Of a stretch of 64,000 nucleotides of DNA, positions 1 through 64,000 are shown piece after piece (within the stretch, counting starts at the first letter, position 1; every line of letters starts with the position of its first letter). The notes below the pieces were generated by a model. That model ran no database searches, had not been told where the DNA came from, and saw only the letters and a program-made list of their open reading frames with translations. The stretch comes from Oscillospiraceae bacterium (GTDB lineage: Bacteria; Bacillota; Clostridia; Oscillospirales; Oscillospiraceae), in assembly GCA_017538965.1 (NCBI GenBank), contig JAFYHU010000036.1, forward strand, positions 1 through 64,000, given 5' to 3'. The position numbers were made by a program, and so were the translations under genes.

Positions 1-135
1 ATGATACCATTCATATGAACTTTCGTCAACCGCCTGTCGGCGCCTCCGGATTTCCCTTTTCTGGCGGTTTTATTTCCCGTCTGTGGTGGTCTAATTTCCC
101 ATCACTGGCGGTCTACATCCCTTTTTGGAACGGCG
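1..135. mobile_element. Possible IS terminus with imperfect short repeats
   Basis: This stretch holds about four imperfect units of roughly 20 bp. Each has a GGCGGT-like core followed by an ATTTCCC- or ACATCCC-like end (around 37-60, 61-82, 83-104 and 105-122). Multiple terminal repeats of this kind are known at the ends of IS21-family elements. No transposase is inside the window, so the element, if real, lies to the left of position 1. No convincing coding region is present; the 96-codon open frame here runs through the repeats. The family assignment is inference only. Confidence 0.28.
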
Positions 136-141
136 TAAACA

Positions 142-297
142 CTCCCAATCAGCTTATCCCGTTTCGCGGCAAAAGAAACAGCTGCCCCCGTCGTGGCGAC
201 TGCTGCCGCGAATTGTCATATGGGGAAAATAGCAAAACAAAAGCGCGGCGGAGAAACACAGGTGCGAGGGACCAGTTTCTCTTCCGCGCAATTGCAG
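142..297 (+). repeat. Two-hairpin interspersed repeat, copy A
   Basis: The left arm runs 142-213 and the right arm 243-297. The left arm opens with CTCCCAATCAG and closes on itself through TTCGCGGC (163-170) and GCCGCGAA (204-211). The right arm has a GCGCGG/CCGCGC outer stem and an inner GAGAAAC/GTTTCTC stem, and ends in CAATTGCAG. Both arms recur near 5.5, 9.9, 20.2, 23.0 and 27.1 kb. It is non-coding. Confidence 0.8.
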
Positions 298-343
298 AAA
301 GATAAGGTCGGGCTGCAAGATGATTGGAGCAAGCCCTTCATCA

Positions 344-419
344 TGGTCGGAGTGCGGAGATTTGAACTCCGGGCCTCTTGGTCCCGAACCAAGCGCGCTA
401 CCAGCTGCGCTACACCCCG
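344..419 (-). tRNA. tRNA-Pro(CGG)
   Basis: On the minus strand a full cloverleaf folds. The 7-bp acceptor is CGGGGTG/CACTCCG with one wobble pair, followed by a D arm, an anticodon stem CTTGG/CCAAG with loop TTCGGGA (anticodon CGG), a T arm with GTTCAAA, and an encoded CCA. It decodes the proline codon CCG. The gene stands alone between two copies of the interspersed repeat. Confidence 0.93.
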
Positions 420-517
420 TCAAGCTCTGCTATTATAAACTATTTTATGAAAAAGTCAATAGCAAAAATCAGGCGTGAACAAGAGATAGTTTTTATTTTT
501 CTCCCCGTTCCGAGCTC

Positions 518-571
518 CTGCAGCTGCGCGGCAGGGAACATGGTCCCTCGCTTTTCACTCCTGCGCCGCGC
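518..571 (-). repeat. Interspersed repeat, solo right arm (copy G)
   Basis: Read on the minus strand, this is only the right arm of the repeat family. It has a GCGCGGC/GCCGCGC stem with an inner CAGG/CCTG extension, the conserved GCGAGGG loop and the terminal GCAG. No left arm accompanies it. The rest of the 420-736 gap holds the lon upstream region and no other gene that I can see. Confidence 0.7.
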
Positions 572-690
572 TTCCGGTTGATCATATGAACGGGTCAAAA
601 ACAGAAAGAGCTGCTGCAAAAGCACAAAAAGCGAAGCTTTGTTTATATAAAAGTATTAACAAAAACTTCATGAAAGCATCCGAAAATGTC

Positions 691-711
691 GTATACTGGG
701 CATCAGTATAC
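691..711. promoter_or_regulatory. Perfect palindrome upstream of lon
   Basis: GTATACTG and CAGTATAC are perfect 8-bp inverted repeats separated by GGCAT, ending 26 nt before the lon start. A -10-like TATACT (692-697) falls inside the left half, with a weak TTCATG 19 nt upstream. A protein bound here would block the promoter, so this is a candidate operator. It resembles neither the CtsR nor the HrcA (CIRCE) site. Confidence 0.45.
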
Positions 712-736
712 TCGATGAAAATGGAGGATGATCATT

Positions 737-3046
737 ATGACAGTAATTCCGGTATATAACAAGCTGATTGCACCGGATTCGGATGTGTATTTCCGCAGAG
801 ACCAGTTCCGGTATCTGGCGGGGAATGTGAATGTAGATGAGAAAGTGATTCTGTTGATTTCGAAGAAGGACGAATCGCGTGCGGAGCGGAGTGAGGACAG
901 CTTTTATCCCATCGGTCTTTCCGGCGTGGTGGCGGAAATCAGCAATGACGGCTATGCCGTGGTGCGTGCCGGCGGGCGGGTGAACGTGGAGAGCGTGTTG
1001 ATCAACCGCGACAAATCGATTTCCCTGATGACCAGCAGGCGGAACGATGTGCAGGATCTCCCGGAGGAGGAAGCAAAGGAAAAGCTCCGCCAGGCCGGGG
1101 AAGCCGTCAAGGAGTTCTCTCAGGGATACCAGTGGGGCACTGCGGCAGTGACCTTTGTGAACCAGATGCGGTCGCTGGGTACGCTGGCAGGCATGCTGTC
1201 GATCTGGATGACGGCATCGAACGAAGAATACTATGAAATCCTGGCTGAGGACAGCTGCCGCAAACGTGCGGAGCTGATGGAAAAACTGATCTATGAGTTC
1301 CTGGAAGTCACCAAGGTGACGAATGACGCCAATTCGGCGCACCAGAAGGAATATCAGGATATCTATAAGGAATCGGCCATCAAGAAGCAGCTGGAGTATC
1401 TGCAGCGCGAGCTGGACGAACTGCATCCCGAACATGTATCGGATATCCGGAAGTTCGAGATGAAGATTGAAGAATCCGGCATGAACGAGACGGCACGATC
1501 GGAAGCCAACAAAGTTCTGAACCGGCTGAAGCAGGAGGGAAGCAAGTCGCCGGAATACGGCATGCTGTACGACTATCTGGATTTTCTTACCTCGCTGAAC
1601 TGGAAAAAGACCGAGCCGGAGATCATCGATCTGGAGGAAGCGCGAGAGGTGCTGGAAGAAGACCATTACGGTCTGAAGAAGGTCAAGCGCCGCATCATCG
1701 AGCAGATCGCCGTTATGAATCTGAAGCGCGAACAGTCGGGATCCATCCTGCTCTTTGTCGGCGCCCCCGGCACCGGAAAAACCAGCATCGGCCGCAGCAT
1801 TGCCCGCGCGCTGAAGCGGGAATATGTGCGGATCAGTCTCGGCGGCGTTCGCGACGAGGCGGATATCCGCGGTCATCGGCGCACCTATATCGGGGCGATG
1901 CCCGGACGGATCATGGACGGCATTCAGAAAAGCGGAGCCTCGAACCCGGTCGTGGTGCTGGACGAGGTGGATAAACTCTATTCCTCGTTCAACGGCGACC
2001 CGGCCAGCGCACTGCTGGAGGTCCTCGACCCCGAACAGAATGACAGTTTTACCGATCACTATATGAATGTGCCCTATGACCTTTCGGATGTGCTGTTTAT
2101 CTGCACGGCGAATACGACCGACACGATTCCGGAACCGCTTCTGAACCGGATGGAGACGATCCAGTTTGAGGGCTATACGCCGATCGAAAAGCTCTGCATC
2201 GCCCGCGAGCATTTGCTGCCCGGCGCCATGAAGGCCATGGGAATCGGTCCCGGACAGATCGAGATATCCGATGAAGTTATCCGAACCCTGATTTCGGATT
2301 ATACGCAGGAAGCCGGCGTGCGCGGTTTGCGCAAGCGGATCGATTCGCTGTGCCGAAGCGCGGCCGTAGAGCTGGCAGGCAAACCGGAAACAGTTTTCAC
2401 GATTTCTCCCGACCAGCTGCGCGAGGATCTGGATATGCGCCCGGTGCGCCACTCCCGTGTGCCGGAACGGCAGAAACCGGGTGTGGTGACAGGGCTTGCA
2501 TGGACTCAGTCGGGCGGCGAAATCCTGTATATCGAATCGCTGTTTACCAAAGGAAACGGCGAAGTCAGGACGACGGGGAAACTGGGCGATGTGATGAAGG
2601 AGTCGGCCATGATCGCCGTCAGCCTGGTGAAGAGCATGTTCCCGGGAAAAGCGAAACAATTCAAGGAAAATGATCTGCACATTCACGTGCCCGAAGGCGC
2701 CGTCCCGAAAGATGGTCCCTCGGCCGGCGTCACGATGACTACGGCGGTCGCGTCGCTGGTAACGGGGATTCCGTTCCCGGCCGACTGGGCAATGACGGGC
2801 GAAGTCTCGCTGCGCGGAGCGATCACGGCCATCGGCGGGCTGCCTGAAAAACTGCTGGCGGCGCATCGGGCCGGTGTGCACCGGGTTTTTATTCCTGAGG
2901 AGAATCTGGAAGACCTTCGGGATGTGCCCGATGAGGTGAAAAACGCGATGGAGATTACCGCGGTATCCGAGGTTTCCCAGCTGCTGACGATGGCCGGAAT
3001 CCTGAAAAATGCGGAAAACCAGAAAAAAGATGTGGAGAAACTGTAA
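737..3046 (+). CDS. lon: ATP-dependent Lon protease (endopeptidase La)
   Basis: Cytoplasmic AAA+ protease that unfolds and degrades damaged or regulatory proteins. The 769-residue product has an N-terminal substrate-binding domain with a coiled region, Walker A GAPGTGKT at 342-349, Walker B VVVLDEVDK, and a C-terminal protease domain. Catalytic Ser662 lies in DGPSAG and Lys705 in GGLPEKLLAA; the 43-residue spacing is that of the Ser/Lys dyad of LonA enzymes. An in-frame ATG at 728 also exists, but GGAGG (723-727) sits 9 nt before 737, which I prefer. The gene is single, with a palindrome in front that may be an operator. Confidence 0.96.
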   Translation: MTVIPVYNKLIAPDSDVYFRRDQFRYLAGNVNVDEKVILLISKKDESRAERSEDSFYPIGLSGVVAEISNDGYAVVRAGGRVNVESVLINRDKSISLMTSRRNDVQDLPEEEAKEKLRQAGEAVKEFSQGYQWGTAAVTFVNQMRSLGTLAGMLSIWMTASNEEYYEILAEDSCRKRAELMEKLIYEFLEVTKVTNDANSAHQKEYQDIYKESAIKKQLEYLQRELDELHPEHVSDIRKFEMKIEESGMNETARSEANKVLNRLKQEGSKSPEYGMLYDYLDFLTSLNWKKTEPEIIDLEEAREVLEEDHYGLKKVKRRIIEQIAVMNLKREQSGSILLFVGAPGTGKTSIGRSIARALKREYVRISLGGVRDEADIRGHRRTYIGAMPGRIMDGIQKSGASNPVVVLDEVDKLYSSFNGDPASALLEVLDPEQNDSFTDHYMNVPYDLSDVLFICTANTTDTIPEPLLNRMETIQFEGYTPIEKLCIAREHLLPGAMKAMGIGPGQIEISDEVIRTLISDYTQEAGVRGLRKRIDSLCRSAAVELAGKPETVFTISPDQLREDLDMRPVRHSRVPERQKPGVVTGLAWTQSGGEILYIESLFTKGNGEVRTTGKLGDVMKESAMIAVSLVKSMFPGKAKQFKENDLHIHVPEGAVPKDGPSAGVTMTTAVASLVTGIPFPADWAMTGEVSLRGAITAIGGLPEKLLAAHRAGVHRVFIPEENLEDLRDVPDEVKNAMEITAVSEVSQLLTMAGILKNAENQKKDVEKL

Positions 3047-3064
3047 AAAACACGGGATGCAGAA

Positions 3065-3093
3065 TTGCATGAACCCGGATATTCTGGTATAAT
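3065..3093 (+). promoter_or_regulatory. SigA-type promoter of the secreted acidic protein gene
   Basis: TTGCAT (3065-3070) and a perfect TATAAT (3088-3093) are separated by 17 bp, about 80 nt upstream of the 3174 start. A weak GGG...CCC hairpin from lon read-through overlaps the -35 side. Confidence 0.6.
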
Positions 3094-3173
3094 AAACAGA
3101 AGGAAAATCAAAAGTACTTCCGCATACGGCGTCTTTCCGTACGCCGACAAGTCCGAACAGGAGGAGTTTTACG

Positions 3174-5483
3174 ATGAAACGTAGATTCAGACACTCTGCA
3201 GTGCTGTTCTGTGCCATGATTCTGATTGTTGCCCTGCTGGCGGGGATCAGTCCGGCATCCTATGCCGCGCCCCTGAAAGGCTATGACAGCATCAGCAAGG
3301 CGCCTTCTCTGGCGGATAAAGCCGGGGAGCGGGCGAATGCCCTGGAGGCGATGGCTGCAGAGCATGCTGCTGCTGTCGAGGCGACGGAGGAAACGCCGCT
3401 GAAGGACAGACAGCTGATGGACGAAGTCATGAAGGAAGCCGAAGCGGCAGAAGCCCTCGCAGAGGGACCGGGTTCGGCAGAGCCGGAAGAGTCGGCTGCA
3501 GCGGGACCCGTTTCGACAAAACCGGAAGACACATCGGTTGTGGGACCTGCTTCTGAAGAAGCGGAAGAGACGCCGGCAGCGGGGCCGTTTTCGGCCGAAT
3601 CGGAAGAGCCGGCCGTTCCGGAGTTCAGTATGGCCGATATTCTGAAAGCAAATGATCCGGCTGTGCTTCTTGAGAAATATGACGGCATCGGGTTTATTCA
3701 GATGTCCCAGTCGGAATATGGCCAGTACTGCGGAAACTATACGGCTTTCAGAACCGACGGAATGGTTTATATGGAATATCCGGAAGAAGACGCTGCAGCT
3801 GCATGGGATACCTATGACTGGACAGATTTTGACTGGGATCTGATCGAGGACTGGGATGACTGGGCAGAATTCGGCAGTCCTGACTGGGACGGCTATGAAG
3901 CCTGGGACGGCTATGACGAATTATTCGGCTATGAGCCGGCCTGTGCTTATCTGTTTACCAAAAACAACTGCTATCAGCTGACCCAATACGATGAAGAGGA
4001 CAGCGACTTCGAGATCACCTGGTATGCCTATCCGGGAGAGAAACAGGAAAGCTATGATCTGGATGCCATATTCCCGAAGCTGGACAACGATTCGACGCTG
4101 GCGGAAGAGATCACCGATGTCCGGCTGGAGAATGGTCAGCTGTGTGTGACAACGGTCGGCGATGCGCCTGCGTTCTGTGAGATTTCTCCGCTGTCCAAGG
4201 AGATCGGATCCCAGATTCGCTATTATCTGGATCCGGATACGCTGGAGATTCTCTATTTGGAGTGCTCGGTGCTGCTGGCAGACGGGGACAGCATTCCGTT
4301 TATGACGCAGATTGCGATCTATGGAGAGCCGGATTCCGACCTCTTCTGGACCATGCTGGAGAAGGCGGTTGTCTATGAACTGGAGGCTTATAAGAATCCC
4401 AGAACCGTGACCGTGATCTATGATCCGGGGACCGATCTGGAAGAAAGCTGCTCCCGCATCGTGGAGAAGGGAGATTACCTGACCACGTACTTTAAGGATG
4501 GATATACGTTGTACGAAGATGAAAACAAAACCATGCCGTTTATGGGCAGCGATGCGCAGCAGGATGTAAAGATCTATGCTTTTTATGGAGAGGATGAGAC
4601 GGACAATTACGGGCTTTGGACGGAAGGTGCAGATCCCGATGCCTTGCCTGCAGAGAACGATCTCGATTATGCAAAGATCAGCAGTATGATCTATGAGGCG
4701 AACAAACTGGATGCGATCTTCCGGAATCATGATTCGGTGGAATACTGCCTCCTGTTTGATGAGAATCTGCTTCCGAACCGGCTTGACTATATCTATGAAA
4801 CCCCCGATATGGCCTACAGCGAGACACGGGATGCCGCCCTGTATGCCACAAAGGACAGCTTCTATCAGATGTGGCTGAATGATGACGTTTCGGACCTCTT
4901 CTATACCTTTGATTTTGTGAACGGATATGATCCGCACCTTAATGCGGGGTATGAGATTATGCCTGCGACCGAGGTGGAATGGTTTAATCCTGACTGCGAG
5001 ACTCCGCTGGATGTTACCTTGGAAGACGGCGTGATCTACCTGAGCTCTGAGTACAATGAGGATCTGAGCCGGAAATTCATCCGGGAGTGGCTGAATGAGG
5101 ATTATAACGGACAGATCGTAACGAGCATGATCTGCGCCGACCCTGAGAGCTATGAGCTGCTGGCGCTGCTGTACACGGTGACAGATCCGAACGGCGAGGA
5201 AAGAATGCCTCTGATCTTCAGCATCAACTATGACGTTTCCGAACCTCGTGCCTGCCGCAATCTGCGTGCCATTGCCGAGCGCTCGGCAGAGCAGACGGCC
5301 GATCTGAAGATTGTCATGAATCCGGGGACCGACTCGGAAACGGAACAGAGCATGACGGTTCCCATCGGGAGCACCGTGATCTATGTATCCGATGCGGGTA
5401 TGACTCTTTACGAAGATGCCGGATGCAGCATTCCCGCCGCCCGCTGGGATCACGTTTCCAGCCAGACATTCTACCTCAACTGA
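3174..5483 (+). CDS. Secreted acidic protein with C-terminal repeat modules
   Basis: Function unknown. The 769-residue product begins with a Sec signal peptide (basic start, hydrophobic core, likely cleavage after PASYA). Residues about 95-145 are a low-complexity Pro/Glu/Ala/Ser linker with three or four imperfect repeats of the type GPxSxExEE. Residues about 210-255 are extraordinarily rich in Trp, Asp and Tyr. Two copies of a beta-type module carry a shared pattern (V/I-x-Y/N-PGTD...TLYED), one near residues 405-475 and one at the C-terminus; they resemble the bacterial repeats of cell-wall and InlB-like proteins. No LPXTG or transmembrane anchor is seen. GGAGGAG lies upstream of the ATG. 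A surface or exported role is inferred. Confidence 0.75.
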   Translation: MKRRFRHSAVLFCAMILIVALLAGISPASYAAPLKGYDSISKAPSLADKAGERANALEAMAAEHAAAVEATEETPLKDRQLMDEVMKEAEAAEALAEGPGSAEPEESAAAGPVSTKPEDTSVVGPASEEAEETPAAGPFSAESEEPAVPEFSMADILKANDPAVLLEKYDGIGFIQMSQSEYGQYCGNYTAFRTDGMVYMEYPEEDAAAAWDTYDWTDFDWDLIEDWDDWAEFGSPDWDGYEAWDGYDELFGYEPACAYLFTKNNCYQLTQYDEEDSDFEITWYAYPGEKQESYDLDAIFPKLDNDSTLAEEITDVRLENGQLCVTTVGDAPAFCEISPLSKEIGSQIRYYLDPDTLEILYLECSVLLADGDSIPFMTQIAIYGEPDSDLFWTMLEKAVVYELEAYKNPRTVTVIYDPGTDLEESCSRIVEKGDYLTTYFKDGYTLYEDENKTMPFMGSDAQQDVKIYAFYGEDETDNYGLWTEGADPDALPAENDLDYAKISSMIYEANKLDAIFRNHDSVEYCLLFDENLLPNRLDYIYETPDMAYSETRDAALYATKDSFYQMWLNDDVSDLFYTFDFVNGYDPHLNAGYEIMPATEVEWFNPDCETPLDVTLEDGVIYLSSEYNEDLSRKFIREWLNEDYNGQIVTSMICADPESYELLALLYTVTDPNGEERMPLIFSINYDVSEPRACRNLRAIAERSAEQTADLKIVMNPGTDSETEQSMTVPIGSTVIYVSDAGMTLYEDAGCSIPAARWDHVSSQTFYLN

Positions 5484-5497
5484 GATAAGTATTCTCT

Positions 5498-5725
5498 GCT
5501 CCCAATCGACTTGACCCGTTTCGCGGCCAGGGAAAGCATCTGTCCCTGTCGAACCTCCTTTTGCTGCGAATGAGTTAGTGGGTGCGATGGATTGATTAAC
5601 CCTGTGGAAAACTGTCACAAGGTAACTGATGAAGCGTTCTCGCGCCTGCACGCGAAACCCGGAAAAACCAGCGCGGCGGGGAAACGTTTGTGCGAGGGAA
5701 AAGGTTATTATCCGCGCAATTGCAG
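5498..5725 (+). repeat. Two-hairpin interspersed repeat, copy B
   Basis: The left arm (5498-5571) has TTCGCGGC paired with GCTGCGAA (one G-T wobble) and an inner CAGGGA/TCCCTG stem. The right arm (5671-5725) has GCGCGG/CCGCGC and ends in CAATTGCAG. The arms are separated by about 100 bp that other copies do not share. It fills most of the 5484-5841 gap; nothing coding is seen there. Confidence 0.8.
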
Positions 5726-5841
5726 GAATTGAAATCGGGATATAAACTCGGAGTATAAAGACAGCGGGACAGAGATAGAAAGCGACGAGAAAAGCCCAAA
5801 ATCAGACAGCGGGACGATGGGAGGACATCTGAGGCGGATTT

Positions 5842-7296
5842 GTGAAAAGCATCTTTTTTAAAAACTTTGCCATGACGGCGATGCTGCTTGCCATCTGCTT
5901 TCTGCTTCTGTCCGTCAGCTTTATCGGAATCGGCAGAACCTATCTGATCGAAGACTACCGCCGGGATATGATGGAGAGCACGAACGAGGTGGCGCATGCG
6001 GCTTCGGCCATTGCCAGGACCAGTTCGATGAATGACTGGTCTCTGAGCATGATCATCAGTTCGATCTCTGGCGCGACCGGAAACCATATCTTTATCACGG
6101 ATGAGCAGGGCGTGATTATTACCTGCTCGGACAAGCTGCCCTTCTGCGAGCATATCGGGAAACAGATTCCGGAAGACATCCTGGAACAGCTGGAGCTTAC
6201 CGGGACCTGTGAGCAGTTTTCCAATCTGGACGGCCTGTATCCTGAAAACCGGTATCTGGCAGCCAGGCAGATTACGGAAGAGGCAGACGGAGACCTGCTG
6301 GGTTATTGCTTTATCACTTCTCCGATCTCCAATATGCTCGGAACCTGGACGAATTATCTGACCTGGTCGATCATTGCGCTTTCCGTGGTTTCTCTCGTGT
6401 CGATGCTGGCGGTCATGGTCTATACCAAACGGATGGCGCGGCCGCTGGATGAGATTGCGGCTGCCTCCCGGAAGTTTGCGAGAGGGGATTTTTCGCACCG
6501 CGTCCGTCAGACCGCCGATACCACCGACGAGATGGGGACCCTGATCGATTCGTTCAACAAGATGGCCGATTCTCTGGGAAAGGCCGAAAACAGACGCAGC
6601 GAATTTATTGCGAACATTTCCCATGAGCTGCGAACGCCGATGACGACGATTTCGGGGTTTGCGGACGGCATTCTGGACGGCACCATCCCGCCGGAAGACG
6701 AAAGAAAATATCTGATTTCCATTCGCGATGAAACCCGGCGGCTTTCGAGGCTCGTCAAGGATATGCTGGAAGTGTCGCGCATGAAATCATGGGCGGCGGA
6801 TGAATCCAGGCGCAGCGTCTTTGATCTGACCGAACTGATTCTTCAGACAATGCTGAGCTTTGAGAGCCGCGCGACAAAAAAGAATCTGGATGTAGATCCG
6901 CAGCTGCCGGACAGCCATCTGATGGTATACGCGGACAAGGATGCCATTACGCAGGTTCTTTACAACCTGCTGGACAATGCGGTCAAATTTGCCAAGCCGG
7001 GCACCTGCCTGGTGGTAAGGCTGTACAAGGACTTCGGGAAGGCCTATGTATCGATCAAGGATTACGGCGAGACGATCCCGCCGGATGATCTTCCCTTTAT
7101 TTTTGACCGTTTTCATAAGTCCGACCGCTCGCGCAGCCTGGACAAGGAAGGCGTCGGGCTGGGACTGTATCTGGTCAAGGCCATTATCAACGCGCATGAC
7201 GAGGATATCGCGGTGCGCAGCGAAGACGGCATGACCGAATTTGTATTTACGCTGACGCTGGCGGACGGCGTCAAACAGGGAAGAGAACCGGCATGA
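5842..7296 (+). CDS. Membrane sensor histidine kinase (orphan)
   Basis: Phosphotransfer sensor in the cytoplasmic membrane. The 484 residues comprise TM1 (about 7-30), an extracytoplasmic sensor domain with four cysteines, TM2 (about 172-195), a HAMP linker, a dimerisation domain with the phospho-accepting His261 in HELRTP, and an ATPase domain with N box NLLDNA near 375 and a GVGLGLYL glycine-rich box. It starts on GTG after GAGGCGG. No response regulator gene is adjacent. It overlaps the HtrA gene by four bases (ATGA), so it probably shares a transcript with HtrA and the YgjP-like gene, which hints at an envelope-stress role. The partner regulator must be elsewhere. Confidence 0.9.
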   Translation: MKSIFFKNFAMTAMLLAICFLLLSVSFIGIGRTYLIEDYRRDMMESTNEVAHAASAIARTSSMNDWSLSMIISSISGATGNHIFITDEQGVIITCSDKLPFCEHIGKQIPEDILEQLELTGTCEQFSNLDGLYPENRYLAARQITEEADGDLLGYCFITSPISNMLGTWTNYLTWSIIALSVVSLVSMLAVMVYTKRMARPLDEIAAASRKFARGDFSHRVRQTADTTDEMGTLIDSFNKMADSLGKAENRRSEFIANISHELRTPMTTISGFADGILDGTIPPEDERKYLISIRDETRRLSRLVKDMLEVSRMKSWAADESRRSVFDLTELILQTMLSFESRATKKNLDVDPQLPDSHLMVYADKDAITQVLYNLLDNAVKFAKPGTCLVVRLYKDFGKAYVSIKDYGETIPPDDLPFIFDRFHKSDRSRSLDKEGVGLGLYLVKAIINAHDEDIAVRSEDGMTEFVFTLTLADGVKQGREPA

Positions 7297-8606
7297 GTGA
7301 ACATAGCTATGAAAAACGGGACTGGTACGAACCGCTTCGGGAAGAATTGAAAGCGGAGGATGCTTCCGTTCCGCAGAAATCTGAAAAAAAGAAGAGAAAA
7401 AGAAAAGGCCTGACACCGGCAAGAATAGCGGCGCTGGTCGTGCTGCTGCTGCTTGTGATTGCGGGATCGTCTCTGGCTTTTCAGCAGGTCGGCAGAGATG
7501 ACGAGAGCATCGTTGCCGGCTTTCCGAATCTTCCGGACAGCGCGAAGAACGAGATGCCGCGAAAGCCGGAAGACTTTTTCAAAGAATACTATGAAGACAC
7601 GGACTATCCGCTGAAGGATACGGTACAGATTCCGCTTGTCGAGCAGCGTCCCGACTATCGGATGCAGCTCGTTCCGCAGCCGGAAGAGGAACTGACTCTG
7701 CAGGAACTGTATGAAAAATGCGCCCCTTCGATCGTCTCCCTTTCCGCCTATGAAGGGAATAAGGCAGGCTATGCCTGGGGCTCGGGCGTCATCATCACCG
7801 AAGACGGATTGATTCTGACCAACGCCCATATCCTGGAAGACTGCGATTCGGCGGTGATAACCCTTCCCGACGGGACGGAATATGATGCGCTTCTGGTAGG
7901 CTCGGACAGCATCAGCGATATTGCGCTTCTGAAAATCGAGGCGGAAGGGCTTCCCGCCGCCGAACTCGGAGAAAGCGCCAGCCTTCGTGTCGGTGATCCG
8001 GTGGCGGCCATCGGGAACCCGCTCGGCGAGGACTTCCGAAACACCCTGACAGACGGCATCATTTCGGCCATTGAACGCGATATGACCTATATGGGACGCA
8101 GCATGACCCTGCTGCAGACCAATACGGCGGTCAACGAAGGAAGCTCGGGCGGAGCGCTTTTCAATCTGTACGGTCAGGTGATCGGCCTGACGAATATGAA
8201 GATGATGTCCACTTATTCCAGCATCGAAGGAATCGGTTTCGCCATCCCGTCCTCCACCATCTGCAAGGTGGTCAATGCGCTGATTGCGGACGGGGAAGTG
8301 CGCGGAAGACCCGCCATCGGCATTACGGTCGGCGCGATTCCCCAGAACGCCAGAGAGCAGTATTCGCTGCCGGACGGCCTGTATATTTCCTCGGTGAGCG
8401 AAGGCTCGGACGCCGAAGAGAAGGGAATCCGGAGCGGCGACGTGCTGACGGCGGTCAACGGGAATCCGGTCAGCAATACCTCGCAGGTGTCCGTGGAAAA
8501 GGATAAGCTGCAAGTCGGCGATGTGATGGTGCTGACAATCTGGCGTGACGGCGAGAGCTTTGATGTTGAGGTGACGCTTGTCGACACCAACGACATCTAT
8601 TCGTGA
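7293..8606 (+). CDS. HtrA/DegP-family membrane-anchored serine protease
   Basis: Quality-control protease acting outside the membrane. The 437 residues have a short charged cytoplasmic segment, one TM helix (about 45-65), a trypsin-like domain with His179 (TNAH), Asp209 (SDIALL) and Ser285 (GSSGG), and one C-terminal PDZ domain (about 340-425). The motif is GSSGG where GNSGG is more usual; the triad is intact. Translation is probably coupled to the histidine kinase gene upstream (ATGA overlap) and to the metalloprotein gene downstream. Substrates cannot be told from the sequence. Confidence 0.93.
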   Translation: MSEHSYEKRDWYEPLREELKAEDASVPQKSEKKKRKRKGLTPARIAALVVLLLLVIAGSSLAFQQVGRDDESIVAGFPNLPDSAKNEMPRKPEDFFKEYYEDTDYPLKDTVQIPLVEQRPDYRMQLVPQPEEELTLQELYEKCAPSIVSLSAYEGNKAGYAWGSGVIITEDGLILTNAHILEDCDSAVITLPDGTEYDALLVGSDSISDIALLKIEAEGLPAAELGESASLRVGDPVAAIGNPLGEDFRNTLTDGIISAIERDMTYMGRSMTLLQTNTAVNEGSSGGALFNLYGQVIGLTNMKMMSTYSSIEGIGFAIPSSTICKVVNALIADGEVRGRPAIGITVGAIPQNAREQYSLPDGLYISSVSEGSDAEEKGIRSGDVLTAVNGNPVSNTSQVSVEKDKLQVGDVMVLTIWRDGESFDVEVTLVDTNDIYS

Positions 8607-9160
8607 TGACGGTCGAGCTGATTCGAAGCCGTCGCAGAACACTTTCGGTTCAGGTTCGGCAGGACGGTTCGGTGCTTGTCCGGGCGCCGATGCTGACATC
8701 GCAGAGAGAAATCCGACGTTTTCTGGAGAAGCATACGGACTGGATTGAGCGTCAGCAGCTGCGCGTCCGGCAGCAGGCGGAGGAAGCGAAGAAAACGCCG
8801 CCGCTGAGCGAAGAAGAGCTTCGGGAATTGACCCGGCTGGCAAGAAAAGACCTGACGGCACGCTGTGAAGCCTTTGCCGCGCAGATGGGCGTTTCCTACG
8901 GACGTATTGCAATCCGGCATCAGAAGACCAAATGGGGAAGCTGCTCAAGCAGAGGCAATCTGAATTTCAACTGCCTCCTGATGCTGACGCCGGAAGAAGT
9001 GCGGGATTATGTCGTGGTGCACGAACTGTGTCATCTGCGGCACATGAATCATTCGCCGGAATTCTGGGCTGCGGCGGAAAAGGTACTGCCGGATTACCGG
9101 AACGCGAAACGCTGGCTGAAGCAAAACGGGACTGCGGTGATGAACCGTGTCCCGATGTAA
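8603..9160 (+). CDS. YgjP-like (DUF45) zinc metallopeptidase-fold protein
   Basis: Member of the YgjP/DUF45 family, with an SprT-like fold and a zinc-binding HELCH motif followed by HxxH-type residues (VVHELCHLRHMNHS). Functions in this family are poorly known; hydrolysis of peptides or nucleotides has been proposed. The 185-residue size is slightly short for the family. The start may be GTG at 8603 or the next codon ATG at 8606; both overlap the HtrA stop. It is third in the kinase-HtrA run and is followed by a strong terminator. Confidence 0.85.
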   Translation: MMTVELIRSRRRTLSVQVRQDGSVLVRAPMLTSQREIRRFLEKHTDWIERQQLRVRQQAEEAKKTPPLSEEELRELTRLARKDLTARCEAFAAQMGVSYGRIAIRHQKTKWGSCSSRGNLNFNCLLMLTPEEVRDYVVVHELCHLRHMNHSPEFWAAAEKVLPDYRNAKRWLKQNGTAVMNRVPM

Positions 9161-9178
9161 AGTCTGTTTATATTCCGT

Positions 9179-9219
9179 GACATGAAAAAACAGCCCGATG
9201 GGCTGCTTTTTCATGTCAC
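9179..9219. terminator. Bidirectional terminator between ygjP-like gene and thrH
   Basis: CAGCCC-GAT-GGGCTG lies at the centre of a longer ACATGAAAAAA/TTTTTCATGT inverted repeat, with A- and T-tracts on both sides. It serves both convergent genes. Confidence 0.85.
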
Positions 9220-9809
9220 ATGGCGGCTTTGATCGCGGCCATCAGCTCTTCATAGCTCTCGCAGGAGGGGAGCTCCGGATTGTCCCGGATAATGGCCTCG
9301 GTGGATCGGAAGAGAATGCCGGTTTTGCTGGCTTTCAGCATGTCGAGATCGTTATAGCTGTCGCCGACGGCGATGGTTTCATAGCCGATCGACTGAAATG
9401 CCCGTACGGTCGCGAGTTTTGTGTCTTTAATCCGCAGGTGAAAGCCTTCGATCATGCCGTCCGATCCGATCTGCAGCTCGTTGCAGAAGAGGGTGGGGCG
9501 GCCGAGCTTTTCCATCAGGGGACCGGCAAACTGCGTGAAGGTGTCGCTGATGATTACGGCCTGGGCAAAGCTGCGCAGCTCATCCAGGAACTCTTTGGCG
9601 CCGGGCAGCGGATCAATTTTGGCGATGGTATCCTGAATCTCACGGATGCCGAGACCGTGCTCGCGCAGGATGCCCATGCGCCACTTCATGAGCTTGTCGT
9701 AATCCGGCTCATCGCGGGTGGTGCGGCGAAGCACGGGAATGTCGCTTACCTCGGAAAAGGCGATCCAGATTTCCGGAACCAGAACCCCTTCAAGGTCAAA
9801 ACAGATCAT
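9216..9809 (-). CDS. thrH: ThrH-type HAD phosphatase (phosphoserine/homoserine)
   Basis: HAD-superfamily phosphatase of the ThrH group, which acts on phosphoserine and can transfer phosphate to homoserine. The 197 residues open with the nucleophile motif DLEGVL (Asp5), typical of ThrH rather than SerB (DxDST). The segment VPEIWIAF, motif II SDT and motif GDSYNDLDML are also present. The reading frame is open further upstream, but the ATG at 9809 with GGAGG about 12 nt upstream gives the family's normal N-terminus. The gene stands alone and converges on the YgjP-like gene. Confidence 0.9.
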   Translation of the reverse strand: MICFDLEGVLVPEIWIAFSEVSDIPVLRRTTRDEPDYDKLMKWRMGILREHGLGIREIQDTIAKIDPLPGAKEFLDELRSFAQAVIISDTFTQFAGPLMEKLGRPTLFCNELQIGSDGMIEGFHLRIKDTKLATVRAFQSIGYETIAVGDSYNDLDMLKASKTGILFRSTEAIIRDNPELPSCESYEELMAAIKAAM

Positions 9810-9872
9810 ATTCACAGACGATACCTCCAGAATTATACATTTTGGTTTTTCCAGGATACAGAATGGGAGGAT

Positions 9873-10032
9873 GCTCCCAATTACCTTGTGCTGTTTCGCG
9901 GTCAGGGGAAGCATCTGCCCCTGTCGAACCTCCTTCTGCCGCGAATAAATGGTATACGAAAGTCCTGCTTCTAAAAAACGCGGCGGGGAAACGTTCGTGC
10001 GAGGCGGAAGGCCGATATCCGCGCAATTGCAG
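9873..10032 (+). repeat. Two-hairpin interspersed repeat, copy C
   Basis: Compact copy. The left arm (9873-9947) has an inner CAGGGG/CCCCTG stem, where copy B has CAGGGA/TCCCTG. The right arm (9979-10032) has CGCGG/CCGCG and ends in CAATTGCAG. It lies between thrH and the pseudouridine synthase gene and holds no gene. Confidence 0.82.
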
Positions 10033-10058
10033 AGACCCGAGAACGGACACCATAATCA

Positions 10059-11021
10059 TCAAGAAAAGTATTTTGCCACAAAAGGAATATCCTCGCGGTT
10101 CAGGGAGAATTCGCGGCCGCGCAGGTCATTCAGGATGCCGGCGTCGGTGGGGAAGTCAAAGCAAATGCGCCAGGAATACAGCGCCTGCCCGGATTCGTGA
10201 TACTTCCGGTTTACCTGCTCGCGACCGTATTTCCCGTCGCCCAGCAGCGGCCAGCCGGCATGGGCCATCTGGACGCGGATCTGGTGCGTGCGCCCGGTCA
10301 GCAGCCTGCATTCGACCAGCGAAAGACCGTTTTTGCTCTCGAGCACGCGATATTCTGTTGCGGCGTGCCGCGAGGCGGGTTCCGGCCTGCTTTTCACATA
10401 GACCTGGTTTTTGACCGCGTCTTTGAAAAGTTCGTTCTCCAGACAGCCGGACGCCGGTTTCGGTTTCCCGCAGACGACGCACAGATAACTCTTGCTGATC
10501 TCGCGATCCCGGATTTTTTCATTCAGGATTCGAAGTGCCTCGGCATTTTTGGCGGCAATCACGATCCCGCCCGTATTGCGGTCGATGCGGTTGCACAGCG
10601 CCGGAGCAAAGGCGTTTTCATCCCGGCTGTTCCATTCGCCCTTCTGTGCGAGATAGGCCTGAATATTTGCGATGAGGGTGTTATAGTCCCATTTTCCGGC
10701 GCTGTGGCAGAGCACTCCGGGCTTTTTGTCGACCAGCAGGATGTTCTCGTCCTCATAGAGAATCTGCAGACGGGGTGCGGAAATCTTCCGCCAGGCATTG
10801 TTCTCATTCGGCGCTTCAAAGAATTCATCCGCGATATAGAGGCTGAGCTCATCGCCGACCTGAAGACGCGTGTCCTGCCTGCCCGCTTTGCCGTTCAGCT
10901 TGATGCGCTTGAGGCGGATGTACTTGTGGAGCAGGCTGTCCGGCAGGAGGGGTACGGCCTTGGCGACAAAACGGTCCAGACGCTGACCTTCATCGTTTTT
11001 TCCGACAGTCAGAACTTTCAT
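10059..11021 (-). CDS. RluC/RluD-family 23S rRNA pseudouridine synthase
   Basis: Isomerises uridines of 23S rRNA to pseudouridine. The 320 residues comprise an N-terminal S4 RNA-binding domain (about 13-75) and a catalytic domain with Asp147 in RIDRNTGG, the counterpart of the usual RLDxxTSG. Later motifs include GRTHQIRVQMAH and PLLGDGKYG. The Asn-Thr-Gly-Gly variant is seen in the RluC-like group of Firmicutes. Which positions it modifies cannot be told. The gene is transcribed away from the DUF4342 gene, whose terminator lies just behind its start. Confidence 0.9.
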   Translation of the reverse strand: MKVLTVGKNDEGQRLDRFVAKAVPLLPDSLLHKYIRLKRIKLNGKAGRQDTRLQVGDELSLYIADEFFEAPNENNAWRKISAPRLQILYEDENILLVDKKPGVLCHSAGKWDYNTLIANIQAYLAQKGEWNSRDENAFAPALCNRIDRNTGGIVIAAKNAEALRILNEKIRDREISKSYLCVVCGKPKPASGCLENELFKDAVKNQVYVKSRPEPASRHAATEYRVLESKNGLSLVECRLLTGRTHQIRVQMAHAGWPLLGDGKYGREQVNRKYHESGQALYSWRICFDFPTDAGILNDLRGREFSLNREDIPFVAKYFS

Positions 11022-11040
11022 GTTTCCTCAAAGTAAGAAA

Positions 11041-11075
11041 AGAGGTTGTCTCAAGCCGCCTTTGACAACCCCATT
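11041..11075 (-). terminator. Terminator of the DUF4342 gene
   Basis: On the minus strand GGTTGTC and GACAACC pair around a 13-nt loop, followed by CTCTTTTCTT. It sits directly downstream of the DUF4342 stop codon. Confidence 0.8.
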
Positions 11076-11111
11076 TTCCGTTTCTTTTTTTGTGTGTTTA
11101 TCTGTTGATCG

Positions 11112-11537
11112 TTATTCTTTCGGCTCGTCCTCCGAGACGACATCGGCAAACTCGGCGTCGGCATCGACGACTTCGGCATCAACGGCCTCGTCATCGTGAC
11201 GGATATCGACATTGATGCTGACGGGGATGTTTTCCTTGACCTTTTCCACTGCGTCGGCAGCAAAGTCACGGACCTTCTGCCCGCTCTGCTCATCGACGAC
11301 ACTGACGACATTTCCGTCAGTCTTAACGATTTCCACCGTGCAGCCGAAACCGAGCGTCGCCAGAACCGCGCCAAGCAGAGCCAGCTTGGCCCAGATCAGA
11401 CCGACGGCGGCACCGACAACACCGACGCTGACGGGGATGTTGAGGATCTCTTTGTCGCCTTTTCTGACGACCACGCGAGAGACGTTGCCCTTCTGGATCA
11501 ATTCCTTCACACTGTCAATGATGCTCTGAACGTTCAT
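11112..11537 (-). CDS. DUF4342 domain protein
   Basis: Small protein (141 residues) of the DUF4342 family, function unknown. Residues 1-40 resemble a helical UBA-like start followed by a short beta-hairpin (RVVVRKGDKEIL), then a hydrophobic Gly/Ala-rich segment (about 35-65) that could enter the membrane. The C-terminal third is acidic, with Asp/Val/Ala repeats. AGGAG precedes the ATG. A TATAAT on the minus strand at 11585-11580 is a plausible -10. The gene is monocistronic. Confidence 0.75.
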   Translation of the reverse strand: MNVQSIIDSVKELIQKGNVSRVVVRKGDKEILNIPVSVGVVGAAVGLIWAKLALLGAVLATLGFGCTVEIVKTDGNVVSVVDEQSGQKVRDFAADAVEKVKENIPVSINVDIRHDDEAVDAEVVDADAEFADVVSEDEPKE

Positions 11538-11601
11538 ATTTCAATCTCCTTTCTGATTGGATCATTTCAGATCGTCGGTATTATAGCACAGGGCAGCAGG
11601 A

Positions 11602-11653
11602 GAAAAATGAACAGTTTATAAAAGCAGGCCCCGAAAAATGAACGGTTTATAAA
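11602..11653. repeat. Two direct repeats of 21 bp, 31-bp period
   Basis: GAAAAATGAAC followed by A/G and GTTTATAAA occurs at 11602-11622 and 11633-11653 with one mismatch. They lie between the pcrA stop and the probable DUF4342 promoter, about where an upstream regulator would bind. Spacing is three helical turns. Confidence 0.6.
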
Positions 11654-11675
11654 TACTGCGGCCGAGAATGGGCGT

Positions 11676-14072
11676 CTACGACTGCTCTGTCTGCAGAAAA
11701 CGGGAGGCGGCTTTCAGCATCAGCTTTTTGCTTCCGACGGAATCAAAACGGATTTCGATCAGTTGGTCTCCGCCCATGGGCGTCAGCTTGACGACTATGC
11801 CTTTCCCGAAGGCATTGTGCGTGACGGTCTGACCTACGGAGAGAGCAGGCAGCGCCTCCTGCGTAAGAACGCTCTTATTCTGCGCGGGAAAAGAAGATGT
11901 CCGACCGAGCTTTCGGTCAGTGGCGGCACGATCGGAGAAACGGGAGCCTTCCGACGAGCGGCCGGCAAAGCTGCGGTCTGCAAACGGCCGCCGGTCCGGA
12001 GCCGCCGCGGGAGAAGCCAGTTCGGATTCCTCGAGAAAACGGCTGAGGCGGTTGGCGGTGGTGCGGCCGAACAGCATCCTCTGGCGCGCATGTGTCAGGA
12101 CAAGCTTTTTCTTGGCTCTGGTAAATGCGACATAGCAGAGACGGCGCTCTTCCTCCATCTCGTCCTCTTCGCCGATCGCACGGATGCCCGGAAAGATGCC
12201 CTCTTCCATGCCGACGACATAAACAACCGGAAACTCCAGACCCTTGGCGCTGTGTATCGTCATCAGCACGACGCTGTCTTCGCTGCGGTCCATGTCGTCC
12301 AGATCGGTGTACAGGGCGATGTTCTCCAGATAAGCCTGCAGACTGCCGTCGCCTGTTTCGTTTTCAAAGGCCAGCATGCTGGTCTTCAGCTCGCGGACGT
12401 TTTCGACGCGGCTTTGATCACGCGGATCTTTTGACTGCTCCAGCATGCTGAGATAGCCGGTTTTCTCCAGAACGCGGTCGTAAAGATCGGCGCAGCTGAG
12501 CTTCAATTCCTGCAGATCGCGGATCATATTGGCAAATTCCCGCATGCGGAGAGCGGAGCGGAAAAGCTCCGGAAAGCGGTCTGCGCTTTCCAGAATCTGA
12601 AACAGGGAGACACCCTGCTGTGCGGCAAGACTGCGTGCGGCATCCACGCTTTTTGTGCCGATGCCGCGTGCGGGGACATTCAGAATGCGCAGCAGACGAA
12701 GCTCGTCCTTCGAATCCTGAATGACGCTGAGATAGGACAGCATGTCCTTGATTTCGGCGCGGTCAAAGAAGCGCGCGCCGCCGATGACGCGGTAGGGGAT
12801 CCCGTTGCGCTTGAAAGCAAATTCAAACTGGCTGGACTGCGCGTTCATGCGGTAGAGAACGGCATGGTCTTTCCAGCGCATGCCGCGCGAATAGTCCGAA
12901 AGAATATCCGAGGCGACGGCGGAAGCCTCCTCGTTTTCATCATACAGACAGCATACGCGGACATCCTCGCCGCTGCCGAGAGCCGTCCACAGTTCCTTGC
13001 CCTTGCGTCCGGCATTGTGCCGGATGACCTTGTTCGCAGCTTCGAGAATCTGCTCGGTGCTGCGGTAATTCTGCTCAAGCCGGATGGTGCGGCAGCCGGG
13101 AAACTGCTTTTCAAAGGAGAGAATGTTCTCGATCGTCGCCCCGCGGAAGCGATAAATGCTCTGGTCATCATCGCCGACCACGCAGAGATTCCCGTGCCCG
13201 GCGGAGAGAAGAGAGATCAGCAGATACTGCAGATGGTTGGTGTCCTGATATTCATCCACCATGATATACGAAAACCGCTGCTGCCAGTATCGGCGGCGAT
13301 CTTCAAAACGCTCGAGCAGAAGGACGGTGTTCAGAATCAGGTCGTCAAAGTCCATCGCATTGGCGGCAAAGAGACGCCGGGTATATTCGGCATACAGCTC
13401 GGCGATGCGTACGCTTCGGATGTTTTTGCTGAGCCGGGCGTTCTTTTCGTAATCTTCCGGAAGCACCCGGGCATCCTTGGCCCGGCTGATTTCGCTGAGG
13501 ACCGAACGCGGCGGATAGACCTTGTCGTCGAGATTTCGATCCTTGAGAATCTGCTTCATCAGTGACTGGCTGTCCGCAGTGTCGTAAATGCTGAAGCCGC
13601 TCTCATATCCGAGCAGCTCGGCCTCCTGACGGAGAATGCGCAGGCAGGCGGAATGAAAAGTACAGGCCCAGATGGCATCGGCGCTCTCTTCCAGCAGATC
13701 CTCCAGACGGTTTTTCAGCTCCTGTGCGGCTTTGTTGGTAAAGGTGATGGCAAGAATGCGCCAGGGTCTGACCGGCTCCAGAACGGCCCAGGACTCTGCC
13801 TCCGGGCGCAGCGAGCGCAGGGCTTCCAGTTTCTTTTCGTCCGCATCGGGCGGAATCCGGTCGGAATCCGAGGCAGAACCGTAGCAAAGCAGATTGGCAA
13901 TCCGCTGAATCAGGACCGTTGTTTTTCCGCTTCCGGCGCCGGCCAGGATCAGAACCGGGCCCTCGGTTGCCAGAACGGCCTGACGCTGCATCGGGTTCAA
14001 GGCGGAAAACCGATGGTCAAGCCAGGCTTTCCGCGCAGCGATATATTCTGTTTCAAAGCTTTGATTTTTCAT
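11676..14072 (-). CDS. pcrA: ATP-dependent DNA helicase PcrA (UvrD/Rep family)
   Basis: Superfamily 1A 3'-5' helicase for repair and removal of protein from DNA. The 798 residues show Walker A GAGSGKT (45-51), motif II VDEYQDTN, motif III GDDDQSIYRFRGA, motif VI VAFTRAKKKL, and a C-terminal Tudor-like RNA polymerase-binding module (about 740-790, GQTVTHNAFGKG). The frame is open a further 700 nt upstream into prfC, but the family N-terminus fits the ATG at 14072. There is no clear Shine-Dalgarno sequence and a TTATAATG lies just before it, so a very short leader is possible. It is divergent from prfC. Confidence 0.95.
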   Translation of the reverse strand: MKNQSFETEYIAARKAWLDHRFSALNPMQRQAVLATEGPVLILAGAGSGKTTVLIQRIANLLCYGSASDSDRIPPDADEKKLEALRSLRPEAESWAVLEPVRPWRILAITFTNKAAQELKNRLEDLLEESADAIWACTFHSACLRILRQEAELLGYESGFSIYDTADSQSLMKQILKDRNLDDKVYPPRSVLSEISRAKDARVLPEDYEKNARLSKNIRSVRIAELYAEYTRRLFAANAMDFDDLILNTVLLLERFEDRRRYWQQRFSYIMVDEYQDTNHLQYLLISLLSAGHGNLCVVGDDDQSIYRFRGATIENILSFEKQFPGCRTIRLEQNYRSTEQILEAANKVIRHNAGRKGKELWTALGSGEDVRVCCLYDENEEASAVASDILSDYSRGMRWKDHAVLYRMNAQSSQFEFAFKRNGIPYRVIGGARFFDRAEIKDMLSYLSVIQDSKDELRLLRILNVPARGIGTKSVDAARSLAAQQGVSLFQILESADRFPELFRSALRMREFANMIRDLQELKLSCADLYDRVLEKTGYLSMLEQSKDPRDQSRVENVRELKTSMLAFENETGDGSLQAYLENIALYTDLDDMDRSEDSVVLMTIHSAKGLEFPVVYVVGMEEGIFPGIRAIGEEDEMEEERRLCYVAFTRAKKKLVLTHARQRMLFGRTTANRLSRFLEESELASPAAAPDRRPFADRSFAGRSSEGSRFSDRAATDRKLGRTSSFPAQNKSVLTQEALPALSVGQTVTHNAFGKGIVVKLTPMGGDQLIEIRFDSVGSKKLMLKAASRFLQTEQS

Positions 14073-14123
14073 GGTGGCATTATAACATGCTTCTGTTTTT
14101 TCTTCAAGATTCTGCTTCATTTG

Positions 14124-14153
14124 TTTGCATTTCCCCCGATGCTGTGGTAAAAT
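14124..14153 (+). promoter_or_regulatory. Putative prfC promoter
   Basis: TTTGCA (14124-14129), an 18-bp spacer and TAAAAT (14148-14153), 39 nt before the prfC start. Confidence 0.5.
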
Positions 14154-14192
14154 ACCTCGGATAAGCCTGTCAATGCGGAGAATACGGAAATC

Positions 14193-15788
14193 ATGGCCAA
14201 CTGGAACGAAGAAATCAACAGAAGACGCACCTTTGCGATCATTTCCCACCCTGACGCCGGAAAGACCACCCTGACGGAAAAACTCCTGCTCTACGGCGGT
14301 GCCATTCAGCAGGCCGGAGCGGTCAAGGGAAAGGCCGCTGCCCGCCATGCGGTGTCCGACTGGATGGAACTGGAAAAGCAGCGCGGCATTTCCATCACCT
14401 CGTCGGTGATGCAGTTTGAATACGACGGATTCTGCATCAACATCCTCGATACCCCCGGGCATCAGGACTTTTCGGAAGACACCTACCGGACCCTCATGGC
14501 TGCGGACTCGGCCGTCATGGTCATTGACGCGGCCAAGGGCATCGAGCCGCAGACCAGAAAGCTGTTCCGCATCTGCGCCATGCGGCACATTCCGATTTTT
14601 ACCTTTATCAACAAACTGGACCGGGAAGCACGCAGCCCCTACGACCTGCTGGAAGAGCTGGAAAAGGAATTCGGGATCGGAACCTATCCGATGAACTGGC
14701 CGATCGGCTGCGGGCAGGATTTCAAGGGCGTATATGACCGGCAGGAGGGGAAAATCCTCGCCTTTACCGAGTTTCACAGCGGGCAGAATCGCATTCGGGC
14801 GATTGACTGCACGCTTGACGATACGGAAACCCTGGATGAGCTGATCGGGGAGAGACTTCGGAAAACGCTGGCGGACGATATCGAGCTGGTCGACGGCGCC
14901 GGTTATGACTTCGACCTCGAAGCGGTTCGGGAAGGGCTGTTAAGCCCGGTGTTTTTCGGCTCCGCGCTGAACAATTTCGGGGTGGAACCTTTTTTAAAGG
15001 CCTTTCTGCAGATGGCCTCCCCGCCGCTTCCGCGCTTATCGGGCACGGAAGAGATCAGCCCGACTGCGGACGTGTTTTCAGCCTTTGTCTTCAAGATTCA
15101 GGCGAACATGAACCGGGCACACCGCGACAGAATTGCCTTCATGCGCATCTGTTCGGGACGCTTTGACCGCGAGAAGGAATATATGCACGTCCAGGGCGGA
15201 AAAGTGCTCCGCCTTCCGCAGCCCCAGCAGCTGATGGCATCGGACCGCGCCGTCATCGATGTCGCGTATGCCGGCGACATTATCGGCGTTTTTGACCCGG
15301 GCATCTTTTCAATCGGAGATACGGTATGCGAGAAGGATGCCGATATCCGCTATGAGGGCATCCCGAGCTTTGCACCGGAGCACTTTGCATCGGTCGAGCG
15401 GACCGATACCATGAAAAGAAAGCAGTTTGAAAAGGGCATCATGCAGATCGCCCAGGAAGGTGCCATCCAGATCTTTCATGAGCCGCATACCGGGGTCGAA
15501 GAGATCATTGTCGGTGTTGTCGGCGTGCTGCAGTTTGAAGTGCTGGAATACCGCCTGCGGACCGAATACGGGGTCGAGGTCCGGCGAAGACCCCTGCCGT
15601 ATGAGATGATCCGCTGGATCGTCGGCGGGGATGTGGATGTCAGCAGCCTGAACCTGACCAGCGACACCCGCTGGGTCCAGGACTTCCGCGGAAACAACCT
15701 GCTGCTGTTTACTTCCTCCTGGTGTATCGACTGGGCTCTTTCAAAGAATCCGGGTCTGGAGCTTCGCGCCTTTAACCACAACGAGTAA
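14193..15788 (+). CDS. prfC: Peptide chain release factor 3
   Basis: Translational GTPase that removes RF1/RF2 from the ribosome after termination. The 531 residues match the family length. G1 HPDAGKTT is at 19-26, followed by a switch region with GISITSS, G3 DTPGHQDF, G4 NKLDRE, a domain II barrel, and the RF3 C-terminal domain. The segment KGKAAARHAVSDWMELEKQ is typical of RF3 rather than EF-G. Monocistronic, followed by the cdaA promoter. Confidence 0.96.
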   Translation: MANWNEEINRRRTFAIISHPDAGKTTLTEKLLLYGGAIQQAGAVKGKAAARHAVSDWMELEKQRGISITSSVMQFEYDGFCINILDTPGHQDFSEDTYRTLMAADSAVMVIDAAKGIEPQTRKLFRICAMRHIPIFTFINKLDREARSPYDLLEELEKEFGIGTYPMNWPIGCGQDFKGVYDRQEGKILAFTEFHSGQNRIRAIDCTLDDTETLDELIGERLRKTLADDIELVDGAGYDFDLEAVREGLLSPVFFGSALNNFGVEPFLKAFLQMASPPLPRLSGTEEISPTADVFSAFVFKIQANMNRAHRDRIAFMRICSGRFDREKEYMHVQGGKVLRLPQPQQLMASDRAVIDVAYAGDIIGVFDPGIFSIGDTVCEKDADIRYEGIPSFAPEHFASVERTDTMKRKQFEKGIMQIAQEGAIQIFHEPHTGVEEIIVGVVGVLQFEVLEYRLRTEYGVEVRRRPLPYEMIRWIVGGDVDVSSLNLTSDTRWVQDFRGNNLLLFTSSWCIDWALSKNPGLELRAFNHNE

Positions 15789-15816
15789 GGAAGACCCGCA
15801 TACCGCCCGTTTTCTC

Positions 15817-15845
15817 TTGATCTTTCCCGCATTTTGAAATATAAT
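15817..15845 (+). promoter_or_regulatory. Promoter of the cdaA operon
   Basis: TTGATC (15817-15822), exactly 17 bp, then TATAAT (15840-15845), 46 nt before the cdaA start. It is the best sigma-A match in this part of the window and would drive cdaA through gmk. Confidence 0.75.
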
Positions 15846-15891
15846 ATTTTGATATGTTTGTTTATTCCTGCCATGACGGAAGGAGCGCTTC

Positions 15892-16755
15892 ATGGAGACC
15901 ATTGCCAATCTCCTGAATACGGCAATCAGCTATATCCGGACCATCGGGGTTTCGGATGCGATCGATATTCTGATCGTTGCCTATCTGATTTATAAAACCA
16001 TAGACATCGTCCGCAGAACCAACTCGAAAAACGTTGCCAGAGCCATTCTTCTGCTGCTGGTTGTGCTGGTGCTGTCCTACGCCTTCGGGCTGACCATGAT
16101 CAATTATCTGCTTAGAAAGGCCATGGAACTCGGTCTGATTGCGCTGGTTGTTCTGTTTCAGCCGGAGCTGCGGCGGCTGCTGGAGCGCGTCGGAAGCAGC
16201 TTTTCCAGCAGCCGGAGCGTTTCGACGCCCGCTATGGAAACGGCCATCGCCCAGACCGTCCTTGCCTGCAGCGAGATGTCCGAAACGCATACGGGTGCGC
16301 TGATCATCTTTGAACGCAACGAAGATCTCGGATCTATCATCAACACCGGGACGCTGGTAAATGCCGACATCACTGCGGAGCTGCTGAAGAACCTCTTTTA
16401 CAACAAGGCGCCGCTGCATGACGGCGCGGTGATCCTCCGCAACAACAGAATTGCGGCGGCCGGCTGTGTGCTGCCGCTGACAAAAAGCAGAAATCTCAGC
16501 AAGGATCTGGGCATGCGGCACCGGGCCGGCATCGGACTGAGTGAACAGTCCGATGCGGTTGTGGTGATTGTGTCGGAAGAATCGGGCGCGATCTCCATGG
16601 CCATCGACGGGATGCTGAAGAGGCATCTGAACGCGGCCGCGCTGACCCAGCTGCTGCACAATGAGCTGATTATCGATGAGGAAACAAAGACGTGGAAGGA
16701 AAAACTTTCCGATTATCTGCGTCGCCTGACGGTGAGGAAGCGCGATGAAGAATAA
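15892..16755 (+). CDS. cdaA: Diadenylate cyclase CdaA
   Basis: Makes c-di-AMP from two ATP at the membrane; c-di-AMP controls potassium and osmolyte balance and cell-wall homeostasis. The 287 residues have three N-terminal TM helices (about 15-95) and a DisA_N catalytic domain with the DGA motif at 177-179 and the RHR motif in MRHRAGIGL near 208. GGAGCG lies before the ATG. The gene overlaps cdaR by 11 nt, the usual arrangement. The third partner normally found here, glmM, is missing from this locus. Confidence 0.95.
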   Translation: METIANLLNTAISYIRTIGVSDAIDILIVAYLIYKTIDIVRRTNSKNVARAILLLLVVLVLSYAFGLTMINYLLRKAMELGLIALVVLFQPELRRLLERVGSSFSSSRSVSTPAMETAIAQTVLACSEMSETHTGALIIFERNEDLGSIINTGTLVNADITAELLKNLFYNKAPLHDGAVILRNNRIAAAGCVLPLTKSRNLSKDLGMRHRAGIGLSEQSDAVVVIVSEESGAISMAIDGMLKRHLNAAALTQLLHNELIIDEETKTWKEKLSDYLRRLTVRKRDEE

Positions 16756-18007
16756 GAACCCGATCAAGTCGCTGCTGGACAGCAAACTGCTTTGGATGAT
16801 TCTCTCCCTGATCCTCTCTCTTGCCATCTGGACCTATGTGGTCAGTACGGAGAATTCTACGGTGACCACGGTTTTCCGCGGCGTCCCGGTCGAGATCGTC
16901 GGTGACGACATTCTGGAGAGCAGCAGGAACCTGATCGTGACCGATGTCGACACGAACAGCGTGCGCGTGGAAATCCGCGGTCCGCGCCGGATCGTGGACG
17001 CGCTGAATTCGGAGGATCTGACGGCGCAGGTGGACGTCAGCAAGCTGACAAGAGCCGCCTATGCTTCGATGAAGTATAAAATCGTCTATCCCGACGGGAC
17101 GGAAACCAGATATCTGACTGTGACGTCGTACCTTCCGGAAACCGTCAACTTTATGGTTTCCAACCTGAATACCATATCCGTTCCGGTACGAGGCGTGTAT
17201 GAGGGAAAACTGGCGGAAGGATTCACGGCGGAATCGCCTGTTTTTGATCCGCAGACGGTTACGATCACCGGGCCGGATGCCTATCTGAAGGATGTGTCCT
17301 ATGCCTGGGTCAGTTTCGGAACGGGCAAGACAGCCGAATCCAGCTATACCGAGGAAACCCCCTTTACGCTGATGACTGCCGACGGTGAGCCGGTTCCCAC
17401 CGAATATCTGAGCGGGACCGAAGAAACGGTTTCCGCGACGCTGCCCATCCTGGAAATGAAAGAGATTCCGCTGGCCGTTTCGATTGTGGAAGGCGCAGGG
17501 GCAAGCTCTGCCAATACCAAGATCAGCATTACGCCGGATCGAATCAAACTGGCGGGAGATTCCGCCATCCTGTCCGGCCTGAATCAGATCGTACTCTCGA
17601 CCGTTGATCTGACCGATTTCCGAAGCAGTTTTTCGGAAACCTATCCGATTCAGTATGACAATACGCTCGTCAACATCAGCGGTGCGACCGAAGCAAAGGT
17701 CGACATTGAGATCGTCGGGCTGGAAACAGCCAGCTACAACGTCAGGAACATTTCGGTCGTCAATGCTCCCGAAGGCGTGGAAGTCGAGATCGAGAGCGAG
17801 AGCGTTGAAGTGGTTGTGCGCGGTACCCCCGAAGAGCTGGAAGAACTGAACGCCGAGAATATCCGGCTGGTGGCAGATCTTACGGACTATAAAGACGCAA
17901 GAGGATCCTTCATGCCGCAGGCAAAGGTTTACGTCGACGGCTTTGTGGATGTCGGGGCGATCGGGAAGTACACGATCTCGGTCAATATCGTACGGTCCTG
18001 GCCCTGA
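16745..18007 (+). CDS. cdaR: CdaR/YbbR regulator of diadenylate cyclase
   Basis: Membrane-anchored partner that modulates CdaA. The 420 residues have one N-terminal TM helix (about 15-35, LILSLAIWTYV) and an extracytoplasmic region made of about four YbbR repeats of 80-90 residues; each has a typical core such as VEIRGP, VTITGPDAYL and VVVRGTPEEL. Overlaps the cdaA stop. Confidence 0.92.
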   Translation: MKNKNPIKSLLDSKLLWMILSLILSLAIWTYVVSTENSTVTTVFRGVPVEIVGDDILESSRNLIVTDVDTNSVRVEIRGPRRIVDALNSEDLTAQVDVSKLTRAAYASMKYKIVYPDGTETRYLTVTSYLPETVNFMVSNLNTISVPVRGVYEGKLAEGFTAESPVFDPQTVTITGPDAYLKDVSYAWVSFGTGKTAESSYTEETPFTLMTADGEPVPTEYLSGTEETVSATLPILEMKEIPLAVSIVEGAGASSANTKISITPDRIKLAGDSAILSGLNQIVLSTVDLTDFRSSFSETYPIQYDNTLVNISGATEAKVDIEIVGLETASYNVRNISVVNAPEGVEVEIESESVEVVVRGTPEELEELNAENIRLVADLTDYKDARGSFMPQAKVYVDGFVDVGAIGKYTISVNIVRSWP

Positions 18008-18026
18008 GAGGAGGACGGTGGCGGAT

Positions 18027-18428
18027 ATGACGCAGGAGGCAATCGTGATCCGTACGCTGCCCGATCAGATGGCCGAAGTGCTTGTAAAGCGCTCGACGGC
18101 CTGCGGAGGCAGTTGCGGCAGCTGTGAAAGCTGCATCTACCAGTCGGATCTGACGGTGGCGGCCAGAAATCTGATCAATGCCAGGCCCGGGCAGAAGGTT
18201 ACGATTTCCAGCAAGAGCAGCAGAATCTTCTCCGCGGCACTGCTGGTTTACATTCTTCCGCTGGTGTTTTTCGTTCTGGGATTTGCCTGTGCCGACGCAC
18301 TCGGCGCAAAGGAAGGCGTCTGCATCGCCGTCAGCTTTCTCTTTCTGATCCCTGCGCTGATCATTCTGGTCCGCACACAGAAACGGAAGACAAAAGACAA
18401 TCCCATTACTTTTGATATCATTGCATGA
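18027..18428 (+). CDS. RseC/MucC-type membrane protein with Cys cluster
   Basis: SoxR-reducing-system (RseC/MucC) family protein of 133 residues. The N-terminus has a small beta domain with cysteines CGGSCGSCESC (about residues 24-34), and two TM helices follow (about 70-90 and 97-117). In proteobacteria relatives link redox state to SoxR or sigma-E; in Firmicutes, RseC-like proteins are often next to Rnf or c-di-AMP genes and their role is uncertain. GAGGAGG precedes. An in-frame GTG at 18018 lies too close to it, so ATG 18027 is preferred. Confidence 0.8.
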   Translation: MTQEAIVIRTLPDQMAEVLVKRSTACGGSCGSCESCIYQSDLTVAARNLINARPGQKVTISSKSSRIFSAALLVYILPLVFFVLGFACADALGAKEGVCIAVSFLFLIPALIILVRTQKRKTKDNPITFDIIA

Positions 18429-18442
18429 CGAGGAGGAAGCAC

Positions 18443-19321
18443 ATGATCAGAAGCATGACCGGTTTCGGCGCGGCAAAAGGAAAGGCGGCCGGCCTCTCGC
18501 TGAGCATCGAGCTTCGCAGCGTGAACAACCGCTATCTGGACATCGGCATCAAGCTCCCGCGGGGCTTTCTGTTCGCCGAGAGCTTTGTAAAAAATGCTCT
18601 CCAGGAGAAAATCTCACGCGGCAAGATCGATGTGTTCTTCACGCTTGACCTTGACGAGGGAGACAGAACCAGAATCCGGGTCAATCAGAAACTGGCACAG
18701 GCCTACTGTGATGCGGTGGAAGAGATCGGCGGAATGCTTCATCTTCCGTCCGGCGTCGAGGCGCTGGATATTGCACGGTTTCCGGATGTGCTGACTGCCG
18801 AAAAACAGGAAGTGAATCAGGAACAGTTCTGCGAAGAGCTGCGCCCGCTTCTGGATGCGGCGGTATCGGATTTCTGCCGGATGCGGGAGAGAGAGGGCGA
18901 AAAAATCCGGGAGGATCTGCTGAAAAAGGCAGACCGCATGGAAAGCCTGCTTCAGGCGATCGAGGAGAAAGCACCGGAGACCGTTTCCGCCTATCAGAAA
19001 CGCCTGAGGGACAAGCTCGATGAAGTCCTGTCAGAGTCGGGCATTCTGCAGGAGCGGATTCTCGCGGAAGCGGCGATTTATGCCGACCGGATCGCGACGG
19101 ACGAGGAAACCGTCCGGCTGCACAGTCATCTTTCTCAGTTTCGCAGCATGCTTCAGGAAGGCTCTCCGATCGGCAGAAAGCTGGATTTTCTGATCCAGGA
19201 GTTCAACCGCGAAGCCAATACTATCGGCTCAAAATGCCAGGATTCGGAGATCGCCTATCTGGTTGTCGATCTGAAATCGGAGATCGAGAAGGTCAGGGAA
19301 CAGGTGCAGAACATTGAGTGA
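18443..19321 (+). CDS. yicC: YicC/YloC-family endoribonuclease
   Basis: Metal-dependent endoribonuclease of the YicC family, which in other bacteria helps degrade small RNAs and mRNA. The 292 residues open with the family signature MIRSMTGFG, then SIELRSVNNRYLD, and close with the conserved DUF1732 end (FLIQEFNREANTIGSK...EIEKVREQVQNIE). GAGGAGG sits 7 nt before the ATG. It lies upstream of remA and gmk as in Bacillus (yloC). Confidence 0.93.
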   Translation: MIRSMTGFGAAKGKAAGLSLSIELRSVNNRYLDIGIKLPRGFLFAESFVKNALQEKISRGKIDVFFTLDLDEGDRTRIRVNQKLAQAYCDAVEEIGGMLHLPSGVEALDIARFPDVLTAEKQEVNQEQFCEELRPLLDAAVSDFCRMREREGEKIREDLLKKADRMESLLQAIEEKAPETVSAYQKRLRDKLDEVLSESGILQERILAEAAIYADRIATDEETVRLHSHLSQFRSMLQEGSPIGRKLDFLIQEFNREANTIGSKCQDSEIAYLVVDLKSEIEKVREQVQNIE

Positions 19322-19601
19322 TCGAAACGCTTTTCTGTCGATCGGATTCGGCAATTACCTGTCTGCCGAAAAGACGCTTGCCGTGTTGTCACCGGATTCG
19401 GCGCCGATCAAACGGATGATTGCGGACGGGCGGGAAAAGGGCCTGCTCGCGGATGCTTCCTTCGGCAGAAGCACCCGATCGGTTCTTTTGATGAACAGCG
19501 GCCATATCATCCTTTCCGCATTGACGCCGGAAGAAATCATGAAACAGATGAAAATCAGCCAGGAGGGAGAGCGATCAAAATCAACAGCAGGGGAAAACTG
19601 A
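19314..19601 (+). CDS. remA: RemA-like DNA-binding regulator (DUF370)
   Basis: RemA/YlzA family. In Bacillus subtilis RemA is a DNA-binding activator of matrix and osmoprotection genes. The 95 residues carry the family core IGFGN, LSPDSAPIKRMI, a DASFGRSTRSVL stretch and ILSALTPEEIM. The start appears to be TTG at 19314, inside the end of yicC; no ATG or GTG gives the family N-terminus. The C-terminus extends a few residues past the family norm into the gmk start region. Confidence 0.9.
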   Translation: MSDRNAFLSIGFGNYLSAEKTLAVLSPDSAPIKRMIADGREKGLLADASFGRSTRSVLLMNSGHIILSALTPEEIMKQMKISQEGERSKSTAGEN

Positions 19602-20179
19602 TTATCATTTCCGGCCCTTCCGGAGCCGGAAAGAGCACCGTGGTCTTTCGGGCCATCGAAGGCCGGGAGGATGTCTGCTTTTCCACTTCGGTGACCACCC
19701 GGGCACCCCGGCCCGGAGAGGTGGACGGAAGAGAATATTTCTTCATCTCCCAGGAACGCTTCGATGAGATGGTTGCCGCGGGAGAACTGCTGGAGCATGC
19801 CGGCTATATCAATCACTCCTACGGAACGCCGCGTGCCTATGTGGAAGAGCAGCTCGAAAAGGGCTTCAATGTGATTCTGGACATTGAAATCCAGGGTGCC
19901 CGCCAGGTCCATGAGAAGATGCCCGAAGCGATTTCGGTTTTCATCATGCCGCCGTCCATGGGCGAGCTGCGCCGCCGCCTGGAAGGCCGAGGCACCGAAA
20001 CCAAAGAAACGATCGACGCCCGCATTGCCCGTGCGCGGCAGGAGATCGAAGAAGCGGATTTTTATCAGTATCTGATCGTCAACGACGACATCGATACGGC
20101 AGCCGAACAGTTCCGCGCAATCCTGACGGCGGAACACTGCCGCTTCGACAGGCAGCTTCTTTGCTGCCTTGCAGAATAA
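19574..20179 (+). CDS. gmk: Guanylate kinase, apparent ATC start codon
   Basis: Converts GMP to GDP. The expected N-terminus with P-loop GPSGAGKST lies upstream of the first ATG/GTG/TTG codon of this frame (GTG at 19640, which would remove the P-loop lysine). Reading back, the natural family start is at 19574, where the codon is ATC followed by AAA ATC AAC. AGGAGGG (19561-19567) sits 6 nt before it, an ideal spacing. From there the protein has 201 residues, the usual length. The gene overlaps remA by 28 nt. Either translation starts at ATC, a rare codon like that of infC, or one base has been miscalled or mutated (ATG to ATC). All catalytic motifs are intact. Confidence 0.88.
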   Translation: MKINSRGKLIIISGPSGAGKSTVVFRAIEGREDVCFSTSVTTRAPRPGEVDGREYFFISQERFDEMVAAGELLEHAGYINHSYGTPRAYVEEQLEKGFNVILDIEIQGARQVHEKMPEAISVFIMPPSMGELRRRLEGRGTETKETIDARIARARQEIEEADFYQYLIVNDDIDTAAEQFRAILTAEHCRFDRQLLCCLAE

Positions 20180-20189
20180 GGAATTGTTC

Positions 20190-20403
20190 GCTCCCAATCA
20201 GCCTGCCTCGTTTCGCGGCCAAGGGAAGGCACAGCCCCTGACCAAGCAGCTGCGGCCGCGAATGGTTCATAGATAGATTCCTGCCGCAGAAGCCGAGTCT
20301 GCAACGAATGCCGAAGAGGTCTCGCCTGCAGACAACAAGAACTGTAAAACGCGGCGCAGGAGTTTGGAAGCGAGGGAAACCGTTCCCTGCTGCGTAAATG
20401 CAG
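20190..20403 (+). repeat. Two-hairpin interspersed repeat, copy D
   Basis: The left arm (20190-20262) opens with GCTCCCAATCAG and has TTCGCGGCC/GGCCGCGAA. The right arm (20350-20403) has CGCGGC/GCTGCG with an inner GCAGG/CCTGC stem. An unrelated insert of about 85 bp separates the arms. It fills most of the gmk-rpoZ gap. Confidence 0.78.
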
Positions 20404-20476
20404 ATACCTCAGATCGGGCATAAAATGCCTATAAAATAATATTCAAAAAGTTGAAAACAGAAAGGAAAAACCCACC

Positions 20477-20665
20477 ATGATGCTTTATCCTCCCGTTGCC
20501 GAGCTTGTTGACAAAGTCGGCAGCCGTTATCAGCTCGTGAATCTTGTCGCGCGCCGCGCCCGTACGCTGGCTGCGGAAGCGGACAACCATGAAATCACGC
20601 TGGAAAAAAAGCCGGTCTCGTCGGCAATCGATGAAGTCTATACCGGAAAACTGACCATCCGCTGA
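20477..20665 (+). CDS. rpoZ: RNA polymerase omega subunit
   Basis: Small RNA polymerase subunit that helps fold beta-prime. The 62 residues include the family pattern VGSRYQLVNLVARRAR followed by an ALxEIxxGKL-like end (AIDEVYTGKL). Position after gmk is as in most Firmicutes. The usual next gene, coaBC, is absent, and priA follows after 25 nt. AGAAAGGAAA precedes the start. Confidence 0.92.
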   Translation: MMLYPPVAELVDKVGSRYQLVNLVARRARTLAAEADNHEITLEKKPVSSAIDEVYTGKLTIR

Positions 20666-20690
20666 AAAGATACTAACGCGGAAACCTGGG

Positions 20691-22931
20691 ATGTTTGCCG
20701 GAGTTGCTCTTGCGGGACTGCAGTACGCGATTGACCGTCCTTACGATTATCGAATTCCCGAAAACCTGCGGGGAAGTGTCCGACCGGGGGTTCGGGTTTT
20801 CGTGCCGTTCGGCAGCGGAAACCGCGTGACGGAGGGATTTGTACTCTCCGTTGCGGAAGAAAGCAGTTACCCGAACTGCAAGGACATTCTGCGTACGGCC
20901 GACGAGCAGCCCCTGCTGGACCGCGATCAGCTGCAGCTTGCGTATTTCATGCGAGAGCGCACCTTCTGTACGGTCTATCAGGCGGCAAAGACCATGCTGC
21001 CGGCAGGCTTCTGGCTGGATAAGAGCGGGAACCGCAGAAAGAAAGACGCGAAGAGAGAACTGGTCAGGCTTTCGATTTCTCCCGATGAAGCGGCTGAACT
21101 TGCCGAAGAGAAGCGCAGGCGTTCGCCCAGACAGGCGGAGATTCTCGAGCTGCTGTGCAGTTTCGAGGTGCTCTCGGTATCGGACCTGCTTTATCACACC
21201 GGCGGAAGCCGCGCGGTTCTGAACCGGCTCAAAGAGCTCGGCCTTGTGGAGACTTTTTTTCAGGAGATTCTGCGCCGGCCGACGCCGGAAGCGGAGGAGA
21301 GACTTCCGCTGCCGGAACTGAACGAAGAACAGGAAGCGGTTTTCAGGGGAATTCTGGCCGATTCCGAACAGAACGGCAGCGGGGTTTCCCTGATTGCGGG
21401 TGTTACCGGAAGCGGAAAAACCAGCATCTATGCCCATCTGATCGCCGGGTGTCTGGAACGGGGAAAGAGTGCGATCCTGCTGGTACCCGAGATTTCCCTG
21501 ACGCCGCAGATGCTCTCTCGCTTCAGCGCCTGGTTCGGAGAAGAAGTTGCCGTGATGCACAGCGGGCTTTCCGCCGGAGAGCGCTGTGATGAATGGAAGC
21601 GTATCCAGAGGGGGCAGGCGCGTGTCGTGATCGGCACGCGGAGCGCGGTTTTCGCGCCGGCTGTGGATCTCGGCCTGATTCTGATCGATGAGGAACAGGA
21701 AGACAGTTACCGCTCGGAATCAAACCCCCGTTATCATGCGCGCGATATCGCCAGATTCCGCTGCCATCAGGCCGGCGCACATCTGGTTTTGGGCTCGGCG
21801 ACGCCCGATCTCACGAGCCGCTATCGTGCCCAGATCGGAGAATACGGCTTTTTCTGTCTGCGGGAACGCTACAATCTCCGGCCGCTGCCCGAGGTGCATC
21901 TTGTCGACATGAAGCAGGAGCTTCGCGACGGAAACACTTCTCTCCTGAGCGCACCGCTCCGGGAGGCCATTCTGGATCGCATTGAACGGGGAGAACAGTC
22001 CATTCTCTTTCTGAACCGCCGCGGGACCAATAAGGTGGTTGCCTGCAGCGTATGCGGATATACCTTCCGCTGTACGCACTGCTCGGTCTCCATGACCTGG
22101 CATGCCAATCGGAGAAGGTTGATCTGCCACTACTGCGGGAAAAGCAGCCGCCTGCCCGAGGTATGCCCCGAATGCGGCGGGAGCTTCCGCTTTTTGGGCG
22201 CCGGTACGCAGATGGCGGAGGAAGAACTGCGAAAAACCTTCCCGGACATCGAGATTCTGCGCGTGGATGCTGATACCGTGAGTGCCGCGGTCCCGCATCG
22301 CCGGCTCTTCCGGCGCTTTACGGAGGAAAAGATCCCGGTGATGATCGGGACGCAGATGATCGCCAAGGGACTGGATTTCGACAATGTCACGCTGGTCGGC
22401 GTTCTGTCGGCCGACCAGAGCCTGTACTGCAATGACTTCCGTGCCGGCGAGCACACCTTTTCGCTGCTGACACAGGTGATCGGACGCTGCGGACGCGGGG
22501 AGAAGAACGGAGAAGCCTATATCCAGACCTTTACGCCGGACAACGAGATAATAAAGCTCGCGGCCAGGCAGGACTACGAGTCGTTTTACCGGCAGGAGAT
22601 CGGGATGCGCAGGCTGCAGAACGCGCCGCCGTTTTCCGACCGCATCGCGTTTTCCGCCTCGGGAACCGACGAAGGCCGCGTCATTCGGGGTCTGCAGCGG
22701 GCAAAGACGACGCTGCATGAAATGCTCTCTCCCGAAGACGCTGCCGAGATTCTCGGCCCCGTGCCCTTTGCCGTCGTCAAGATGAACGACCGCTACCGCT
22801 ACCGCCTGTTCCTGAGCTGCCGCGTTAATAAGCGCATCCGGCAGATTCTCTCTGCCGTCCTGACTGCCTGCAGCCGCGACAGTGAAAACCGGAAGCTCAG
22901 TTTTTACATCGAAAACGACCCGAGGGATTGA
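20691..22931 (+). CDS. priA: Primosomal helicase PriA
   Basis: Restarts stalled replication forks by unwinding DNA and loading the primosome. The 746 residues have an N-terminal 3'-DNA-binding domain, Walker A GVTGSGKTS, a helicase box IDEEQEDSY (family DEEHxxSY), GSATPD, and eight zinc-binding cysteines (CSVCGYTFRCTHC and CHYCGKSS...CPECGG). The C-terminal helicase motif QVIGRCGRG follows. The Shine-Dalgarno sequence is weak, suggesting coupling to rpoZ. Confidence 0.95.
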   Translation: MFAGVALAGLQYAIDRPYDYRIPENLRGSVRPGVRVFVPFGSGNRVTEGFVLSVAEESSYPNCKDILRTADEQPLLDRDQLQLAYFMRERTFCTVYQAAKTMLPAGFWLDKSGNRRKKDAKRELVRLSISPDEAAELAEEKRRRSPRQAEILELLCSFEVLSVSDLLYHTGGSRAVLNRLKELGLVETFFQEILRRPTPEAEERLPLPELNEEQEAVFRGILADSEQNGSGVSLIAGVTGSGKTSIYAHLIAGCLERGKSAILLVPEISLTPQMLSRFSAWFGEEVAVMHSGLSAGERCDEWKRIQRGQARVVIGTRSAVFAPAVDLGLILIDEEQEDSYRSESNPRYHARDIARFRCHQAGAHLVLGSATPDLTSRYRAQIGEYGFFCLRERYNLRPLPEVHLVDMKQELRDGNTSLLSAPLREAILDRIERGEQSILFLNRRGTNKVVACSVCGYTFRCTHCSVSMTWHANRRRLICHYCGKSSRLPEVCPECGGSFRFLGAGTQMAEEELRKTFPDIEILRVDADTVSAAVPHRRLFRRFTEEKIPVMIGTQMIAKGLDFDNVTLVGVLSADQSLYCNDFRAGEHTFSLLTQVIGRCGRGEKNGEAYIQTFTPDNEIIKLAARQDYESFYRQEIGMRRLQNAPPFSDRIAFSASGTDEGRVIRGLQRAKTTLHEMLSPEDAAEILGPVPFAVVKMNDRYRYRLFLSCRVNKRIRQILSAVLTACSRDSENRKLSFYIENDPRD

Positions 22932-22955
22932 GAGGCTGAGCCCGTTCAAACGTCT

Positions 22956-23118
22956 CTGCAATTACGCGGATATCGGCCTGCCGCCTCGCACGAACGTTTC
23001 CCCGCTGCGTTTTTAGAAGGGTACTATCGTATACCATTTATTCGCGGCCGCAGCTGCTTGGTCAGAGGCTGTGCCTTCTCTGGTCGCGAAACGGTACAGG
23101 CTGTTGAGGGAACGAGCC
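22956..23118 (-). repeat. Two-hairpin interspersed repeat, copy E (inverted)
   Basis: Same family on the minus strand. The right arm (22956-23010) ends in TAATTGCAG and the left arm (about 23040-23118) has TTCGCGACC/CGGCCGCGAA and an inner CAGAG/CTCTG stem. The inner stem differs from copies B and C on both sides, so pairing is kept. It lies between priA and def. Confidence 0.78.
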
Positions 23119-23164
23119 TGTTCTCAGGACTCTGTAATTATGCGGTTTGGAAAGGAGTACTCCT

Positions 23165-23698
23165 ATGGCTCTGAGAAAGATACTGACAGACGAAGATCCC
23201 GGGCTGCACAAGAAATGCCGGCCGATCACCGCCTTTAACGAACGCCTGTTTCAGCTGCTTGACGATATGCAGGAGACGCTGGCGAATGCTGACGGCGTCG
23301 GCCTTGCCGCACCGCAGGTCGGCGTGCTGCGCCGGGCGGTGCTGGTCCTGGAGACCAATGTTCCGGAAGGGGAAGAACCCTATGTGATCGAGCTGATCAA
23401 TCCCGAGATCATCGAGACCGAGGGCGAACAGGAAGGCGCGGAAGGCTGCCTGAGCGTCCCCGGGGAATTCGGCGTTGTCAAACGTCCTGCCAAAGTCACG
23501 GTTCGGGCGCAGGATCGAAACGGCAATTTCTTCGAGGTCACCGGGGAAGGTCTGACGGCCCGCTGCTTCTGCCACGAAACGGACCATCTGGAAGGCATCG
23601 TCTTTACCGAAAAATGCGAACGCATGCTGACGGAAGAGGAGATTCAGGCGCTTGGCGGCGAACACGGCGGCGAAAACGATGGGGAGGAGACGGACTGA
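23165..23698 (+). CDS. def: Peptide deformylase
   Basis: Removes the N-formyl group from new proteins. The 177 residues contain the three PDF motifs: GVGLAAPQVG, EGCLSVPG (metal-ligand Cys) and CHETDHLEG (HExxH). A short acidic, Gly-rich tail follows. AAAGGAG stands 8 nt upstream of ATG 23165; an upstream in-frame ATG would add six unneeded residues. It is separated from fmt by one base. Confidence 0.95.
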   Translation: MALRKILTDEDPGLHKKCRPITAFNERLFQLLDDMQETLANADGVGLAAPQVGVLRRAVLVLETNVPEGEEPYVIELINPEIIETEGEQEGAEGCLSVPGEFGVVKRPAKVTVRAQDRNGNFFEVTGEGLTARCFCHETDHLEGIVFTEKCERMLTEEEIQALGGEHGGENDGEETD

Positions 23699-23699
23699 G

Positions 23700-24617
23700 A
23701 TGCGGGTCGTCTTTATGGGTACCCCCGATTTTGCCGAAGCCTCGCTGGAGCGGTTGATTGCAGACGGTTTTGAGATCTGCGCGGTCTATACCCAGCCGGA
23801 CAAGGCAAAGGGGCGCGGCATGGAGCTTTCCTTTTCTCCGGTCAAGAGCTGCGCGCTGCGGCACGGGATCCCGGTCTTTCAGCCGCACACGTTTCGCGAT
23901 CCTGAGGTGATCGCGCAGCTGCTGTCGCTCTCGGCGGACATCATCGCGGTGGTGGCTTACGGGAAAATCCTGCCGGACGAAGTCCTGCAGGCAGCGCCGC
24001 TCGGCGCCGTCAACCTGCACGGATCCATTCTTCCGAAATACCGCGGCGCCGCTCCGATCCAGTGGGCTGTGCTGAACGGGGACAGGGAGACGGGCGTGAG
24101 CACCTTTCATCTGGTTCCCGAGATGGACGCGGGCGATCTTATCTATATTGAGAAGACGGAAATCGGCGAGTTCGAGACCTCGGGAGAACTGTATGACCGG
24201 CTGAAGGTCATCGGGGCAGGGCTCCTCTCCCGGACGCTGCGCGATCTGGACAGCGGCACAGCGCCCCGGACGCCGCAGAACGATGCCGAGGCGAGCTATG
24301 TCACGCGTCTGGACAAGTCCCTTTCGCCGATCGACTGGAACAAGATGCCGCGCGAGATCGTCAAATGGATTTACGGGCTGCAGCCCTGGCCCTGCGCGAC
24401 CATGGAACTGGATGGGACGACCGTGAAGGTCTTCGGTGCGCAGTACAGTGACAGAATAGCCGGTGATTTGCCGGGGAAAATTGTTTCGGCAGGGAAGCAG
24501 GGCATTGAAATTGCCTGCGGAGACGGACATTGTTTAATTATTAACGAGCTGCAGGCGCCCGGAAAGAAGCGCATGTCCGCGGCGGACTATCTGCGCGGGC
24601 ACCCGCTGAAGTCATGA
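23700..24617 (+). CDS. fmt: Methionyl-tRNA formyltransferase
   Basis: Formylates initiator Met-tRNA using 10-formyl-THF. The 305 residues start MRVVFMGTPDFA and include NLHGSILPKYRGAAPI (catalytic Asn/His) and the C-terminal OB-like domain (ALQPWP-type: GLQPWPCATM). GGGGAGGAG lies within the end of def. It overlaps rsmB by ATGA, so def-fmt-rsmB-rlmN are translationally linked. Confidence 0.96.
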   Translation: MRVVFMGTPDFAEASLERLIADGFEICAVYTQPDKAKGRGMELSFSPVKSCALRHGIPVFQPHTFRDPEVIAQLLSLSADIIAVVAYGKILPDEVLQAAPLGAVNLHGSILPKYRGAAPIQWAVLNGDRETGVSTFHLVPEMDAGDLIYIEKTEIGEFETSGELYDRLKVIGAGLLSRTLRDLDSGTAPRTPQNDAEASYVTRLDKSLSPIDWNKMPREIVKWIYGLQPWPCATMELDGTTVKVFGAQYSDRIAGDLPGKIVSAGKQGIEIACGDGHCLIINELQAPGKKRMSAADYLRGHPLKS

Positions 24618-25966
24618 GTTCGAAGCGTGGTGGCGGAAAGAACCAGGACTCCGCGGAGAGCATGAGCTCGGAATCCCGCAAAGCCATGAGTTCGGCAGCG
24701 GTTTCGCCGGCCAGGGAGAACGCGCTGCAGATTCTGACGCGCTACCGCAGAAGCGGGGAACTGACGGCATCCGACTGCCCGCAGGCGGATAACCGCCGGC
24801 TTGCCGATTCGATCGCCTTCGGCACCGTTCAGAACGGCAGATACTTGGACGCGGTGCTGGAATCCTTTGTCCGCTCGGGGCTCAGGAGTCTGCATCCGAC
24901 GGTGCGCGAGATTCTGCGCCTGTCGGCCTTTCAGATCCTGTTTCTGGACCGGGTTCCGGATTCTGCGGCCGTGAACGACGCCGTCACGCTGTGCAGAGAG
25001 CAGAAATGCGGCTTTGCCGCCGGTTTTGTCAACGCGGTTCTGCGCAATCTGAGCCGGAAAAAGGACGGCATCGTCGTTGCGGATCCCGCTGTGCGCTTCA
25101 GCCATCCGGACTGGATCATGGATCGTCTGGTGCAGGAAAACGGGCAGGCCTTTGCGGAGGCCTTTCTCGAAGCCAATCAGAAGCTTCCCGACCTTCGTCT
25201 GCAGATCTGTACGGACCGCTGCGGCGCAGACGATTACCGGGCGATGCTGGAGAAAGCGGGAGTCGAGGTTCTGGATCAGAACCCGGAACTTGGGTCCGTT
25301 CTGATCCGGCCCTGCAAGGTCACCGATCTCCCGGGCTATGAAGAGGGTTTCTTCTACGTACAGGACGATGCCGCAAGGACGGCTGTCGCAATCTGCGGAC
25401 TGCAGCCGGGCATGCGGGTTTTGGATGCCTGTGCGGCGCCCGGCGGCAAGAGCGTCGCCGCCGCGATGGCCGGGGCGGAAGTGCTCGCCTGCGACCTGAG
25501 CGAGAAACGCTTGCAGCGCTGCCGCGAAAATTTTTCCCGCCTGAGACTGGAGATTCCCGTCTGCCGGCAGGATGCCGCCGAATTCCGTCCGGAGTGGGAG
25601 AATTCCTTTGACTGCGTGCTGGCGGACGTGCCCTGTACCGGCACCGGAATTATCCGAAAGCATCCGGAGATCCGGGACAAGACGGAAGAGGAGCTGTTCT
25701 CCCTGCTTCCGATCCAGCAGGCGATTCTCCGCAATCTCGCGCGCTATGTGAAGCCCGGCGGCCTGCTGCTGTATTCCACCTGCTCGGTCCTGCGTGACGA
25801 AGACGAAAACCAGGTTAGTCAATTTCTTAACGAACAAGACGATTTCATTATTGACGCTCCATCGGCACGCAAAGGATATTCCTGCCAAAACGGCATGCTG
25901 CGCTCGTGGCCGCAGCAGAACGGAAACGACGGCTTCTTTGCCGCAAAGCTGAGGAAAAAGCCATGA
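24614..25966 (+). CDS. rsmB: 16S rRNA m5C967 methyltransferase RsmB
   Basis: SAM-dependent methylation of C967 of 16S rRNA. The 450 residues have an NusB-like N-terminal domain (about 30-165) and a Rossmann methyltransferase domain with DACAAPGGKS, VLADVPCTGTG (first catalytic Cys) and LLYSTCSV (second Cys). Residues 1-30 are a Ser/Lys-rich extension not needed by the family; the ATG at 24614 overlaps the fmt stop. It overlaps rlmN by ATGA. Confidence 0.94.
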   Translation: MSSKRGGGKNQDSAESMSSESRKAMSSAAVSPARENALQILTRYRRSGELTASDCPQADNRRLADSIAFGTVQNGRYLDAVLESFVRSGLRSLHPTVREILRLSAFQILFLDRVPDSAAVNDAVTLCREQKCGFAAGFVNAVLRNLSRKKDGIVVADPAVRFSHPDWIMDRLVQENGQAFAEAFLEANQKLPDLRLQICTDRCGADDYRAMLEKAGVEVLDQNPELGSVLIRPCKVTDLPGYEEGFFYVQDDAARTAVAICGLQPGMRVLDACAAPGGKSVAAAMAGAEVLACDLSEKRLQRCRENFSRLRLEIPVCRQDAAEFRPEWENSFDCVLADVPCTGTGIIRKHPEIRDKTEEELFSLLPIQQAILRNLARYVKPGGLLLYSTCSVLRDEDENQVSQFLNEQDDFIIDAPSARKGYSCQNGMLRSWPQQNGNDGFFAAKLRKKP

Positions 25967-26988
25967 CGGACATTCTCTCGCTGACCCCGGAAGAACTGAA
26001 AGAGGAGATTCTTGCGCTCGGCCTGCCTGCCTTCCGCGCAAAGCAGATCAGCGGCTGGCTGAAGACCGGCGTACGGGACTTCTCCGAGATGTCGAACCTC
26101 CCGAAAGAGTTACGGGAATCATTGAAGGAACGCTTCAGCCTGACGGCGCCTGTGCTGCTGAGAGCCCAGACCTCCGAGCTGGATCAGACCGGCAAATTTC
26201 TCTGGGGACTTTCGGACGGCAACTGCGTCGAGACCGTCCTGATGCGGTACCGTTACGGCAATTCCGTCTGCATCTCCAGCCAGGTCGGCTGCCGGCAGGG
26301 CTGCGCCTTCTGCGCGTCAACCATCGGCGGCCTGATCCGCCCGCTGACGGCGGGAGAGATGCTGGACGAGGTGCTGTTCACCGAAAAAGAGAACGACGTC
26401 AGCGTTTCGAACGTTGTGCTGATGGGAATCGGAGAACCGCTGGACAATCTGGACAACGTGCTCCGCTTTCTGCATCTTGTCAGCCATCCGGAAGGGCGCA
26501 ACCTGAGCCTGCGGCATATCACGGTTTCGACCTGCGGTCTGCCGGAGGGAATACGGAGACTCAGCGAGGAGAAGCTGCCGATCACGCTTTCGGTATCGCT
26601 GCATGCGCCGGATGATGAGACCCGATCCAGAATCATGCCTTCCAACTGCGGCATTCAACGGCTGGCAGAGGTGTGTGAGGAGTATTTCGCGCGTACCGGG
26701 CGGCGGCTTTCGTTTGAATATGCGATGATCGCCGGCGTCAATGACAGCGACCGGCAGGCGGAGCTGCTGGCCGGGCTTGCCAGACGGCTCGGCGCCCATG
26801 TCAATCTGATCCCGCTGAATTATGTCGCGGAACGCGGCCTGAAGCCGTCTTCACCGGCGGTGATCCGGCGCTTTCAGGGCCTGCTGGAGGAGAAGGGCGT
26901 GAATGTGACCGTCCGGAGAAGCCTGGGCGGGGACATCGACGCCTCCTGCGGCCAGCTGCGGCGGAAACACATGAATAAACAGCAATGA
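25963..26988 (+). CDS. rlmN: Dual 23S rRNA/tRNA A2503/A37 methyltransferase RlmN
   Basis: Radical SAM enzyme that makes 2-methyladenosine in 23S rRNA and some tRNAs. The 341 residues contain the radical SAM cluster CxxxCxxC as CRQGCAFC, GMGEPLDN-like MGIGEPLDN, SLHAPDD, and the C-terminal catalytic cysteine in GxDIDASCGQL. ATG 25963 overlaps the rsmB stop. Confidence 0.95.
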   Translation: MTDILSLTPEELKEEILALGLPAFRAKQISGWLKTGVRDFSEMSNLPKELRESLKERFSLTAPVLLRAQTSELDQTGKFLWGLSDGNCVETVLMRYRYGNSVCISSQVGCRQGCAFCASTIGGLIRPLTAGEMLDEVLFTEKENDVSVSNVVLMGIGEPLDNLDNVLRFLHLVSHPEGRNLSLRHITVSTCGLPEGIRRLSEEKLPITLSVSLHAPDDETRSRIMPSNCGIQRLAEVCEEYFARTGRRLSFEYAMIAGVNDSDRQAELLAGLARRLGAHVNLIPLNYVAERGLKPSSPAVIRRFQGLLEEKGVNVTVRRSLGGDIDASCGQLRRKHMNKQQ

Positions 26989-27014
26989 GCAGTCGGGCGC
27001 ACGACTTCGGCTTT

Positions 27015-27240
27015 CTGCAACTGCGCGGCAGGAAAGCCGATTCCTCGCACGAAACCCCTGCGCCGCGCATAAGAAAAGGAAATGTTAAATCATTTGTTAG
27101 CGGCAGAAGCTGTTTCGAGAGGGGCAGATGCTTCTCTGGCCGCGAAACGGAATCACCTGATTGGGAGCGCCCGTACGGAGGTTCTGCAATTACGCGGAAT
27201 TGAACCCGCTCCCTCGCACGAAGCTTTCCCCGCCGCGTTT
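27015..27240 (-). repeat. Interspersed repeat, compound copy F (inverted)
   Basis: On the minus strand there are two right arms flanking one left arm: 27184-27240, left arm 27098-27168 (GCTCCCAATCAGGTGA... with CCGTTTCGCGGCC), and 27015-27068. The latter has the long GCGCGGC/GCCGCGC plus CAGG/CCTG stem. So a second right arm lies on the outer side of the left arm, as if two copies had fused. It fills the rlmN-prpC gap of 310 bp. Confidence 0.78.
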
Positions 27241-27298
27241 TATTGGTGTATTCCGCTGCTTTTACAATGATAGGTTTCATATCTAAGAAGGATCTGCT

Positions 27299-28039
27299 AT
27301 GAACTGCTTTGGATTGACAGACCCAGGGAAAACAAGAACGGAGAATCAGGACAGCTTTCTCATTGAGAACTGCGAAAAAGCGTCCTGTGCCATTCTTGCG
27401 CTCTGCGACGGTATGGGCGGCGCCAATGCAGGCGGTCTGGCAAGCCAGCTTTCGTGCAAGGCCTTTGTCAACTATGTCTATAACCATCTGTCGAACTATG
27501 CCAACCGCTTCAGCGACTATCCGCGCATCATGCGGGAAGCCTGCGAGGAAGCCAACGGGGTCGCGTTTGCCTATTCCCAGTTCGGCGATAATCTGGCCGG
27601 TATGGGCACCACGATGGTCGCCGCCGTCATCCGGCGAAACGGCTCGGGATACGTGCTGAACGTCGGGGACAGCCGCGCCTATCTGCTGCACCGCAGGATG
27701 CTTCGGCAGATTTCCAAGGATCATTCGCTGGTGGAGGAGCTGCTGGACGCCGGCATCATCACCTCCGATCAGGCGGTTCACCATCCTCAGAAAAACGTGA
27801 TCACCCGCGCGCTGGGCTCCGAATTTCTCGTCGAAGCGGACATCTTCCCGATCAACCTTACGCCCGGGGACAATCTGCTTCTCTGCTCGGACGGTCTGTC
27901 CAACGTCGTTCCGGAAGACGAGATCACCGCGGTGCTTCTGGATTCTGCGGACGCGGAAGCAGCGTGCCGGGATCTGCTGGACCTGGCGCTTTCGCGCGGA
28001 GCTCCGGATAATGTGTCGATGATAGTATGGAAACGGTAG
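27299..28039 (+). CDS. prpC: PP2C-type protein Ser/Thr phosphatase
   Basis: Dephosphorylates PrkC and its targets. The 246 residues carry the PP2C metal-site motifs TENQDSF, CDGMGGANAG, GMGTT, VGDSRAYLL, SDGLSN and DNVSMIV. AAGAAGGA precedes the ATG. The last 13 nt overlap prkC, the usual arrangement of a phosphatase/kinase pair. Confidence 0.95.
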   Translation: MNCFGLTDPGKTRTENQDSFLIENCEKASCAILALCDGMGGANAGGLASQLSCKAFVNYVYNHLSNYANRFSDYPRIMREACEEANGVAFAYSQFGDNLAGMGTTMVAAVIRRNGSGYVLNVGDSRAYLLHRRMLRQISKDHSLVEELLDAGIITSDQAVHHPQKNVITRALGSEFLVEADIFPINLTPGDNLLLCSDGLSNVVPEDEITAVLLDSADAEAACRDLLDLALSRGAPDNVSMIVWKR

Positions 28040-29715
28040 ATCAGGAAATGAAAAAATGGCTCGGCCAGACGCTGGACGAGCGATATGAGATTCAGTCTCT
28101 GGTCGGCTCAGGCGGAATGGCCTGGGTCTATCGTGCCACGGATCTGCGGCTGAACCGGAGCGTCGCAGTCAAGATCATGCGGGAGGAAGCCGCAAAGGAC
28201 GAGACGATCCGAAGCCGTTTTGCCGCGGAATCGCACGCGGTTGCGATGCTCTCGCACCCGAATATCGTGGCGGTCTACGATGTGAGCCGCAGCGACAGCC
28301 TGGAATACATCGTGATGGAACTGGTCGAAGGGGTCACGCTGCTGCAGTACATGGAGAAGAAGGGGCAGCTGCCCTGGAACGAAGCCCTGCACTTCAGCAG
28401 ACAGATTGCCCGGGCGCTCGCGCACGCACACAGCCGCGGCATCATCCATCGCGATATCAAGCCCCACAACATCATGCTGCTGCGCGACGGGACGATCAAG
28501 GTGGCCGACTTCGGCATCGCGGCGCTTGAGAACGAACTGCACGAGAATAACGGTGAAGCCATCGGATCCATTCACTATATTGCACCGGAACAGGCCAGGG
28601 GAGACTATCCGGACCCCAGAAGCGACATCTATTCTCTGGGCGTTGTCATGTTCGAGATGTTCACGGGACGGAAGCCGTATCTCGGCAACAGCATCCAGGA
28701 AATCGCCGTCAAGCACATGAACGCCGATCCGCCGTCCATGGTCGGCCTGAATCCTTCGCTGCCGCCGGAGCTGGAACGCATCACGCTGAAGGCCATGTGC
28801 GCCGACAGGGAACAGCGCTATCAGACGGCCAACGAGCTGACAGAGGACATCGACGCCTTTCTGGAGGACAGAGAGAGCATCTCTCCGGAAGAGATCGACC
28901 TGCCCGATGCGGAGTATGATCCGGAAATCCGGGCGCGCATCAAGCGGAAAAAACAGTTCATGCGTCTGAATGCCGGCCGTACCGGATGGCTGTTCGGCAG
29001 CTTTCTGGTCCTGCTTTCGGCGCTCGCCGTCGGCATCTTCCTGTGGAATTTCTGGCTGAAGGAGCTTTTCACGCCGGCCGTCCGGGTCACGCTTCCGGAC
29101 TTTGTCGGTCTCAATTACGAAAACGTCGCCGCCGATCCGGGCTATCAGTCGACCTATGCCTTCCATGTGATTTATCTGGTGGATTCGGACCACGCACCGG
29201 GTACGATCCTGTCGCAGTCGCCGAACCCCGGCAGAAGCATCATGATGACCCCGGGCGGCGTGGAGGTAAACCTCTCCGTAAGCATCGGAGATACCGTCGC
29301 GACGGTGCCGGATGTGAGCAACATGGATTACCGTTCGGCGACGGCGGTCCTGCGGCAGGTCGGGCTGTACATCGAAGTGGTGAACAACTATTCCGAAGCC
29401 ATCGAGCGGGACCGTGTTATCCGGACAGATCCGGAAGCCGGCCTTGAGGTCACCACCGGTTCTCTGATCTATGTGTATGTAAGCTGCGGGACGGAACTGC
29501 GGAACCGGGTTGTCCCGAATCTGATCGGCCTGTCGGAGGAAGCGGCGATCTCGCAGATCGAAAGCAACGGATTCAGCTACGGCTGGAGTGAGCGTCAGCA
29601 TTCCGACCTGATGGCCGGAACCGTCATCGGGCAGAGCATCGATGCCTTTTCCTCGGCGGAAGAGCACAGCATGATCTACCTGACCGTATCCGACGGCCCG
29701 GAGGAAGCGGAATGA
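28027..29715 (+). CDS. prkC: PASTA-domain Ser/Thr protein kinase
   Basis: Membrane kinase that senses peptidoglycan fragments and controls growth and cell-wall metabolism. The 562 residues have a kinase domain with GSGGMAWV loop, VAVKIM, catalytic HRDIKPHN, DFGIA, and an APE-like APEQARG. One TM helix (about 320-342) is followed by three extracellular PASTA repeats (about 354-420, 421-492 and 493-558). The start may be 28027 or the ATG at 28048. Confidence 0.95.
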   Translation: METVDQEMKKWLGQTLDERYEIQSLVGSGGMAWVYRATDLRLNRSVAVKIMREEAAKDETIRSRFAAESHAVAMLSHPNIVAVYDVSRSDSLEYIVMELVEGVTLLQYMEKKGQLPWNEALHFSRQIARALAHAHSRGIIHRDIKPHNIMLLRDGTIKVADFGIAALENELHENNGEAIGSIHYIAPEQARGDYPDPRSDIYSLGVVMFEMFTGRKPYLGNSIQEIAVKHMNADPPSMVGLNPSLPPELERITLKAMCADREQRYQTANELTEDIDAFLEDRESISPEEIDLPDAEYDPEIRARIKRKKQFMRLNAGRTGWLFGSFLVLLSALAVGIFLWNFWLKELFTPAVRVTLPDFVGLNYENVAADPGYQSTYAFHVIYLVDSDHAPGTILSQSPNPGRSIMMTPGGVEVNLSVSIGDTVATVPDVSNMDYRSATAVLRQVGLYIEVVNNYSEAIERDRVIRTDPEAGLEVTTGSLIYVYVSCGTELRNRVVPNLIGLSEEAAISQIESNGFSYGWSERQHSDLMAGTVIGQSIDAFSSAEEHSMIYLTVSDGPEEAE

Positions 29716-30590
29716 GCGGAAACACGGGACTTCTGCTCAGCGCGATCAGCAGCTTTTACCAGGTCTGGGCGGAAGACCGGCAGATTGTATGCCGTGCGCG
29801 CGGAAAACTGCGCCTGGACGGCACGGAACCGGTCCCCGGCGATACGGTTTCCTGGGAATGGGACCGGGATCATCCGGGCAGCGGCATTCTGACGGCGATC
29901 GCGCCGCGCAGAAATCTGTTCATCCGTCCGAGCATGGCCAATGTCAGCCGGATCGTCTTTATTGCTTCCGCAGCCAGACCGGAGACCGATCCGTTTCTGG
30001 TGGACTGCATGAGCGTGGTGGCAGAGGAGAACGACTGCGAGTTTCTCGTCTGCGTGAACAAAAGCGACCTGAACGACGGGCAGGAGCTGATGGAAGCATT
30101 CCGAAGCTGTGAGTTTCCCGTGCTGAGCGTAAGCGCGCTGACCGGAGAGGGCATCGCGGATCTGGCCGAAAGACTGTCTGACGGTATCTCGGTTTTTACC
30201 GGCAACTCCGGCGTCGGAAAATCAAGCCTCTTAAATGCGCTTCTGCCGGAACTGAATCGGGAAACCGGAGAGCTCAGCGAAAAGCACGGCCGGGGAAAGC
30301 ACACGACCAGACATACCCAGCTGTTTCCCTTCCCGGGCGGAGGATGGATTGCGGATACGCCCGGTTTTGCGGCGCTGGAAATCCGCAGACTTTCCCGGCT
30401 CTCGGAAGAAGAACTGGCGCTGCATTTTCCGGAATTCCCGTCGGGACAGTGCCGCTTTCCGGACTGCCGTCATGACAGAGAGCCGGATTGCGCCGTGAAA
30501 GCCCTGGTTCAGGACGGGAGCATCTCCCAAAGCCGTTATCAATCCTACCTGCGTATGTATCATGAGTTAAAAAATCCCGAAAGGAGTTAA
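29712..30590 (+). CDS. rsgA: Ribosome small-subunit GTPase RsgA
   Basis: Circularly permuted GTPase that matures the 30S subunit. The 292 residues have an N-terminal OB fold, G4 NKSD before G1 GNSGVGKSS, then DTPGFA and a C-terminal zinc site with Cys/His residues in CRFPDCRHDREPDC. ATGA overlap with prkC. The usual rpe and thiN genes downstream are absent; yebC follows after 4 nt. Confidence 0.95.
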   Translation: MSGNTGLLLSAISSFYQVWAEDRQIVCRARGKLRLDGTEPVPGDTVSWEWDRDHPGSGILTAIAPRRNLFIRPSMANVSRIVFIASAARPETDPFLVDCMSVVAEENDCEFLVCVNKSDLNDGQELMEAFRSCEFPVLSVSALTGEGIADLAERLSDGISVFTGNSGVGKSSLLNALLPELNRETGELSEKHGRGKHTTRHTQLFPFPGGGWIADTPGFAALEIRRLSRLSEEELALHFPEFPSGQCRFPDCRHDREPDCAVKALVQDGSISQSRYQSYLRMYHELKNPERS

Positions 30591-30594
30591 AGCA

Positions 30595-31335
30595 ATGTCC
30601 GGACATTCCAAATGGCACAACATTCAGAAAACAAAGGGGGCGGCAGACGCCAAACGCGCCCAGACCTTCACCAAGATCGCCCGCGAAATGATCGTGGCGG
30701 TCAAGGAAGGAGGCGGCGGCGATCCGCGCTCGAACTCGCGCCTGGCTGCCGTCATCGCAAAGGCAAAGGCGGCCAATATGCCGAACGACAACATCAAGCG
30801 CACGATCGACAAGGCGATCGGCTCGGGCAATACCGAGAACTATGAGAAGATCGTCTATGAGGGCTACGGTCCTTCCGGCGTCGCGGTCATTGTCGAGACC
30901 ATGACCGACAACCGCAACCGGACCGCCGGCGAGATGCGCCACTATTTTGATAAATACGGCGGCAACATGGGCCCGGCCAACTGCGTTTCCTGGTCCTTTG
31001 ACAAGAAGGGCGTCATCGTCATCGACAACGAGGATGAAGAACTGGATGAAGACACGGTGATGATGGACGTGCTGGATGCCGGCGCAACGGACTTTGAGGC
31101 CGACGGGGAAGTCATGACGGTCTATACCGAAGTGGACGATGTCGCAGGCGTGGCCGATGCGCTGACGGAAAAGGGCTACAAACTGCTCTCGGCGCAGGTG
31201 GAAATGCTGCCGCAGAACGGCACCGTGAAGCTCACCAGCGAAGAGGACATCAAGAACATGCAGAAGATGCTCGACATGTTTGAGGACAACGACGACGTCC
31301 AGAACGTCTGGCACAACTGGGAAGACGCAGAGTGA
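30595..31335 (+). CDS. YebC/PmpR-family DNA-binding regulator/translation factor
   Basis: The 246 residues show the family start MSGHSKWHNIQKTKGAAD, then FTKIAREMIVAVKEGG and NRTAGEMRHYFDKYGG. Members were first described as transcription regulators; more recently some act in translation of proline stretches. AAAGGAG sits 7 nt before the ATG, within rsgA's last codons. It ends the core block; atypical DNA begins right after. Confidence 0.95.
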   Translation: MSGHSKWHNIQKTKGAADAKRAQTFTKIAREMIVAVKEGGGGDPRSNSRLAAVIAKAKAANMPNDNIKRTIDKAIGSGNTENYEKIVYEGYGPSGVAVIVETMTDNRNRTAGEMRHYFDKYGGNMGPANCVSWSFDKKGVIVIDNEDEELDEDTVMMDVLDAGATDFEADGEVMTVYTEVDDVAGVADALTEKGYKLLSAQVEMLPQNGTVKLTSEEDIKNMQKMLDMFEDNDDVQNVWHNWEDAE

Positions 31336-31441
31336 GCTTTGCTGATGCTCGCTGAAGCAAGTTTTTGATTGTTTTCCGAACTTTTTCTGTCATTTTGAAA
31401 ATGCAGTTGTGATGTACATCGCTTCAACGATGACATACATT

Positions 31442-31474
31442 AACCCTCCTGTTGTGACATACAATAGGAGGGTT
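31442..31474 (+). promoter_or_regulatory. Inverted repeat containing the SD of the truncated gene
   Basis: AACCCTCCT (31442-31450) and AGGAGGGTT (31466-31474) are a perfect 9-bp inverted repeat. The right half holds the Shine-Dalgarno sequence of the ORF starting at 31486. If transcribed from upstream, the hairpin would hide the ribosome site. A TATAAT at 31479-31484 suggests a later start. A 12-bp near-direct repeat (TGACATACATTA/TGACATACAATA) overlaps it. Confidence 0.5.
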
Positions 31475-31485
31475 CAACTATAATT

Positions 31486-31766
31486 ATGCAAATTGAAGTG
31501 GCTATAAAAGAATACTTAATAGAAAGAGTATTGAATGTGATTCAAAACGAGATTCCTCGCTCCATACTGCTTGCGATCCGCCGAGGATCCAAAGTTGTAC
31601 TTGTTTTTGATACAGATGTTCAATATACCGAGAGATTGAAGAAGAACATTGCGGATTTGAAAAAAAACTGTTCGGGGGTTAAAGTTGCGTGCTTTTTGGC
31701 AACTACTCTTTTTCTACAGCAATATGCTACCTGTATTGCCTGTTCAACCAGTTTTTCAGTAAACCC
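31486..31766 (+). pseudogene. Truncated gene, N-terminal fragment only
   Basis: About 65 codons read as a plausible protein with a helical start and a strand-acidic motif VVLVFDTDV, after which the sequence loses protein character and runs into tRNA remnants, though the frame stays open by chance to 31986. The fragment reminds me of small Firmicutes accessory proteins with a TOPRIM-like strand, but I cannot name a family firmly. AGGAGG and TATAAT lie upstream. Its end coincides with a tRNA that lacks its 5' acceptor strand, so both were probably cut by one deletion. Confidence 0.5.
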
Positions 31767-31836
31767 TAGCTTAAGCGGTCTGAGCGCCGGTCTGAAAAAC
31801 CGGAGGATGGAGGTTCGACACCTTTTCGTCCCACCA
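31767..31836 (+). pseudogene. Broken tRNA-Phe(GAA), 5' acceptor strand missing
   Basis: D stem GCTT/GAGC, anticodon stem CCGGT/ACCGG with loop CTGAAAA (anticodon GAA), T arm with GGTTCGA, 3' acceptor TCGTCCC, A and CCA are all present. The 5' acceptor strand should read GGGACGA, but the seven bases before TA-GCTT do not pair. The gene is therefore cut at its 5' end and should not be functional. Confidence 0.6.
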
Positions 31837-31842
31837 GCGTAC

Positions 31843-31916
31843 TGCTCTTTCGTTCAAAGGCAGGACAGCGGCCTCATAAGCCGTGAATGCGGGTTCGAGT
31901 CCCGCAGGAGCAACCA
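31843..31916 (+). tRNA. tRNA with CAT anticodon (Met type), integration site
   Basis: Complete cloverleaf. The acceptor is TGCTCTT/AGGAGCA, the D stem GTTC/GGAC, the anticodon stem GCGGC/GCCGT with loop CTCATAA, the T stem GCGGG/CCCGC, and CCA is encoded. The U1-A72 pair and short D arm are unlike the usual elongator tRNA-Met or tRNA-Ile2, and more like tRNAs of phages and islands. Whether it is charged with Met or, after lysidine formation, Ile cannot be told. Its last 41 nt recur at 33686-33726. Confidence 0.85.
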
Positions 31917-31930
31917 GTCATTATTGTTTT

Positions 31931-31960
31931 GGCTCCCATTTCGGGAGCCTTTGCTTTTTG
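31931..31960 (+). terminator. Terminator behind the tRNA
   Basis: GGCTCCC-ATTTC-GGGAGCC followed by TTTGCTTTTT, 14 nt after the tRNA CCA end. A decayed copy of this hairpin lies at about 35336-35362. Confidence 0.85.
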
Positions 31961-32018
31961 TTGTGAAAAGTAGACCTGTGTGTTAAAATGCTTTGGAAAG
32001 GCAGTGTTATTTACGACT

Positions 32019-32717
32019 ATGATTGCAAAGAGAGGATGCGTTCCGGAGGATGAAAGAAACTTCTCCCCGGAATCGCTGAAACAACTGAAAACCGCGTCCG
32101 GCCACGTGCTGTACCTGATCAACGAAGGATACGATCTGAAACAGGCGTGCACCTTCGTCGGGAATCACTTTCTCCTGTCCGAGCGGCAGAGACTGGCGAT
32201 TATGCGGAGTGTGGCAACGAGAGACCAGCTTGAAGGAAGAAGAAAGAGGCTGGTTCCGTTTGCTGAACTTGCGGGACAGGCCGTCTGGATCGACGGCTTC
32301 AATACGGTTATTACGCTCGAAGTAATGCTTTCCGACTCGATTCTGTTTTCCTGTATGGACGGGACCGTCAGAGACCTTGCTGCTCTGCGTGGAACCTACC
32401 GCATCATCGATGTGACGGAACCAGCCGTAAGAACGATGCTGGATTGCCTGGAAGAAGCCCAGGTTGGCAAGGTCCATATCCTTCTCGACGAGCCGGTTTC
32501 CAATTCCGGCCGCCTGAAGACCCTGATAGCCGAAGTCGGAGAGAAGTATTCCTTTGATCTGGACATCACAGTCCGGAAGGATGTTGACCGTGTGCTGTAC
32601 GAGAAAGAAAACGTCGTTTCTTCCGATTCCGTCATTCTGGATCGCTGCAGAAGCTGGGTGAACCTGAACAAAGCCTGCCTCGACAGATACGGCGTGAAAT
32701 GCCTTCGGGTCTGGTAG
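32019..32717 (+). CDS. DUF434 (plus DUF5616) domain protein
   Basis: A 232-residue protein, function unknown. The N-terminal DUF434 segment has KRGCVPEDE, a conserved helix and STFVGNHFLLSERQR-like sequence (TFVGNHFLLSERQRLAI). The second half (DUF5616-like) has WIDGFNTVITLE, DGTVRDLA, RGTYR, LDEPVSNSGRLK and SDSVILD, whose scattered aspartates give it the look of a nuclease- or PIN-like fold; that reading is inference. The frame also has an ATG at 31980, but homologues that I recall begin near KRGY/C, which favours 32019. It is the first cargo gene of the tRNA island. Confidence 0.75.
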   Translation: MIAKRGCVPEDERNFSPESLKQLKTASGHVLYLINEGYDLKQACTFVGNHFLLSERQRLAIMRSVATRDQLEGRRKRLVPFAELAGQAVWIDGFNTVITLEVMLSDSILFSCMDGTVRDLAALRGTYRIIDVTEPAVRTMLDCLEEAQVGKVHILLDEPVSNSGRLKTLIAEVGEKYSFDLDITVRKDVDRVLYEKENVVSSDSVILDRCRSWVNLNKACLDRYGVKCLRVW

Positions 32718-32738
32718 CAGATGATGTTGATTTCTTTC

Positions 32739-32839
32739 GATTTCCGGAAAGAATTGGTAATATGACGACTGTCCGCAAGACCAACTCAAATCGAGAAGAA
32801 CTTACTCGCTTTTTTAAAAGAAGGGAAGCAGCTTCGTAG
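32739..32839 (+). pseudogene. 5' remnant of a GNAT acetyltransferase gene
   Basis: The segment 32739-32787 matches 40819-40867, the leader and first codons of the intact acetyltransferase gene, at about three quarters of positions. The first 13 bases are identical. The small frame starting at ATG 32762 has 25 codons and then stops. It is thus the beginning of a paralogous acetyltransferase gene whose body has been lost. Confidence 0.55.
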
Positions 32840-32862
32840 ATGATGGTTGAAGACTTGTTAGT

Positions 32863-32918
32863 CACATATTGATCTATCTTAATATCAATATAAATATTGA
32901 TATTTAAATTGATATGTG
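32863..32918. promoter_or_regulatory. Nested palindromic operator of the toxin-antitoxin operon
   Basis: An inner perfect palindrome AATATCAATA-TAAA-TATTGATATT (32881-32904) is enclosed by CACATAT (32863-32869) and ATATGTG (32912-32918). A -10-like TAAGAT follows. Multiple inverted repeats of this kind are typical binding sites of Phd/YefM antitoxins, which repress their own operon. Confidence 0.6.
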
Positions 32919-32947
32919 ATAAGATATAAACCAAAGGAGCTGATCAA

Positions 32948-33274
32948 ATGGACTCTATTGTTAAAACTATGAATCACCTTGTTTCTGTTTCCGCCTTCAA
33001 CAAAGGAGAGGCTGGTACGATATTCTCTACAGTCAAAAAAACAAATGAACCGAAGCTCGTGCTCCGGCGCAATGAACCTGAGTGTATTTTGATTTCACCT
33101 TTGCAGTATACCCAGCTGATAGAAGAACTTGAAGATCTGAGAGACTATAAGCTTGCGGTTGAGCGCCTTGTTGCAAGTCAGGGACAGGAAACGATTTCCT
33201 TTGAGGAAATCCTTCGGGAAGACGGACTCTCACTGGCAGATCTTGATGCGATGGAGGACATCGACTTTGAATAA
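32948..33274 (+). CDS. Phd/YefM-family antitoxin
   Basis: The 108-residue protein has the Phd/YefM DNA-binding N-terminus (VSVSAFNKGEAGTIFSTVKKTNEPKLVLR compressed to the usual beta-alpha-beta fold) and ISPLQYTQLIEELEDLRD in the dimer helix. The acidic C-terminus (LADLDAMEDIDFE) would bind the toxin. AAAGGAG precedes the ATG. It overlaps the toxin gene by 8 nt. Confidence 0.85.
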   Translation: MDSIVKTMNHLVSVSAFNKGEAGTIFSTVKKTNEPKLVLRRNEPECILISPLQYTQLIEELEDLRDYKLAVERLVASQGQETISFEEILREDGLSLADLDAMEDIDFE

Positions 33275-33590
33275 ATGGCTGGTCGAATTCATTCCTGAGG
33301 CGCAGGATGATCGCCGGCGCCTGGACGGATCCGTACGTAAGATTGTCGACAAAGCTATAGATAAAGTAAGTACAAATCCATTGTCCCAAAACGAAGGTGG
33401 ATACGGAAAACCATTGGGCAGCAAAAACGGTGTAAATTTGACCGGCTTGTTGAAAGTGAAACTGAAATCATCCGGAATCCGCATTGTATATCAGCTTCGT
33501 CGGGAAAAGGAGACCATGAAAGTGGTCGTTATAGGTATACGTGAGGATGAGGAAGTATATCGAACAGCTGAACAACGCCTTAAAAAATGA
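33267..33590 (+). CDS. RelE/ParE-superfamily toxin
   Basis: A 107-residue basic protein with a RelE-like pattern: KWLVEFIPEAQDDRRRLD at the start, a helix with VDKAIDK, GYGKPLG, LLKVKLKSSGIRIVYQL and a final VVVIGIREDEEVY. Relatives cut mRNA on the ribosome or poison gyrase; the Arg/Tyr-rich strand IRIVYQL favours the mRNase group. The start is TTG at 33267, with GGAGGA (33251-33256) 10 nt upstream, inside the end of the antitoxin gene. Confidence 0.83.
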   Translation: MNKWLVEFIPEAQDDRRRLDGSVRKIVDKAIDKVSTNPLSQNEGGYGKPLGSKNGVNLTGLLKVKLKSSGIRIVYQLRREKETMKVVVIGIREDEEVYRTAEQRLKK

Positions 33591-33634
33591 TTTCCCGTCG
33601 TTTTCATCCATTCAGATGATTCCAATTTGTAACG

Positions 33635-33670
33635 GCCCATCCGGGAGCATGCTTCTTTTCCCGCATGGGC
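33635..33670 (+). terminator. Hairpin after the toxin gene
   Basis: GCCCAT-C-CGGGA and TCCCG-C-ATGGGC form a strong stem with a short interruption. No long T-tract follows (AGTTATTC), so termination may be inefficient. Confidence 0.55.
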
Positions 33671-33685
33671 AGTTATTCATGCTCG

Positions 33686-33726
33686 ATAAGCCGTGAATGC
33701 GGGTTCGAGTCCCGAAGGAGCAACCA
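33686..33726 (+). repeat. 3' fragment of the tRNA (right attachment-like repeat)
   Basis: 41 bases, 40 identical to 31876-31916 of the intact tRNA, from the anticodon loop to CCA. The single change breaks a T-stem/acceptor junction position (C to A). Nothing tRNA-like precedes it, so it is a fragment left by integration. Confidence 0.8.
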
Positions 33727-33769
33727 AAACCAAAGAGAACTCAAAGAAACCGGAGAAGCCATTGACATC

Positions 33770-35173
33770 CTAGTCGCGCTCAGTCGCTAAACATTCCTCA
33801 GCTTGCCTCATCCTCTGAAATTCTGGCCGCAGAACCAAGAAGGAAACCGTGGCTGCGATGATATCGGCTGTCGGCCCGGAGTACAGTACTCCGTCGATGC
33901 CGAAGATCAGCGGAAGAAACAGCAAAGACGCAATCAGCGTCAGCTGCTTGGAAAGAGAGATCAGAATTCCCCGTATGCCTTTTCCAATAGAAGTCATAAC
34001 ATGCATGGATATGGGCGGGATGCCGGAAAGGATGACAAGCAGCATGAAGACATGCATATAACGCAAAGCAAATTCCTCGTATCCTCCCGCACCGCTGCCG
34101 AAAACAGACAGAATCTGACGCGGAAACAGCCAAAAACATAGTGTTTCTATGGCGCCGACAGTTAAAGCATAGCGCAGAGTGACAAAGTAAGTTTGCATCA
34201 CTCTGTGATATTTTTTTGCGCCGTAGTTGAAACCCAGAATGGGCTGGCCTCCGATGCCGCAGCCGATGATGGTAGAGTAAAACAGAAAGTTCACTTTCGT
34301 TACTACGCCGGCAGCGGCAAGTGCTTCACTCCCGCCGTAGACAGACAACTCACCGTAATGCCGCAGCGCACTGTTCAAAACAAGGTTCATGACCATCATC
34401 GCAGCCTGGTTGACGCTGGGCGCCGCACCGATCAAAGCGATCCGGGATACGTTCTGGCCTGTTATCCGGAAATGACCCCGCGTAAAACGCCCTGTCCTGA
34501 AACGGAACATGTATGCGATCACCATAACAGCGGAAAGAATCTGGCCGAGAATTGTTGCCAGGGCGGCACCCGCAATGCCCATTTTCAACGGATACAGGAA
34601 CAGATAATCGAGGATGAAGTTCAGCACAACACCCGACATAGAGCAGAGAAGGGCATAGCGCGGGCTTCCGTCGGAACGGATCAGAAGCGTCCCGCCGGCG
34701 GTTAAGGCCAGGAAGGGAACGCCGATGGCAACGATTCGCATATAGGTCAGCGCATAAGGAAATACAGCTTCCGTCGCACCGAAGAGATTCACAAACCAGG
34801 GAGTGAAAAGGCCAACGACCAGTCCGAGCGTAATCCCTTCCAGCGTGATCAGCGAAAGACCGTTTCCGGCAAAGGTCATGGCCTCGTCTTGTTTTCCCTG
34901 ACCATTGAGAATGTTGAAGTTTACGGCGGAACCGTTGCTGAAAAGCAATGTCAGCGCTCCGCTCAGAAATGTCAGCGGGTAGGCGACCGTAGTGGCGGCG
35001 TTTCCAAGATAGCCGACGCAGTGACCGATAAAGATCTGGTCCACCATGTTGTACAGGGAACCGACCAGCGTGCTGATGATGGAGGGAATTGCAAACTGCA
35101 GAAGCAGCTTGCTGACCGGCAGCTGCCCCAAAGGATTATTATCCGGAGATGAAGTTGTCGTATCGTGACTCAA
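33770..35173 (-). CDS. MATE-family multidrug/sodium antiporter
   Basis: Membrane exporter of drugs or cationic compounds coupled to sodium or protons. The 467 residues have about twelve TM helices arranged as two homologous MatE domains (about 20-185 and 240-405). The first has MVDQIFIGHCVG and the second has PSVNQAAMMVMN and GFNYGAKKYHRV, as in MATE proteins of Clostridia. No regulator adjoins it, although a TetR-type palindrome lies at 35986. It follows the tRNA fragment and may itself be inserted. Confidence 0.93.
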   Translation of the reverse strand: MSHDTTTSSPDNNPLGQLPVSKLLLQFAIPSIISTLVGSLYNMVDQIFIGHCVGYLGNAATTVAYPLTFLSGALTLLFSNGSAVNFNILNGQGKQDEAMTFAGNGLSLITLEGITLGLVVGLFTPWFVNLFGATEAVFPYALTYMRIVAIGVPFLALTAGGTLLIRSDGSPRYALLCSMSGVVLNFILDYLFLYPLKMGIAGAALATILGQILSAVMVIAYMFRFRTGRFTRGHFRITGQNVSRIALIGAAPSVNQAAMMVMNLVLNSALRHYGELSVYGGSEALAAAGVVTKVNFLFYSTIIGCGIGGQPILGFNYGAKKYHRVMQTYFVTLRYALTVGAIETLCFWLFPRQILSVFGSGAGGYEEFALRYMHVFMLLVILSGIPPISMHVMTSIGKGIRGILISLSKQLTLIASLLFLPLIFGIDGVLYSGPTADIIAATVSFLVLRPEFQRMRQAEECLATERD

Positions 35174-35319
35174 GACGGCTCACCTCGTGAATTGCAAAAC
35201 AAATCCGACGGCCTGTTTTCGGACCATTTTAGATAGTACAATTCTACCTGAAAGATGACGGTAAGGCAAGAAAAAAAGCAGGAATGGTCTCGCCAAAATG
35301 AAACACTCCCGACATCTGA

Positions 35320-35425
35320 ACAGGAAAATGATTGAGGCCCCCATCCCGGGCACCTTTGCTTTTTATTGTGTAAAACTAACCCGTGTGCTAAAATACTTTA
35401 AATAGGAAAAATGAAAGGCAAGACT
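35320..35425 (+). repeat. Decayed second copy of the tRNA downstream flank
   Basis: From about 35320 to 35425 the sequence aligns with 31916-32018: the terminator hairpin (now GGCCCCC...CGGGCACC, imperfect), TTTGCTTTTT, and a stretch ending CTAAAAT-ACTTT where the first copy has TTAAAAT-GCTTT. Identity is roughly three quarters. The two copies sit just upstream of different genes. Confidence 0.6.
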
Positions 35426-35512
35426 ATGATCATATTAATTACAGGGGCATCCCACACCGGCAAAACGCTTCTGGCACAAAGACTGCTCGAGAAATATCAT
35501 TATGAGCGATAA
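35426..35512 (+). pseudogene. Truncated P-loop kinase/ATPase gene, 28 codons
   Basis: The fragment starts MIILITGASHTGKT, a textbook beta-strand plus Walker A, continues through the following helix and stops after 28 codons. The next gene begins inside it (ATG 35502). It is the 5' end of an ATP-binding protein gene whose remainder has been replaced. Confidence 0.6.
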
Positions 35513-35855
35513 ATCAATTAACAGAATAGATGACTATATCCTTGCTCAGGACTCGGCAATCCAGGAGCGGCTATGGGCCGTCTATAACGCAATCTCCACC
35601 GCAATTCCTGATGCTGAGGAAAGAATCTCCTGGCAGATGCCGACATTCTGGAAGGGGAGAAACATCATTCACTTTGCCGCCGGCAGGAAACACATCGGAA
35701 TCTATCCCGGACCGGAAGCGGTTGAGCAGTTCCAACCCAAGCTGGAAGGATATAAGACTAGCAAAGGCGCAATACAATTTCCAAATAACAAAGAGCTACC
35801 TCTGAATCTTATACAGGAAATCGCGTTGTGGAGTTACAGGAGAAACAAGAAGTAA
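35502..35855 (+). CDS. DUF1801 (YdhG-like) protein
   Basis: A 117-residue cytoplasmic protein with the DUF1801/YdhG fold: an N-terminal helix IDDYILAQD, PDAEERISWQMPTFW, a core IHFAAGRKHIGIYPGPEA and a C-terminal LNLIQEIALWSYR. Relatives include the Bacillus iron chaperone Fra; the function here is not known. No obvious Shine-Dalgarno sequence precedes ATG 35502, which lies within the truncated P-loop gene, so expression may depend on that gene's signals. Confidence 0.8.
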   Translation: MSDKSINRIDDYILAQDSAIQERLWAVYNAISTAIPDAEERISWQMPTFWKGRNIIHFAAGRKHIGIYPGPEAVEQFQPKLEGYKTSKGAIQFPNNKELPLNLIQEIALWSYRRNKK

Positions 35856-35882
35856 AAAACGCCCGGGTTTTGAACCGGGCGC
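35856..35882. terminator. GC-rich hairpin behind the DUF1801 gene
   Basis: GCCCGG and CCGGGC pair (35861-35880) with AAAAAAC in front. On the plus strand no T-tract follows; on the minus strand it is followed by GTTTTTT. It may work weakly for the DUF1801 transcript. Confidence 0.5.
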
Positions 35883-35985
35883 GCGGGGGAAGAAAGAAGG
35901 AATGAAAAGATACTCGCATTTCTGGTCTGATAGTATCAAAATATCAAATGTGTGTCCAGCCTTTTTTGAGACTAGCAAAGATCGT

Positions 35986-36005
35986 TTGAGCGACCGCTCG
36001 CTCAA
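35986..36005. promoter_or_regulatory. Perfect TetR-type palindrome
   Basis: TTGAGCGA-CCGC-TCGCTCAA is a perfect 20-bp palindrome of the pattern bound by many TetR/AcrR repressors (GAGCG half-sites). It lies between the DUF1801 and DUF2974 genes. No TetR gene is in the window, so it may belong to a distant regulator or be left from a deleted gene. Confidence 0.5.
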
Positions 36006-36078
36006 CAGGATCGTAACCAGAAAATGACTGACAGAATGGTTCAGCAAGAAAATAACGCCATGCGCGGAGGGCTTTTCT

Positions 36079-37167
36079 ATGGCAACACTCTTTGATTATC
36101 TGGACTGGCGCGGAGATCTGAGCTTTCAGAAAGACCCGCCCAATGAAGCAGATTACTATCTGATATCCAAAATAGGATGCCCGAACCTGACCGGCATCGT
36201 TCCCTCCGATGAGCGAAAAGTAACTCTGCAGGAGGCTGTGGAGGCGTATGAGGCCAAGGGAGGAAACGAAACTGCTTCTCTCGGCGTCGCAACATCCCCT
36301 CTGGTCCTAGACAGCTTTTACCGTCTGCCGACCGTACCGCGTTTTCAGCCGCTGATGCTTTCCGGATTCAGAAGAACCGATGACTTGGAAAGCACAGAGC
36401 AGTTCTCCGCCCTGACGATCTGCATCCCCGACTTCCCTCGAATTATTACATTCCGGGGTACAGACGACAACATTTTTGCCTGGAAAGAAAACTTTCATAT
36501 GTCTGTTATGGACAAGATTCCCGCACAGGAAGATGCTTTGCACTATCTCCAGTGGGCAATGGAAGTCTATGACGGCAGTTTTGTTGTATGCGGGCATTCC
36601 AAAGGCGGCAATCTTGCCGTGTATGCCTCATCGATGCTTCCGCAAGACATGCAGGATCGGATCGTCAGCGTATACAACTTTGACGGTCCTGGCTTTCAGG
36701 ATGTTTTTCTGAAAGAAGGCGGATACCTCAGAATCCTGCCGAAACTGCATTTTCTGATCCCTCAGAACTCAATTGTCGGTTTACTGCTCTCAACGGGAAA
36801 AGAGCCAGAAATTGTGGCGTGCAATTGTTTTGGTCCCAAAGCTCATGATGGTTTTACCTGGGAAGTACGGGGGACCTGCTTTGTACGTTCGGAAAGGCTG
36901 GGCAGAAGCAGCCTGCTGTTCAAAAAAGCCATGTCGGAAACGCTTGCCGGTATGAGCATGGAAGACAGGGGGGCTTTTATTGAAGGCTTTTTCAAAATCA
37001 TGACTTCTACAGGCGCATTTACGCTTACAGATCTTACGGAAGCAGGTCTCCTCAACGCTTTGGATATCTCCAAATCTCTTGGTCGGGACAAGGAAGTTCA
37101 GCGATTTGCGCTCAGCTTCATCTCAAATACTCTTACAGATATCCGCAACAAAAGAGGGACGCAATAA
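36079..37167 (+). CDS. DUF2974 alpha/beta-hydrolase-like protein
   Basis: The 362 residues match the DUF2974 family of lipase-like proteins. The start LFDYLDWRGDLSF and an early EADYYLISKI are typical. The fold centres on a nucleophile elbow GHSKGG (Ser about residue 174) and a following FDGPGFQ; a preceding TFRGTDDN stretch is also like lipases. No signal peptide is seen, so it is cytoplasmic. GCGGAGG precedes the ATG. The substrate is unknown. Confidence 0.85.
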   Translation: MATLFDYLDWRGDLSFQKDPPNEADYYLISKIGCPNLTGIVPSDERKVTLQEAVEAYEAKGGNETASLGVATSPLVLDSFYRLPTVPRFQPLMLSGFRRTDDLESTEQFSALTICIPDFPRIITFRGTDDNIFAWKENFHMSVMDKIPAQEDALHYLQWAMEVYDGSFVVCGHSKGGNLAVYASSMLPQDMQDRIVSVYNFDGPGFQDVFLKEGGYLRILPKLHFLIPQNSIVGLLLSTGKEPEIVACNCFGPKAHDGFTWEVRGTCFVRSERLGRSSLLFKKAMSETLAGMSMEDRGAFIEGFFKIMTSTGAFTLTDLTEAGLLNALDISKSLGRDKEVQRFALSFISNTLTDIRNKRGTQ

Positions 37168-37206
37168 TATCCGGCATCCAAAAGCGGTGAAAAGGACGGT
37201 GATAGA

Positions 37207-37764
37207 ATGGTAAAAATCATGTGCCTGATCATTCTGGCGCTGGAAGCGAGAGGACTGTATATCAGTATCAGTGAGCGGCACTGGAAGATCTTCGCTTTCT
37301 ATACCCAGCTTTCCAACATTATAACGGCGGTATCGGCCATTCTGGTAATCATCCTTGGCCAGACTCCCTTCACAACGCTACTCCGTTACCTGAGCAGCTG
37401 TATGCTGCTGATGACATTTCTTGTGACCGCCTGTGTTCTGGTTCCGATGGGTGCGGACGCGAAGCAGCTTCTTTTCTCCGGAAACGGAGTCTACCACCAT
37501 CTTCTGATTCCGATCATCTCTATTGCTTCCTATCTCCTGCTAGAACAGCATGTCAAATCCGCATCGGCGATATTGCTCCCGACAGTGATTACTTTCCTAT
37601 ATGGAGTCGCCATGCTCTGGCTGAACTACAAAGGCCTTTTTGACGGTCCGTATCCTTTCTTCCGGGTGAGGAACCAGAGCCTGAAGGCAACAGTACTGTG
37701 GATGACCATTCTGATTGCGGCCATTGCAGCCCTTTCGGCAGTCCTTTTTCTCCTGGGACGCTGA
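37207..37764 (+). CDS. Pr6Pr/FAR-17a-like membrane protein
   Basis: 185 residues with about five or six TM helices. Motifs FYTQLSNII, a conserved YHHLLIPI near the middle and GPYPFFRV in the last third are those of the Pr6Pr (FAR-17a/AIG1-like) family; in eukaryotes AIG1/ADTRP members hydrolyse fatty-acid esters of hydroxy fatty acids through Thr and His. A function in bacteria is not established. It follows the DUF2974 gene by 39 nt and is probably co-transcribed with it. Confidence 0.75.
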   Translation: MVKIMCLIILALEARGLYISISERHWKIFAFYTQLSNIITAVSAILVIILGQTPFTTLLRYLSSCMLLMTFLVTACVLVPMGADAKQLLFSGNGVYHHLLIPIISIASYLLLEQHVKSASAILLPTVITFLYGVAMLWLNYKGLFDGPYPFFRVRNQSLKATVLWMTILIAAIAALSAVLFLLGR

Positions 37765-38108
37765 GAGAACCCGCTACCTGGCCCGTAGCCCGTTTTTTTG
37801 TTCCGCTTTGTTCCACTCAATGCTTTATCATAGCGAAAGGAAACACTTCGGATTTCAATCCGGAGATGAAAGTGAATCTCACCGTACAAATACTCTGATA
37901 GCTTTCATTTTTTGCAAGCTATCGTGCAAAAAACTGTTGATCATGTGATTTTTTGCAAGGTGAAGTGAGACATTTTCTATGTGGAGCAGCTCTATGGTGA
38001 GAAAGTGACCCCGAATCCATTGCTGAGAAACTGACGGCGCTGCCGGAGAGCCTTACGCAGATCATAGCAATCGAGAGTCGGTGATTTGCATGGGGATTCT
38101 CTGATGAA
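37765..38108. other. Intergenic stretch with repeats and coding debris
   Basis: No intact gene. GATAGCT/AGCTATC (37897-37923) is a possible terminator hairpin of the upstream pair. The 12-mer ATTTTTTGCAAG occurs directly repeated at 37907-37918 and 37948-37959. From about 37969 to 38093 two overlapping short frames (ending TGA at 38034 and 38093) read like one coding sequence broken by a frameshift, but they are too short to name. Confidence 0.35.
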
Positions 38109-38777
38109 TCAGAGCGACAGAGCAAAGATGCTGTCTTGAAACATGGAATTCTCATCAAAGTGCATTTCATTGAAAGCCGACTGCAGATATTCTGGCTTGG
38201 CAATGAACGCGTCCCATAACCCTTTGAGTTCTTCTTCGCTCAGTTTTTTATCTGTCAGTTGAGACATTATCTCTTGTGCTTCCGGAATACAGGATTCGTT
38301 CGATTTAAGATAATCGGCCATAATAGTGTCTTTGCTGACGCCAAGCGCGGAAAGGACATATGCCGTAATCACCCCGCAGCGGTCTTTCCCGGCGGTACAA
38401 TGCCAGAGCACGCCGCCGGAAGCGAAGTCATGGCTGAAAATGATGGAAAGCACTTCCTGAATGCCTGACTGGCAGGATACGATCATCTTACGGTATAAAT
38501 CAACCATGTCCGGCACGAAACTGAGCGTCATCTCGCGCGTGATACCGGCCGTTGCCTCATCAAAGATAGGAATCGTGTAATAGGCGATATGATCCGGAAC
38601 ACGGTCGGGCATGCGATCCCGTTCCGTTTCTGTTCTCAGGTCTATTACTGTCGAAATGCCGCCCAGCTCTTCGGGCAGAGCTTGGTGGAGATTGGCCGAT
38701 CGGTAAAGCATGCCGCAGGGAATTATCCGACCGCTGTCTGTTGTAAGGCCGCCGAGGTCTCTGAAGTTGCTGATCAT
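38109..38777 (-). CDS. Tyrosine/dual-specificity protein phosphatase
   Basis: 222 residues of the Y_phosphatase3 family. The start NFRDLGGL and LYRSANL, VIDLRTETER and the catalytic loop HCTAGKDRCG (Cys-x5-Arg with D) are diagnostic; the loop usually ends RTG, here RCG. Relatives act on phosphotyrosine or phosphoinositides, and some are secreted by pathogens; no signal peptide is seen here. Six bases separate it from the small membrane gene in front. Confidence 0.88.
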   Translation of the reverse strand: MISNFRDLGGLTTDSGRIIPCGMLYRSANLHQALPEELGGISTVIDLRTETERDRMPDRVPDHIAYYTIPIFDEATAGITREMTLSFVPDMVDLYRKMIVSCQSGIQEVLSIIFSHDFASGGVLWHCTAGKDRCGVITAYVLSALGVSKDTIMADYLKSNESCIPEAQEIMSQLTDKKLSEEELKGLWDAFIAKPEYLQSAFNEMHFDENSMFQDSIFALSL

Positions 38778-38783
38778 TTGCCC

Positions 38784-38912
38784 TTACCTGAACAGAAAAC
38801 TTGCCGCAAGGATGAAAACAAGCATCTCGATTCCTGCTTCGAGCACGATCCGCTTCAGAGCCTTGTCTTCCTTTTCAACCCGTTCTTTTACCTGCTGGTA
38901 TTCCATTTTCAT
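38784..38912 (-). CDS. 42-residue single-pass membrane peptide
   Basis: A small gene between the glycohydrolase and phosphatase genes. ATG at 38912 has AAAGGAG about 9 nt upstream and the frame stops at 38784. The peptide begins MKMEYQQVKERVEKEDKA, a charged helix, and ends with a hydrophobic segment (AGIEMLVFILAASFLF) suited to a TM helix. Close spacing on both sides implies an operon. Possibly a membrane tether or regulator of its neighbours; that is inference. Confidence 0.65.
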   Translation of the reverse strand: MKMEYQQVKERVEKEDKALKRIVLEAGIEMLVFILAASFLFR

Positions 38913-38925
38913 CACAGACACTCCT

Positions 38926-39921
38926 TTATGATCTGTTTGCTGCGTCAATGCAGGCATAGGCAAAGCGTTTGCTCAGATCCTTGATTTCATCATGCTTCGC
39001 CAGCGTCTGAATCCATTTTTCAGGGATCCTGTGGGCCCCATACCACGTGCCGGCTAGAGCGCCTGCCACGGCAGCTGTCGTGTCGGTATCCCAGCCCAGA
39101 TTAACAGCCTTCAGGACGCAATCGGCGTAGCTTCCGGAATGCAGAAGACACCAGATCGCGGCCTGCAGGGTATCGAAAACATATCCGCCGCTTTTGATCT
39201 CATCCTCCGGCTTTGCTGCGATGTCCTTCAAAGGCGCAATCCTGTCATACAGGTCCGTATAATCCGGATGATCCCGGTAATAGATCAGCGCTTCGATTAA
39301 GCCGGCGGAGACTGCGTCTGCAAGAGAATCGCTCCTGCACAGACGGAAGATGACATTGCAGTAGATTCCGCAGGCTATTTCGCAGCTCCTGCTGGCATGC
39401 GTGCAGTCTGACGCTTTATGGATGATCCCGGATGAACGGTCCGTCAGCATCCGGCCTCTGCTGTTTGGAACCATGGCTTTCAGATAGAACGCGATCGGCA
39501 TGATCCGCATCAGGGACCCGTTCCCGCAGACATCCTCGGACCTGTCGCCGCATTTCAGAGCGGGCCTGCCGAGAAGATGGTTGCTGATGGCTCGCTGTGT
39601 GGCTGTGCCGATGTCAAAGACGGTTCCGGTTGCAGTATAATTTCCGTTGATCATCCAGTCGGCAAACCTTGCCATCTGATCCTCGTAGTCTATGCCTTTT
39701 TCTATGAGAGAATTAATCATACACAGCGTCATGCTGGTATCGTCAGACCAGGTTCCGGCAGGCTGCTTATGAGTCCCGCCGCCTCTCATGTCGCAGACGG
39801 GATCCTGCCTGCGTTCTTCCCGGGTGGTAAATTCGACAGGAACGCCGAGCGCGTCTGCGACGGCGAAGCCGAGAACAGCGCCTTCTACGCTTCTGACAAA
39901 GGATAATGTTTCGTTAGTCAT
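38926..39921 (-). CDS. ADP-ribosylglycohydrolase family protein
   Basis: 331 residues of the ARH/DraG family, which removes ADP-ribose from protein or nucleic acid. Metal-binding motifs are visible: GAVLGFAVADALG, TWSDDTSM (first Asp pair), GNGSLMRI and the C-terminal WDTDTTAAVAGALAG (second Asp cluster). First gene of a three-gene minus-strand operon with a membrane peptide and a tyrosine phosphatase. No ADP-ribosyltransferase gene is seen nearby. Confidence 0.9.
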   Translation of the reverse strand: MTNETLSFVRSVEGAVLGFAVADALGVPVEFTTREERRQDPVCDMRGGGTHKQPAGTWSDDTSMTLCMINSLIEKGIDYEDQMARFADWMINGNYTATGTVFDIGTATQRAISNHLLGRPALKCGDRSEDVCGNGSLMRIMPIAFYLKAMVPNSRGRMLTDRSSGIIHKASDCTHASRSCEIACGIYCNVIFRLCRSDSLADAVSAGLIEALIYYRDHPDYTDLYDRIAPLKDIAAKPEDEIKSGGYVFDTLQAAIWCLLHSGSYADCVLKAVNLGWDTDTTAAVAGALAGTWYGAHRIPEKWIQTLAKHDEIKDLSKRFAYACIDAANRS

Positions 39922-39981
39922 CGTATTATGCTCCTGGCGGAATTCGGATGATAGCCGTCCGTTCCCTTGTTTTTCAGGTTC

Positions 39982-40584
39982 CTATGACTCCCTTGACCAC
40001 AGATAAACCGGCATCGTGATTTCAGCTTCGTTGCAGCTGACTGTCAGTTCAATTTTGCCGGCAGACTTCAAAGCGGCAAATTCACAGCTTTTTCCGTCTT
40101 TGCTGACGGTAAGGGAAGCGGCTTCGCCGTCACTCACGGACCAGCTGACAGGAGGATGGGACATAAAGGGCAGCATTTCCAGGGAAATTACAACAGGCTT
40201 GTCCTCCACATAGGTGGTAAAACCGTCGGGGCCCAGTTCTCTGCCGTAGGCGAAAAGCCGGAAGCTCGTGATGGCGGGAGTCGGGGTCGGTTCAACCGAA
40301 GGACGAGCCTGGAAGTAGATGACTTTGGGCGCCTCTTCCACAGGTTCCTCGATCTTCCTGCTGCGCCATTGAGAGAGAAGCTCAGACGGAGAAAAAGAAT
40401 CGGGAAGAGTAACCGGCCTGAACTGAATGAGCGGCAGGAAATTGATGAAAACTGCGATCACGGTTGCGATTGCAAGAATAACGGCAAAGACATTCAGGGG
40501 CTTCAGGCTGCTTTCAAGGGAGTCGTCTTTTTTTTCAGGAGCGTTTCCGGATTTTGTTTTGTTTTCAGAACTGGAATATGACAT
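39982..40584 (-). CDS. Membrane-anchored protein with Ig-like C-terminal domain
   Basis: 200 residues of unknown function. After about 30 polar residues comes one TM helix (about 30-52, VFAVILAIATVIAVFINFLPLI broken at the end), a Pro/Glu/Ala/Thr linker with PTPTPA, and a C-terminal domain of about 90 residues whose pattern (VSWSVSDGEAASLTVSKDGKSCEF) resembles a Big-2-like bacterial Ig fold. The longer open frame upstream is antisense to the acetyltransferase gene and not used. Confidence 0.7.
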   Translation of the reverse strand: MSYSSSENKTKSGNAPEKKDDSLESSLKPLNVFAVILAIATVIAVFINFLPLIQFRPVTLPDSFSPSELLSQWRSRKIEEPVEEAPKVIYFQARPSVEPTPTPAITSFRLFAYGRELGPDGFTTYVEDKPVVISLEMLPFMSHPPVSWSVSDGEAASLTVSKDGKSCEFAALKSAGKIELTVSCNEAEITMPVYLWSRES

Positions 40585-40842
40585 GGGATTCTTCCTCGTC
40601 TGATCAGAATGGAATACAATCTTAGCATACGAGGGTATATGACTCAACTTCAAAAAAGAGGCACAATAAAAATATTTTAAAAACGAAAAGTGAAAAATTA
40701 TGTTAACCGACGGAAAGAGATTTTCCCGGTTTGACAGCTGCTCATCCTGCCTTGTCGGCCTCCCGGTTCTTGCCTTTTCAAAAGGATCATGATAAAATTT
40801 GACCAGGTTTGAGTCTGTTGATTTCCGGAAAGGATTGGTGAC

Positions 40843-41370
40843 ATGATGATTATCCGTAAGGCGACCTCGGCGGATCTGTCTGCTGTCGAATCCGTCTATC
40901 ATGAAATTCACGATGCGGAAGAGAAAGGAATCATCACAACCGGCTGGCTTAGGGGCATCTATCCCGTTCGGGCCGTTGCTGAAAGGGCGCTGCAGAGAGA
41001 CGATCTGTTTGTCATGGAAGAGGACGGCGTCATCTGCGGGGCGGCACTGATCAATCAGATTCAGGTAGATGTGTATGCAGGAGCTCCGTGGAAACATGAT
41101 GTGCCCGATGATCAGGTCTGTGTTCTGCATACGCTGGTAATTTCCCCCAAAGCAAACGGAAGAGGCCTCGGAAAGCAGTTTGTTCGGTTCTATGAGGACT
41201 ATGCGCTCAAAAACGGGATGCCGGAGCTGCGCATCGACACAAACGAGAAAAACATGAGGGCCAGAGCAATGTATCGGAAGCTTGGGTACGAGGAGATCGG
41301 CATTGTTCCGACTGTTTTCAACGGAATTCCGAATGTAAATCTGGTGCTGCTTGAGAAATATCTGAAATAG
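40843..41370 (+). CDS. GNAT-family N-acetyltransferase
   Basis: 175 residues with the GNAT acetyl-CoA motif VISPKANGRGLGKQ (motif A, normally Q/RxxGxG/A) and a C-terminal DTNEKNMRARAMYRKLGYEEIG. The start has two adjacent ATGs (40843, 40846). The closest family members are generic (ribosomal or small-molecule acetyltransferases). Its leader sequence recurs at 32739 in the tRNA island. Confidence 0.9.
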   Translation: MMIIRKATSADLSAVESVYHEIHDAEEKGIITTGWLRGIYPVRAVAERALQRDDLFVMEEDGVICGAALINQIQVDVYAGAPWKHDVPDDQVCVLHTLVISPKANGRGLGKQFVRFYEDYALKNGMPELRIDTNEKNMRARAMYRKLGYEEIGIVPTVFNGIPNVNLVLLEKYLK

Positions 41371-41399
41371 AAGGAGAAGGGGATGCAGGCAGGAGACAA

Positions 41400-42146
41400 C
41401 TACACCTGCACCAGTACCGTTGCCACCAATCCGGTGACAGCAAAATGAATCGGATAATAGAGATAGAAAAACCGCTTCATCATCGGCTGCTGTCTGCGGC
41501 ATTCTCTGCCGCTTTCGTACAGCGCGACCAGCAACGCAATTCCTGCAGCCAGAGACTGCGCGACGACAAACAGGCCGGAACTTGCCCAGATCTCGCCCAT
41601 TTTCAAGTGCCACAGACAGCTCACGGTAATCGTCTGGCCGATCAAGACGATCATGGCCAATACAAACTGCTTCCTGTTGCTCTCACGCAGGGCATAAAAC
41701 AGGAGAATCCAGAGAACCGAGGAAAAAGACCATTCGCAGAAGATGCTGAGGCCGAAAAGAAAAACGATCGCAAGGATTTTCCATGCTTTGTGATGGATGG
41801 AGTCGAAGCAAATCAGAATCAGCAGTCCCGCAGCCAGAGAAAAGAACATGTTGAAACCTTCAAACAGACGAAAGCCATGAAACCGCGCAAAAGGAAACTG
41901 CGCGATCACCGCAAACAGGAGCACTCCGAAAAAGATTCGGACACGATGATGAGAATTCCGGTAAGCCTTTACCAGCATCAGGCACGTAACCGGTGCTGTC
42001 ATGTGAGAGATGAGATCAAACAGGATAAACCAGATCGGCGCAGCCGCGAGATTCTGAGGGAAGAAGAAAATGTCTGCAGCAGGAAACAGCGTAAAGGGGA
42101 GAATGGCAGAAAACAGCAGGGAATCGCGCGTGAGTTTGCAGTTCAT
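41400..42146 (-). CDS. TraX-family membrane protein
   Basis: 248 residues with about eight TM helices and the TraX pattern: an early DIFFF/ISHMTAPVTCLML, FARFHGF, IFCEWSF and a C-terminal FFYLYYPIHF. Plasmid TraX acetylates F-pilin; chromosomal relatives in Firmicutes are probably acyltransferases of cell-envelope molecules. GGAGG sits 7 nt upstream of the ATG at 42146. Confidence 0.85.
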   Translation of the reverse strand: MNCKLTRDSLLFSAILPFTLFPAADIFFFPQNLAAAPIWFILFDLISHMTAPVTCLMLVKAYRNSHHRVRIFFGVLLFAVIAQFPFARFHGFRLFEGFNMFFSLAAGLLILICFDSIHHKAWKILAIVFLFGLSIFCEWSFSSVLWILLFYALRESNRKQFVLAMIVLIGQTITVSCLWHLKMGEIWASSGLFVVAQSLAAGIALLVALYESGRECRRQQPMMKRFFYLYYPIHFAVTGLVATVLVQV

Positions 42147-42252
42147 GATATGACCTCCACAGCAGGCACAGCTTTTTTGTGATCTGTTTCTTAGACGATC
42201 AGAAACGGATTTCGTTACAGACTTTTTAAAACAGAAGACAGGGGCAAGACTA

Positions 42253-42281
42253 TTGCGCAACACGTTTTTTTGTGATACTAT
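42253..42281 (+). promoter_or_regulatory. Promoter of the HPr-like gene
   Basis: TTGCGC (42253-42258), 17 bp, TACTAT (42276-42281), 60 nt before the GTG start. Confidence 0.55.
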
Positions 42282-42341
42282 AGCTTTCAGAAAGGCTTGA
42301 CCGGCCTGCTTCAGCAAGAAAGAAGAAAGGAGGATGGTCCC

Positions 42342-42587
42342 GTGAAGGAAGTAAACCTTCAGTTTTCCAACATGGAAGACGTTCAGAAATTTGTCTCCAT
42401 CACCTCCGGCTTCCCGGAGAGACTGGAACTGCTGCCGCTTGACGATGACAACGTCAAGGTGAGCGGAAAGTCTATCGTGGGCATTTTCAGCCTGGAATGC
42501 TTCAAACCGCTTCGTTTTCGCATTTATGCCGACGATGATCGCGTGAAAGAAATCTGCGACCAGCTGAAAGACTTCAATATCAGGTGA
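42342..42587 (+). CDS. HPr-like protein without the phosphorylated histidine
   Basis: 81 residues with the HPr fold pattern: an N-terminal helix EDVQKFVSITSGFP, then KVSGKSIVGIFSLECF matching the KSIMGVMSL region around HPr Ser46, and a final helix. The active-site GxHARPA motif is absent (the position reads LQFSNMEDV), so it cannot carry PEP-derived phosphate. Such proteins are commonly Crh- or regulator-like in Firmicutes. The start is GTG 42342 with AAAGGAGG 7-8 nt upstream. Followed by a strong terminator. Confidence 0.75.
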   Translation: MKEVNLQFSNMEDVQKFVSITSGFPERLELLPLDDDNVKVSGKSIVGIFSLECFKPLRFRIYADDDRVKEICDQLKDFNIR

Positions 42588-42637
42588 GTCTGCCGACAGG
42601 ACAAAACTGCTTTCTAACTGAATGAAGATAAAAGAAC

Positions 42638-42661
42638 ACCGGGAGCATTTTTGCTCCCGGT
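42638..42661. terminator. Bidirectional terminator, perfect 10-bp hairpin
   Basis: ACCGGGAGCA-TTTT-TGCTCCCGGT between two convergent genes (HPr-like and hydrogenase/EAL). A-rich sequence lies on the left and T-containing sequence on the right. Confidence 0.85.
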
Positions 42662-42682
42662 ATGCTTATCTTCCGGACAGGC

Positions 42683-45283
42683 TCATTCGTAAGTCTTGTG
42701 GTTTAATCTCTGCTCAAAAGCGTCCTTCGGCAGCGGCTTGTCAAACAGGAAGCCCTGCACCATGTTGATGTTGACGCTTTTCAGAAATTCTACCTGCTCC
42801 CATTTCTCAACGCCTTCCGTGATCACGCTCATATCCAGCTCGTTGGCCATTTTTGCCACATTCGAAATGACGACGCTGTCGCGCTTTGTGCCGGTGTGCC
42901 CTTCAATGAATGATTTGTCGAGCTTGAGAACATCCGCGGAGAAATTTCGCAGAAGATTCAGAGAAGAATACCCTGTTCCGAAATCATCGATTGCCATGGC
43001 GATCGATGACTCGTGCATGTCGCGGATAAATCTGCTGAACCGCTCGTTCTCTTCTTCGCTTATGGTTTCGGTAACTTCCACTTCGATGTAACGCTTCGGG
43101 ATGCCATAAGCGTCAAGAATGCTCTTTATCCTTTCGGAAAAGCCGGGATTTGCAAGGTTCCTGCGGGAGAAATTCGTGGAAATGCGCACAGGTTCGATGC
43201 CCTCATCCAGCCACTTGCGAATGTCCCTGCATACCTGTTCGAAGATATAGAAGTCCAGCACGCAGATACTGTCGCCGGTTTCAAGAACAGGGATGAATTC
43301 ACCCGGGGCAATGACGATGCCGTCTCTGATCCAGCGCACCAATGCTTCCGCGCCGATCAGGGTTTTTGTTTTTATGTTAACCTTCGGCTGATAGTAGGGA
43401 CGGAATTCTCCTTTTTCCAGAGCATCGGCGAAAACGGAGAGGATCTGCTTCTGATGGATCGCCTTCGTATGCATTTCCGGTGTTGAGAACAGATAGGGTA
43501 CATGCTTTTCGTATCGGGCGACGTTCAGCGCCGTTGAGCACCGCCCGAGGATGCCCTCGCTGTCGATCTCATCGTCGTCAATGTCAAGACAGCCGGCGAC
43601 CGCCTGCAGCGTGGTCATTTCTTCACGGCCGTTTGCAATCGCGCGAATGTTCACACCCGAGGTCAGCTTCAGCACGGCATCCGTCTTTTCTTTATGCACC
43701 AACAGAATAAAAGCATCTCCGGACATCCGCCCTGCGCACTCGTCGTCATCCGTATAGGACAGAAGAAGCTCGCCAAAACGGATGATGATATTGTCCGCTT
43801 CCTGTTTCCCGTATTTTTTGTTGATAAACCCGAAGCTCTTCAGATTGATATAGAAGGCGTTGTAGGAAGTCAGCGTTCCCATGGCCCGCAGTCTGTTGAC
43901 AAAGGTTCTGAATCCGGCGGCGTTCGGAAGCCCGGTCATGATATCGGTTTCGGCGGCTTTCTGCACATACATATCCTTCAGATAGTGGATGCAGTTTTCC
44001 TTGTGGTTGAAGCCGTTGTGAATGGCCGTCGCCATTTCCAGACAAGAGTCATAACCGCAGCAGGAGCAGTTGATATGACGGGAAGCTTCGTCGGTCTTGT
44101 TCATTTCAAGGAAAATGATTTCCAGCTCTTCGGGATCGGGGATGCGCAGGATGCATTGTGCCGATCTGTCCGTATAAGAACGCAGATAATCTTCGAGCTT
44201 TAAATTCTCAAACTGCCTGTTGAGGCAGGCAAGCCTCTCTTCCGGGGTCGCGAATTTTGACCACGGACTGTCTGCGGAATCCTTTTTGACGGCTTCCTTG
44301 ATGTCATGAAGATGATACAGAGAATAATCGGTAGAGGACAGGGACATATCCGTACCCGTACCGCAGATACAGCCGTTTTCGCAGTTGAGCGCATCGACAA
44401 ACAGGAACGGCGTTTTCCCGTCGCGCAGGAGCGCCCGGTTCCTTTCCATGTAACGAAACAGCCTCTTTTCTCCCTCAACCTGACGGATGAAGGCGTCCTG
44501 ACCGAGAAGCCAGAGAACGTTTTCTTTCAGTCCGCCGGGCATCGGATAGATCGAGCCCAATCCGTATTCAATCTCATCCTCGCAGGGATCTCCGTACAGA
44601 TCATGCGTCTCCGCATAATCCATAAGATGTTTGAAGGTTACGTTATATTGGACATAGCCGTGATTGTTCGGGTCGTCGATCTCCAGCTTTTTGGCGATGC
44701 ACGGGCTGATGAAGGCAAGCTTGTCCGTAATGCCGAGCTCCTGCCTTGCGTAGATGGCCGCGCACATCAGAGGACTCTGAACAGGGAAGAGTTTCGGGAG
44801 CAGATCCGGCATATACCGCTCGATATAGCCGACAACCGCCGGGCAGGGCTGGGAAATGCCGCCGATAAAATTGTGCTTCTGAATATAATTGATATATCCC
44901 CAGGTGGTAATATCCGCGCCGAACGACACGCTGATGATCCGGTTTACGCCGAGTTCTTTCAGTTTGCCGAAAATCCTGGCATAGGTGTCCGGGTAATTTG
45001 CAGGAAAAGAGGGAGCGACAAGAAGGGAGATGTTCTCGCCCGCTTTCAGATCTTCAAAGAACCGCTCGGTATCATCGATGAAATCCCGCGCATTGTGTTC
45101 ACAGATATCAAAGCAGGCGCCGCAGGCGACGCAAAGACTGCCGTCAACCATGATCCTGGAATTTCCGTGTTCGTCGGGCTCCGTCGAAACGCAGGCACCG
45201 ATGCAGCTGCATGCGCGGATGCACTTGTTGCAGCCGATGCATTTGTCATTCGTATAGACGAGTCCCTTCTCTATGTTCCTCAT
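42683..45283 (-). CDS. Sensory [FeFe]-hydrogenase-like/GGDEF/EAL fusion
   Basis: 866 residues joining a redox sensor to a c-di-GMP phosphodiesterase. (1) Residues 10-65: two 4Fe-4S motifs, CIGCNKCIRAC and CVACGACFDIC. (2) About 75-355: the [FeFe]-hydrogenase large-subunit C-terminal domain with H-cluster-like loops QPCPA, SPCIAKKLE and NCENGCICGTG; the cysteines are kept but the catalytic lead motif TSCCP is changed. (3) About 395-430: a further CSCCGYDSC cluster. (4) About 445-580: a GGDEF domain whose signature reads SGDAF and should be inactive. (5) About 610-860: an EAL domain with intact GAEALVRW, TNFS, EVTE, DDFGTGYSSL, LKLDKSF and TEGVE. So a cytoplasmic hydrogen or redox signal probably controls c-di-GMP hydrolysis. 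GAAGGAG lies upstream of the ATG. Confidence 0.88.
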   Translation of the reverse strand: MRNIEKGLVYTNDKCIGCNKCIRACSCIGACVSTEPDEHGNSRIMVDGSLCVACGACFDICEHNARDFIDDTERFFEDLKAGENISLLVAPSFPANYPDTYARIFGKLKELGVNRIISVSFGADITTWGYINYIQKHNFIGGISQPCPAVVGYIERYMPDLLPKLFPVQSPLMCAAIYARQELGITDKLAFISPCIAKKLEIDDPNNHGYVQYNVTFKHLMDYAETHDLYGDPCEDEIEYGLGSIYPMPGGLKENVLWLLGQDAFIRQVEGEKRLFRYMERNRALLRDGKTPFLFVDALNCENGCICGTGTDMSLSSTDYSLYHLHDIKEAVKKDSADSPWSKFATPEERLACLNRQFENLKLEDYLRSYTDRSAQCILRIPDPEELEIIFLEMNKTDEASRHINCSCCGYDSCLEMATAIHNGFNHKENCIHYLKDMYVQKAAETDIMTGLPNAAGFRTFVNRLRAMGTLTSYNAFYINLKSFGFINKKYGKQEADNIIIRFGELLLSYTDDDECAGRMSGDAFILLVHKEKTDAVLKLTSGVNIRAIANGREEMTTLQAVAGCLDIDDDEIDSEGILGRCSTALNVARYEKHVPYLFSTPEMHTKAIHQKQILSVFADALEKGEFRPYYQPKVNIKTKTLIGAEALVRWIRDGIVIAPGEFIPVLETGDSICVLDFYIFEQVCRDIRKWLDEGIEPVRISTNFSRRNLANPGFSERIKSILDAYGIPKRYIEVEVTETISEEENERFSRFIRDMHESSIAMAIDDFGTGYSSLNLLRNFSADVLKLDKSFIEGHTGTKRDSVVISNVAKMANELDMSVITEGVEKWEQVEFLKSVNINMVQGFLFDKPLPKDAFEQRLNHKTYE

Positions 45284-45472
45284 AACCCTTCTCCTTCAGA
45301 AGCCTCCGGGCATTTGATTACCCGATTTTTCATTCTATCATAGAACAGGCGAGCGGGCAACTGAAAATTTTACCTTTCCGATTCCGGGATGACGCTGGCG
45401 TTTTCTGCGGGAATATGGTATTCTGCAGGAAAAACAGAAAAAGAAGTTCGAACAGGAGAACGGCAGGAAAGT

Positions 45473-46231
45473 ATGAAACACGAAATCGATCAGGAAAGAG
45501 CAGTCTGTTCGGAAATCTGCAGGCGGGACGGAATAAAGGCAAAGGAAATAGCCGGCATTCTCGGAATGGACCGGCAGACCGTAAATCATCTTCTGTACAG
45601 CTCTCCGTTGATGAAGGAGCTGTGCTATCAGGATCGGGATTTCTGCTGGCACGGCATCATGAAGCAGACCCGTCCGCATATCGGACTTCAGGAATTCGCC
45701 GGGTACTTCGGAACGGTCGGAGAATTCCTGGATCTGACGGAAGAGCAGTGGCTGGAAAAACTGACAGAGGGATGCACGAATATCGGGCGGAACCTGAATG
45801 ACACGAGAGGACTCTTCCATTCCTTCCGAGACTGCAGGGAAACCGTCGTGAATCTGTTTCATGACCTGGAAACGATGCTCGGAGACGTCTGCCTGCGCTG
45901 GGAAATCGCTTTTGAACTGCGTCTGAAGAGATCCCGGTATGTCAGAATTTACGCGGATGTTCTGATTATCACGGAAAACAGGGTCTTCTCTCTGGAGTTT
46001 AAAATGAAAGACCGCATCCATCCGGATGAAGTGCTGCAGGCGGCCAAGTACTGCCCGTATCTGGAGATCATGTTCGGACCGGACTATGAGATCATTCCGA
46101 TTCTGGTCCTGACGGGACAGACGGATCTGTTTGAATTTGCCCGGATCGGAAAAACGGACGCCGTTCTGCCGGTCTGCTCCGGCGACATGCTGTTTAACGT
46201 GTTTGACGAATATCTGGGATTTCTGAATTGA
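45473..46231 (+). CDS. HTH plus PD-(D/E)XK nuclease-like protein
   Basis: 252 residues of no named family that I recognise. Residues about 12-45 form an HTH (CRRDGIKAKEIAGILGMDRQTVNHLLY). The middle is helical and Cys/Trp-containing. At about 140-185 a strand with glutamate (WEIAFELRL) is followed by YADVLII and SLEFKMKD, the E...D...ExK order of PD-(D/E)XK nuclease folds. The ATG at 45473 has GGCAGG before it; the open frame upstream lacks protein character. It is separated from the C39-like gene by 15 nt. Guided DNA or RNA cutting is possible but not shown. Confidence 0.65.
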   Translation: MKHEIDQERAVCSEICRRDGIKAKEIAGILGMDRQTVNHLLYSSPLMKELCYQDRDFCWHGIMKQTRPHIGLQEFAGYFGTVGEFLDLTEEQWLEKLTEGCTNIGRNLNDTRGLFHSFRDCRETVVNLFHDLETMLGDVCLRWEIAFELRLKRSRYVRIYADVLIITENRVFSLEFKMKDRIHPDEVLQAAKYCPYLEIMFGPDYEIIPILVLTGQTDLFEFARIGKTDAVLPVCSGDMLFNVFDEYLGFLN

Positions 46232-46246
46232 AACAGGGGACAGGAA

Positions 46247-46627
46247 ATGACCGAGAATCGACGAAAAATAAAATACGTCCATGAACCGACCGACCTGCAG
46301 TGCGGGCAGGTCGTTCTTGCCATGCTGACCGGGCTTTCGCCGGAACAGGTGGCAGAAGAACTCGGAAATGACCGGGAGACAACGCTGAAAGAGATGAAGA
46401 GCTGCCTGCGGCGTCACGGCTTTCTGGTCTCCGGGGAACGAAGACAGGTTGCGGATCGGACAGAACTTCCGAATGTCTGCATGCTCAGCCTGGAAACACC
46501 GCGCTGCTGGCACTGGTCTCTGTACTGCAGCGGAGTTTTCTATGATCCGGAACACGGAATCATGGATGACTTCCCGGAATCGGACAGAAAATACTTCTGG
46601 GAAATCATCCCTGCCCCGGAAGAATGA
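46247..46627 (+). CDS. C39-like cysteine peptidase domain protein
   Basis: 126 residues. The start holds DLQCGQVVLAML, the catalytic-Cys block of peptidase C39/papain-like folds (Gln-Cys-Gly-Gln), and HWSLYCSGVFYDPEHG supplies the conserved histidine block with the Asp that follows. No ABC transporter or leader-peptide gene is adjacent, so a bacteriocin processing role is not indicated. No signal peptide. It is second in a two-gene operon with the HTH/nuclease-like gene. Confidence 0.7.
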   Translation: MTENRRKIKYVHEPTDLQCGQVVLAMLTGLSPEQVAEELGNDRETTLKEMKSCLRRHGFLVSGERRQVADRTELPNVCMLSLETPRCWHWSLYCSGVFYDPEHGIMDDFPESDRKYFWEIIPAPEE

Positions 46628-46707
46628 AGACCCGGCATGGCGGGCATAACTATGCATTCTGCAGTGGTTTTTCGACGACGGAATGAATAAATTGTCATTA
46701 TTTCCAG

Positions 46708-46736
46708 TTGCGTTTCAGGCGGGAAAATGATAAAGT
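46708..46736 (+). promoter_or_regulatory. Promoter of the peptide ABC operon
   Basis: TTGCGT (46708-46713), 17 bp, TAAAGT (46731-46736), 47 nt upstream of the binding-protein gene. Confidence 0.45.
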
Positions 46737-46783
46737 GTTACCGTTTCCGCAAATGAAATATAACAACAGAAAGAAGGACGACT

Positions 46784-48361
46784 ATGAAAAAACGGATCAC
46801 TGCTGCGCTGGTGCTTATTCTGACGTTCAGCCTGCTGATCGGTTCTTCCGTGAGCGCTTCCGCTGCGGCAGACAAAAAGATTCTGTATCATGTGCACAAC
46901 TCCATGCCCTATGTCACGCTCGATCCCAGCATCGAATACTCCAACGGCATTATGGTTCTGCAGAACGTCTATGAGACCCTGACACACTATGACCCTGAGA
47001 AGGGAGAAGTCGTCCCCATGCTGGCTTCTTCCTGGAGCTCCAATGAGGACGGCACGGTCTGGGTGTTCCAGATTCGTGACGACGTGGTTTTCCACGACGG
47101 CAGCAAGCTCACTGCCCAGCAGGTAGTGAATTCGTTCGAGCGCTCCATGGATCTCGGACAGGGCGGCGCCTATATCTGGGATGCCGTACTTGCGGAGAAC
47201 GGCGGTTCCGTAGAAGCGACAGGCGAGTACGAAGTGACGATCACCTGCGGCTATCCCTGTGCAATGGATCTGGTCACTTCCTCAGCCTATGCCGCCTATG
47301 TCATGTCTGACAGCGTCATTGACAAGGACGTCGAATTCTTCAACCAGGGCAACGACGGCGGCTCCGGCCCCTACACAATTGCGCAGGCCAACGGCGACAG
47401 CGTCGTGCTGCAGGCTTTTCCGGACTATCGCGGCGGCTGGAACGATGCGCAGTATTCCTTTGTCTATATCCGTGAAGTGTCTGAGTCCAGCGCCCGCCGC
47501 CAGATGCTTGAGACCGGCGAGGCTCAGATCTCCTGCGAGTTCTCTTCCACTGACCTAGAAGCTCTGGAAGCACAGACGGACAAAGTCCATGCGATCAAGG
47601 CGGAAACCTTCAACAATGTCATTATGTTCATCAACACCGAGATCGAGCCGGGCAGCAATGCCGATTTCCGCCGCGCGCTGGCCTATGCCTTCCCCTATGA
47701 GGCGACGGTCAACGAAGTGATGAACGGCAATGCCGTACAGTCTGTCGGTACCGTGCCCGCAGGGCTCTGGGGCCACAGCGACGATATCTTCCAGTACCAT
47801 CTCGACATGGACAAGGCCAAAGAGTATCTGGAAAAGTCCGGCATCGACACCAACGGCCTCAAGCTCACGGTTACCTATATGACCGGTGACGATACCTATG
47901 CCAGCGCTCTGCAGCTTTATCAGGTCAACCTCCGCCAGCTCGGCATCGACCTCGAGCTCAAGAGCATGGAGTGGGATCAGCAGTGGGCGCAGGCACAGAA
48001 CACCGATCCCGCCGACCGTCAGGATATGTTCCTGTTCATCTGGTGGCCTGATTACGCCGATCCCGTGAGCTGGTTCACGTCTCTGCTGCACAGCGAGGAT
48101 GAGATTACCTATAACCTCTCCTACGTGCATGACGACGAGATGGATGCTCTGATCGACGAGGCGGTGGAACTGACCGTCACGGACCGCGCTGCGGCCGAAG
48201 CCGACTACATTGCGGTTCAGGACATTCTCACCGACCAGGCGTACTACCTCAACCTTTACGATCAGGTTCACACCTATATCGTCAGCAACAGCGTGGAAGG
48301 CGTAGCGGAGAACCCGGCCTACTCCTATACCATCGATTATTACCAGGTTACCTCCAAGTAA
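46784..48361 (+). CDS. SBP_bac_5-type peptide/nickel ABC substrate-binding protein
   Basis: 525 residues of the OppA/DppA family. The signal peptide ends SVSASA-AADKK with no cysteine, so cleavage should be by signal peptidase I and the protein should be free rather than a lipoprotein; monoderm bacteria normally lipidate such proteins. The mature part has TLDP, NVYETLTHYDPEKGEVVPMLASSW and the family block FHDGSKLTAQQVVNSFER. Ligand unknown. First gene of an eight-kilobase operon whose last genes are hydrolases. GAAGGA precedes. Confidence 0.92.
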   Translation: MKKRITAALVLILTFSLLIGSSVSASAAADKKILYHVHNSMPYVTLDPSIEYSNGIMVLQNVYETLTHYDPEKGEVVPMLASSWSSNEDGTVWVFQIRDDVVFHDGSKLTAQQVVNSFERSMDLGQGGAYIWDAVLAENGGSVEATGEYEVTITCGYPCAMDLVTSSAYAAYVMSDSVIDKDVEFFNQGNDGGSGPYTIAQANGDSVVLQAFPDYRGGWNDAQYSFVYIREVSESSARRQMLETGEAQISCEFSSTDLEALEAQTDKVHAIKAETFNNVIMFINTEIEPGSNADFRRALAYAFPYEATVNEVMNGNAVQSVGTVPAGLWGHSDDIFQYHLDMDKAKEYLEKSGIDTNGLKLTVTYMTGDDTYASALQLYQVNLRQLGIDLELKSMEWDQQWAQAQNTDPADRQDMFLFIWWPDYADPVSWFTSLLHSEDEITYNLSYVHDDEMDALIDEAVELTVTDRAAAEADYIAVQDILTDQAYYLNLYDQVHTYIVSNSVEGVAENPAYSYTIDYYQVTSK

Positions 48362-48451
48362 CCGCTCGCAGCACCTGCAACGAAATGGCTGTCTCCGCTT
48401 CCGGGCGGGGACGCCATTTCCACGTATTTGGGGAAAGGCAGAAAACAGCCT

Positions 48452-49462
48452 ATGTTGAAATACATTTTAAAACGGATCCTGAGCAGCATTCTTGTTCTGC
48501 TGGGTGTGGTGACCATTACCTTCTTTATCGCCCGCGTGATCCCGTCCAACCCGGAGGTCAAGTGGGCCGGTCAGCGCGCTACGCCGGAACAGCTGGAAGC
48601 GGCGCGGATCGAACTCGGACTCGACAAATCCCTGCCGGAACAGTATGTGATCTATCTCGGCGATCTGCTGCACGGCGATCTGGGCAAGAGCCTGCGCACG
48701 CATCAGCCGGTTTCGTCGGAGCTTCGGCGCTATATCCCGGCCACGCTGGAGCTGGTGCTGCTGGCTTTCCTGCTGGCGGTCCTGATCGGCATTCCGCTGG
48801 GAATCTATTCGGCCAAGAAGAAGGACCGGCTTCTGGATCATGTCAGCCGCTTCTTTTCCATCGGCGCTGTATCTCTCCCGACCTTCTGGGTGGCGCTGTT
48901 CCTGCAGCTGATCTTCTATAAAAACCTGAGCCTTCTGCCGATCGGCGGCCGACTCAGCGTGGAAGCTACGATTTTCGAGACGGTTCCGGATATCACGGGC
49001 CTGCTTCTGCTCGACTGCCTTCTCACCGGAAACTTCAGCCTCATGGCCGATGCCTTTCGGCATATTATTCTGCCGTGCGTGACCATCTCGCTCTACCCGA
49101 TCGGCCTCGTGGCGCGCATGACCCGCAGCGCTCTGCTCGAGATTCTGGGCGAAGACTATATCACGGCCGGCCACAGCTACGGCCTGAGCGACGGGAAAAT
49201 GCTCTGGAAATACGCGCTGAAAAACAGCCTCGGCACCACGGCAACCGATGTGGCTCTCTCCATGGGCTACACCCTGACCGATACCTTCCTTGTCGAGGCC
49301 ATTTTCTCCTGGCCGGGAATCGGCAGCTATATTTCCGGCGCCATCACTTCGCTGGACTATCCGGCCATTATCGGCGTGACCCTCTTCGGCGCCTGCTGTT
49401 ATATTATCCTGAACCTGCTGGCGGACATTATCATTGCGTCCGACCCGCGGGTGCGTCTGTAA
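48452..49462 (+). CDS. DppB/OppB-type ABC permease
   Basis: 336 residues, six TM helices. Start MLKYILKRILSSILVLLGV is typical of DppB. The EAA-like loop is visible in RSALLEILGEDYITAGHSYGLS. An insertion of about 30 residues between TM3 and TM4 (LSVEATIFETVPDITG) is not unusual. It lies 90 nt behind the binding protein gene, and is followed by the second permease after 15 nt. Confidence 0.92.
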   Translation: MLKYILKRILSSILVLLGVVTITFFIARVIPSNPEVKWAGQRATPEQLEAARIELGLDKSLPEQYVIYLGDLLHGDLGKSLRTHQPVSSELRRYIPATLELVLLAFLLAVLIGIPLGIYSAKKKDRLLDHVSRFFSIGAVSLPTFWVALFLQLIFYKNLSLLPIGGRLSVEATIFETVPDITGLLLLDCLLTGNFSLMADAFRHIILPCVTISLYPIGLVARMTRSALLEILGEDYITAGHSYGLSDGKMLWKYALKNSLGTTATDVALSMGYTLTDTFLVEAIFSWPGIGSYISGAITSLDYPAIIGVTLFGACCYIILNLLADIIIASDPRVRL

Positions 49463-49477
49463 AGGAGGAGAGAAGCC

Positions 49478-50362
49478 ATGTCAAACCTTCTTCAGACCCT
49501 GCGTCCCCGAATCAAAAGCTTCGGGGAGAGCCTTTATCTGCTGGCACGCAACAAGCTCAGCCTTCTGGCGCTGATCGTCATGATTCTGCTGATCCTTTCT
49601 GCCATCTTTGCCAATGTGATCATTCCTTATCCGCAGGATATCGCGGACGCAAGCCATATTGAAGACAAACTCCTGCCTCCCAGTGCGGAGCACTGGATGG
49701 GCACCGACGAGCTCGGCCGCGATATCTTCAGCCGCGTTGTCTACGGAGCGAGAGTCTCGCTGCGCTCGGCGCTCGGAGCGGTCGGACTGTCCCTGCTGAT
49801 CGGAGTTCCTCTCGGTGCAATCGCAGGCAGCTTCGGCGGCTGGGTGGACAACGTGATCATGCGTCTGACCGATGTGTTTCTGAGCTTCCCGCCGCTGCTG
49901 CTCGCAATTGCGATGGTGGCCGTGCTGGGCAGCAGTCTGAACAACGCGGTTCTCGCCATTTCGCTGTCATGGTGGCCCTGGTATACGCGCCTGATCCGCG
50001 GACAGGCCATCTCCGTCAAGGAACGGAAATTCGTACAGGCCGCGGAGACCATCGGCACCGGCAAACTGAAAATCATTTTCCGGCATATCATGCCCAACTG
50101 CATCAGTCCCGTCATCGTGCAGGCCTCCATGGATATCGGAGGTGTTATCCTCACCGTAGCGAGTCTGTCCTTCCTCGGCCTCGGCGCCCAGCTGCCGACG
50201 CCGGAGTGGGGCCTGATGATCTCCATGGGCCGGACCTATTTCCCGGATAAATGGTGGTACTGCATTTTCCCGGGCGTGGCAATCTTTATCACCGTGCTCT
50301 GCTTTAACCTCATGGGCGATGCGATCCGCGAGATCCTCGATCCCAAAACGCGGAAAAAGTGA
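49478..50362 (+). CDS. DppC/OppC-type ABC permease
   Basis: 294 residues with six TM helices, an N-terminal OppC segment ending NVIIPYPQDIADAS, HWMGTDELGRDIFSRVVYGAR, and the EAA loop QAAETIGTGKLKIIFRHIMPN. AAAGGAGGAG is 7 nt before the ATG. Partner of the preceding permease. Confidence 0.93.
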   Translation: MSNLLQTLRPRIKSFGESLYLLARNKLSLLALIVMILLILSAIFANVIIPYPQDIADASHIEDKLLPPSAEHWMGTDELGRDIFSRVVYGARVSLRSALGAVGLSLLIGVPLGAIAGSFGGWVDNVIMRLTDVFLSFPPLLLAIAMVAVLGSSLNNAVLAISLSWWPWYTRLIRGQAISVKERKFVQAAETIGTGKLKIIFRHIMPNCISPVIVQASMDIGGVILTVASLSFLGLGAQLPTPEWGLMISMGRTYFPDKWWYCIFPGVAIFITVLCFNLMGDAIREILDPKTRKK

Positions 50363-50373
50363 GGAGGGATTGC

Positions 50374-52173
50374 ATGGCCTATTTTGAAATCAAAAACCTG
50401 CATGTGACCCACAAATCCTACGAGGGCATCAAGGATGTTCTGGATATTGAGCACCTGACCATAGAGCGCGGCGAGACATACGGCCTCGTGGGCGAATCCG
50501 GACAGGGGAAAACCGTGCTGGCGCTTACCATCCTGAAGCTTCTGGCCTGTCCGCCCGGAAAAATCGAATCCGGCGAGATCCTGCTCGAAGGGGAAAATCT
50601 GCTGGCGCTCAGTCAGCGCCAGATGCAGCAGCGCATACGGGGAAGCAAGATCGCGATGATCTTTCAGGATCCCATGAGCTGTCTGAACCCGGTCTTTACG
50701 GTGGGCAGCATCATGACGGACGTTCTGCAGACCCGCAGAAAAGGCCTGAGCAGGAAAAAAGCGACGCAGGAAGCCGTGAAGCTGCTGCAGGAGGTCAAGC
50801 TGGCCGATGCGGAGAGCATCCTCTCCAAGTATCCCCACCAGCTTTCCGGAGGACAGCGGCAACGGGTGATCATTGCGCTGGCCCTTGCCTGCGGCGCGGA
50901 ACTGCTGATTGCCGACGAACCGACGCGCAACCTGGACGTCACGATCCAGGCCAGCATTCTCAAGCTGCTGAAAGAACTGCAGCAGAAGCGGAACATGACC
51001 GTTCTGTTCATCGCCAACAATCTCAGCCTCGTGTCCGCCTTCTGCGACCGGGTCGGCATTCTCTACAACGGGAAAATCATCGAAGAGAACACGACCTCTG
51101 CTCTGATTGCGGCGCCGCAGCAGGAGTATACCCGGGTGCTGCTCGATGCCGTAAAGGCCGAGAGCCGCAGCGCCGAGCCCGTCGAGGGCGGGGAAGAGCT
51201 GCTGCGCGTGGAACATCTGAAAAAGTATTTCGACATCAACGACGATATCAAACACCAGAAACACCTCTGTCTCAAGGCGGTGGACGATGTCAGCTTTACG
51301 CTGCGGAAGGGTGAGGTGCTCGGCATCGTAGGGGAGTCCGGCTGCGGCAAGTCCACCCTGGTCAACACCATTCTGAATCTGTTTGAGCCGACGGACGGCG
51401 AGGTCTGGTTTGAGGGCAAGCCGGCGCTCGGCGCCGGGAGAAAGGGCGGCAGCGCGTTTAAGAAGAACGTTCAGATCGTCTTTCAGGATCCCTACTGGTC
51501 TCTCAACCCGCGCTGGCTCATCAAGGATATCGTGGCGGAGCCCATCGAGGTCTATGAGCGCCTCGGAGAAGCCGATAAAATCAGACGGGTCAAGGAGCTG
51601 CTGACAATGGTCGGCATCGAAGAGGATGCCTGCTACAAGTATCCCCATGAGTTCTCCGGGGGACAGCGCCAGCGTATCGCGATCGCGCGCTCCCTGGCCT
51701 CTCAGCCGAAACTGGTGGTGCTGGATGAACCGACAAGCTCCATCGATGTCTTCAGCCAGGAGCAGATTCTTGCGCTGTTGAAAGACCTGAAGAAGCGCTT
51801 TGGCCTGACCAACATTCTGATCAGTCACGATCTTGGCGTGGTTCATGAGATGGCAAACAAGATCGCGGTCATGTATCTGGGCAAGATCGTGGAATTCGGC
51901 AGCGCGGAAGAGATCTTTCATCATCCGCGGCATCCCTATACCAAAGCCCTGTTTGATTCCATCCCGAGCCTCGCAACGCAGGGCATGGAAGGCCTCAAAA
52001 CCCTCGAAGGCCAGATCCCGAGCCCGATCAATCCGCCGCAGGGCTGCGCTTTTCACGAACGCTGCGCCTGGGCCTGCGATCGCTGCAGCTGCGAAACCCC
52101 GCAGCAGACCGATCTGGGAGGCGGGCATATGGTGAGCTGCCTGCGGGCGGAAGAACTCACAGAACTGATGTAA
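50374..52173 (+). CDS. Fused double ABC ATPase (DppD-DppF type)
   Basis: 599 residues carrying both ATPases of a peptide/nickel transporter in one chain. Domain 1 has Walker A GESGQGKT, signature LSGGQRQRV and Walker B LLIADEPTRNLD; domain 2 has GESGCGKS, FSGGQRQRI and VVLDEPTSSID. Each domain is followed by a helical region, and the C-terminal oligopeptide/dipeptide extension (RHPYTKAL to CAFHERCAW with Cys residues) closes the protein. Such DppD-DppF fusions (as in YejF or GsiA) occur in other bacteria. GAGGAGGG precedes the ATG at 50374. Confidence 0.94.
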   Translation: MAYFEIKNLHVTHKSYEGIKDVLDIEHLTIERGETYGLVGESGQGKTVLALTILKLLACPPGKIESGEILLEGENLLALSQRQMQQRIRGSKIAMIFQDPMSCLNPVFTVGSIMTDVLQTRRKGLSRKKATQEAVKLLQEVKLADAESILSKYPHQLSGGQRQRVIIALALACGAELLIADEPTRNLDVTIQASILKLLKELQQKRNMTVLFIANNLSLVSAFCDRVGILYNGKIIEENTTSALIAAPQQEYTRVLLDAVKAESRSAEPVEGGEELLRVEHLKKYFDINDDIKHQKHLCLKAVDDVSFTLRKGEVLGIVGESGCGKSTLVNTILNLFEPTDGEVWFEGKPALGAGRKGGSAFKKNVQIVFQDPYWSLNPRWLIKDIVAEPIEVYERLGEADKIRRVKELLTMVGIEEDACYKYPHEFSGGQRQRIAIARSLASQPKLVVLDEPTSSIDVFSQEQILALLKDLKKRFGLTNILISHDLGVVHEMANKIAVMYLGKIVEFGSAEEIFHHPRHPYTKALFDSIPSLATQGMEGLKTLEGQIPSPINPPQGCAFHERCAWACDRCSCETPQQTDLGGGHMVSCLRAEELTELM

Positions 52174-52185
52174 GGAGAAACGAAA

Positions 52186-53283
52186 ATGAGAGAACTGAAC
52201 CGGGAAGATCTGATGAACATTCTGCTGGGCTGCACCATCCTCGGCACCGGCGGAGGAGGAAGCCTGGAAGAAGGAATTCGCTGCATTGACGAAGCGCTGG
52301 CATCCGGAAAGAAATTCCGACTGGTCAGCTTCGACGAGCTCGATCCCGGCGCCGTCGTCGGCACGCCCTATGCCTGCGGCGCGATCAGCCCGCTGACCGA
52401 TGAGGAAAAGAAAAAATATGCCAGACTCAAAGAGACCGAGGAGAGCATGTATCTGCTGAACCTGAGACAGCTGGAGAGCTTTCTGGGGCAGGAGGTGTCC
52501 GCCGTGATTTCCACGGAACTCGGCGGCGGCAATACGGCGACGGCCTTTTATGTGGCGGCCATGACCGACCGGCTCATCGTCGACGGCGATCCGGCGGGCC
52601 GCAGCGTTCCGGCCCTGCAGCACTCCACCTACTATCTCAACGGCATTCCCATGTGCCCGATGGCAGTGATGAACGAGTTCGGCGAAGGCGCGGTATTTAC
52701 GAACGTCTGCGACGACGAGCGGGGAGAGGATCTCGTCCGCGCTCTGGCCGTCGTGAGCCGGAACACCATTGCGGTGATGGACCATGTAAACACGGCGGCA
52801 GTCCTGCAGAATGCGGTGATCCGCGGCGCCATTTCCCATGCAGAGGCCATCGGCAGGGCCTTCCGGGAAACAAAAGCAGCCGGGGAAGACTATGCTTTCG
52901 CCGCAGCCGAGGCAGGGAAGGGAAAAGAGATGTTCCGCGGCATCGTCACGGAAAGCAGTTTCGAAACCCGCGACGGCTATACCTTCGGCGACACGGTTCT
53001 CGAGGGGACCGGAAGCTTTGCCGGCCACAAGCTGCACATCTGGTACCAGAACGAGAACATCATCAGCTGGCTGGACGGCACGCCCTATGTGACGGTCCCC
53101 GACCTGATCTGCTTCTTCAATCTGGACGAAGCGATGCCGCAGCTCAATCCCTACGCGAAAGTGGGAGAACACGCGGCGCTTGTGGCCCTGCCCGCACCCG
53201 CGGAATGGACAGGCGAGCGCGGCCTGGAGGTCTTCGGACCCCGCAGCTTCGGATATGACATCGACTACAGACCCTTCTGCTGA
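52186..53283 (+). CDS. DUF917 family protein (hydantoinase-associated)
   Basis: 365 residues of the DUF917 family (S-methylthiohydantoin desulfurase domain). The start MRELNREDLMNILLGCTILGTGGGG and the region STELGGGNTATAF, DGDPAGRSVPALQ and later GYTFGDTVLEG are diagnostic. Relatives lie beside hydantoinase genes, and one member acts on thiohydantoins. Here it follows a transporter and precedes an M29-like peptidase, so it may process an imported cyclic amide or peptide. GGAGA precedes. Confidence 0.85.
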   Translation: MRELNREDLMNILLGCTILGTGGGGSLEEGIRCIDEALASGKKFRLVSFDELDPGAVVGTPYACGAISPLTDEEKKKYARLKETEESMYLLNLRQLESFLGQEVSAVISTELGGGNTATAFYVAAMTDRLIVDGDPAGRSVPALQHSTYYLNGIPMCPMAVMNEFGEGAVFTNVCDDERGEDLVRALAVVSRNTIAVMDHVNTAAVLQNAVIRGAISHAEAIGRAFRETKAAGEDYAFAAAEAGKGKEMFRGIVTESSFETRDGYTFGDTVLEGTGSFAGHKLHIWYQNENIISWLDGTPYVTVPDLICFFNLDEAMPQLNPYAKVGEHAALVALPAPAEWTGERGLEVFGPRSFGYDIDYRPFC

Positions 53284-53292
53284 GGTGCCCGG

Positions 53293-54321
53293 ATGACAGA
53301 ACTGGAGCTGGCGGCGAAAAAGCTGGTTGAGGAAATCTTTGCGGTGAAACCCGGCGAGACCGTTACCATTACAACGGATTACGACAGCAACATGAACGTG
53401 ACCAGGGCCGTGGCGGACGCGGTACAGAACGCCGGAGGCTATCCGCTGATTCTGCAGTGCCCCACACCGGGCAGCGTCGGGAAAGCCGCCGATCCGGATC
53501 TTCCGGTAGAGGTGCTCAGCGCGGCTCTCTCAGCCACAGATGTCTGGATTGAGTTCAATCATCAGTGGCTGCTGTATTCCACGCCCTATGAACGGGCAAC
53601 TGCCGTAAACAGGAAACTGCGGTATATGTGCCTTGTGGATTTCAACGAGAGCCTTCTGATCCGGACGGTCGGACACGTGGACACGCCGCGCCTGCAAATC
53701 TTTATGCGGCGCGTGGCCGAACTGACCCGGAAAGCGAAAACGATGCATGTGACGACGCCGGCCGGAACCGATGTGCATTTTGAAATCGACCCCGTTCACT
53801 ACGTGGCCTGTGACTGCGGAGATGCATCCTTTCCCGCCGCTCATATGCTGACGGGACAGATCAATGTGGTGCCCCGCTTCGGGAGCATCCGGGGGAAAAT
53901 CGTATTTGACGGCTGTGTCACGCCTCCGTTCGGCAGAATACCGGACGCGCCGATCTGCCTGACTGTAGAAGACGGCGTGATTTCTGCGATCGAAGGAGGC
54001 AGAGACGCCGAAGCCTATGATCGCTATCTGCGCAGCTTCCGTGATCCCGGCATGCTGAAAATGGCTCATATCTCTTACGGCTTCAACCCCGGCGCACAGC
54101 TTACGGGAAACATCGTGGAAGACGAGCGCGTGTGGGGAGCCACGGAATGGGGCATCGGCTACGTGAGCGACGTTGACGCGCCGCCCCACGGACAGGACGC
54201 GGTCAGCCACAGCGACGGAATCTGTCTCCGTTCCACGGTCTGGCTGGATGACCGCCTGATTCTGCAGGAAGGCATTGTGGTTGACCCGGAACTCCGCGAA
54301 CTTGACCCGACACAGGAATAA
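53293..54321 (+). CDS. M29/AmpT-like leucyl aminopeptidase family protein
   Basis: 342 residues of the aminopeptidase T-like (M29) family, which also contains the dioxygenase NicX, so the reaction is not certain. The N-terminal Rossmann-like part is short; the C-terminal part has TPAGTDVHFEI, ERVWGATEWGIGY and SHSDGICLRS, the conserved metal-site blocks of the family (Glu, His and Asp). It starts 9 nt after the DUF917 gene and ends the operon at a terminator. Confidence 0.78.
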   Translation: MTELELAAKKLVEEIFAVKPGETVTITTDYDSNMNVTRAVADAVQNAGGYPLILQCPTPGSVGKAADPDLPVEVLSAALSATDVWIEFNHQWLLYSTPYERATAVNRKLRYMCLVDFNESLLIRTVGHVDTPRLQIFMRRVAELTRKAKTMHVTTPAGTDVHFEIDPVHYVACDCGDASFPAAHMLTGQINVVPRFGSIRGKIVFDGCVTPPFGRIPDAPICLTVEDGVISAIEGGRDAEAYDRYLRSFRDPGMLKMAHISYGFNPGAQLTGNIVEDERVWGATEWGIGYVSDVDAPPHGQDAVSHSDGICLRSTVWLDDRLILQEGIVVDPELRELDPTQE

Positions 54322-54358
54322 AAAACAGGAAAACCGCCGGCCGGCGGTTTCTGTTTTT
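54322..54358 (+). terminator. Terminator of the ABC/DUF917 operon
   Basis: AACCGCCGG-CCGGCGGTT, extended by AAACAG/CTGTTT on both sides, with a T-tract. Confidence 0.88.
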
Positions 54359-54921
54359 CGCCCGTATTGCAGGGGTTCATCGACATGTGCAGGTCGGTGA
54401 ACGTCATTTCAGCAACTTTTCTATAGGCAGATTTTTTTGCCCCTATAGACACTTTAGGAGAAGACCTGCATCGACCTGCATGGAAGCGTTTCAGATACCC
54501 AGAACACTTTCTTTCAGCTTCAGGCCATAGACAAAACTGCCCTGAGAGATGCGGCGGCGCGAAAAACTGCCGACAGATTCAAGAGCCGAATAGAAATCTG
54601 TCGTACTGCAGATGTATTCTCTGAGCTGCTAAAAACGCATAAACAATTGGTTTTATGAGTTTAGTGTGCTGCGCTGTCATCAGAAAAATCAAATTAAAGT
54701 TGAAAAATCCGAAAAAACTAAAATGAAATAGCCGAAAAAACTAAAACAGCCGTCTCATTGAGGGAAATCAGAACAACATTCATAGATGGAAGTGAGCCCG
54801 AACAACTATAAGCTTGACTTATAGCCTGATAAGAGATCAATATAATCATACAGCCTTTCATTGTGGTATATTACATAATAGGGGAAACCACAATAAACTA
54901 TGAAAGGAATGGAGAACCATC
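54359..54921. other. Long intergenic region with several inverted repeats
   Basis: No gene is seen in these 563 bases. CTATAGG/CCTATAG (54421-54448) closes around a T-rich loop. TGCAGGTCG near 54387 and CGACCTGCA near 54470 form a distant 9-bp inverted repeat. TTGACT (54814-54819) and TATAAT (54841-54846) lie 21 bp apart. TTGTGGT (54861-54867) pairs with ACCACAA (54887-54893) in the probable leader of the flavoprotein mRNA. The DNA is richer in A and T than its neighbours. Confidence 0.5.
54806..54824. promoter_or_regulatory. Perfect palindrome, candidate LysR box
   Basis: CTATAAG-CTTGA-CTTATAG is a perfect inverted repeat containing T-N11-A (54809-54821), the LysR recognition pattern. It overlaps the -35-like TTGACT. 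The half-site CTTATAG recurs before the LysR gene at 56775-56781. Confidence 0.5.
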
Positions 54922-56703
54922 ATGAGTGACATTTCCCGCAGAGATTTTCTGAAAGGCGCTGCTGCCGGTGCAATCGGCCTCGCGGCATCCAGCCTGACCG
55001 GTGCCGTTGCGTTTGCTGACGACGCGCCGGCGGCGGAAGCAGGACTCCGTTATGACGAAAACGGCGTCTGCATCAACACCCGTGCTGAGTATTTCGCGGC
55101 CACCACGCCGGAGGTCGGTGAAATCAGCAGTGTCGAAGATTTCGACATCGTCGTCATCGGTGCCGGAAACGGCGGCCTCGTCGCAGGCGCGTCCGCGGCG
55201 GACCTCGGCGCAAAGGTGATCGTTGTTGAAAAGAACGGCATGTATACCACCTGGGCAGGTGAAATCGGCGCTTTCAACACCAAACTGGAGAAAGAGAAAT
55301 ACGGCGTGCACTACACGGACGATGAGCTCCAGGTTATTGCCAACGAGTTCTCCCGTTACTCCAGCGGCGGTACGGACCAGCGCCTGCACGAGCTCTATGT
55401 CAAGAACTCCGGCCGTACGATGGACTGGGTCATCGATCAGCTCGCAACCAAGGACATCGACTTCATGGTCGAGGTAGACATGAAGGACACAAGCTATCTG
55501 ACGCTTCCTTCTCAGCACTGCGCCTTTGTCAAGGGCACCTTTACAGAACTTGGACCGAACCAGCTCGGCAGCCAGATCGCGAACCCGAAGTGGATCGAAC
55601 TGATCGAGGACAAGGGCGGCGAAGTCCGTTACAACACCAAAGCTCTGACTCTCGTCCAGGATGAGGACGGCAAGGTCACCGGTATCACGGTCCAGAACAA
55701 GGACGGCACGTTCAGCCAGCTCAACGCCGCCAAGGGCGTCGTGGTTTCCACCGGCGGATTCTCCGGCAACGCGGACATGATGGACGTTCTGGGTGTCACA
55801 AGCCACCGCTATGCCGCCAACACGATGGGCTGCGCCGGCCGTATGGGCGACGGTATCCGCATGTGCGTCAATGCAGGCGCCAAGATGGACTCCGACTGTG
55901 CGGGCGGCATCATGCTCTTTGATCGCGGCGCAGTAGCGCTGGACCATCATGTCGGTCCCGAGTACGGTGAGGCGCTGACCGATGTGTGGTGGCCGGGCAG
56001 CCAGCCCTGGCTCAAGGTCAACACGCTGGGCGAGCGCTTCTGCAACGAGGACGGTCCGTACGATTTCCAGTGCAACGCCATCACAAATCAGCCGGGCGGA
56101 TTTGCCTATCAGATTTTTGACAGCGATTACTGGAACGACGTCAACAAGTTCCACACCACCATCTGCAGCCGTGTCGTGGCCTTCCCGGGGTCCCAGAACT
56201 CCGAAGTGCTGCCGGGCATCTACCCCGTCACCAGCGGTGAGGACTTCCGCAAGGTCTTCATGCAGCCGGGCTTGGATTCCGGCAAGCTGAAAGAAGCCGA
56301 CACACTCGAAGATCTGGCGGATCAGCTCGGCATCGAAGGGAAAGCAAAGGAAACCTTCCTCGCGACGGTTGCCCGTTACAACGAACTGGCAGAGAAAGGT
56401 GTGGATGAGGACTTCGGCAAGATGGCCAGACGGCTTACCCCGATCAAGCAGGGACCGTTCTACGGCATTGCGCTCAGCAGCTGGATCCTCTGCAGCATCA
56501 CCGGCGTCAACGTCAACACCAATCTGCAGGCGATTCGCCCGGATGGCTCCGTGATCGAAGGCCTCTATGTCGTCGGCAATGACATGGGCGGCTTCTTCCG
56601 TCACAACTATCCGCAGATGTTTGCCGGTACGGCCCACGGCAAGACCACCTGCTTTGCCCGTCTTGCCACACTGCATGCGATGACCGGTTCGATCTACGAA
56701 TAA
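54922..56703 (+). CDS. Tat-exported FAD-dependent reductase (fumarate-reductase type)
   Basis: 593 residues. The N-terminus SRRDFLKGAAAGAIG followed by ASSLTGAVAFA is a twin-arginine signal, so the folded flavoprotein is exported. The FAD-binding Rossmann block is VIGAGNGGLVAGASAADLG, and the later GGFSGNADMM, GDGIRMC and the C-terminal GLYVVGNDMGGFFRHNYP are typical of soluble fumarate/urocanate-type reductases. There is no FMN-binding domain, unlike many relatives, so an external electron donor is needed. The substrate (an unsaturated acid or similar acceptor) cannot be told. LysR control is suggested. Confidence 0.88.
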   Translation: MSDISRRDFLKGAAAGAIGLAASSLTGAVAFADDAPAAEAGLRYDENGVCINTRAEYFAATTPEVGEISSVEDFDIVVIGAGNGGLVAGASAADLGAKVIVVEKNGMYTTWAGEIGAFNTKLEKEKYGVHYTDDELQVIANEFSRYSSGGTDQRLHELYVKNSGRTMDWVIDQLATKDIDFMVEVDMKDTSYLTLPSQHCAFVKGTFTELGPNQLGSQIANPKWIELIEDKGGEVRYNTKALTLVQDEDGKVTGITVQNKDGTFSQLNAAKGVVVSTGGFSGNADMMDVLGVTSHRYAANTMGCAGRMGDGIRMCVNAGAKMDSDCAGGIMLFDRGAVALDHHVGPEYGEALTDVWWPGSQPWLKVNTLGERFCNEDGPYDFQCNAITNQPGGFAYQIFDSDYWNDVNKFHTTICSRVVAFPGSQNSEVLPGIYPVTSGEDFRKVFMQPGLDSGKLKEADTLEDLADQLGIEGKAKETFLATVARYNELAEKGVDEDFGKMARRLTPIKQGPFYGIALSSWILCSITGVNVNTNLQAIRPDGSVIEGLYVVGNDMGGFFRHNYPQMFAGTAHGKTTCFARLATLHAMTGSIYE

Positions 56704-56721
56704 TCCCAGGCGAAGGGAAGA

Positions 56722-56746
56722 GGGCACGCATCAGCGTGCCTTTTTC
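56722..56746 (+). terminator. Terminator of the flavoprotein gene
   Basis: GGCACGC-ATCA-GCGTGCC followed by TTTTTCC, 20 nt after the stop codon. Confidence 0.9.
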
Positions 56747-56762
56747 CTTATACCGACTCACC

Positions 56763-56781
56763 ATAAAAGTTGTGCTTATAG
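56763..56781. promoter_or_regulatory. Possible LysR half-site before its own gene
   Basis: ATAA-N9-TTATAG, sharing the CTTATAG half (56775-56781) with the palindrome at 54806-54824 although the spacing differs by 2 bp. It lies 27 nt before the LysR start, consistent with autoregulation. Confidence 0.35.
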
Positions 56782-56807
56782 TTCCTGAAACGACAGGAGG
56801 AATTGAG

Positions 56808-57704
56808 ATGGATGTTTTTAAGATGAAATGCCTGGTTCGCGCAGCAGAGACTTTAAATTATTCTCAGGCTGCACGGGAAATGTACATTTCACAGTCTGCC
56901 ATTACACAGCAGGTTGCTTCTGCAGAAAAAGAGTTCGACGTCAAAATATTTGAGAAAGACGGAAAAAACATTTATCTGACGGAAGCGGGCCAGATCATCA
57001 TTGCCGGTTTCAGGAATATCCTTTCCACCTATGATTCCATGATCGTTCAGGCGCAGAGAGCCAATCAGATGACAAACGAACTGCGAATCGGATATCACGG
57101 TCCGATGAACTGGGGCACGTTTCCGGCTCTGCTTGCCGAATTCAAGGAGCGGATGCCTCAGATCAGGCTGAGCGTATGCACGGATCACTGGGTCGTGCTT
57201 GTCCAGGACCTGAATCAGGGATCACTGGATCTGGTTTTTACCGAAGCGAAAGAAATGGAGCGTTACCCCCATCTGACTTCGGAATATCTGTTCCAGGACA
57301 TTCCCTGTGTCTGCATGAGTCCCAAAAACCCATTATGCGAAAAGCCGGTTCTTTTTCCTGCAGATCTGGAAAGAGAGAACCTGATCATGACCAACAGCAT
57401 ACAGCCGTCCATCAGTATGAGTACCGTGATTGATGGTTTTATCGCCTGCGGCATTGATATGCAGAGAGCACAGATCGTCCATCAGCCGCAGATTGCGGTC
57501 ACAATGGCAGCCGCAAACATCGGGGTTACCTTTATTCCGGCTTCCTTCAGGGTAGAAGAATACTCCAACGTTGTTTTCAAAGATCTGGTACAGGATCTGA
57601 TCAAAATGGATATGGTCCTGGCCTATTCCGAACCCAGGCTTTCAAAAGCCGGCCATGCCTTTATCCAGCTTTGCCGCGGATGGAATTTCCAGGCTCCCTG
57701 CTGA
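56808..57704 (+). CDS. LysR-family transcriptional regulator
   Basis: 298 residues. The N-terminal HTH (CLVRAAETLNYSQAAREMYISQSAITQQV) is followed by a coiled dimer helix and a periplasmic-binding-like effector domain beginning ELRIGYHGP. AGGAGG precedes ATG 56808; the open frame upstream has no protein character. It most likely senses the substrate of the adjacent reductase. Confidence 0.93.
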   Translation: MDVFKMKCLVRAAETLNYSQAAREMYISQSAITQQVASAEKEFDVKIFEKDGKNIYLTEAGQIIIAGFRNILSTYDSMIVQAQRANQMTNELRIGYHGPMNWGTFPALLAEFKERMPQIRLSVCTDHWVVLVQDLNQGSLDLVFTEAKEMERYPHLTSEYLFQDIPCVCMSPKNPLCEKPVLFPADLERENLIMTNSIQPSISMSTVIDGFIACGIDMQRAQIVHQPQIAVTMAAANIGVTFIPASFRVEEYSNVVFKDLVQDLIKMDMVLAYSEPRLSKAGHAFIQLCRGWNFQAPC

Positions 57705-57729
57705 CATCTCGTATTCATGAAATCTCTTC

Positions 57730-58236
57730 TCAGCCCATGGGCAGATCCGGGGATGACGTATCCCTTTCTACTACTTCCAGATTGAAATCACAGAGAGGAT
57801 CCAGCCGTCTCTTCAGTCTCTTGATGTCCGGATTGATCTTCGTGTGGATTGCAACCCCGTCGGAGAGAATCATCGTACCGAAGAAGGAAATGATCGCCAG
57901 GAGCACCTGATCCTTTATCAGAGAAAACGCGACGCCGGCCACACTGAGTATAATACCGACGATATACGCCCAGATTGCCCTCCTGTTGTTGACGGCAAGC
58001 TGATTGTCGAACTCATCGCGATCCTTTTTGACAGCGTTCTGAATGGCCGCTTTGAGCCTGTCGTCGTTAACCGGACTGTCTGTGATGATCTGCAGTGTGT
58101 CATGGAAATGCTTTTTGTATTCTGTCTCGATGCAGAAGGATTTCAGATAGTGATACACCTTTTCATTGATCCTGGTCTGAGAGGGATCAAGCGGGTTATA
58201 AAGATCGGACTCCTTGTGAATACGCAGTTGAATCAT
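57730..58236 (-). CDS. Two-TM membrane protein of unknown family
   Basis: 168 residues. The N-terminal part (MIQLRIHKESDLYNPLDPS, then a charged helical segment) precedes two TM helices (about 93-110 and 116-135) and a charged C-terminus. I do not recognise the family, although the start resembles a repeated motif I have seen in small membrane proteins of Clostridia. GGAGGA precedes ATG 58236, which I prefer to an upstream ATG at 58311. It converges on the LysR gene. Confidence 0.55.
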   Translation of the reverse strand: MIQLRIHKESDLYNPLDPSQTRINEKVYHYLKSFCIETEYKKHFHDTLQIITDSPVNDDRLKAAIQNAVKKDRDEFDNQLAVNNRRAIWAYIVGIILSVAGVAFSLIKDQVLLAIISFFGTMILSDGVAIHTKINPDIKRLKRRLDPLCDFNLEVVERDTSSPDLPMG

Positions 58237-58437
58237 TGCTCCTCCATACGGTGCAATCAGAAGAGGAAATGCACCATTGCTCCTTTTCATTATTGCGATA
58301 TCCTGTCGCATCAGTCATTCTATCAAAATACCGCCCGATTCGCAAGAGATAAAACTTACACTGCTATTTCCAGGATGAGGAAAACATCTGATCGATTATT
58401 GCAGTATGAAACAGCGGTTTAACAAGGAAGCAAAAGG

Positions 58438-60537
58438 ATGAATCAAATGAGAGCAAAAGATGATCAGAAACCTTTACGGTATATTGGCTTTGCAGTACTG
58501 ACTCTCCTCTTTATCGCGTCGATCGTGATCGTCCCACGTGTATCGCGGTCCGGCGAGATGCTCATTATTGGGAACACGATGCTGCCTATGTCGGCCTTCG
58601 CGGGCGTGGTGTCGCTGCTTGCCAATATCTGTCTCATCATCATGGTGGTGTTCTACGGGAAAACAGGTTTTATCGCTGCGGTTGTGATGCTGCTGAGCCA
58701 GCTTCCGATTTGGGCGAGGAACCTGATTGTCACCCGTCAGATGGCCTCCCTGCCCGGCATTTTCAGCACGATTTTGACATTTCTTGTGATCGTCGTGATT
58801 CGATCCAGAGACAAGAAGATCGATCAGTTCCAGCAGGAAAAGCTTGAGCAGCTGACAAAACAAAAAGATCTTTCGGTGCGCCTGTTTGAGCAGTCAGCGC
58901 TGTCGCTGGTGACGGCGATTGATGCCAAGGACGAATATTCACGCGGACATTCGATGCGGGTCGCGGAGTATTCCCGGAAAATCGCGGAAGCGATGGGAAA
59001 AAGCGAAGAGGAATGCCGAAAGATTTATTATGCCGGTCTGCTGCATGATGTCGGAAAGATTGGTATCTCTGATGCCATTATTACTAAAAAAGGAAAGCTG
59101 ACGCCGGAGGAGTATGAAGAGGTCAGAAGGCATCCGGTGCTGGGCAACCAGATTCTTTCCAGTATCCGGGATTATCCGTATATCAGCATAGGCGCTCACT
59201 ATCACCATGAGCGATATGACGGCAAAGGGTATCCGGACGGGCTGAAAGGAGAAGACATCCCCGAAATCGCCCGGATTATCTCCGTAGCGGATGCCTATGA
59301 CGCCATGTCCTCCAATCGGAGTTACCGACGTGCGATTCCCCAGCAGATTATCCGGGAAGAGATTGTTGCGGGAGCAGGGACACAATTCGATCCGGAAATT
59401 GCTATGATTATGCGGCATCTGATCGACCTCGACGGCGAATACCGCATGAAAGAACGGGAAACGGTCTCGGAACTGGCCGGAGATAATGAGATGCACTGCG
59501 GCGAATACAGAAGCGAGATTTCAGGCGGGATCCTTATTAATCAGGAAATTACCAGGATTCATCTGGCATACAGGGATGAGGAACCCCGTGATGAGCAGAC
59601 CGCTCCGGCAATTATTCTGTTTGATTCTCTGGACGCACGTGTCCACGATGATGAGCAGACGATACAGAACCTGAACTATTATGAATACTGTGAGATCTGG
59701 CTTAACGGGAAGATTGTGAACCACGGTGTGCGGGCAATCAAATCCACGGCGGAAGAGAGCGCATCAACGGCAGTAGAGACAGAGGGAACAGCGGTCTACG
59801 ATCTCGAAGCGGTCAGGTGCAGGGATCATATGCTGATCAGGGTCATGGACGGAAAGAAAATAACGGAGATCACGGTAGCGCTGCCGGACAGCTCCCGGTA
59901 TGCTTATATTGCATTGACCGGTAAAAACTGCTTCATCAGCGATGTGCACATCGATAAATCGGACGAAAAGGTGGCAGACGATTATATCCCGAGGATCGCG
60001 GAAGAGATCAGTTATATCAACGGTCCTGAGGGGGATATTCCGAATGTTCAGATTGACGGCGTCCGGAGTGCAGCTTCGGAAGGAATTCCCGTGAAGGACA
60101 GGATGCTTCTCAGCTTCCATACCATGAGTCTGCCGACAGCCAGACTGATCTGGCATTGCCCTTACATCGTGCTTTTCTATTCCGCAGACGGAAAAGTAAA
60201 CGGCGAAGGGTATCGGGAGTATACCGCGATTCGCCTGGATGGTGAAAACTGGGAAAACGACAATCATATACAGGGGCGGATAATTGTAAACCGGGAAGAT
60301 GGGTTTGAAGGCTGGGACGCCTGGAAGAGAGGCAATAAAGAAGGCTTTGACTGCACGGTGCAGTTCAGACGGGAAGGAAACAGAATTACGGTCAGCACGG
60401 AAAACCTCGGCCTGTCTGTGAAAGGCATTACAATTCTTCCGGAAGAGATGACAGACAAAGATAACCCTGTCTATGCGTCGCTGACCGGTGATCAATGCGC
60501 ATTGACAAATATCCGGATCAGAGAAGAACAGGTATGA
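58438..60537 (+). CDS. Membrane HD-GYP phosphodiesterase with duplicated C-terminal module
   Basis: 699 residues. Four TM helices (about 14-32, 41-75, 78-95 and 104-122) are followed by a coiled segment and an HD-GYP domain (about 150-315) with RGHSMRVAEY, LLHDVGKIG, HHERYDGKGYPDGLKG and ISVADAYDAMSSNR. The two metal-site HD residues and the GYP motif are intact, so c-di-GMP hydrolysis is likely. Residues about 360-699 contain two related beta-rich modules ending in YAYIALTGKNCFISDVHI and VYASLTGDQCALTNIRI. This module is unknown to me and would lie in the cytoplasm. AAAGGATG precedes. Confidence 0.87.
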   Translation: MNQMRAKDDQKPLRYIGFAVLTLLFIASIVIVPRVSRSGEMLIIGNTMLPMSAFAGVVSLLANICLIIMVVFYGKTGFIAAVVMLLSQLPIWARNLIVTRQMASLPGIFSTILTFLVIVVIRSRDKKIDQFQQEKLEQLTKQKDLSVRLFEQSALSLVTAIDAKDEYSRGHSMRVAEYSRKIAEAMGKSEEECRKIYYAGLLHDVGKIGISDAIITKKGKLTPEEYEEVRRHPVLGNQILSSIRDYPYISIGAHYHHERYDGKGYPDGLKGEDIPEIARIISVADAYDAMSSNRSYRRAIPQQIIREEIVAGAGTQFDPEIAMIMRHLIDLDGEYRMKERETVSELAGDNEMHCGEYRSEISGGILINQEITRIHLAYRDEEPRDEQTAPAIILFDSLDARVHDDEQTIQNLNYYEYCEIWLNGKIVNHGVRAIKSTAEESASTAVETEGTAVYDLEAVRCRDHMLIRVMDGKKITEITVALPDSSRYAYIALTGKNCFISDVHIDKSDEKVADDYIPRIAEEISYINGPEGDIPNVQIDGVRSAASEGIPVKDRMLLSFHTMSLPTARLIWHCPYIVLFYSADGKVNGEGYREYTAIRLDGENWENDNHIQGRIIVNREDGFEGWDAWKRGNKEGFDCTVQFRREGNRITVSTENLGLSVKGITILPEEMTDKDNPVYASLTGDQCALTNIRIREEQV

Positions 60538-60541
60538 ACCC

Positions 60542-60688
60542 AAAATTTGGGAAAAATATTCGGCTTCCTGCGGCATGGTAGTATATGGAGACCAGGCATG
60601 TTCGGTTGAGAAGCTGTTCATACAGGCAGACGAAGAGATGTATGAGGCCAAGAGGCGCTTTAAGGAAAATGTGGGATTGAGCGCATAA
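60542..60688 (+). pseudogene. C-terminal remnant of a GGDEF (diguanylate cyclase) gene
   Basis: The frame from 60542 reads into YSASCGMVVYG, CSVEKLFIQADEEMYEAKRRFKE and stops at 60688. This is the conserved end of a GGDEF domain (SxG...VYG, AD.MYEAKR). The signature motif and the rest of the protein are missing. The 5' part was lost, apparently when the HD-GYP gene upstream came to end here. Confidence 0.7.
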
Positions 60689-60721
60689 ACAGCGAATGCA
60701 GATTGCTAAGGAGGAAACAAT

Positions 60722-63700
60722 ATGAGGCACAATATGAAGAGTGGGCTGAGCCTGTTGTCTGCGATGCTGGCATTTTTGCTTGTTTTGACGGTACCGCTTG
60801 CAGGACATGGTGAAGCTGCTGAACTGACCACAAATGCCTCTGGAGTTCAGAACAGGCCCTTGTCTGTTGATCCGACCGGGCGCAGCGAAGGATTCTCGGC
60901 AGTGATATACAACAACCCGAATGGATTGCCCACCTCCGATGCCAATGCCATTGCCGAGACCGGTGATGGCTTTATCTGGATAGGCAGCTATGCCGGTCTG
61001 ATTCGCTATGATGGCAACACCTTTGAGCGCATGGATTCCACGAACGGCATCACCAGCGTTACGAGCCTTTTTGTGGATAGCCGGGATCGCCTGTGGATCG
61101 GTACCAATGCCAATGGCTTCGCCGTCATGGAACGGGGTGAATATCGCATATGGGACAGGCACGATGGGCTGAAATCCTCCAGCATCCGCGCCTTTGCCGA
61201 GGACGGCAGCGGCCTGATTTATGTGGCAACGACTTCCGGCATTGCCATGGTCGATACAGACATGAACATGACCATGTTTGCCGATCCAAAGCTGGAAAGC
61301 GCCTACATTCGGGATATGCGGCTGGGCGCCGACGGACTGATCTACGGCCTGACGCAGCCCGGTGACCTGTTCGCTCTGCACGATGGAGCGCTGGAAACAT
61401 TTCTGGCCCGCGATGACTGCCGCGTTCAGGACGTGGTTGGCATCCTGCCTGACCCGAACCGTCCGGGCGATCTTTACTTGGGCACATCGGGCTCCCTGGT
61501 TTGCCGCGGCAGCTTCGGGGACAATTTTGAGAACGTGGAAACCACGGATGCCGCACCGCTTGCCTATGTGGAACGAATGGAATACATAGACGGGCAGATC
61601 TGGCTCTGCGCGGATAACGGGATCGGCAACATAGATGAGAACGGGGTTCATCAGCTGGATAATCTGCCCATGAACAATTCCATCACCCACGTCATGACCG
61701 ATTATGAAGGGAATCTTTGGTTTACCTCCACCCGGCAGGGCGTGATGAAGGTTGTGCCGAATCAGTTTACCAATATTTATGAGCGTTACGGTTTGCCCGC
61801 CGCGGTCGTCAACGCAACTTGCCTGTTGGATAACCGGCTGTTTGTCGCAACCGATTCAGGGCTTACCGTGATTGAAGATGGGGAAAAGCTGGACAATCTT
61901 CCTCTGACCGGGGCCGCAACGGCATCCGGCGTCGAACTCGAGACGGATGATTTGCTGGCGTATCTGGATGGTGTGCGCATCCGTTCGATCATCCGGGACA
62001 GCAAAAACAGGCTGTGGATCGCCTCCTGGCAAAAGTATGGTCTGATCTGTTATGACCAAGGAAAGCTTACATCCTATACGGTGGATGACGGACTCTTCTC
62101 CGACCGTGTGCGTGTTGTGTGCGAGAGATCGGACGGCGCGATCGTGGTTGCGAATACCGGAGGCGTATGCGTCATTGAAGACGGCATGATGACTGACACC
62201 TACAGTGCGGAGACTGGTATCGAAAACCGGGAAATCCTCACCGTCACCGAGGGCATGAACGGCGATATGATCCTGGGCTCAGACGGCGGCGGCATCTACA
62301 TCATCGGCAGTGAGGGCACCCGGCACATCGGCGTCGATGAGGGGCTCGGTTCCGAGGTCATCATGCGAGTCAAGCGCGATCCTTATCGTGATGTTTTCTG
62401 GATTGTTACCACGAACTCTCTGGCGTATATGGACGCGGGTTACAATGTGACGACGATCCATAACTTCCCTTATCCCAACAACTTCGACTTGTATGAAAAC
62501 AGCCGCGGGGACGTGTGGATTCTGTCAGGCAACGGCATTTATGTGCTGCCTGCGGAGGAATTGCTGGCGAATGGAGAGCTTTCTCCGGTTTACTACAACC
62601 ACGATAGCGGGTTTACCTGTACTACCACGGCAAATTCCTACAGCGAACTGACCGCTGATGGGGATCTGTATATTGCCGCAACGGAAGGTGTTGCCCATGT
62701 GAACATTGAAAAGCCCTTCGAAGATGTCAATGACCTGAAGGTAGCGATACCCTGGGTCGAGGCGGACGGAGAGAGTATCTATCCCGGCGGGGACAGCGCA
62801 TTCATTGTTCCAAAGGATACGCAGAAACTCACGATCTACAGCTATGTGTTCAACTATTCGCTCACCAATCCCCAGGTGACGGAATGGCTCGATGGCTTCG
62901 AACAGCAGCGCGATCCGATACAGCGCAGCGATATCGTTCCTGTGGAATATACCAATCTTCGAGGCGGAAGTTATCAATTTGTGCTTCAGTTGAAAGATGC
63001 CATGGGGCGCAGCAGCAAGGAGGTTTCTGTTCAGATTATAAAAGAGAAGAAGCTGTACGAGGAGACCTGGTTCCTGATCCTCTCGGGACTCGTTCTTCTT
63101 GCCGCACTGGCAATGATCGTCCGATTCTACGTCCAGAGGAAGACTCGCATACTGGAGAAGAAGCAGAAGGAAACCATGGCGCTCGTCGGCGGCATCACCG
63201 AGGCCTTCGCCAAGGTGATTGATATGAAAGACAAGTATACCAACGGCCATTCCACCCGTGTGGCGCAGTATACGGCCATGCTGGCAAAGGAAATGGGCAT
63301 TGATGATGAGACGGTGGAGAAATACTACCGGATCGCGCTTCTGCATGATATCGGCAAGATCGGCGTGCCGCCGGAGATTCTGAACAAGCCTGGCAAACTG
63401 ACCGACGAAGAGTTCGAAAGCATCAAATCCCATACCGCTCAGGGCTATGAAGCTCTGAAAGCAATCAACATCATGCCGGAACTGGCAATCGGCGCAGAGG
63501 CGCATCATGAGCGGCCTGACGGAAAGGGCTATCCGAACCACCTGAAGGGAGATGAAATTCCCCTGGTGGCGCAGATCATTGCCGTTGCGGACTGCTTTGA
63601 CGCGATGTATTCGAACCGGCCTTACCGCAGCCGCATGAACTTTGATAAGGTCGTTTCCATCATCAAGGAAGTCTCCGGAACGCAACTCTCACCGAAGGTG

Positions 63701-63808
63701 GTGGATGCCTTCCTTCGGCTGGTAGACAAGGGCGAGTTCCGAGATCCAGATGATGTTGGAGGCGGGAGCATGGAGAACATTGAAAACATTCGCAATAAAG
63801 AAGCCTGA
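60722..63808 (+). CDS. Beta-propeller sensor HD-GYP phosphodiesterase
   Basis: 1028 residues. A signal peptide (about 1-35) leads to an extracellular region of Reg_prop/two-component-propeller repeats (about 55-680; DGFIWIGSYAGL, DSRDRLWIGTNANG, RDSKNRLWIASW and similar), a Y_Y_Y domain (about 685-775), one TM helix (about 783-803, LILSGLVLLAALAMIVRFYV) and a cytoplasmic HD-GYP domain (about 820-1005) with NGHSTRVAQY, LLHDIGKIG, HHERPDGKGYPNHLKG and AVADCFDAMYSNR. The histidine kinase that usually follows such propellers (as in gut Bacteroidetes) is replaced by HD-GYP output. Ligand unknown. AAGGAGG precedes the ATG. Confidence 0.93.
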   Translation: MRHNMKSGLSLLSAMLAFLLVLTVPLAGHGEAAELTTNASGVQNRPLSVDPTGRSEGFSAVIYNNPNGLPTSDANAIAETGDGFIWIGSYAGLIRYDGNTFERMDSTNGITSVTSLFVDSRDRLWIGTNANGFAVMERGEYRIWDRHDGLKSSSIRAFAEDGSGLIYVATTSGIAMVDTDMNMTMFADPKLESAYIRDMRLGADGLIYGLTQPGDLFALHDGALETFLARDDCRVQDVVGILPDPNRPGDLYLGTSGSLVCRGSFGDNFENVETTDAAPLAYVERMEYIDGQIWLCADNGIGNIDENGVHQLDNLPMNNSITHVMTDYEGNLWFTSTRQGVMKVVPNQFTNIYERYGLPAAVVNATCLLDNRLFVATDSGLTVIEDGEKLDNLPLTGAATASGVELETDDLLAYLDGVRIRSIIRDSKNRLWIASWQKYGLICYDQGKLTSYTVDDGLFSDRVRVVCERSDGAIVVANTGGVCVIEDGMMTDTYSAETGIENREILTVTEGMNGDMILGSDGGGIYIIGSEGTRHIGVDEGLGSEVIMRVKRDPYRDVFWIVTTNSLAYMDAGYNVTTIHNFPYPNNFDLYENSRGDVWILSGNGIYVLPAEELLANGELSPVYYNHDSGFTCTTTANSYSELTADGDLYIAATEGVAHVNIEKPFEDVNDLKVAIPWVEADGESIYPGGDSAFIVPKDTQKLTIYSYVFNYSLTNPQVTEWLDGFEQQRDPIQRSDIVPVEYTNLRGGSYQFVLQLKDAMGRSSKEVSVQIIKEKKLYEETWFLILSGLVLLAALAMIVRFYVQRKTRILEKKQKETMALVGGITEAFAKVIDMKDKYTNGHSTRVAQYTAMLAKEMGIDDETVEKYYRIALLHDIGKIGVPPEILNKPGKLTDEEFESIKSHTAQGYEALKAINIMPELAIGAEAHHERPDGKGYPNHLKGDEIPLVAQIIAVADCFDAMYSNRPYRSRMNFDKVVSIIKEVSGTQLSPKVVDAFLRLVDKGEFRDPDDVGGGSMENIENIRNKEA

Positions 63809-63852
63809 TCGGAACGAGCAAACAGATTCATAAACGCCATACAGAAAAAACA

Positions 63853-63890
63853 GCGGAGGCCCAGTAATCTCAGGGCTTCCGCCGATTTGC
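63853..63890 (+). terminator. Terminator after the propeller/HD-GYP gene
   Basis: GCGGAGGCCC and GGGCTTCCGC pair with one G-T wobble around a 10-nt loop; T-rich sequence follows from 63886. The last 100 bases of the window show no gene. Confidence 0.75.
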
Positions 63891-64000
63891 TTTCTTTTCT
63901 GTTGTGAACGGCTTTGTTTTGACAAGCGTCATAGTTTATCAGCCGCACGCGCATTTGCAGTTGCATCTGTCGGCTGCTTGATGATAAACTTTACAGTTTC

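What the first reader, a model, noticed from the sequence alone, without database searches (positions are those of the whole stretch)
142..27240. Undescribed two-hairpin interspersed repeat, seven or more copies with compensatory changes
Copies at 142-297, 518-571 (solo arm), 5498-5725, 9873-10032, 20190-20403, 22956-23118 and 27015-27240 share a left arm (GCTCCCAATCAG, TTCGCGGC...GCCGCGAA) and a right arm (CGCGG...GTGCGAGG...CCGCG-YAATTGCAG). The inner left stem reads CAGGGA/TCCCTG in B, CAGGGG/CCCCTG in C and CAGAG/CTCTG in E: both sides change together. All copies are intergenic and all lie in the core half of the window. This could be a MITE- or REP-like element or a family of structured RNAs.
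Basis: seen in the sequence. Interest (0 to 1): 0.78.

Follow-up and report, generated by a model that had tools for sequence, protein, structure and literature searches.

The report
Mobile terminator-like mosaic repeat
A rumen-type bacterium's genome carries over a hundred copies of a two-part hairpin repeat that has recently inserted just behind genes, even inside a housekeeping operon, where one half looks like a ready-made transcription stop signal.

Summary
The repeat is real. The window holds 6 L (73 nt) and 8 R (54 nt plus tail) modules. In 54 fetched loci plus the window, 55 of 59 L have an R downstream on the same strand; the R tail motif occurs 131 times genome-wide, control 2. One of 100 other congeners scanned, G120 (probably rumen MAG RUG282), is also rich. 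Copies C, E and F are absent from the collinear G120 locus. At E, 29 of 29 congeners measured have 20-67 nt where this genome has 233; at F, 17 measurable ones have -4 to 37 nt against 310: E and F are insertions gained here. Copies favour gene 3' ends and avoid divergent gaps. R read backwards is a hairpin plus T-run (56 of 82). Best reading: a non-autonomous REP/BOX-like mosaic element carrying a portable terminator (function inferred). It lacks the GT[AG]G tag, L and R are not inverted copies, and its mobiliser is not shown.

The parts
141..213 (+). Copy A, L module
   Evidence: nhmmer E 1e-17
238..314 (+). Copy A, R module with tail (core 244-297)
   Evidence: nhmmer E 1e-16; CM match at C25:238-314, 92.7 bits
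501..576 (-). Solo R module with tail (core 518-570)
   Evidence: nhmmer E 2e-7
5498..5571 (+). Copy B, L module, about 15 nt after the stop of the upstream gene
5666..5742 (+). Copy B, R module with tail
   Evidence: no module detected at the collinear sister locus
9873..9946 (+). Copy C, L module
   Evidence: collinear sister gap 17 nt against 236 nt here
9973..10049 (+). Copy C, R module with tail; its reverse strand is in sense with the minus-strand pseudouridine synthase gene (10059-11021) that ends just before it
20190..20263 (+). Copy D, L module
   Evidence: the sister has an L in the opposite orientation in the same gap
20344..20420 (+). Copy D, R module with tail (GCAG subtype)
22939..23015 (-). 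Copy E, R module (core 22956-23009), 25 nt after the priA stop, terminator sense
   Evidence: gap 20-67 nt in 29 of 29 other congeners measured
23040..23112 (-). Copy E, L module; what looks like a degenerate R start follows at about 23114-23149 (by eye)
26998..27073 (-). Copy F, first R module (core 27015-27067), after the rlmN stop, terminator sense
   Evidence: gap -4 to 37 nt in 17 measurable congeners
27096..27168 (-). Copy F, L module
27167..27243 (-). Copy F, second R module (core 27184-27237); its tail abuts the L head

Best explanation
It is a lineage-specific, non-autonomous, modular interspersed repeat (REP/BIME- and BOX-like) that spreads through the genome and settles just downstream of stop codons. 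SHOWN: two conserved hairpin modules; in this genome L is nearly always followed by R on the same strand; high copy number in two congeners; lineage-specific insertions, two of them polarised by many congeners, between priA and def and between rlmN and a PP2C phosphatase gene, where relatives have short or overlapping junctions; a bias to gene 3' ends and against divergent gaps. SHOWN AS SEQUENCE, INFERRED AS FUNCTION: the reverse strand of R is a GC-rich hairpin followed by a T-run, and most classifiable solo R copies place it in sense orientation behind a gene, so a new copy would act as a portable intrinsic terminator that ends or attenuates the upstream transcript. INFERRED ONLY: mobilisation in trans by a resident transposase acting on the hairpins, most likely a single-strand-specific (HUH/Y1) enzyme, since hairpins are kept, arrays form head to tail and no target duplication was recognised.
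For: Modules and copies. Sister family in G120. Empty sites. Context: convergent 24, codirectional 27, divergent 1 of 52 classified clusters (10 of 62 unclassified); against 113 gaps of at least 60 nt in contig C76 (29 divergent, 63 codirectional, 21 convergent) Fisher p is 7e-5 for divergent and 3e-4 for convergent. R tails face a stop in 38 and a start in 16 (31 of 85 not classifiable); L heads 33 and 10 (16 of 59 not classifiable); solo R 17 and 3 (10 of 30 not classifiable). T-run after the reverse R hairpin: at least 5 T in 7 nt in 56 of 82, background 1.5%; forward sense: 0 of 80 have even 4. Hairpin constraint; R folds better than mononucleotide shuffles (mean z -2.7 forward, -2.2 reverse).
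Against: No transposase with matching ends shown, no target duplication recognised. In G120 the order is not always L then R: there, 10 L follow an R directly and 10 precede one (pairs listed). In the rows from G120, G032 and G088 the 6 nt before R are AATATG in 11 of 27, so the T-run is less conserved there. 13 of 34 classifiable R tails of L-R units face a start codon, where the terminator reading does not help. L alone folds only weakly better than shuffled (mean z -0.86). The simple terminator scan over 22.8-27.4 kb did not flag copies E or F (it allows loops of at most 8 nt, R loops are longer). Gene context rests on a crude gene caller of my own. No transcript data.
Confidence: 0.62

Rival explanations
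1. A REP-like family driven by its own RAYT: the 247-aa HUH-type gene at G000:C69:42339-43079 moves L/R copies.
For: Among 101 congener genomes close homologues (77% or more) were found only in G000, G120 and a G120-like contig of G032, the genomes with most of the strong R matches. R lies about 150 nt upstream of the gene in G000 and about 70 nt downstream in G120. NCBIfam NF047646 REP_Tyr_transpos gives 57.1 bits (cut-off 80).
Against: Its four nearest further relatives (45-50%) are framed by GGGACGGTTC.../...GAACCGTCCC inverted repeats (read by eye); among 80 RAYT loci R was found only in that of G120 itself and L in none. The G032 contig is about 98% identical to G120 over 1.9 kb, so probably contamination and not independent. 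G088 has a strong R (E 2.8e-13) and L matches but only a 21% partial homologue of the protein, though that genome is 85% complete and 7% contaminated. No GT[AG]G tag; L and R are not inverted copies. With R in about 3% of gene flanks (my estimate) two adjacencies could be luck.
Confidence: 0.22
2. A family of structured regulatory RNAs (3'-UTR elements or sRNAs) kept by selection on the RNA.
For: Compensatory changes in the outer L stem across species and at the base of R; conserved loop GTGCGAGG; gene-3' placement means they are probably transcribed.
Against: Both orientations relative to genes; positions C, E, F not shared with congeners examined; no Rfam match above gathering score (a sub-threshold RcsR1 match, 28.2 of 60 bits, overlaps the R copy of L050). 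The long-range helix between L head and R tail is no better in own pairs than in permuted ones in G000 (3688 of 5000 permutations as good, 48 units), and only weakly so in G120 (334 of 5000, 10 units). Hairpin conservation is equally expected of a single-strand DNA transposition substrate.
Confidence: 0.2
3. A MITE moved by a DDE transposase with GGGGCTGTCTCAAAA ends (IS1182-like; family name recalled, from no call).
For: About seven long-form copies (L030, L036, L044, L048, L050, L051, L057; by eye) carry a GGGGCTGT.TCA-like left end, and those not cut by a contig end a GAGACAGCCCC-like right end; a DUF772 transposase start lies beside such an end at L267.
Against: Most copies, including all in the window, lack these ends; the ends sit outside L and R; no target duplication was recognised; only the start of the transposase frame was seen.
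Confidence: 0.12

Closest known systems
BOX elements of Streptococcus pneumoniae (boxA-boxB-boxC; PMC3049150, passages seen)
   Same: Modular hairpin repeat of variable length, over-represented between convergent genes.
   Different: Different modules and lineage; here R occurs alone very often, and the reverse strand of R carries a terminator-like T-run. No BOX sequence was compared directly.
SPRITE of S. pneumoniae (Rho-independent-terminator-like repeat; PMC3049150, passages seen)
   Same: A dispersed repeat that looks like an intrinsic terminator and is over-represented between convergent genes.
   Different: SPRITE is AT-rich with one 18-bp duplex and a long uridine-rich tract; R has a GC-rich stem, is usually coupled to L, and belongs to another lineage.
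REP/BIME/REPIN elements with RAYT (PMC3116915, PMC8266576, PMC3733652, PMC6006769, passages seen)
   Same: Singlets, doublets and tandem arrays of imperfect palindromes, species-specific amplification, placement close to gene 3' ends, in convergent or unidirectional gaps.
   Different: No GT[AG]G guide at the hairpin foot; the doublet is two different modules on one strand, not an inverted pair; no proven cognate RAYT.

Membership tests
GTAG-type REP | GT[AG]G tetranucleotide at the hairpin foot | tested here: not met
   Read from the alignments: feet are AAAAG/ATAAAA before R and CAATTGCAG after it; neither R nor L consensus carries GT[AG]G there
GTAG-type REP | High-copy extragenic palindrome near gene 3' ends | tested here: met
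REPIN/BIME | Doublet of the same REP in inverted orientation | tested here: not met
   L against reverse R scores 14 against a shuffled mean of 13.3, 799 of 2000 shuffles as good; 55 of 59 L are followed by an R on the same strand (units were defined by strand)
REPtron (RAYT-associated) | RAYT gene flanked by the repeat | tested here: inconclusive
   Adjacent on one side in G000 and in G120, but relatives of the RAYT have other flanking repeats
MITE | Terminal inverted repeats | tested here: inconclusive
   Only about seven long-form copies show outer inverted repeats, by eye
MITE | Target-site duplication | tested here: inconclusive
   None recognised at sites C, E, F or at the sister R insertion, read by eye against a diverged sister
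Intrinsic terminator | GC-rich hairpin followed by a T-run | tested here: met
   Reverse R: at least 5 T in 7 nt in 56 of 82; hairpin. A short-loop terminator scan did not flag E or F
Intrinsic terminator | Transcription ends there in vivo | not testable with these tools
   No RNA data
BOX element | boxA/boxB/boxC sequence | not tested
   No BOX sequence compared; resemblance is of architecture only
Rfam RNA family | Match above gathering score | tested here: not met
   Only tRNA matches in the window; in 6 loci with copies only tRNA passes its gathering score

The most novel reading that the evidence does not exclude
A mobile element whose cargo is a transcription terminator. By landing behind stop codons inside ancestral operons it rewires transcription units wholesale, here cutting priA from def and rlmN from the PP2C phosphatase - PASTA kinase - RsgA genes in one lineage, moved by a HUH transposase group so far tied only to its own terminal inverted repeats.
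Probability: 0.25. Interest if true: 0.75.

Novelty: new variant of a known kind. Interest (0 to 1): 0.5.

Why it matters
The polarised insertions inside a conserved translation/signalling gene row, with uninserted counterparts in many congeners, make a direct test possible of whether small bacterial repeats act as portable terminators that reshape operons. The family also lies outside the phyla for which one survey lists GTAG repeats (Proteobacteria, Cyanobacteria, Chloroflexi, PVC group; PMC3733652, passage), and offers related repeats in two species for evolutionary work.

Tried and rejected
Long-range helix between the L head and the R tail: seen in the minimum-energy fold of one copy (L051), not of window copy A; own pairs are no better than permuted pairs in G000 and only weakly so in G120; not supported.

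L as an inverted copy of R (strict REPIN): suggested by eye, not supported by alignment of the consensus sequences.

A first structure string was out of register and is not used.

The cognate RAYT: first taken as strong because three genomes seemed to agree; weakened when relatives proved to have their own inverted repeats and the G032 contig proved near-identical to G120. On re-checking my calls I had left out G088, which has R and L but no close RAYT; I lowered that rival from 0.25 to 0.22 for this.

The small RAYT at L135:3236-3682 (149 aa): hugged by a GTAG-tagged palindrome, so R about 150 nt away is probably incidental.

IS1182-like ends: fit only the long-form copies.

Wider spread: a DNA search of 60 relatives, the own genome included, found only the own genome and one match in G032; among 197 genomes of the order the R model gave, besides the own genome, 3 with a match at E 0.01 or better, the best 7e-4. 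The RNA-model scans score at most 24-48 candidates per genome in these calls, so counts for rich genomes are lower bounds.

Literature: no description of this family found in the listings; passages only read in PMC3733652, PMC6006769, PMC3116915, PMC8266576, PMC2267715, PMC3049150.
Full report
WHAT WAS CHECKED. Profile searches show two modules. L is 73 nt (GCTCCCAATCAG...TTCGCGGC...GCCGCGAAT). R is 54 nt (CGCGGCG...GTGCGAGG...CCGCGYAATTGCAG), usually preceded by an A-rich stretch and followed by a tail like AAAGCTGAGANCGGG. The window holds 6 L and 8 R and nothing more better than E 0.2. A DNA search of the own genome gave 53 matches with copy A and 52 with copy C. In 54 fetched loci plus the window there are 59 L and 85 R hits, a few of them fragments. 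Pairing each L with the next R on its strand within 300 nt gives 55 L-R units, 30 other R and 4 L without such an R; one of the 55 (L033, gap 269 nt) spans another unit. Spacers run from 21 nt to well over 100 nt; by eye the longer ones carry other repeats. The motif CCGCGYAATTGCAG with up to one mismatch occurs 131 times in the 3.39 Mb genome, against 2 for the reversed pattern. In the one contig read end to end (C76, 289 kb) there are 5 L-R units and 5 further R hits, two of them partial.

WHERE ELSE IT OCCURS. Of 101 congener genomes (own included) scanned with a covariance model of R, 9 have a match at E 0.01 or better, but only the own genome and G120 are rich (47 of 47 scored candidates in each). 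The L model finds 48 of 48 scored candidates in the own genome and 42 of 48 in G120; 4 of 101 genomes match. In G120 the arrangement differs: 10 L directly follow an R and 10 precede one (pairs listed). G120 is taken to be the rumen MAG RUG282 because a contig has the same length, 76,902 nt. G088 has one strong R and partial or neighbouring L matches on short contigs. Weak R matches in G110, G023, G078, G019 and G069 may be distant relatives or chance. Two R in G032 lie on a contig about 98% identical to G120 over 1.9 kb, probably contamination. Among 197 genomes of the order, 3 besides the own reach E 0.01, the best 7e-4. No Rfam family but tRNA passes its gathering score.

IT MOVES. Window 642-31331 is collinear with G120:C92 in blocks of 68-86% identity. 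Copies C, E and F are missing there: gaps of 17, 26 and 17 nt between aligned blocks against 236, 220 and 299 nt here. Copy B has no detected counterpart (160 against 392 nt); at D the sister holds an L in the opposite orientation; copy A lies before the first aligned block and cannot be compared. Conversely the sister has an R in a 110-nt stretch where the window is uninterrupted at 18430/18431. Two sites were polarised. At E (priA to def) the gap is 20-67 nt in all 29 other congeners measured and 233 nt here (the 29 are those of the 40 other congeners searched whose loci were held). At F (rlmN to the PP2C gene) 19 loci were examined, G120 among them: 17 gave -4 to 37 nt, one gave a false value because the rlmN match ended early, one lacked the genes; the window has 310 nt. 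Gene names rest on Pfam for priA, def, rlmN, PP2C, PASTA kinase and RsgA; fmt and rsmB between them are assumed from the usual gene order (recalled) and were not tested. The simplest reading is a gain in this lineage at both sites. No target-site duplication was recognised by eye.

WHERE IT LANDS. With a crude gene caller of my own, 62 clusters give 24 convergent, 27 codirectional, 1 divergent and 10 unclassified. In C76, gaps of at least 60 nt are 21 convergent, 63 codirectional and 29 divergent. Divergent gaps are avoided (p 7e-5) and convergent ones favoured (p 3e-4). R tails face a stop in 38 and a start in 16 (31 of 85 not classifiable); L heads face a stop in 33 and a start in 10 (16 of 59 not classifiable). 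For solo R the count is 17 stop, 3 start, 10 not classifiable; for R of units 21, 13 and 21. Published REPs show the same placement (PMC3733652, passages), as do pneumococcal repeats (PMC3049150, passages).

THE TERMINATOR READING. On its reverse strand R is a hairpin usually followed by CTTTTT or TTTTAT: at least 5 T in the 7 nt after the foot in 56 of 82, against 1.5% of random 7-mers; on the forward strand 0 of 80 have even 4. At copies C, E and F the reverse R is in sense with the gene just upstream. Against this: among the rows from G120, G032 and G088 the T-run is less kept (AATATG before R in 11 of 27); a simple terminator scan with short loops does not flag E or F; 13 of 34 classifiable units point the other way. 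The function is an inference.

STRUCTURE. R hairpin: 83.8% of cells paired, 40 double-change cells against 23.0 shuffled, 0 of 500 as high; but fewer pairs with such changes than shuffles give (4 against 5.5), a slide by +2 columns scores as high on covariation (0.162 against 0.155), and most of the signal is one basal pair (GC 47, AU 26). L hairpin: no excess in the own genome; with 21 copies from G120 and G088 added to 28 own ones, 21 double-change cells against 7.4 and 5 pairs against 2.8, but a slide by -1 still gives 16 such cells. A helix joining the two ends of the element is not supported in the own genome and only weakly in G120. Relatedness inflates such counts, so I read them as support for hairpins, not as proof of an RNA function.

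WHO MOVES IT. Not shown. The best candidate by co-occurrence is a 247-aa HUH protein (NF047646 57.1 bits, below its cut-off of 80; Pfam Y1_Tnp 25.9 bits, nothing at E 1e-5) with an R on one side in both rich genomes. By length and its helix-turn-helix-like end it resembles TnpA_REP subclass 2.1, for which the authors found no REP nearby (PMC6006769, passages); I did not test that assignment. Its four nearest further relatives carry their own inverted repeats, and G088 has R and L but no close homologue. A second lead is a DUF772 transposase start beside GGGGCTGTCTCAAAA, a sequence that also bounds about seven long-form copies and forms a hairpin 3' of ten R tails (by eye).

VERDICT. A new modular repeat family of a known general kind (REP/BIME/BOX-like mosaic elements), untagged and made of two unlike modules, with clear lineage-specific insertions into a housekeeping gene row and a terminator-like half. 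Interesting mainly because the operon effect is directly testable.

Noticed in passing
L135:3140-3780 (G000:C64): A 149-aa REP-type tyrosine transposase gene (NF047646 64.7 bits, below cut-off 80) is hugged on both sides by GTAGGGAGCGATCCCCAGATCGCTCC palindromes, a GTAG-tagged REP-like family distinct from L/R that also appears in several L/R loci.
   Followed up: partly
L134:4230-5080 and L178-L181: A longer REP-type transposase gene has a GGGACGGTTC/GAACCGTCCC hairpin upstream, and four relatives are framed by such inverted repeats (TIRYT-like arrangement).
   Followed up: partly
window 31876-31916 and 33686-33726: The 3' end of a tRNA-Met gene is repeated (98%) 1.8 kb downstream, with a DUF434/DUF5616 gene between: perhaps a small element integrated at the tRNA, or a tRNA 3'-end duplication.
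   Followed up: no
L267:1480-1960 (G000:C70): GGGGCTGTCTCAAAA end beside a DUF772 transposase start; a similar sequence forms a hairpin directly 3' of ten R tails (by eye).
   Followed up: partly
G032:C64 (L146): A 5-kb contig about 98% identical to G120 over the 1.9 kb compared, in a genome of another species: probably a binning contaminant.
   Followed up: partly
L-R spacers of about 70 nt (e.g. L040, L053): One spacer type looks like a decayed reverse R fragment and by chance or not reads as a short ORF with two cysteines; seen by eye only.
   Followed up: no
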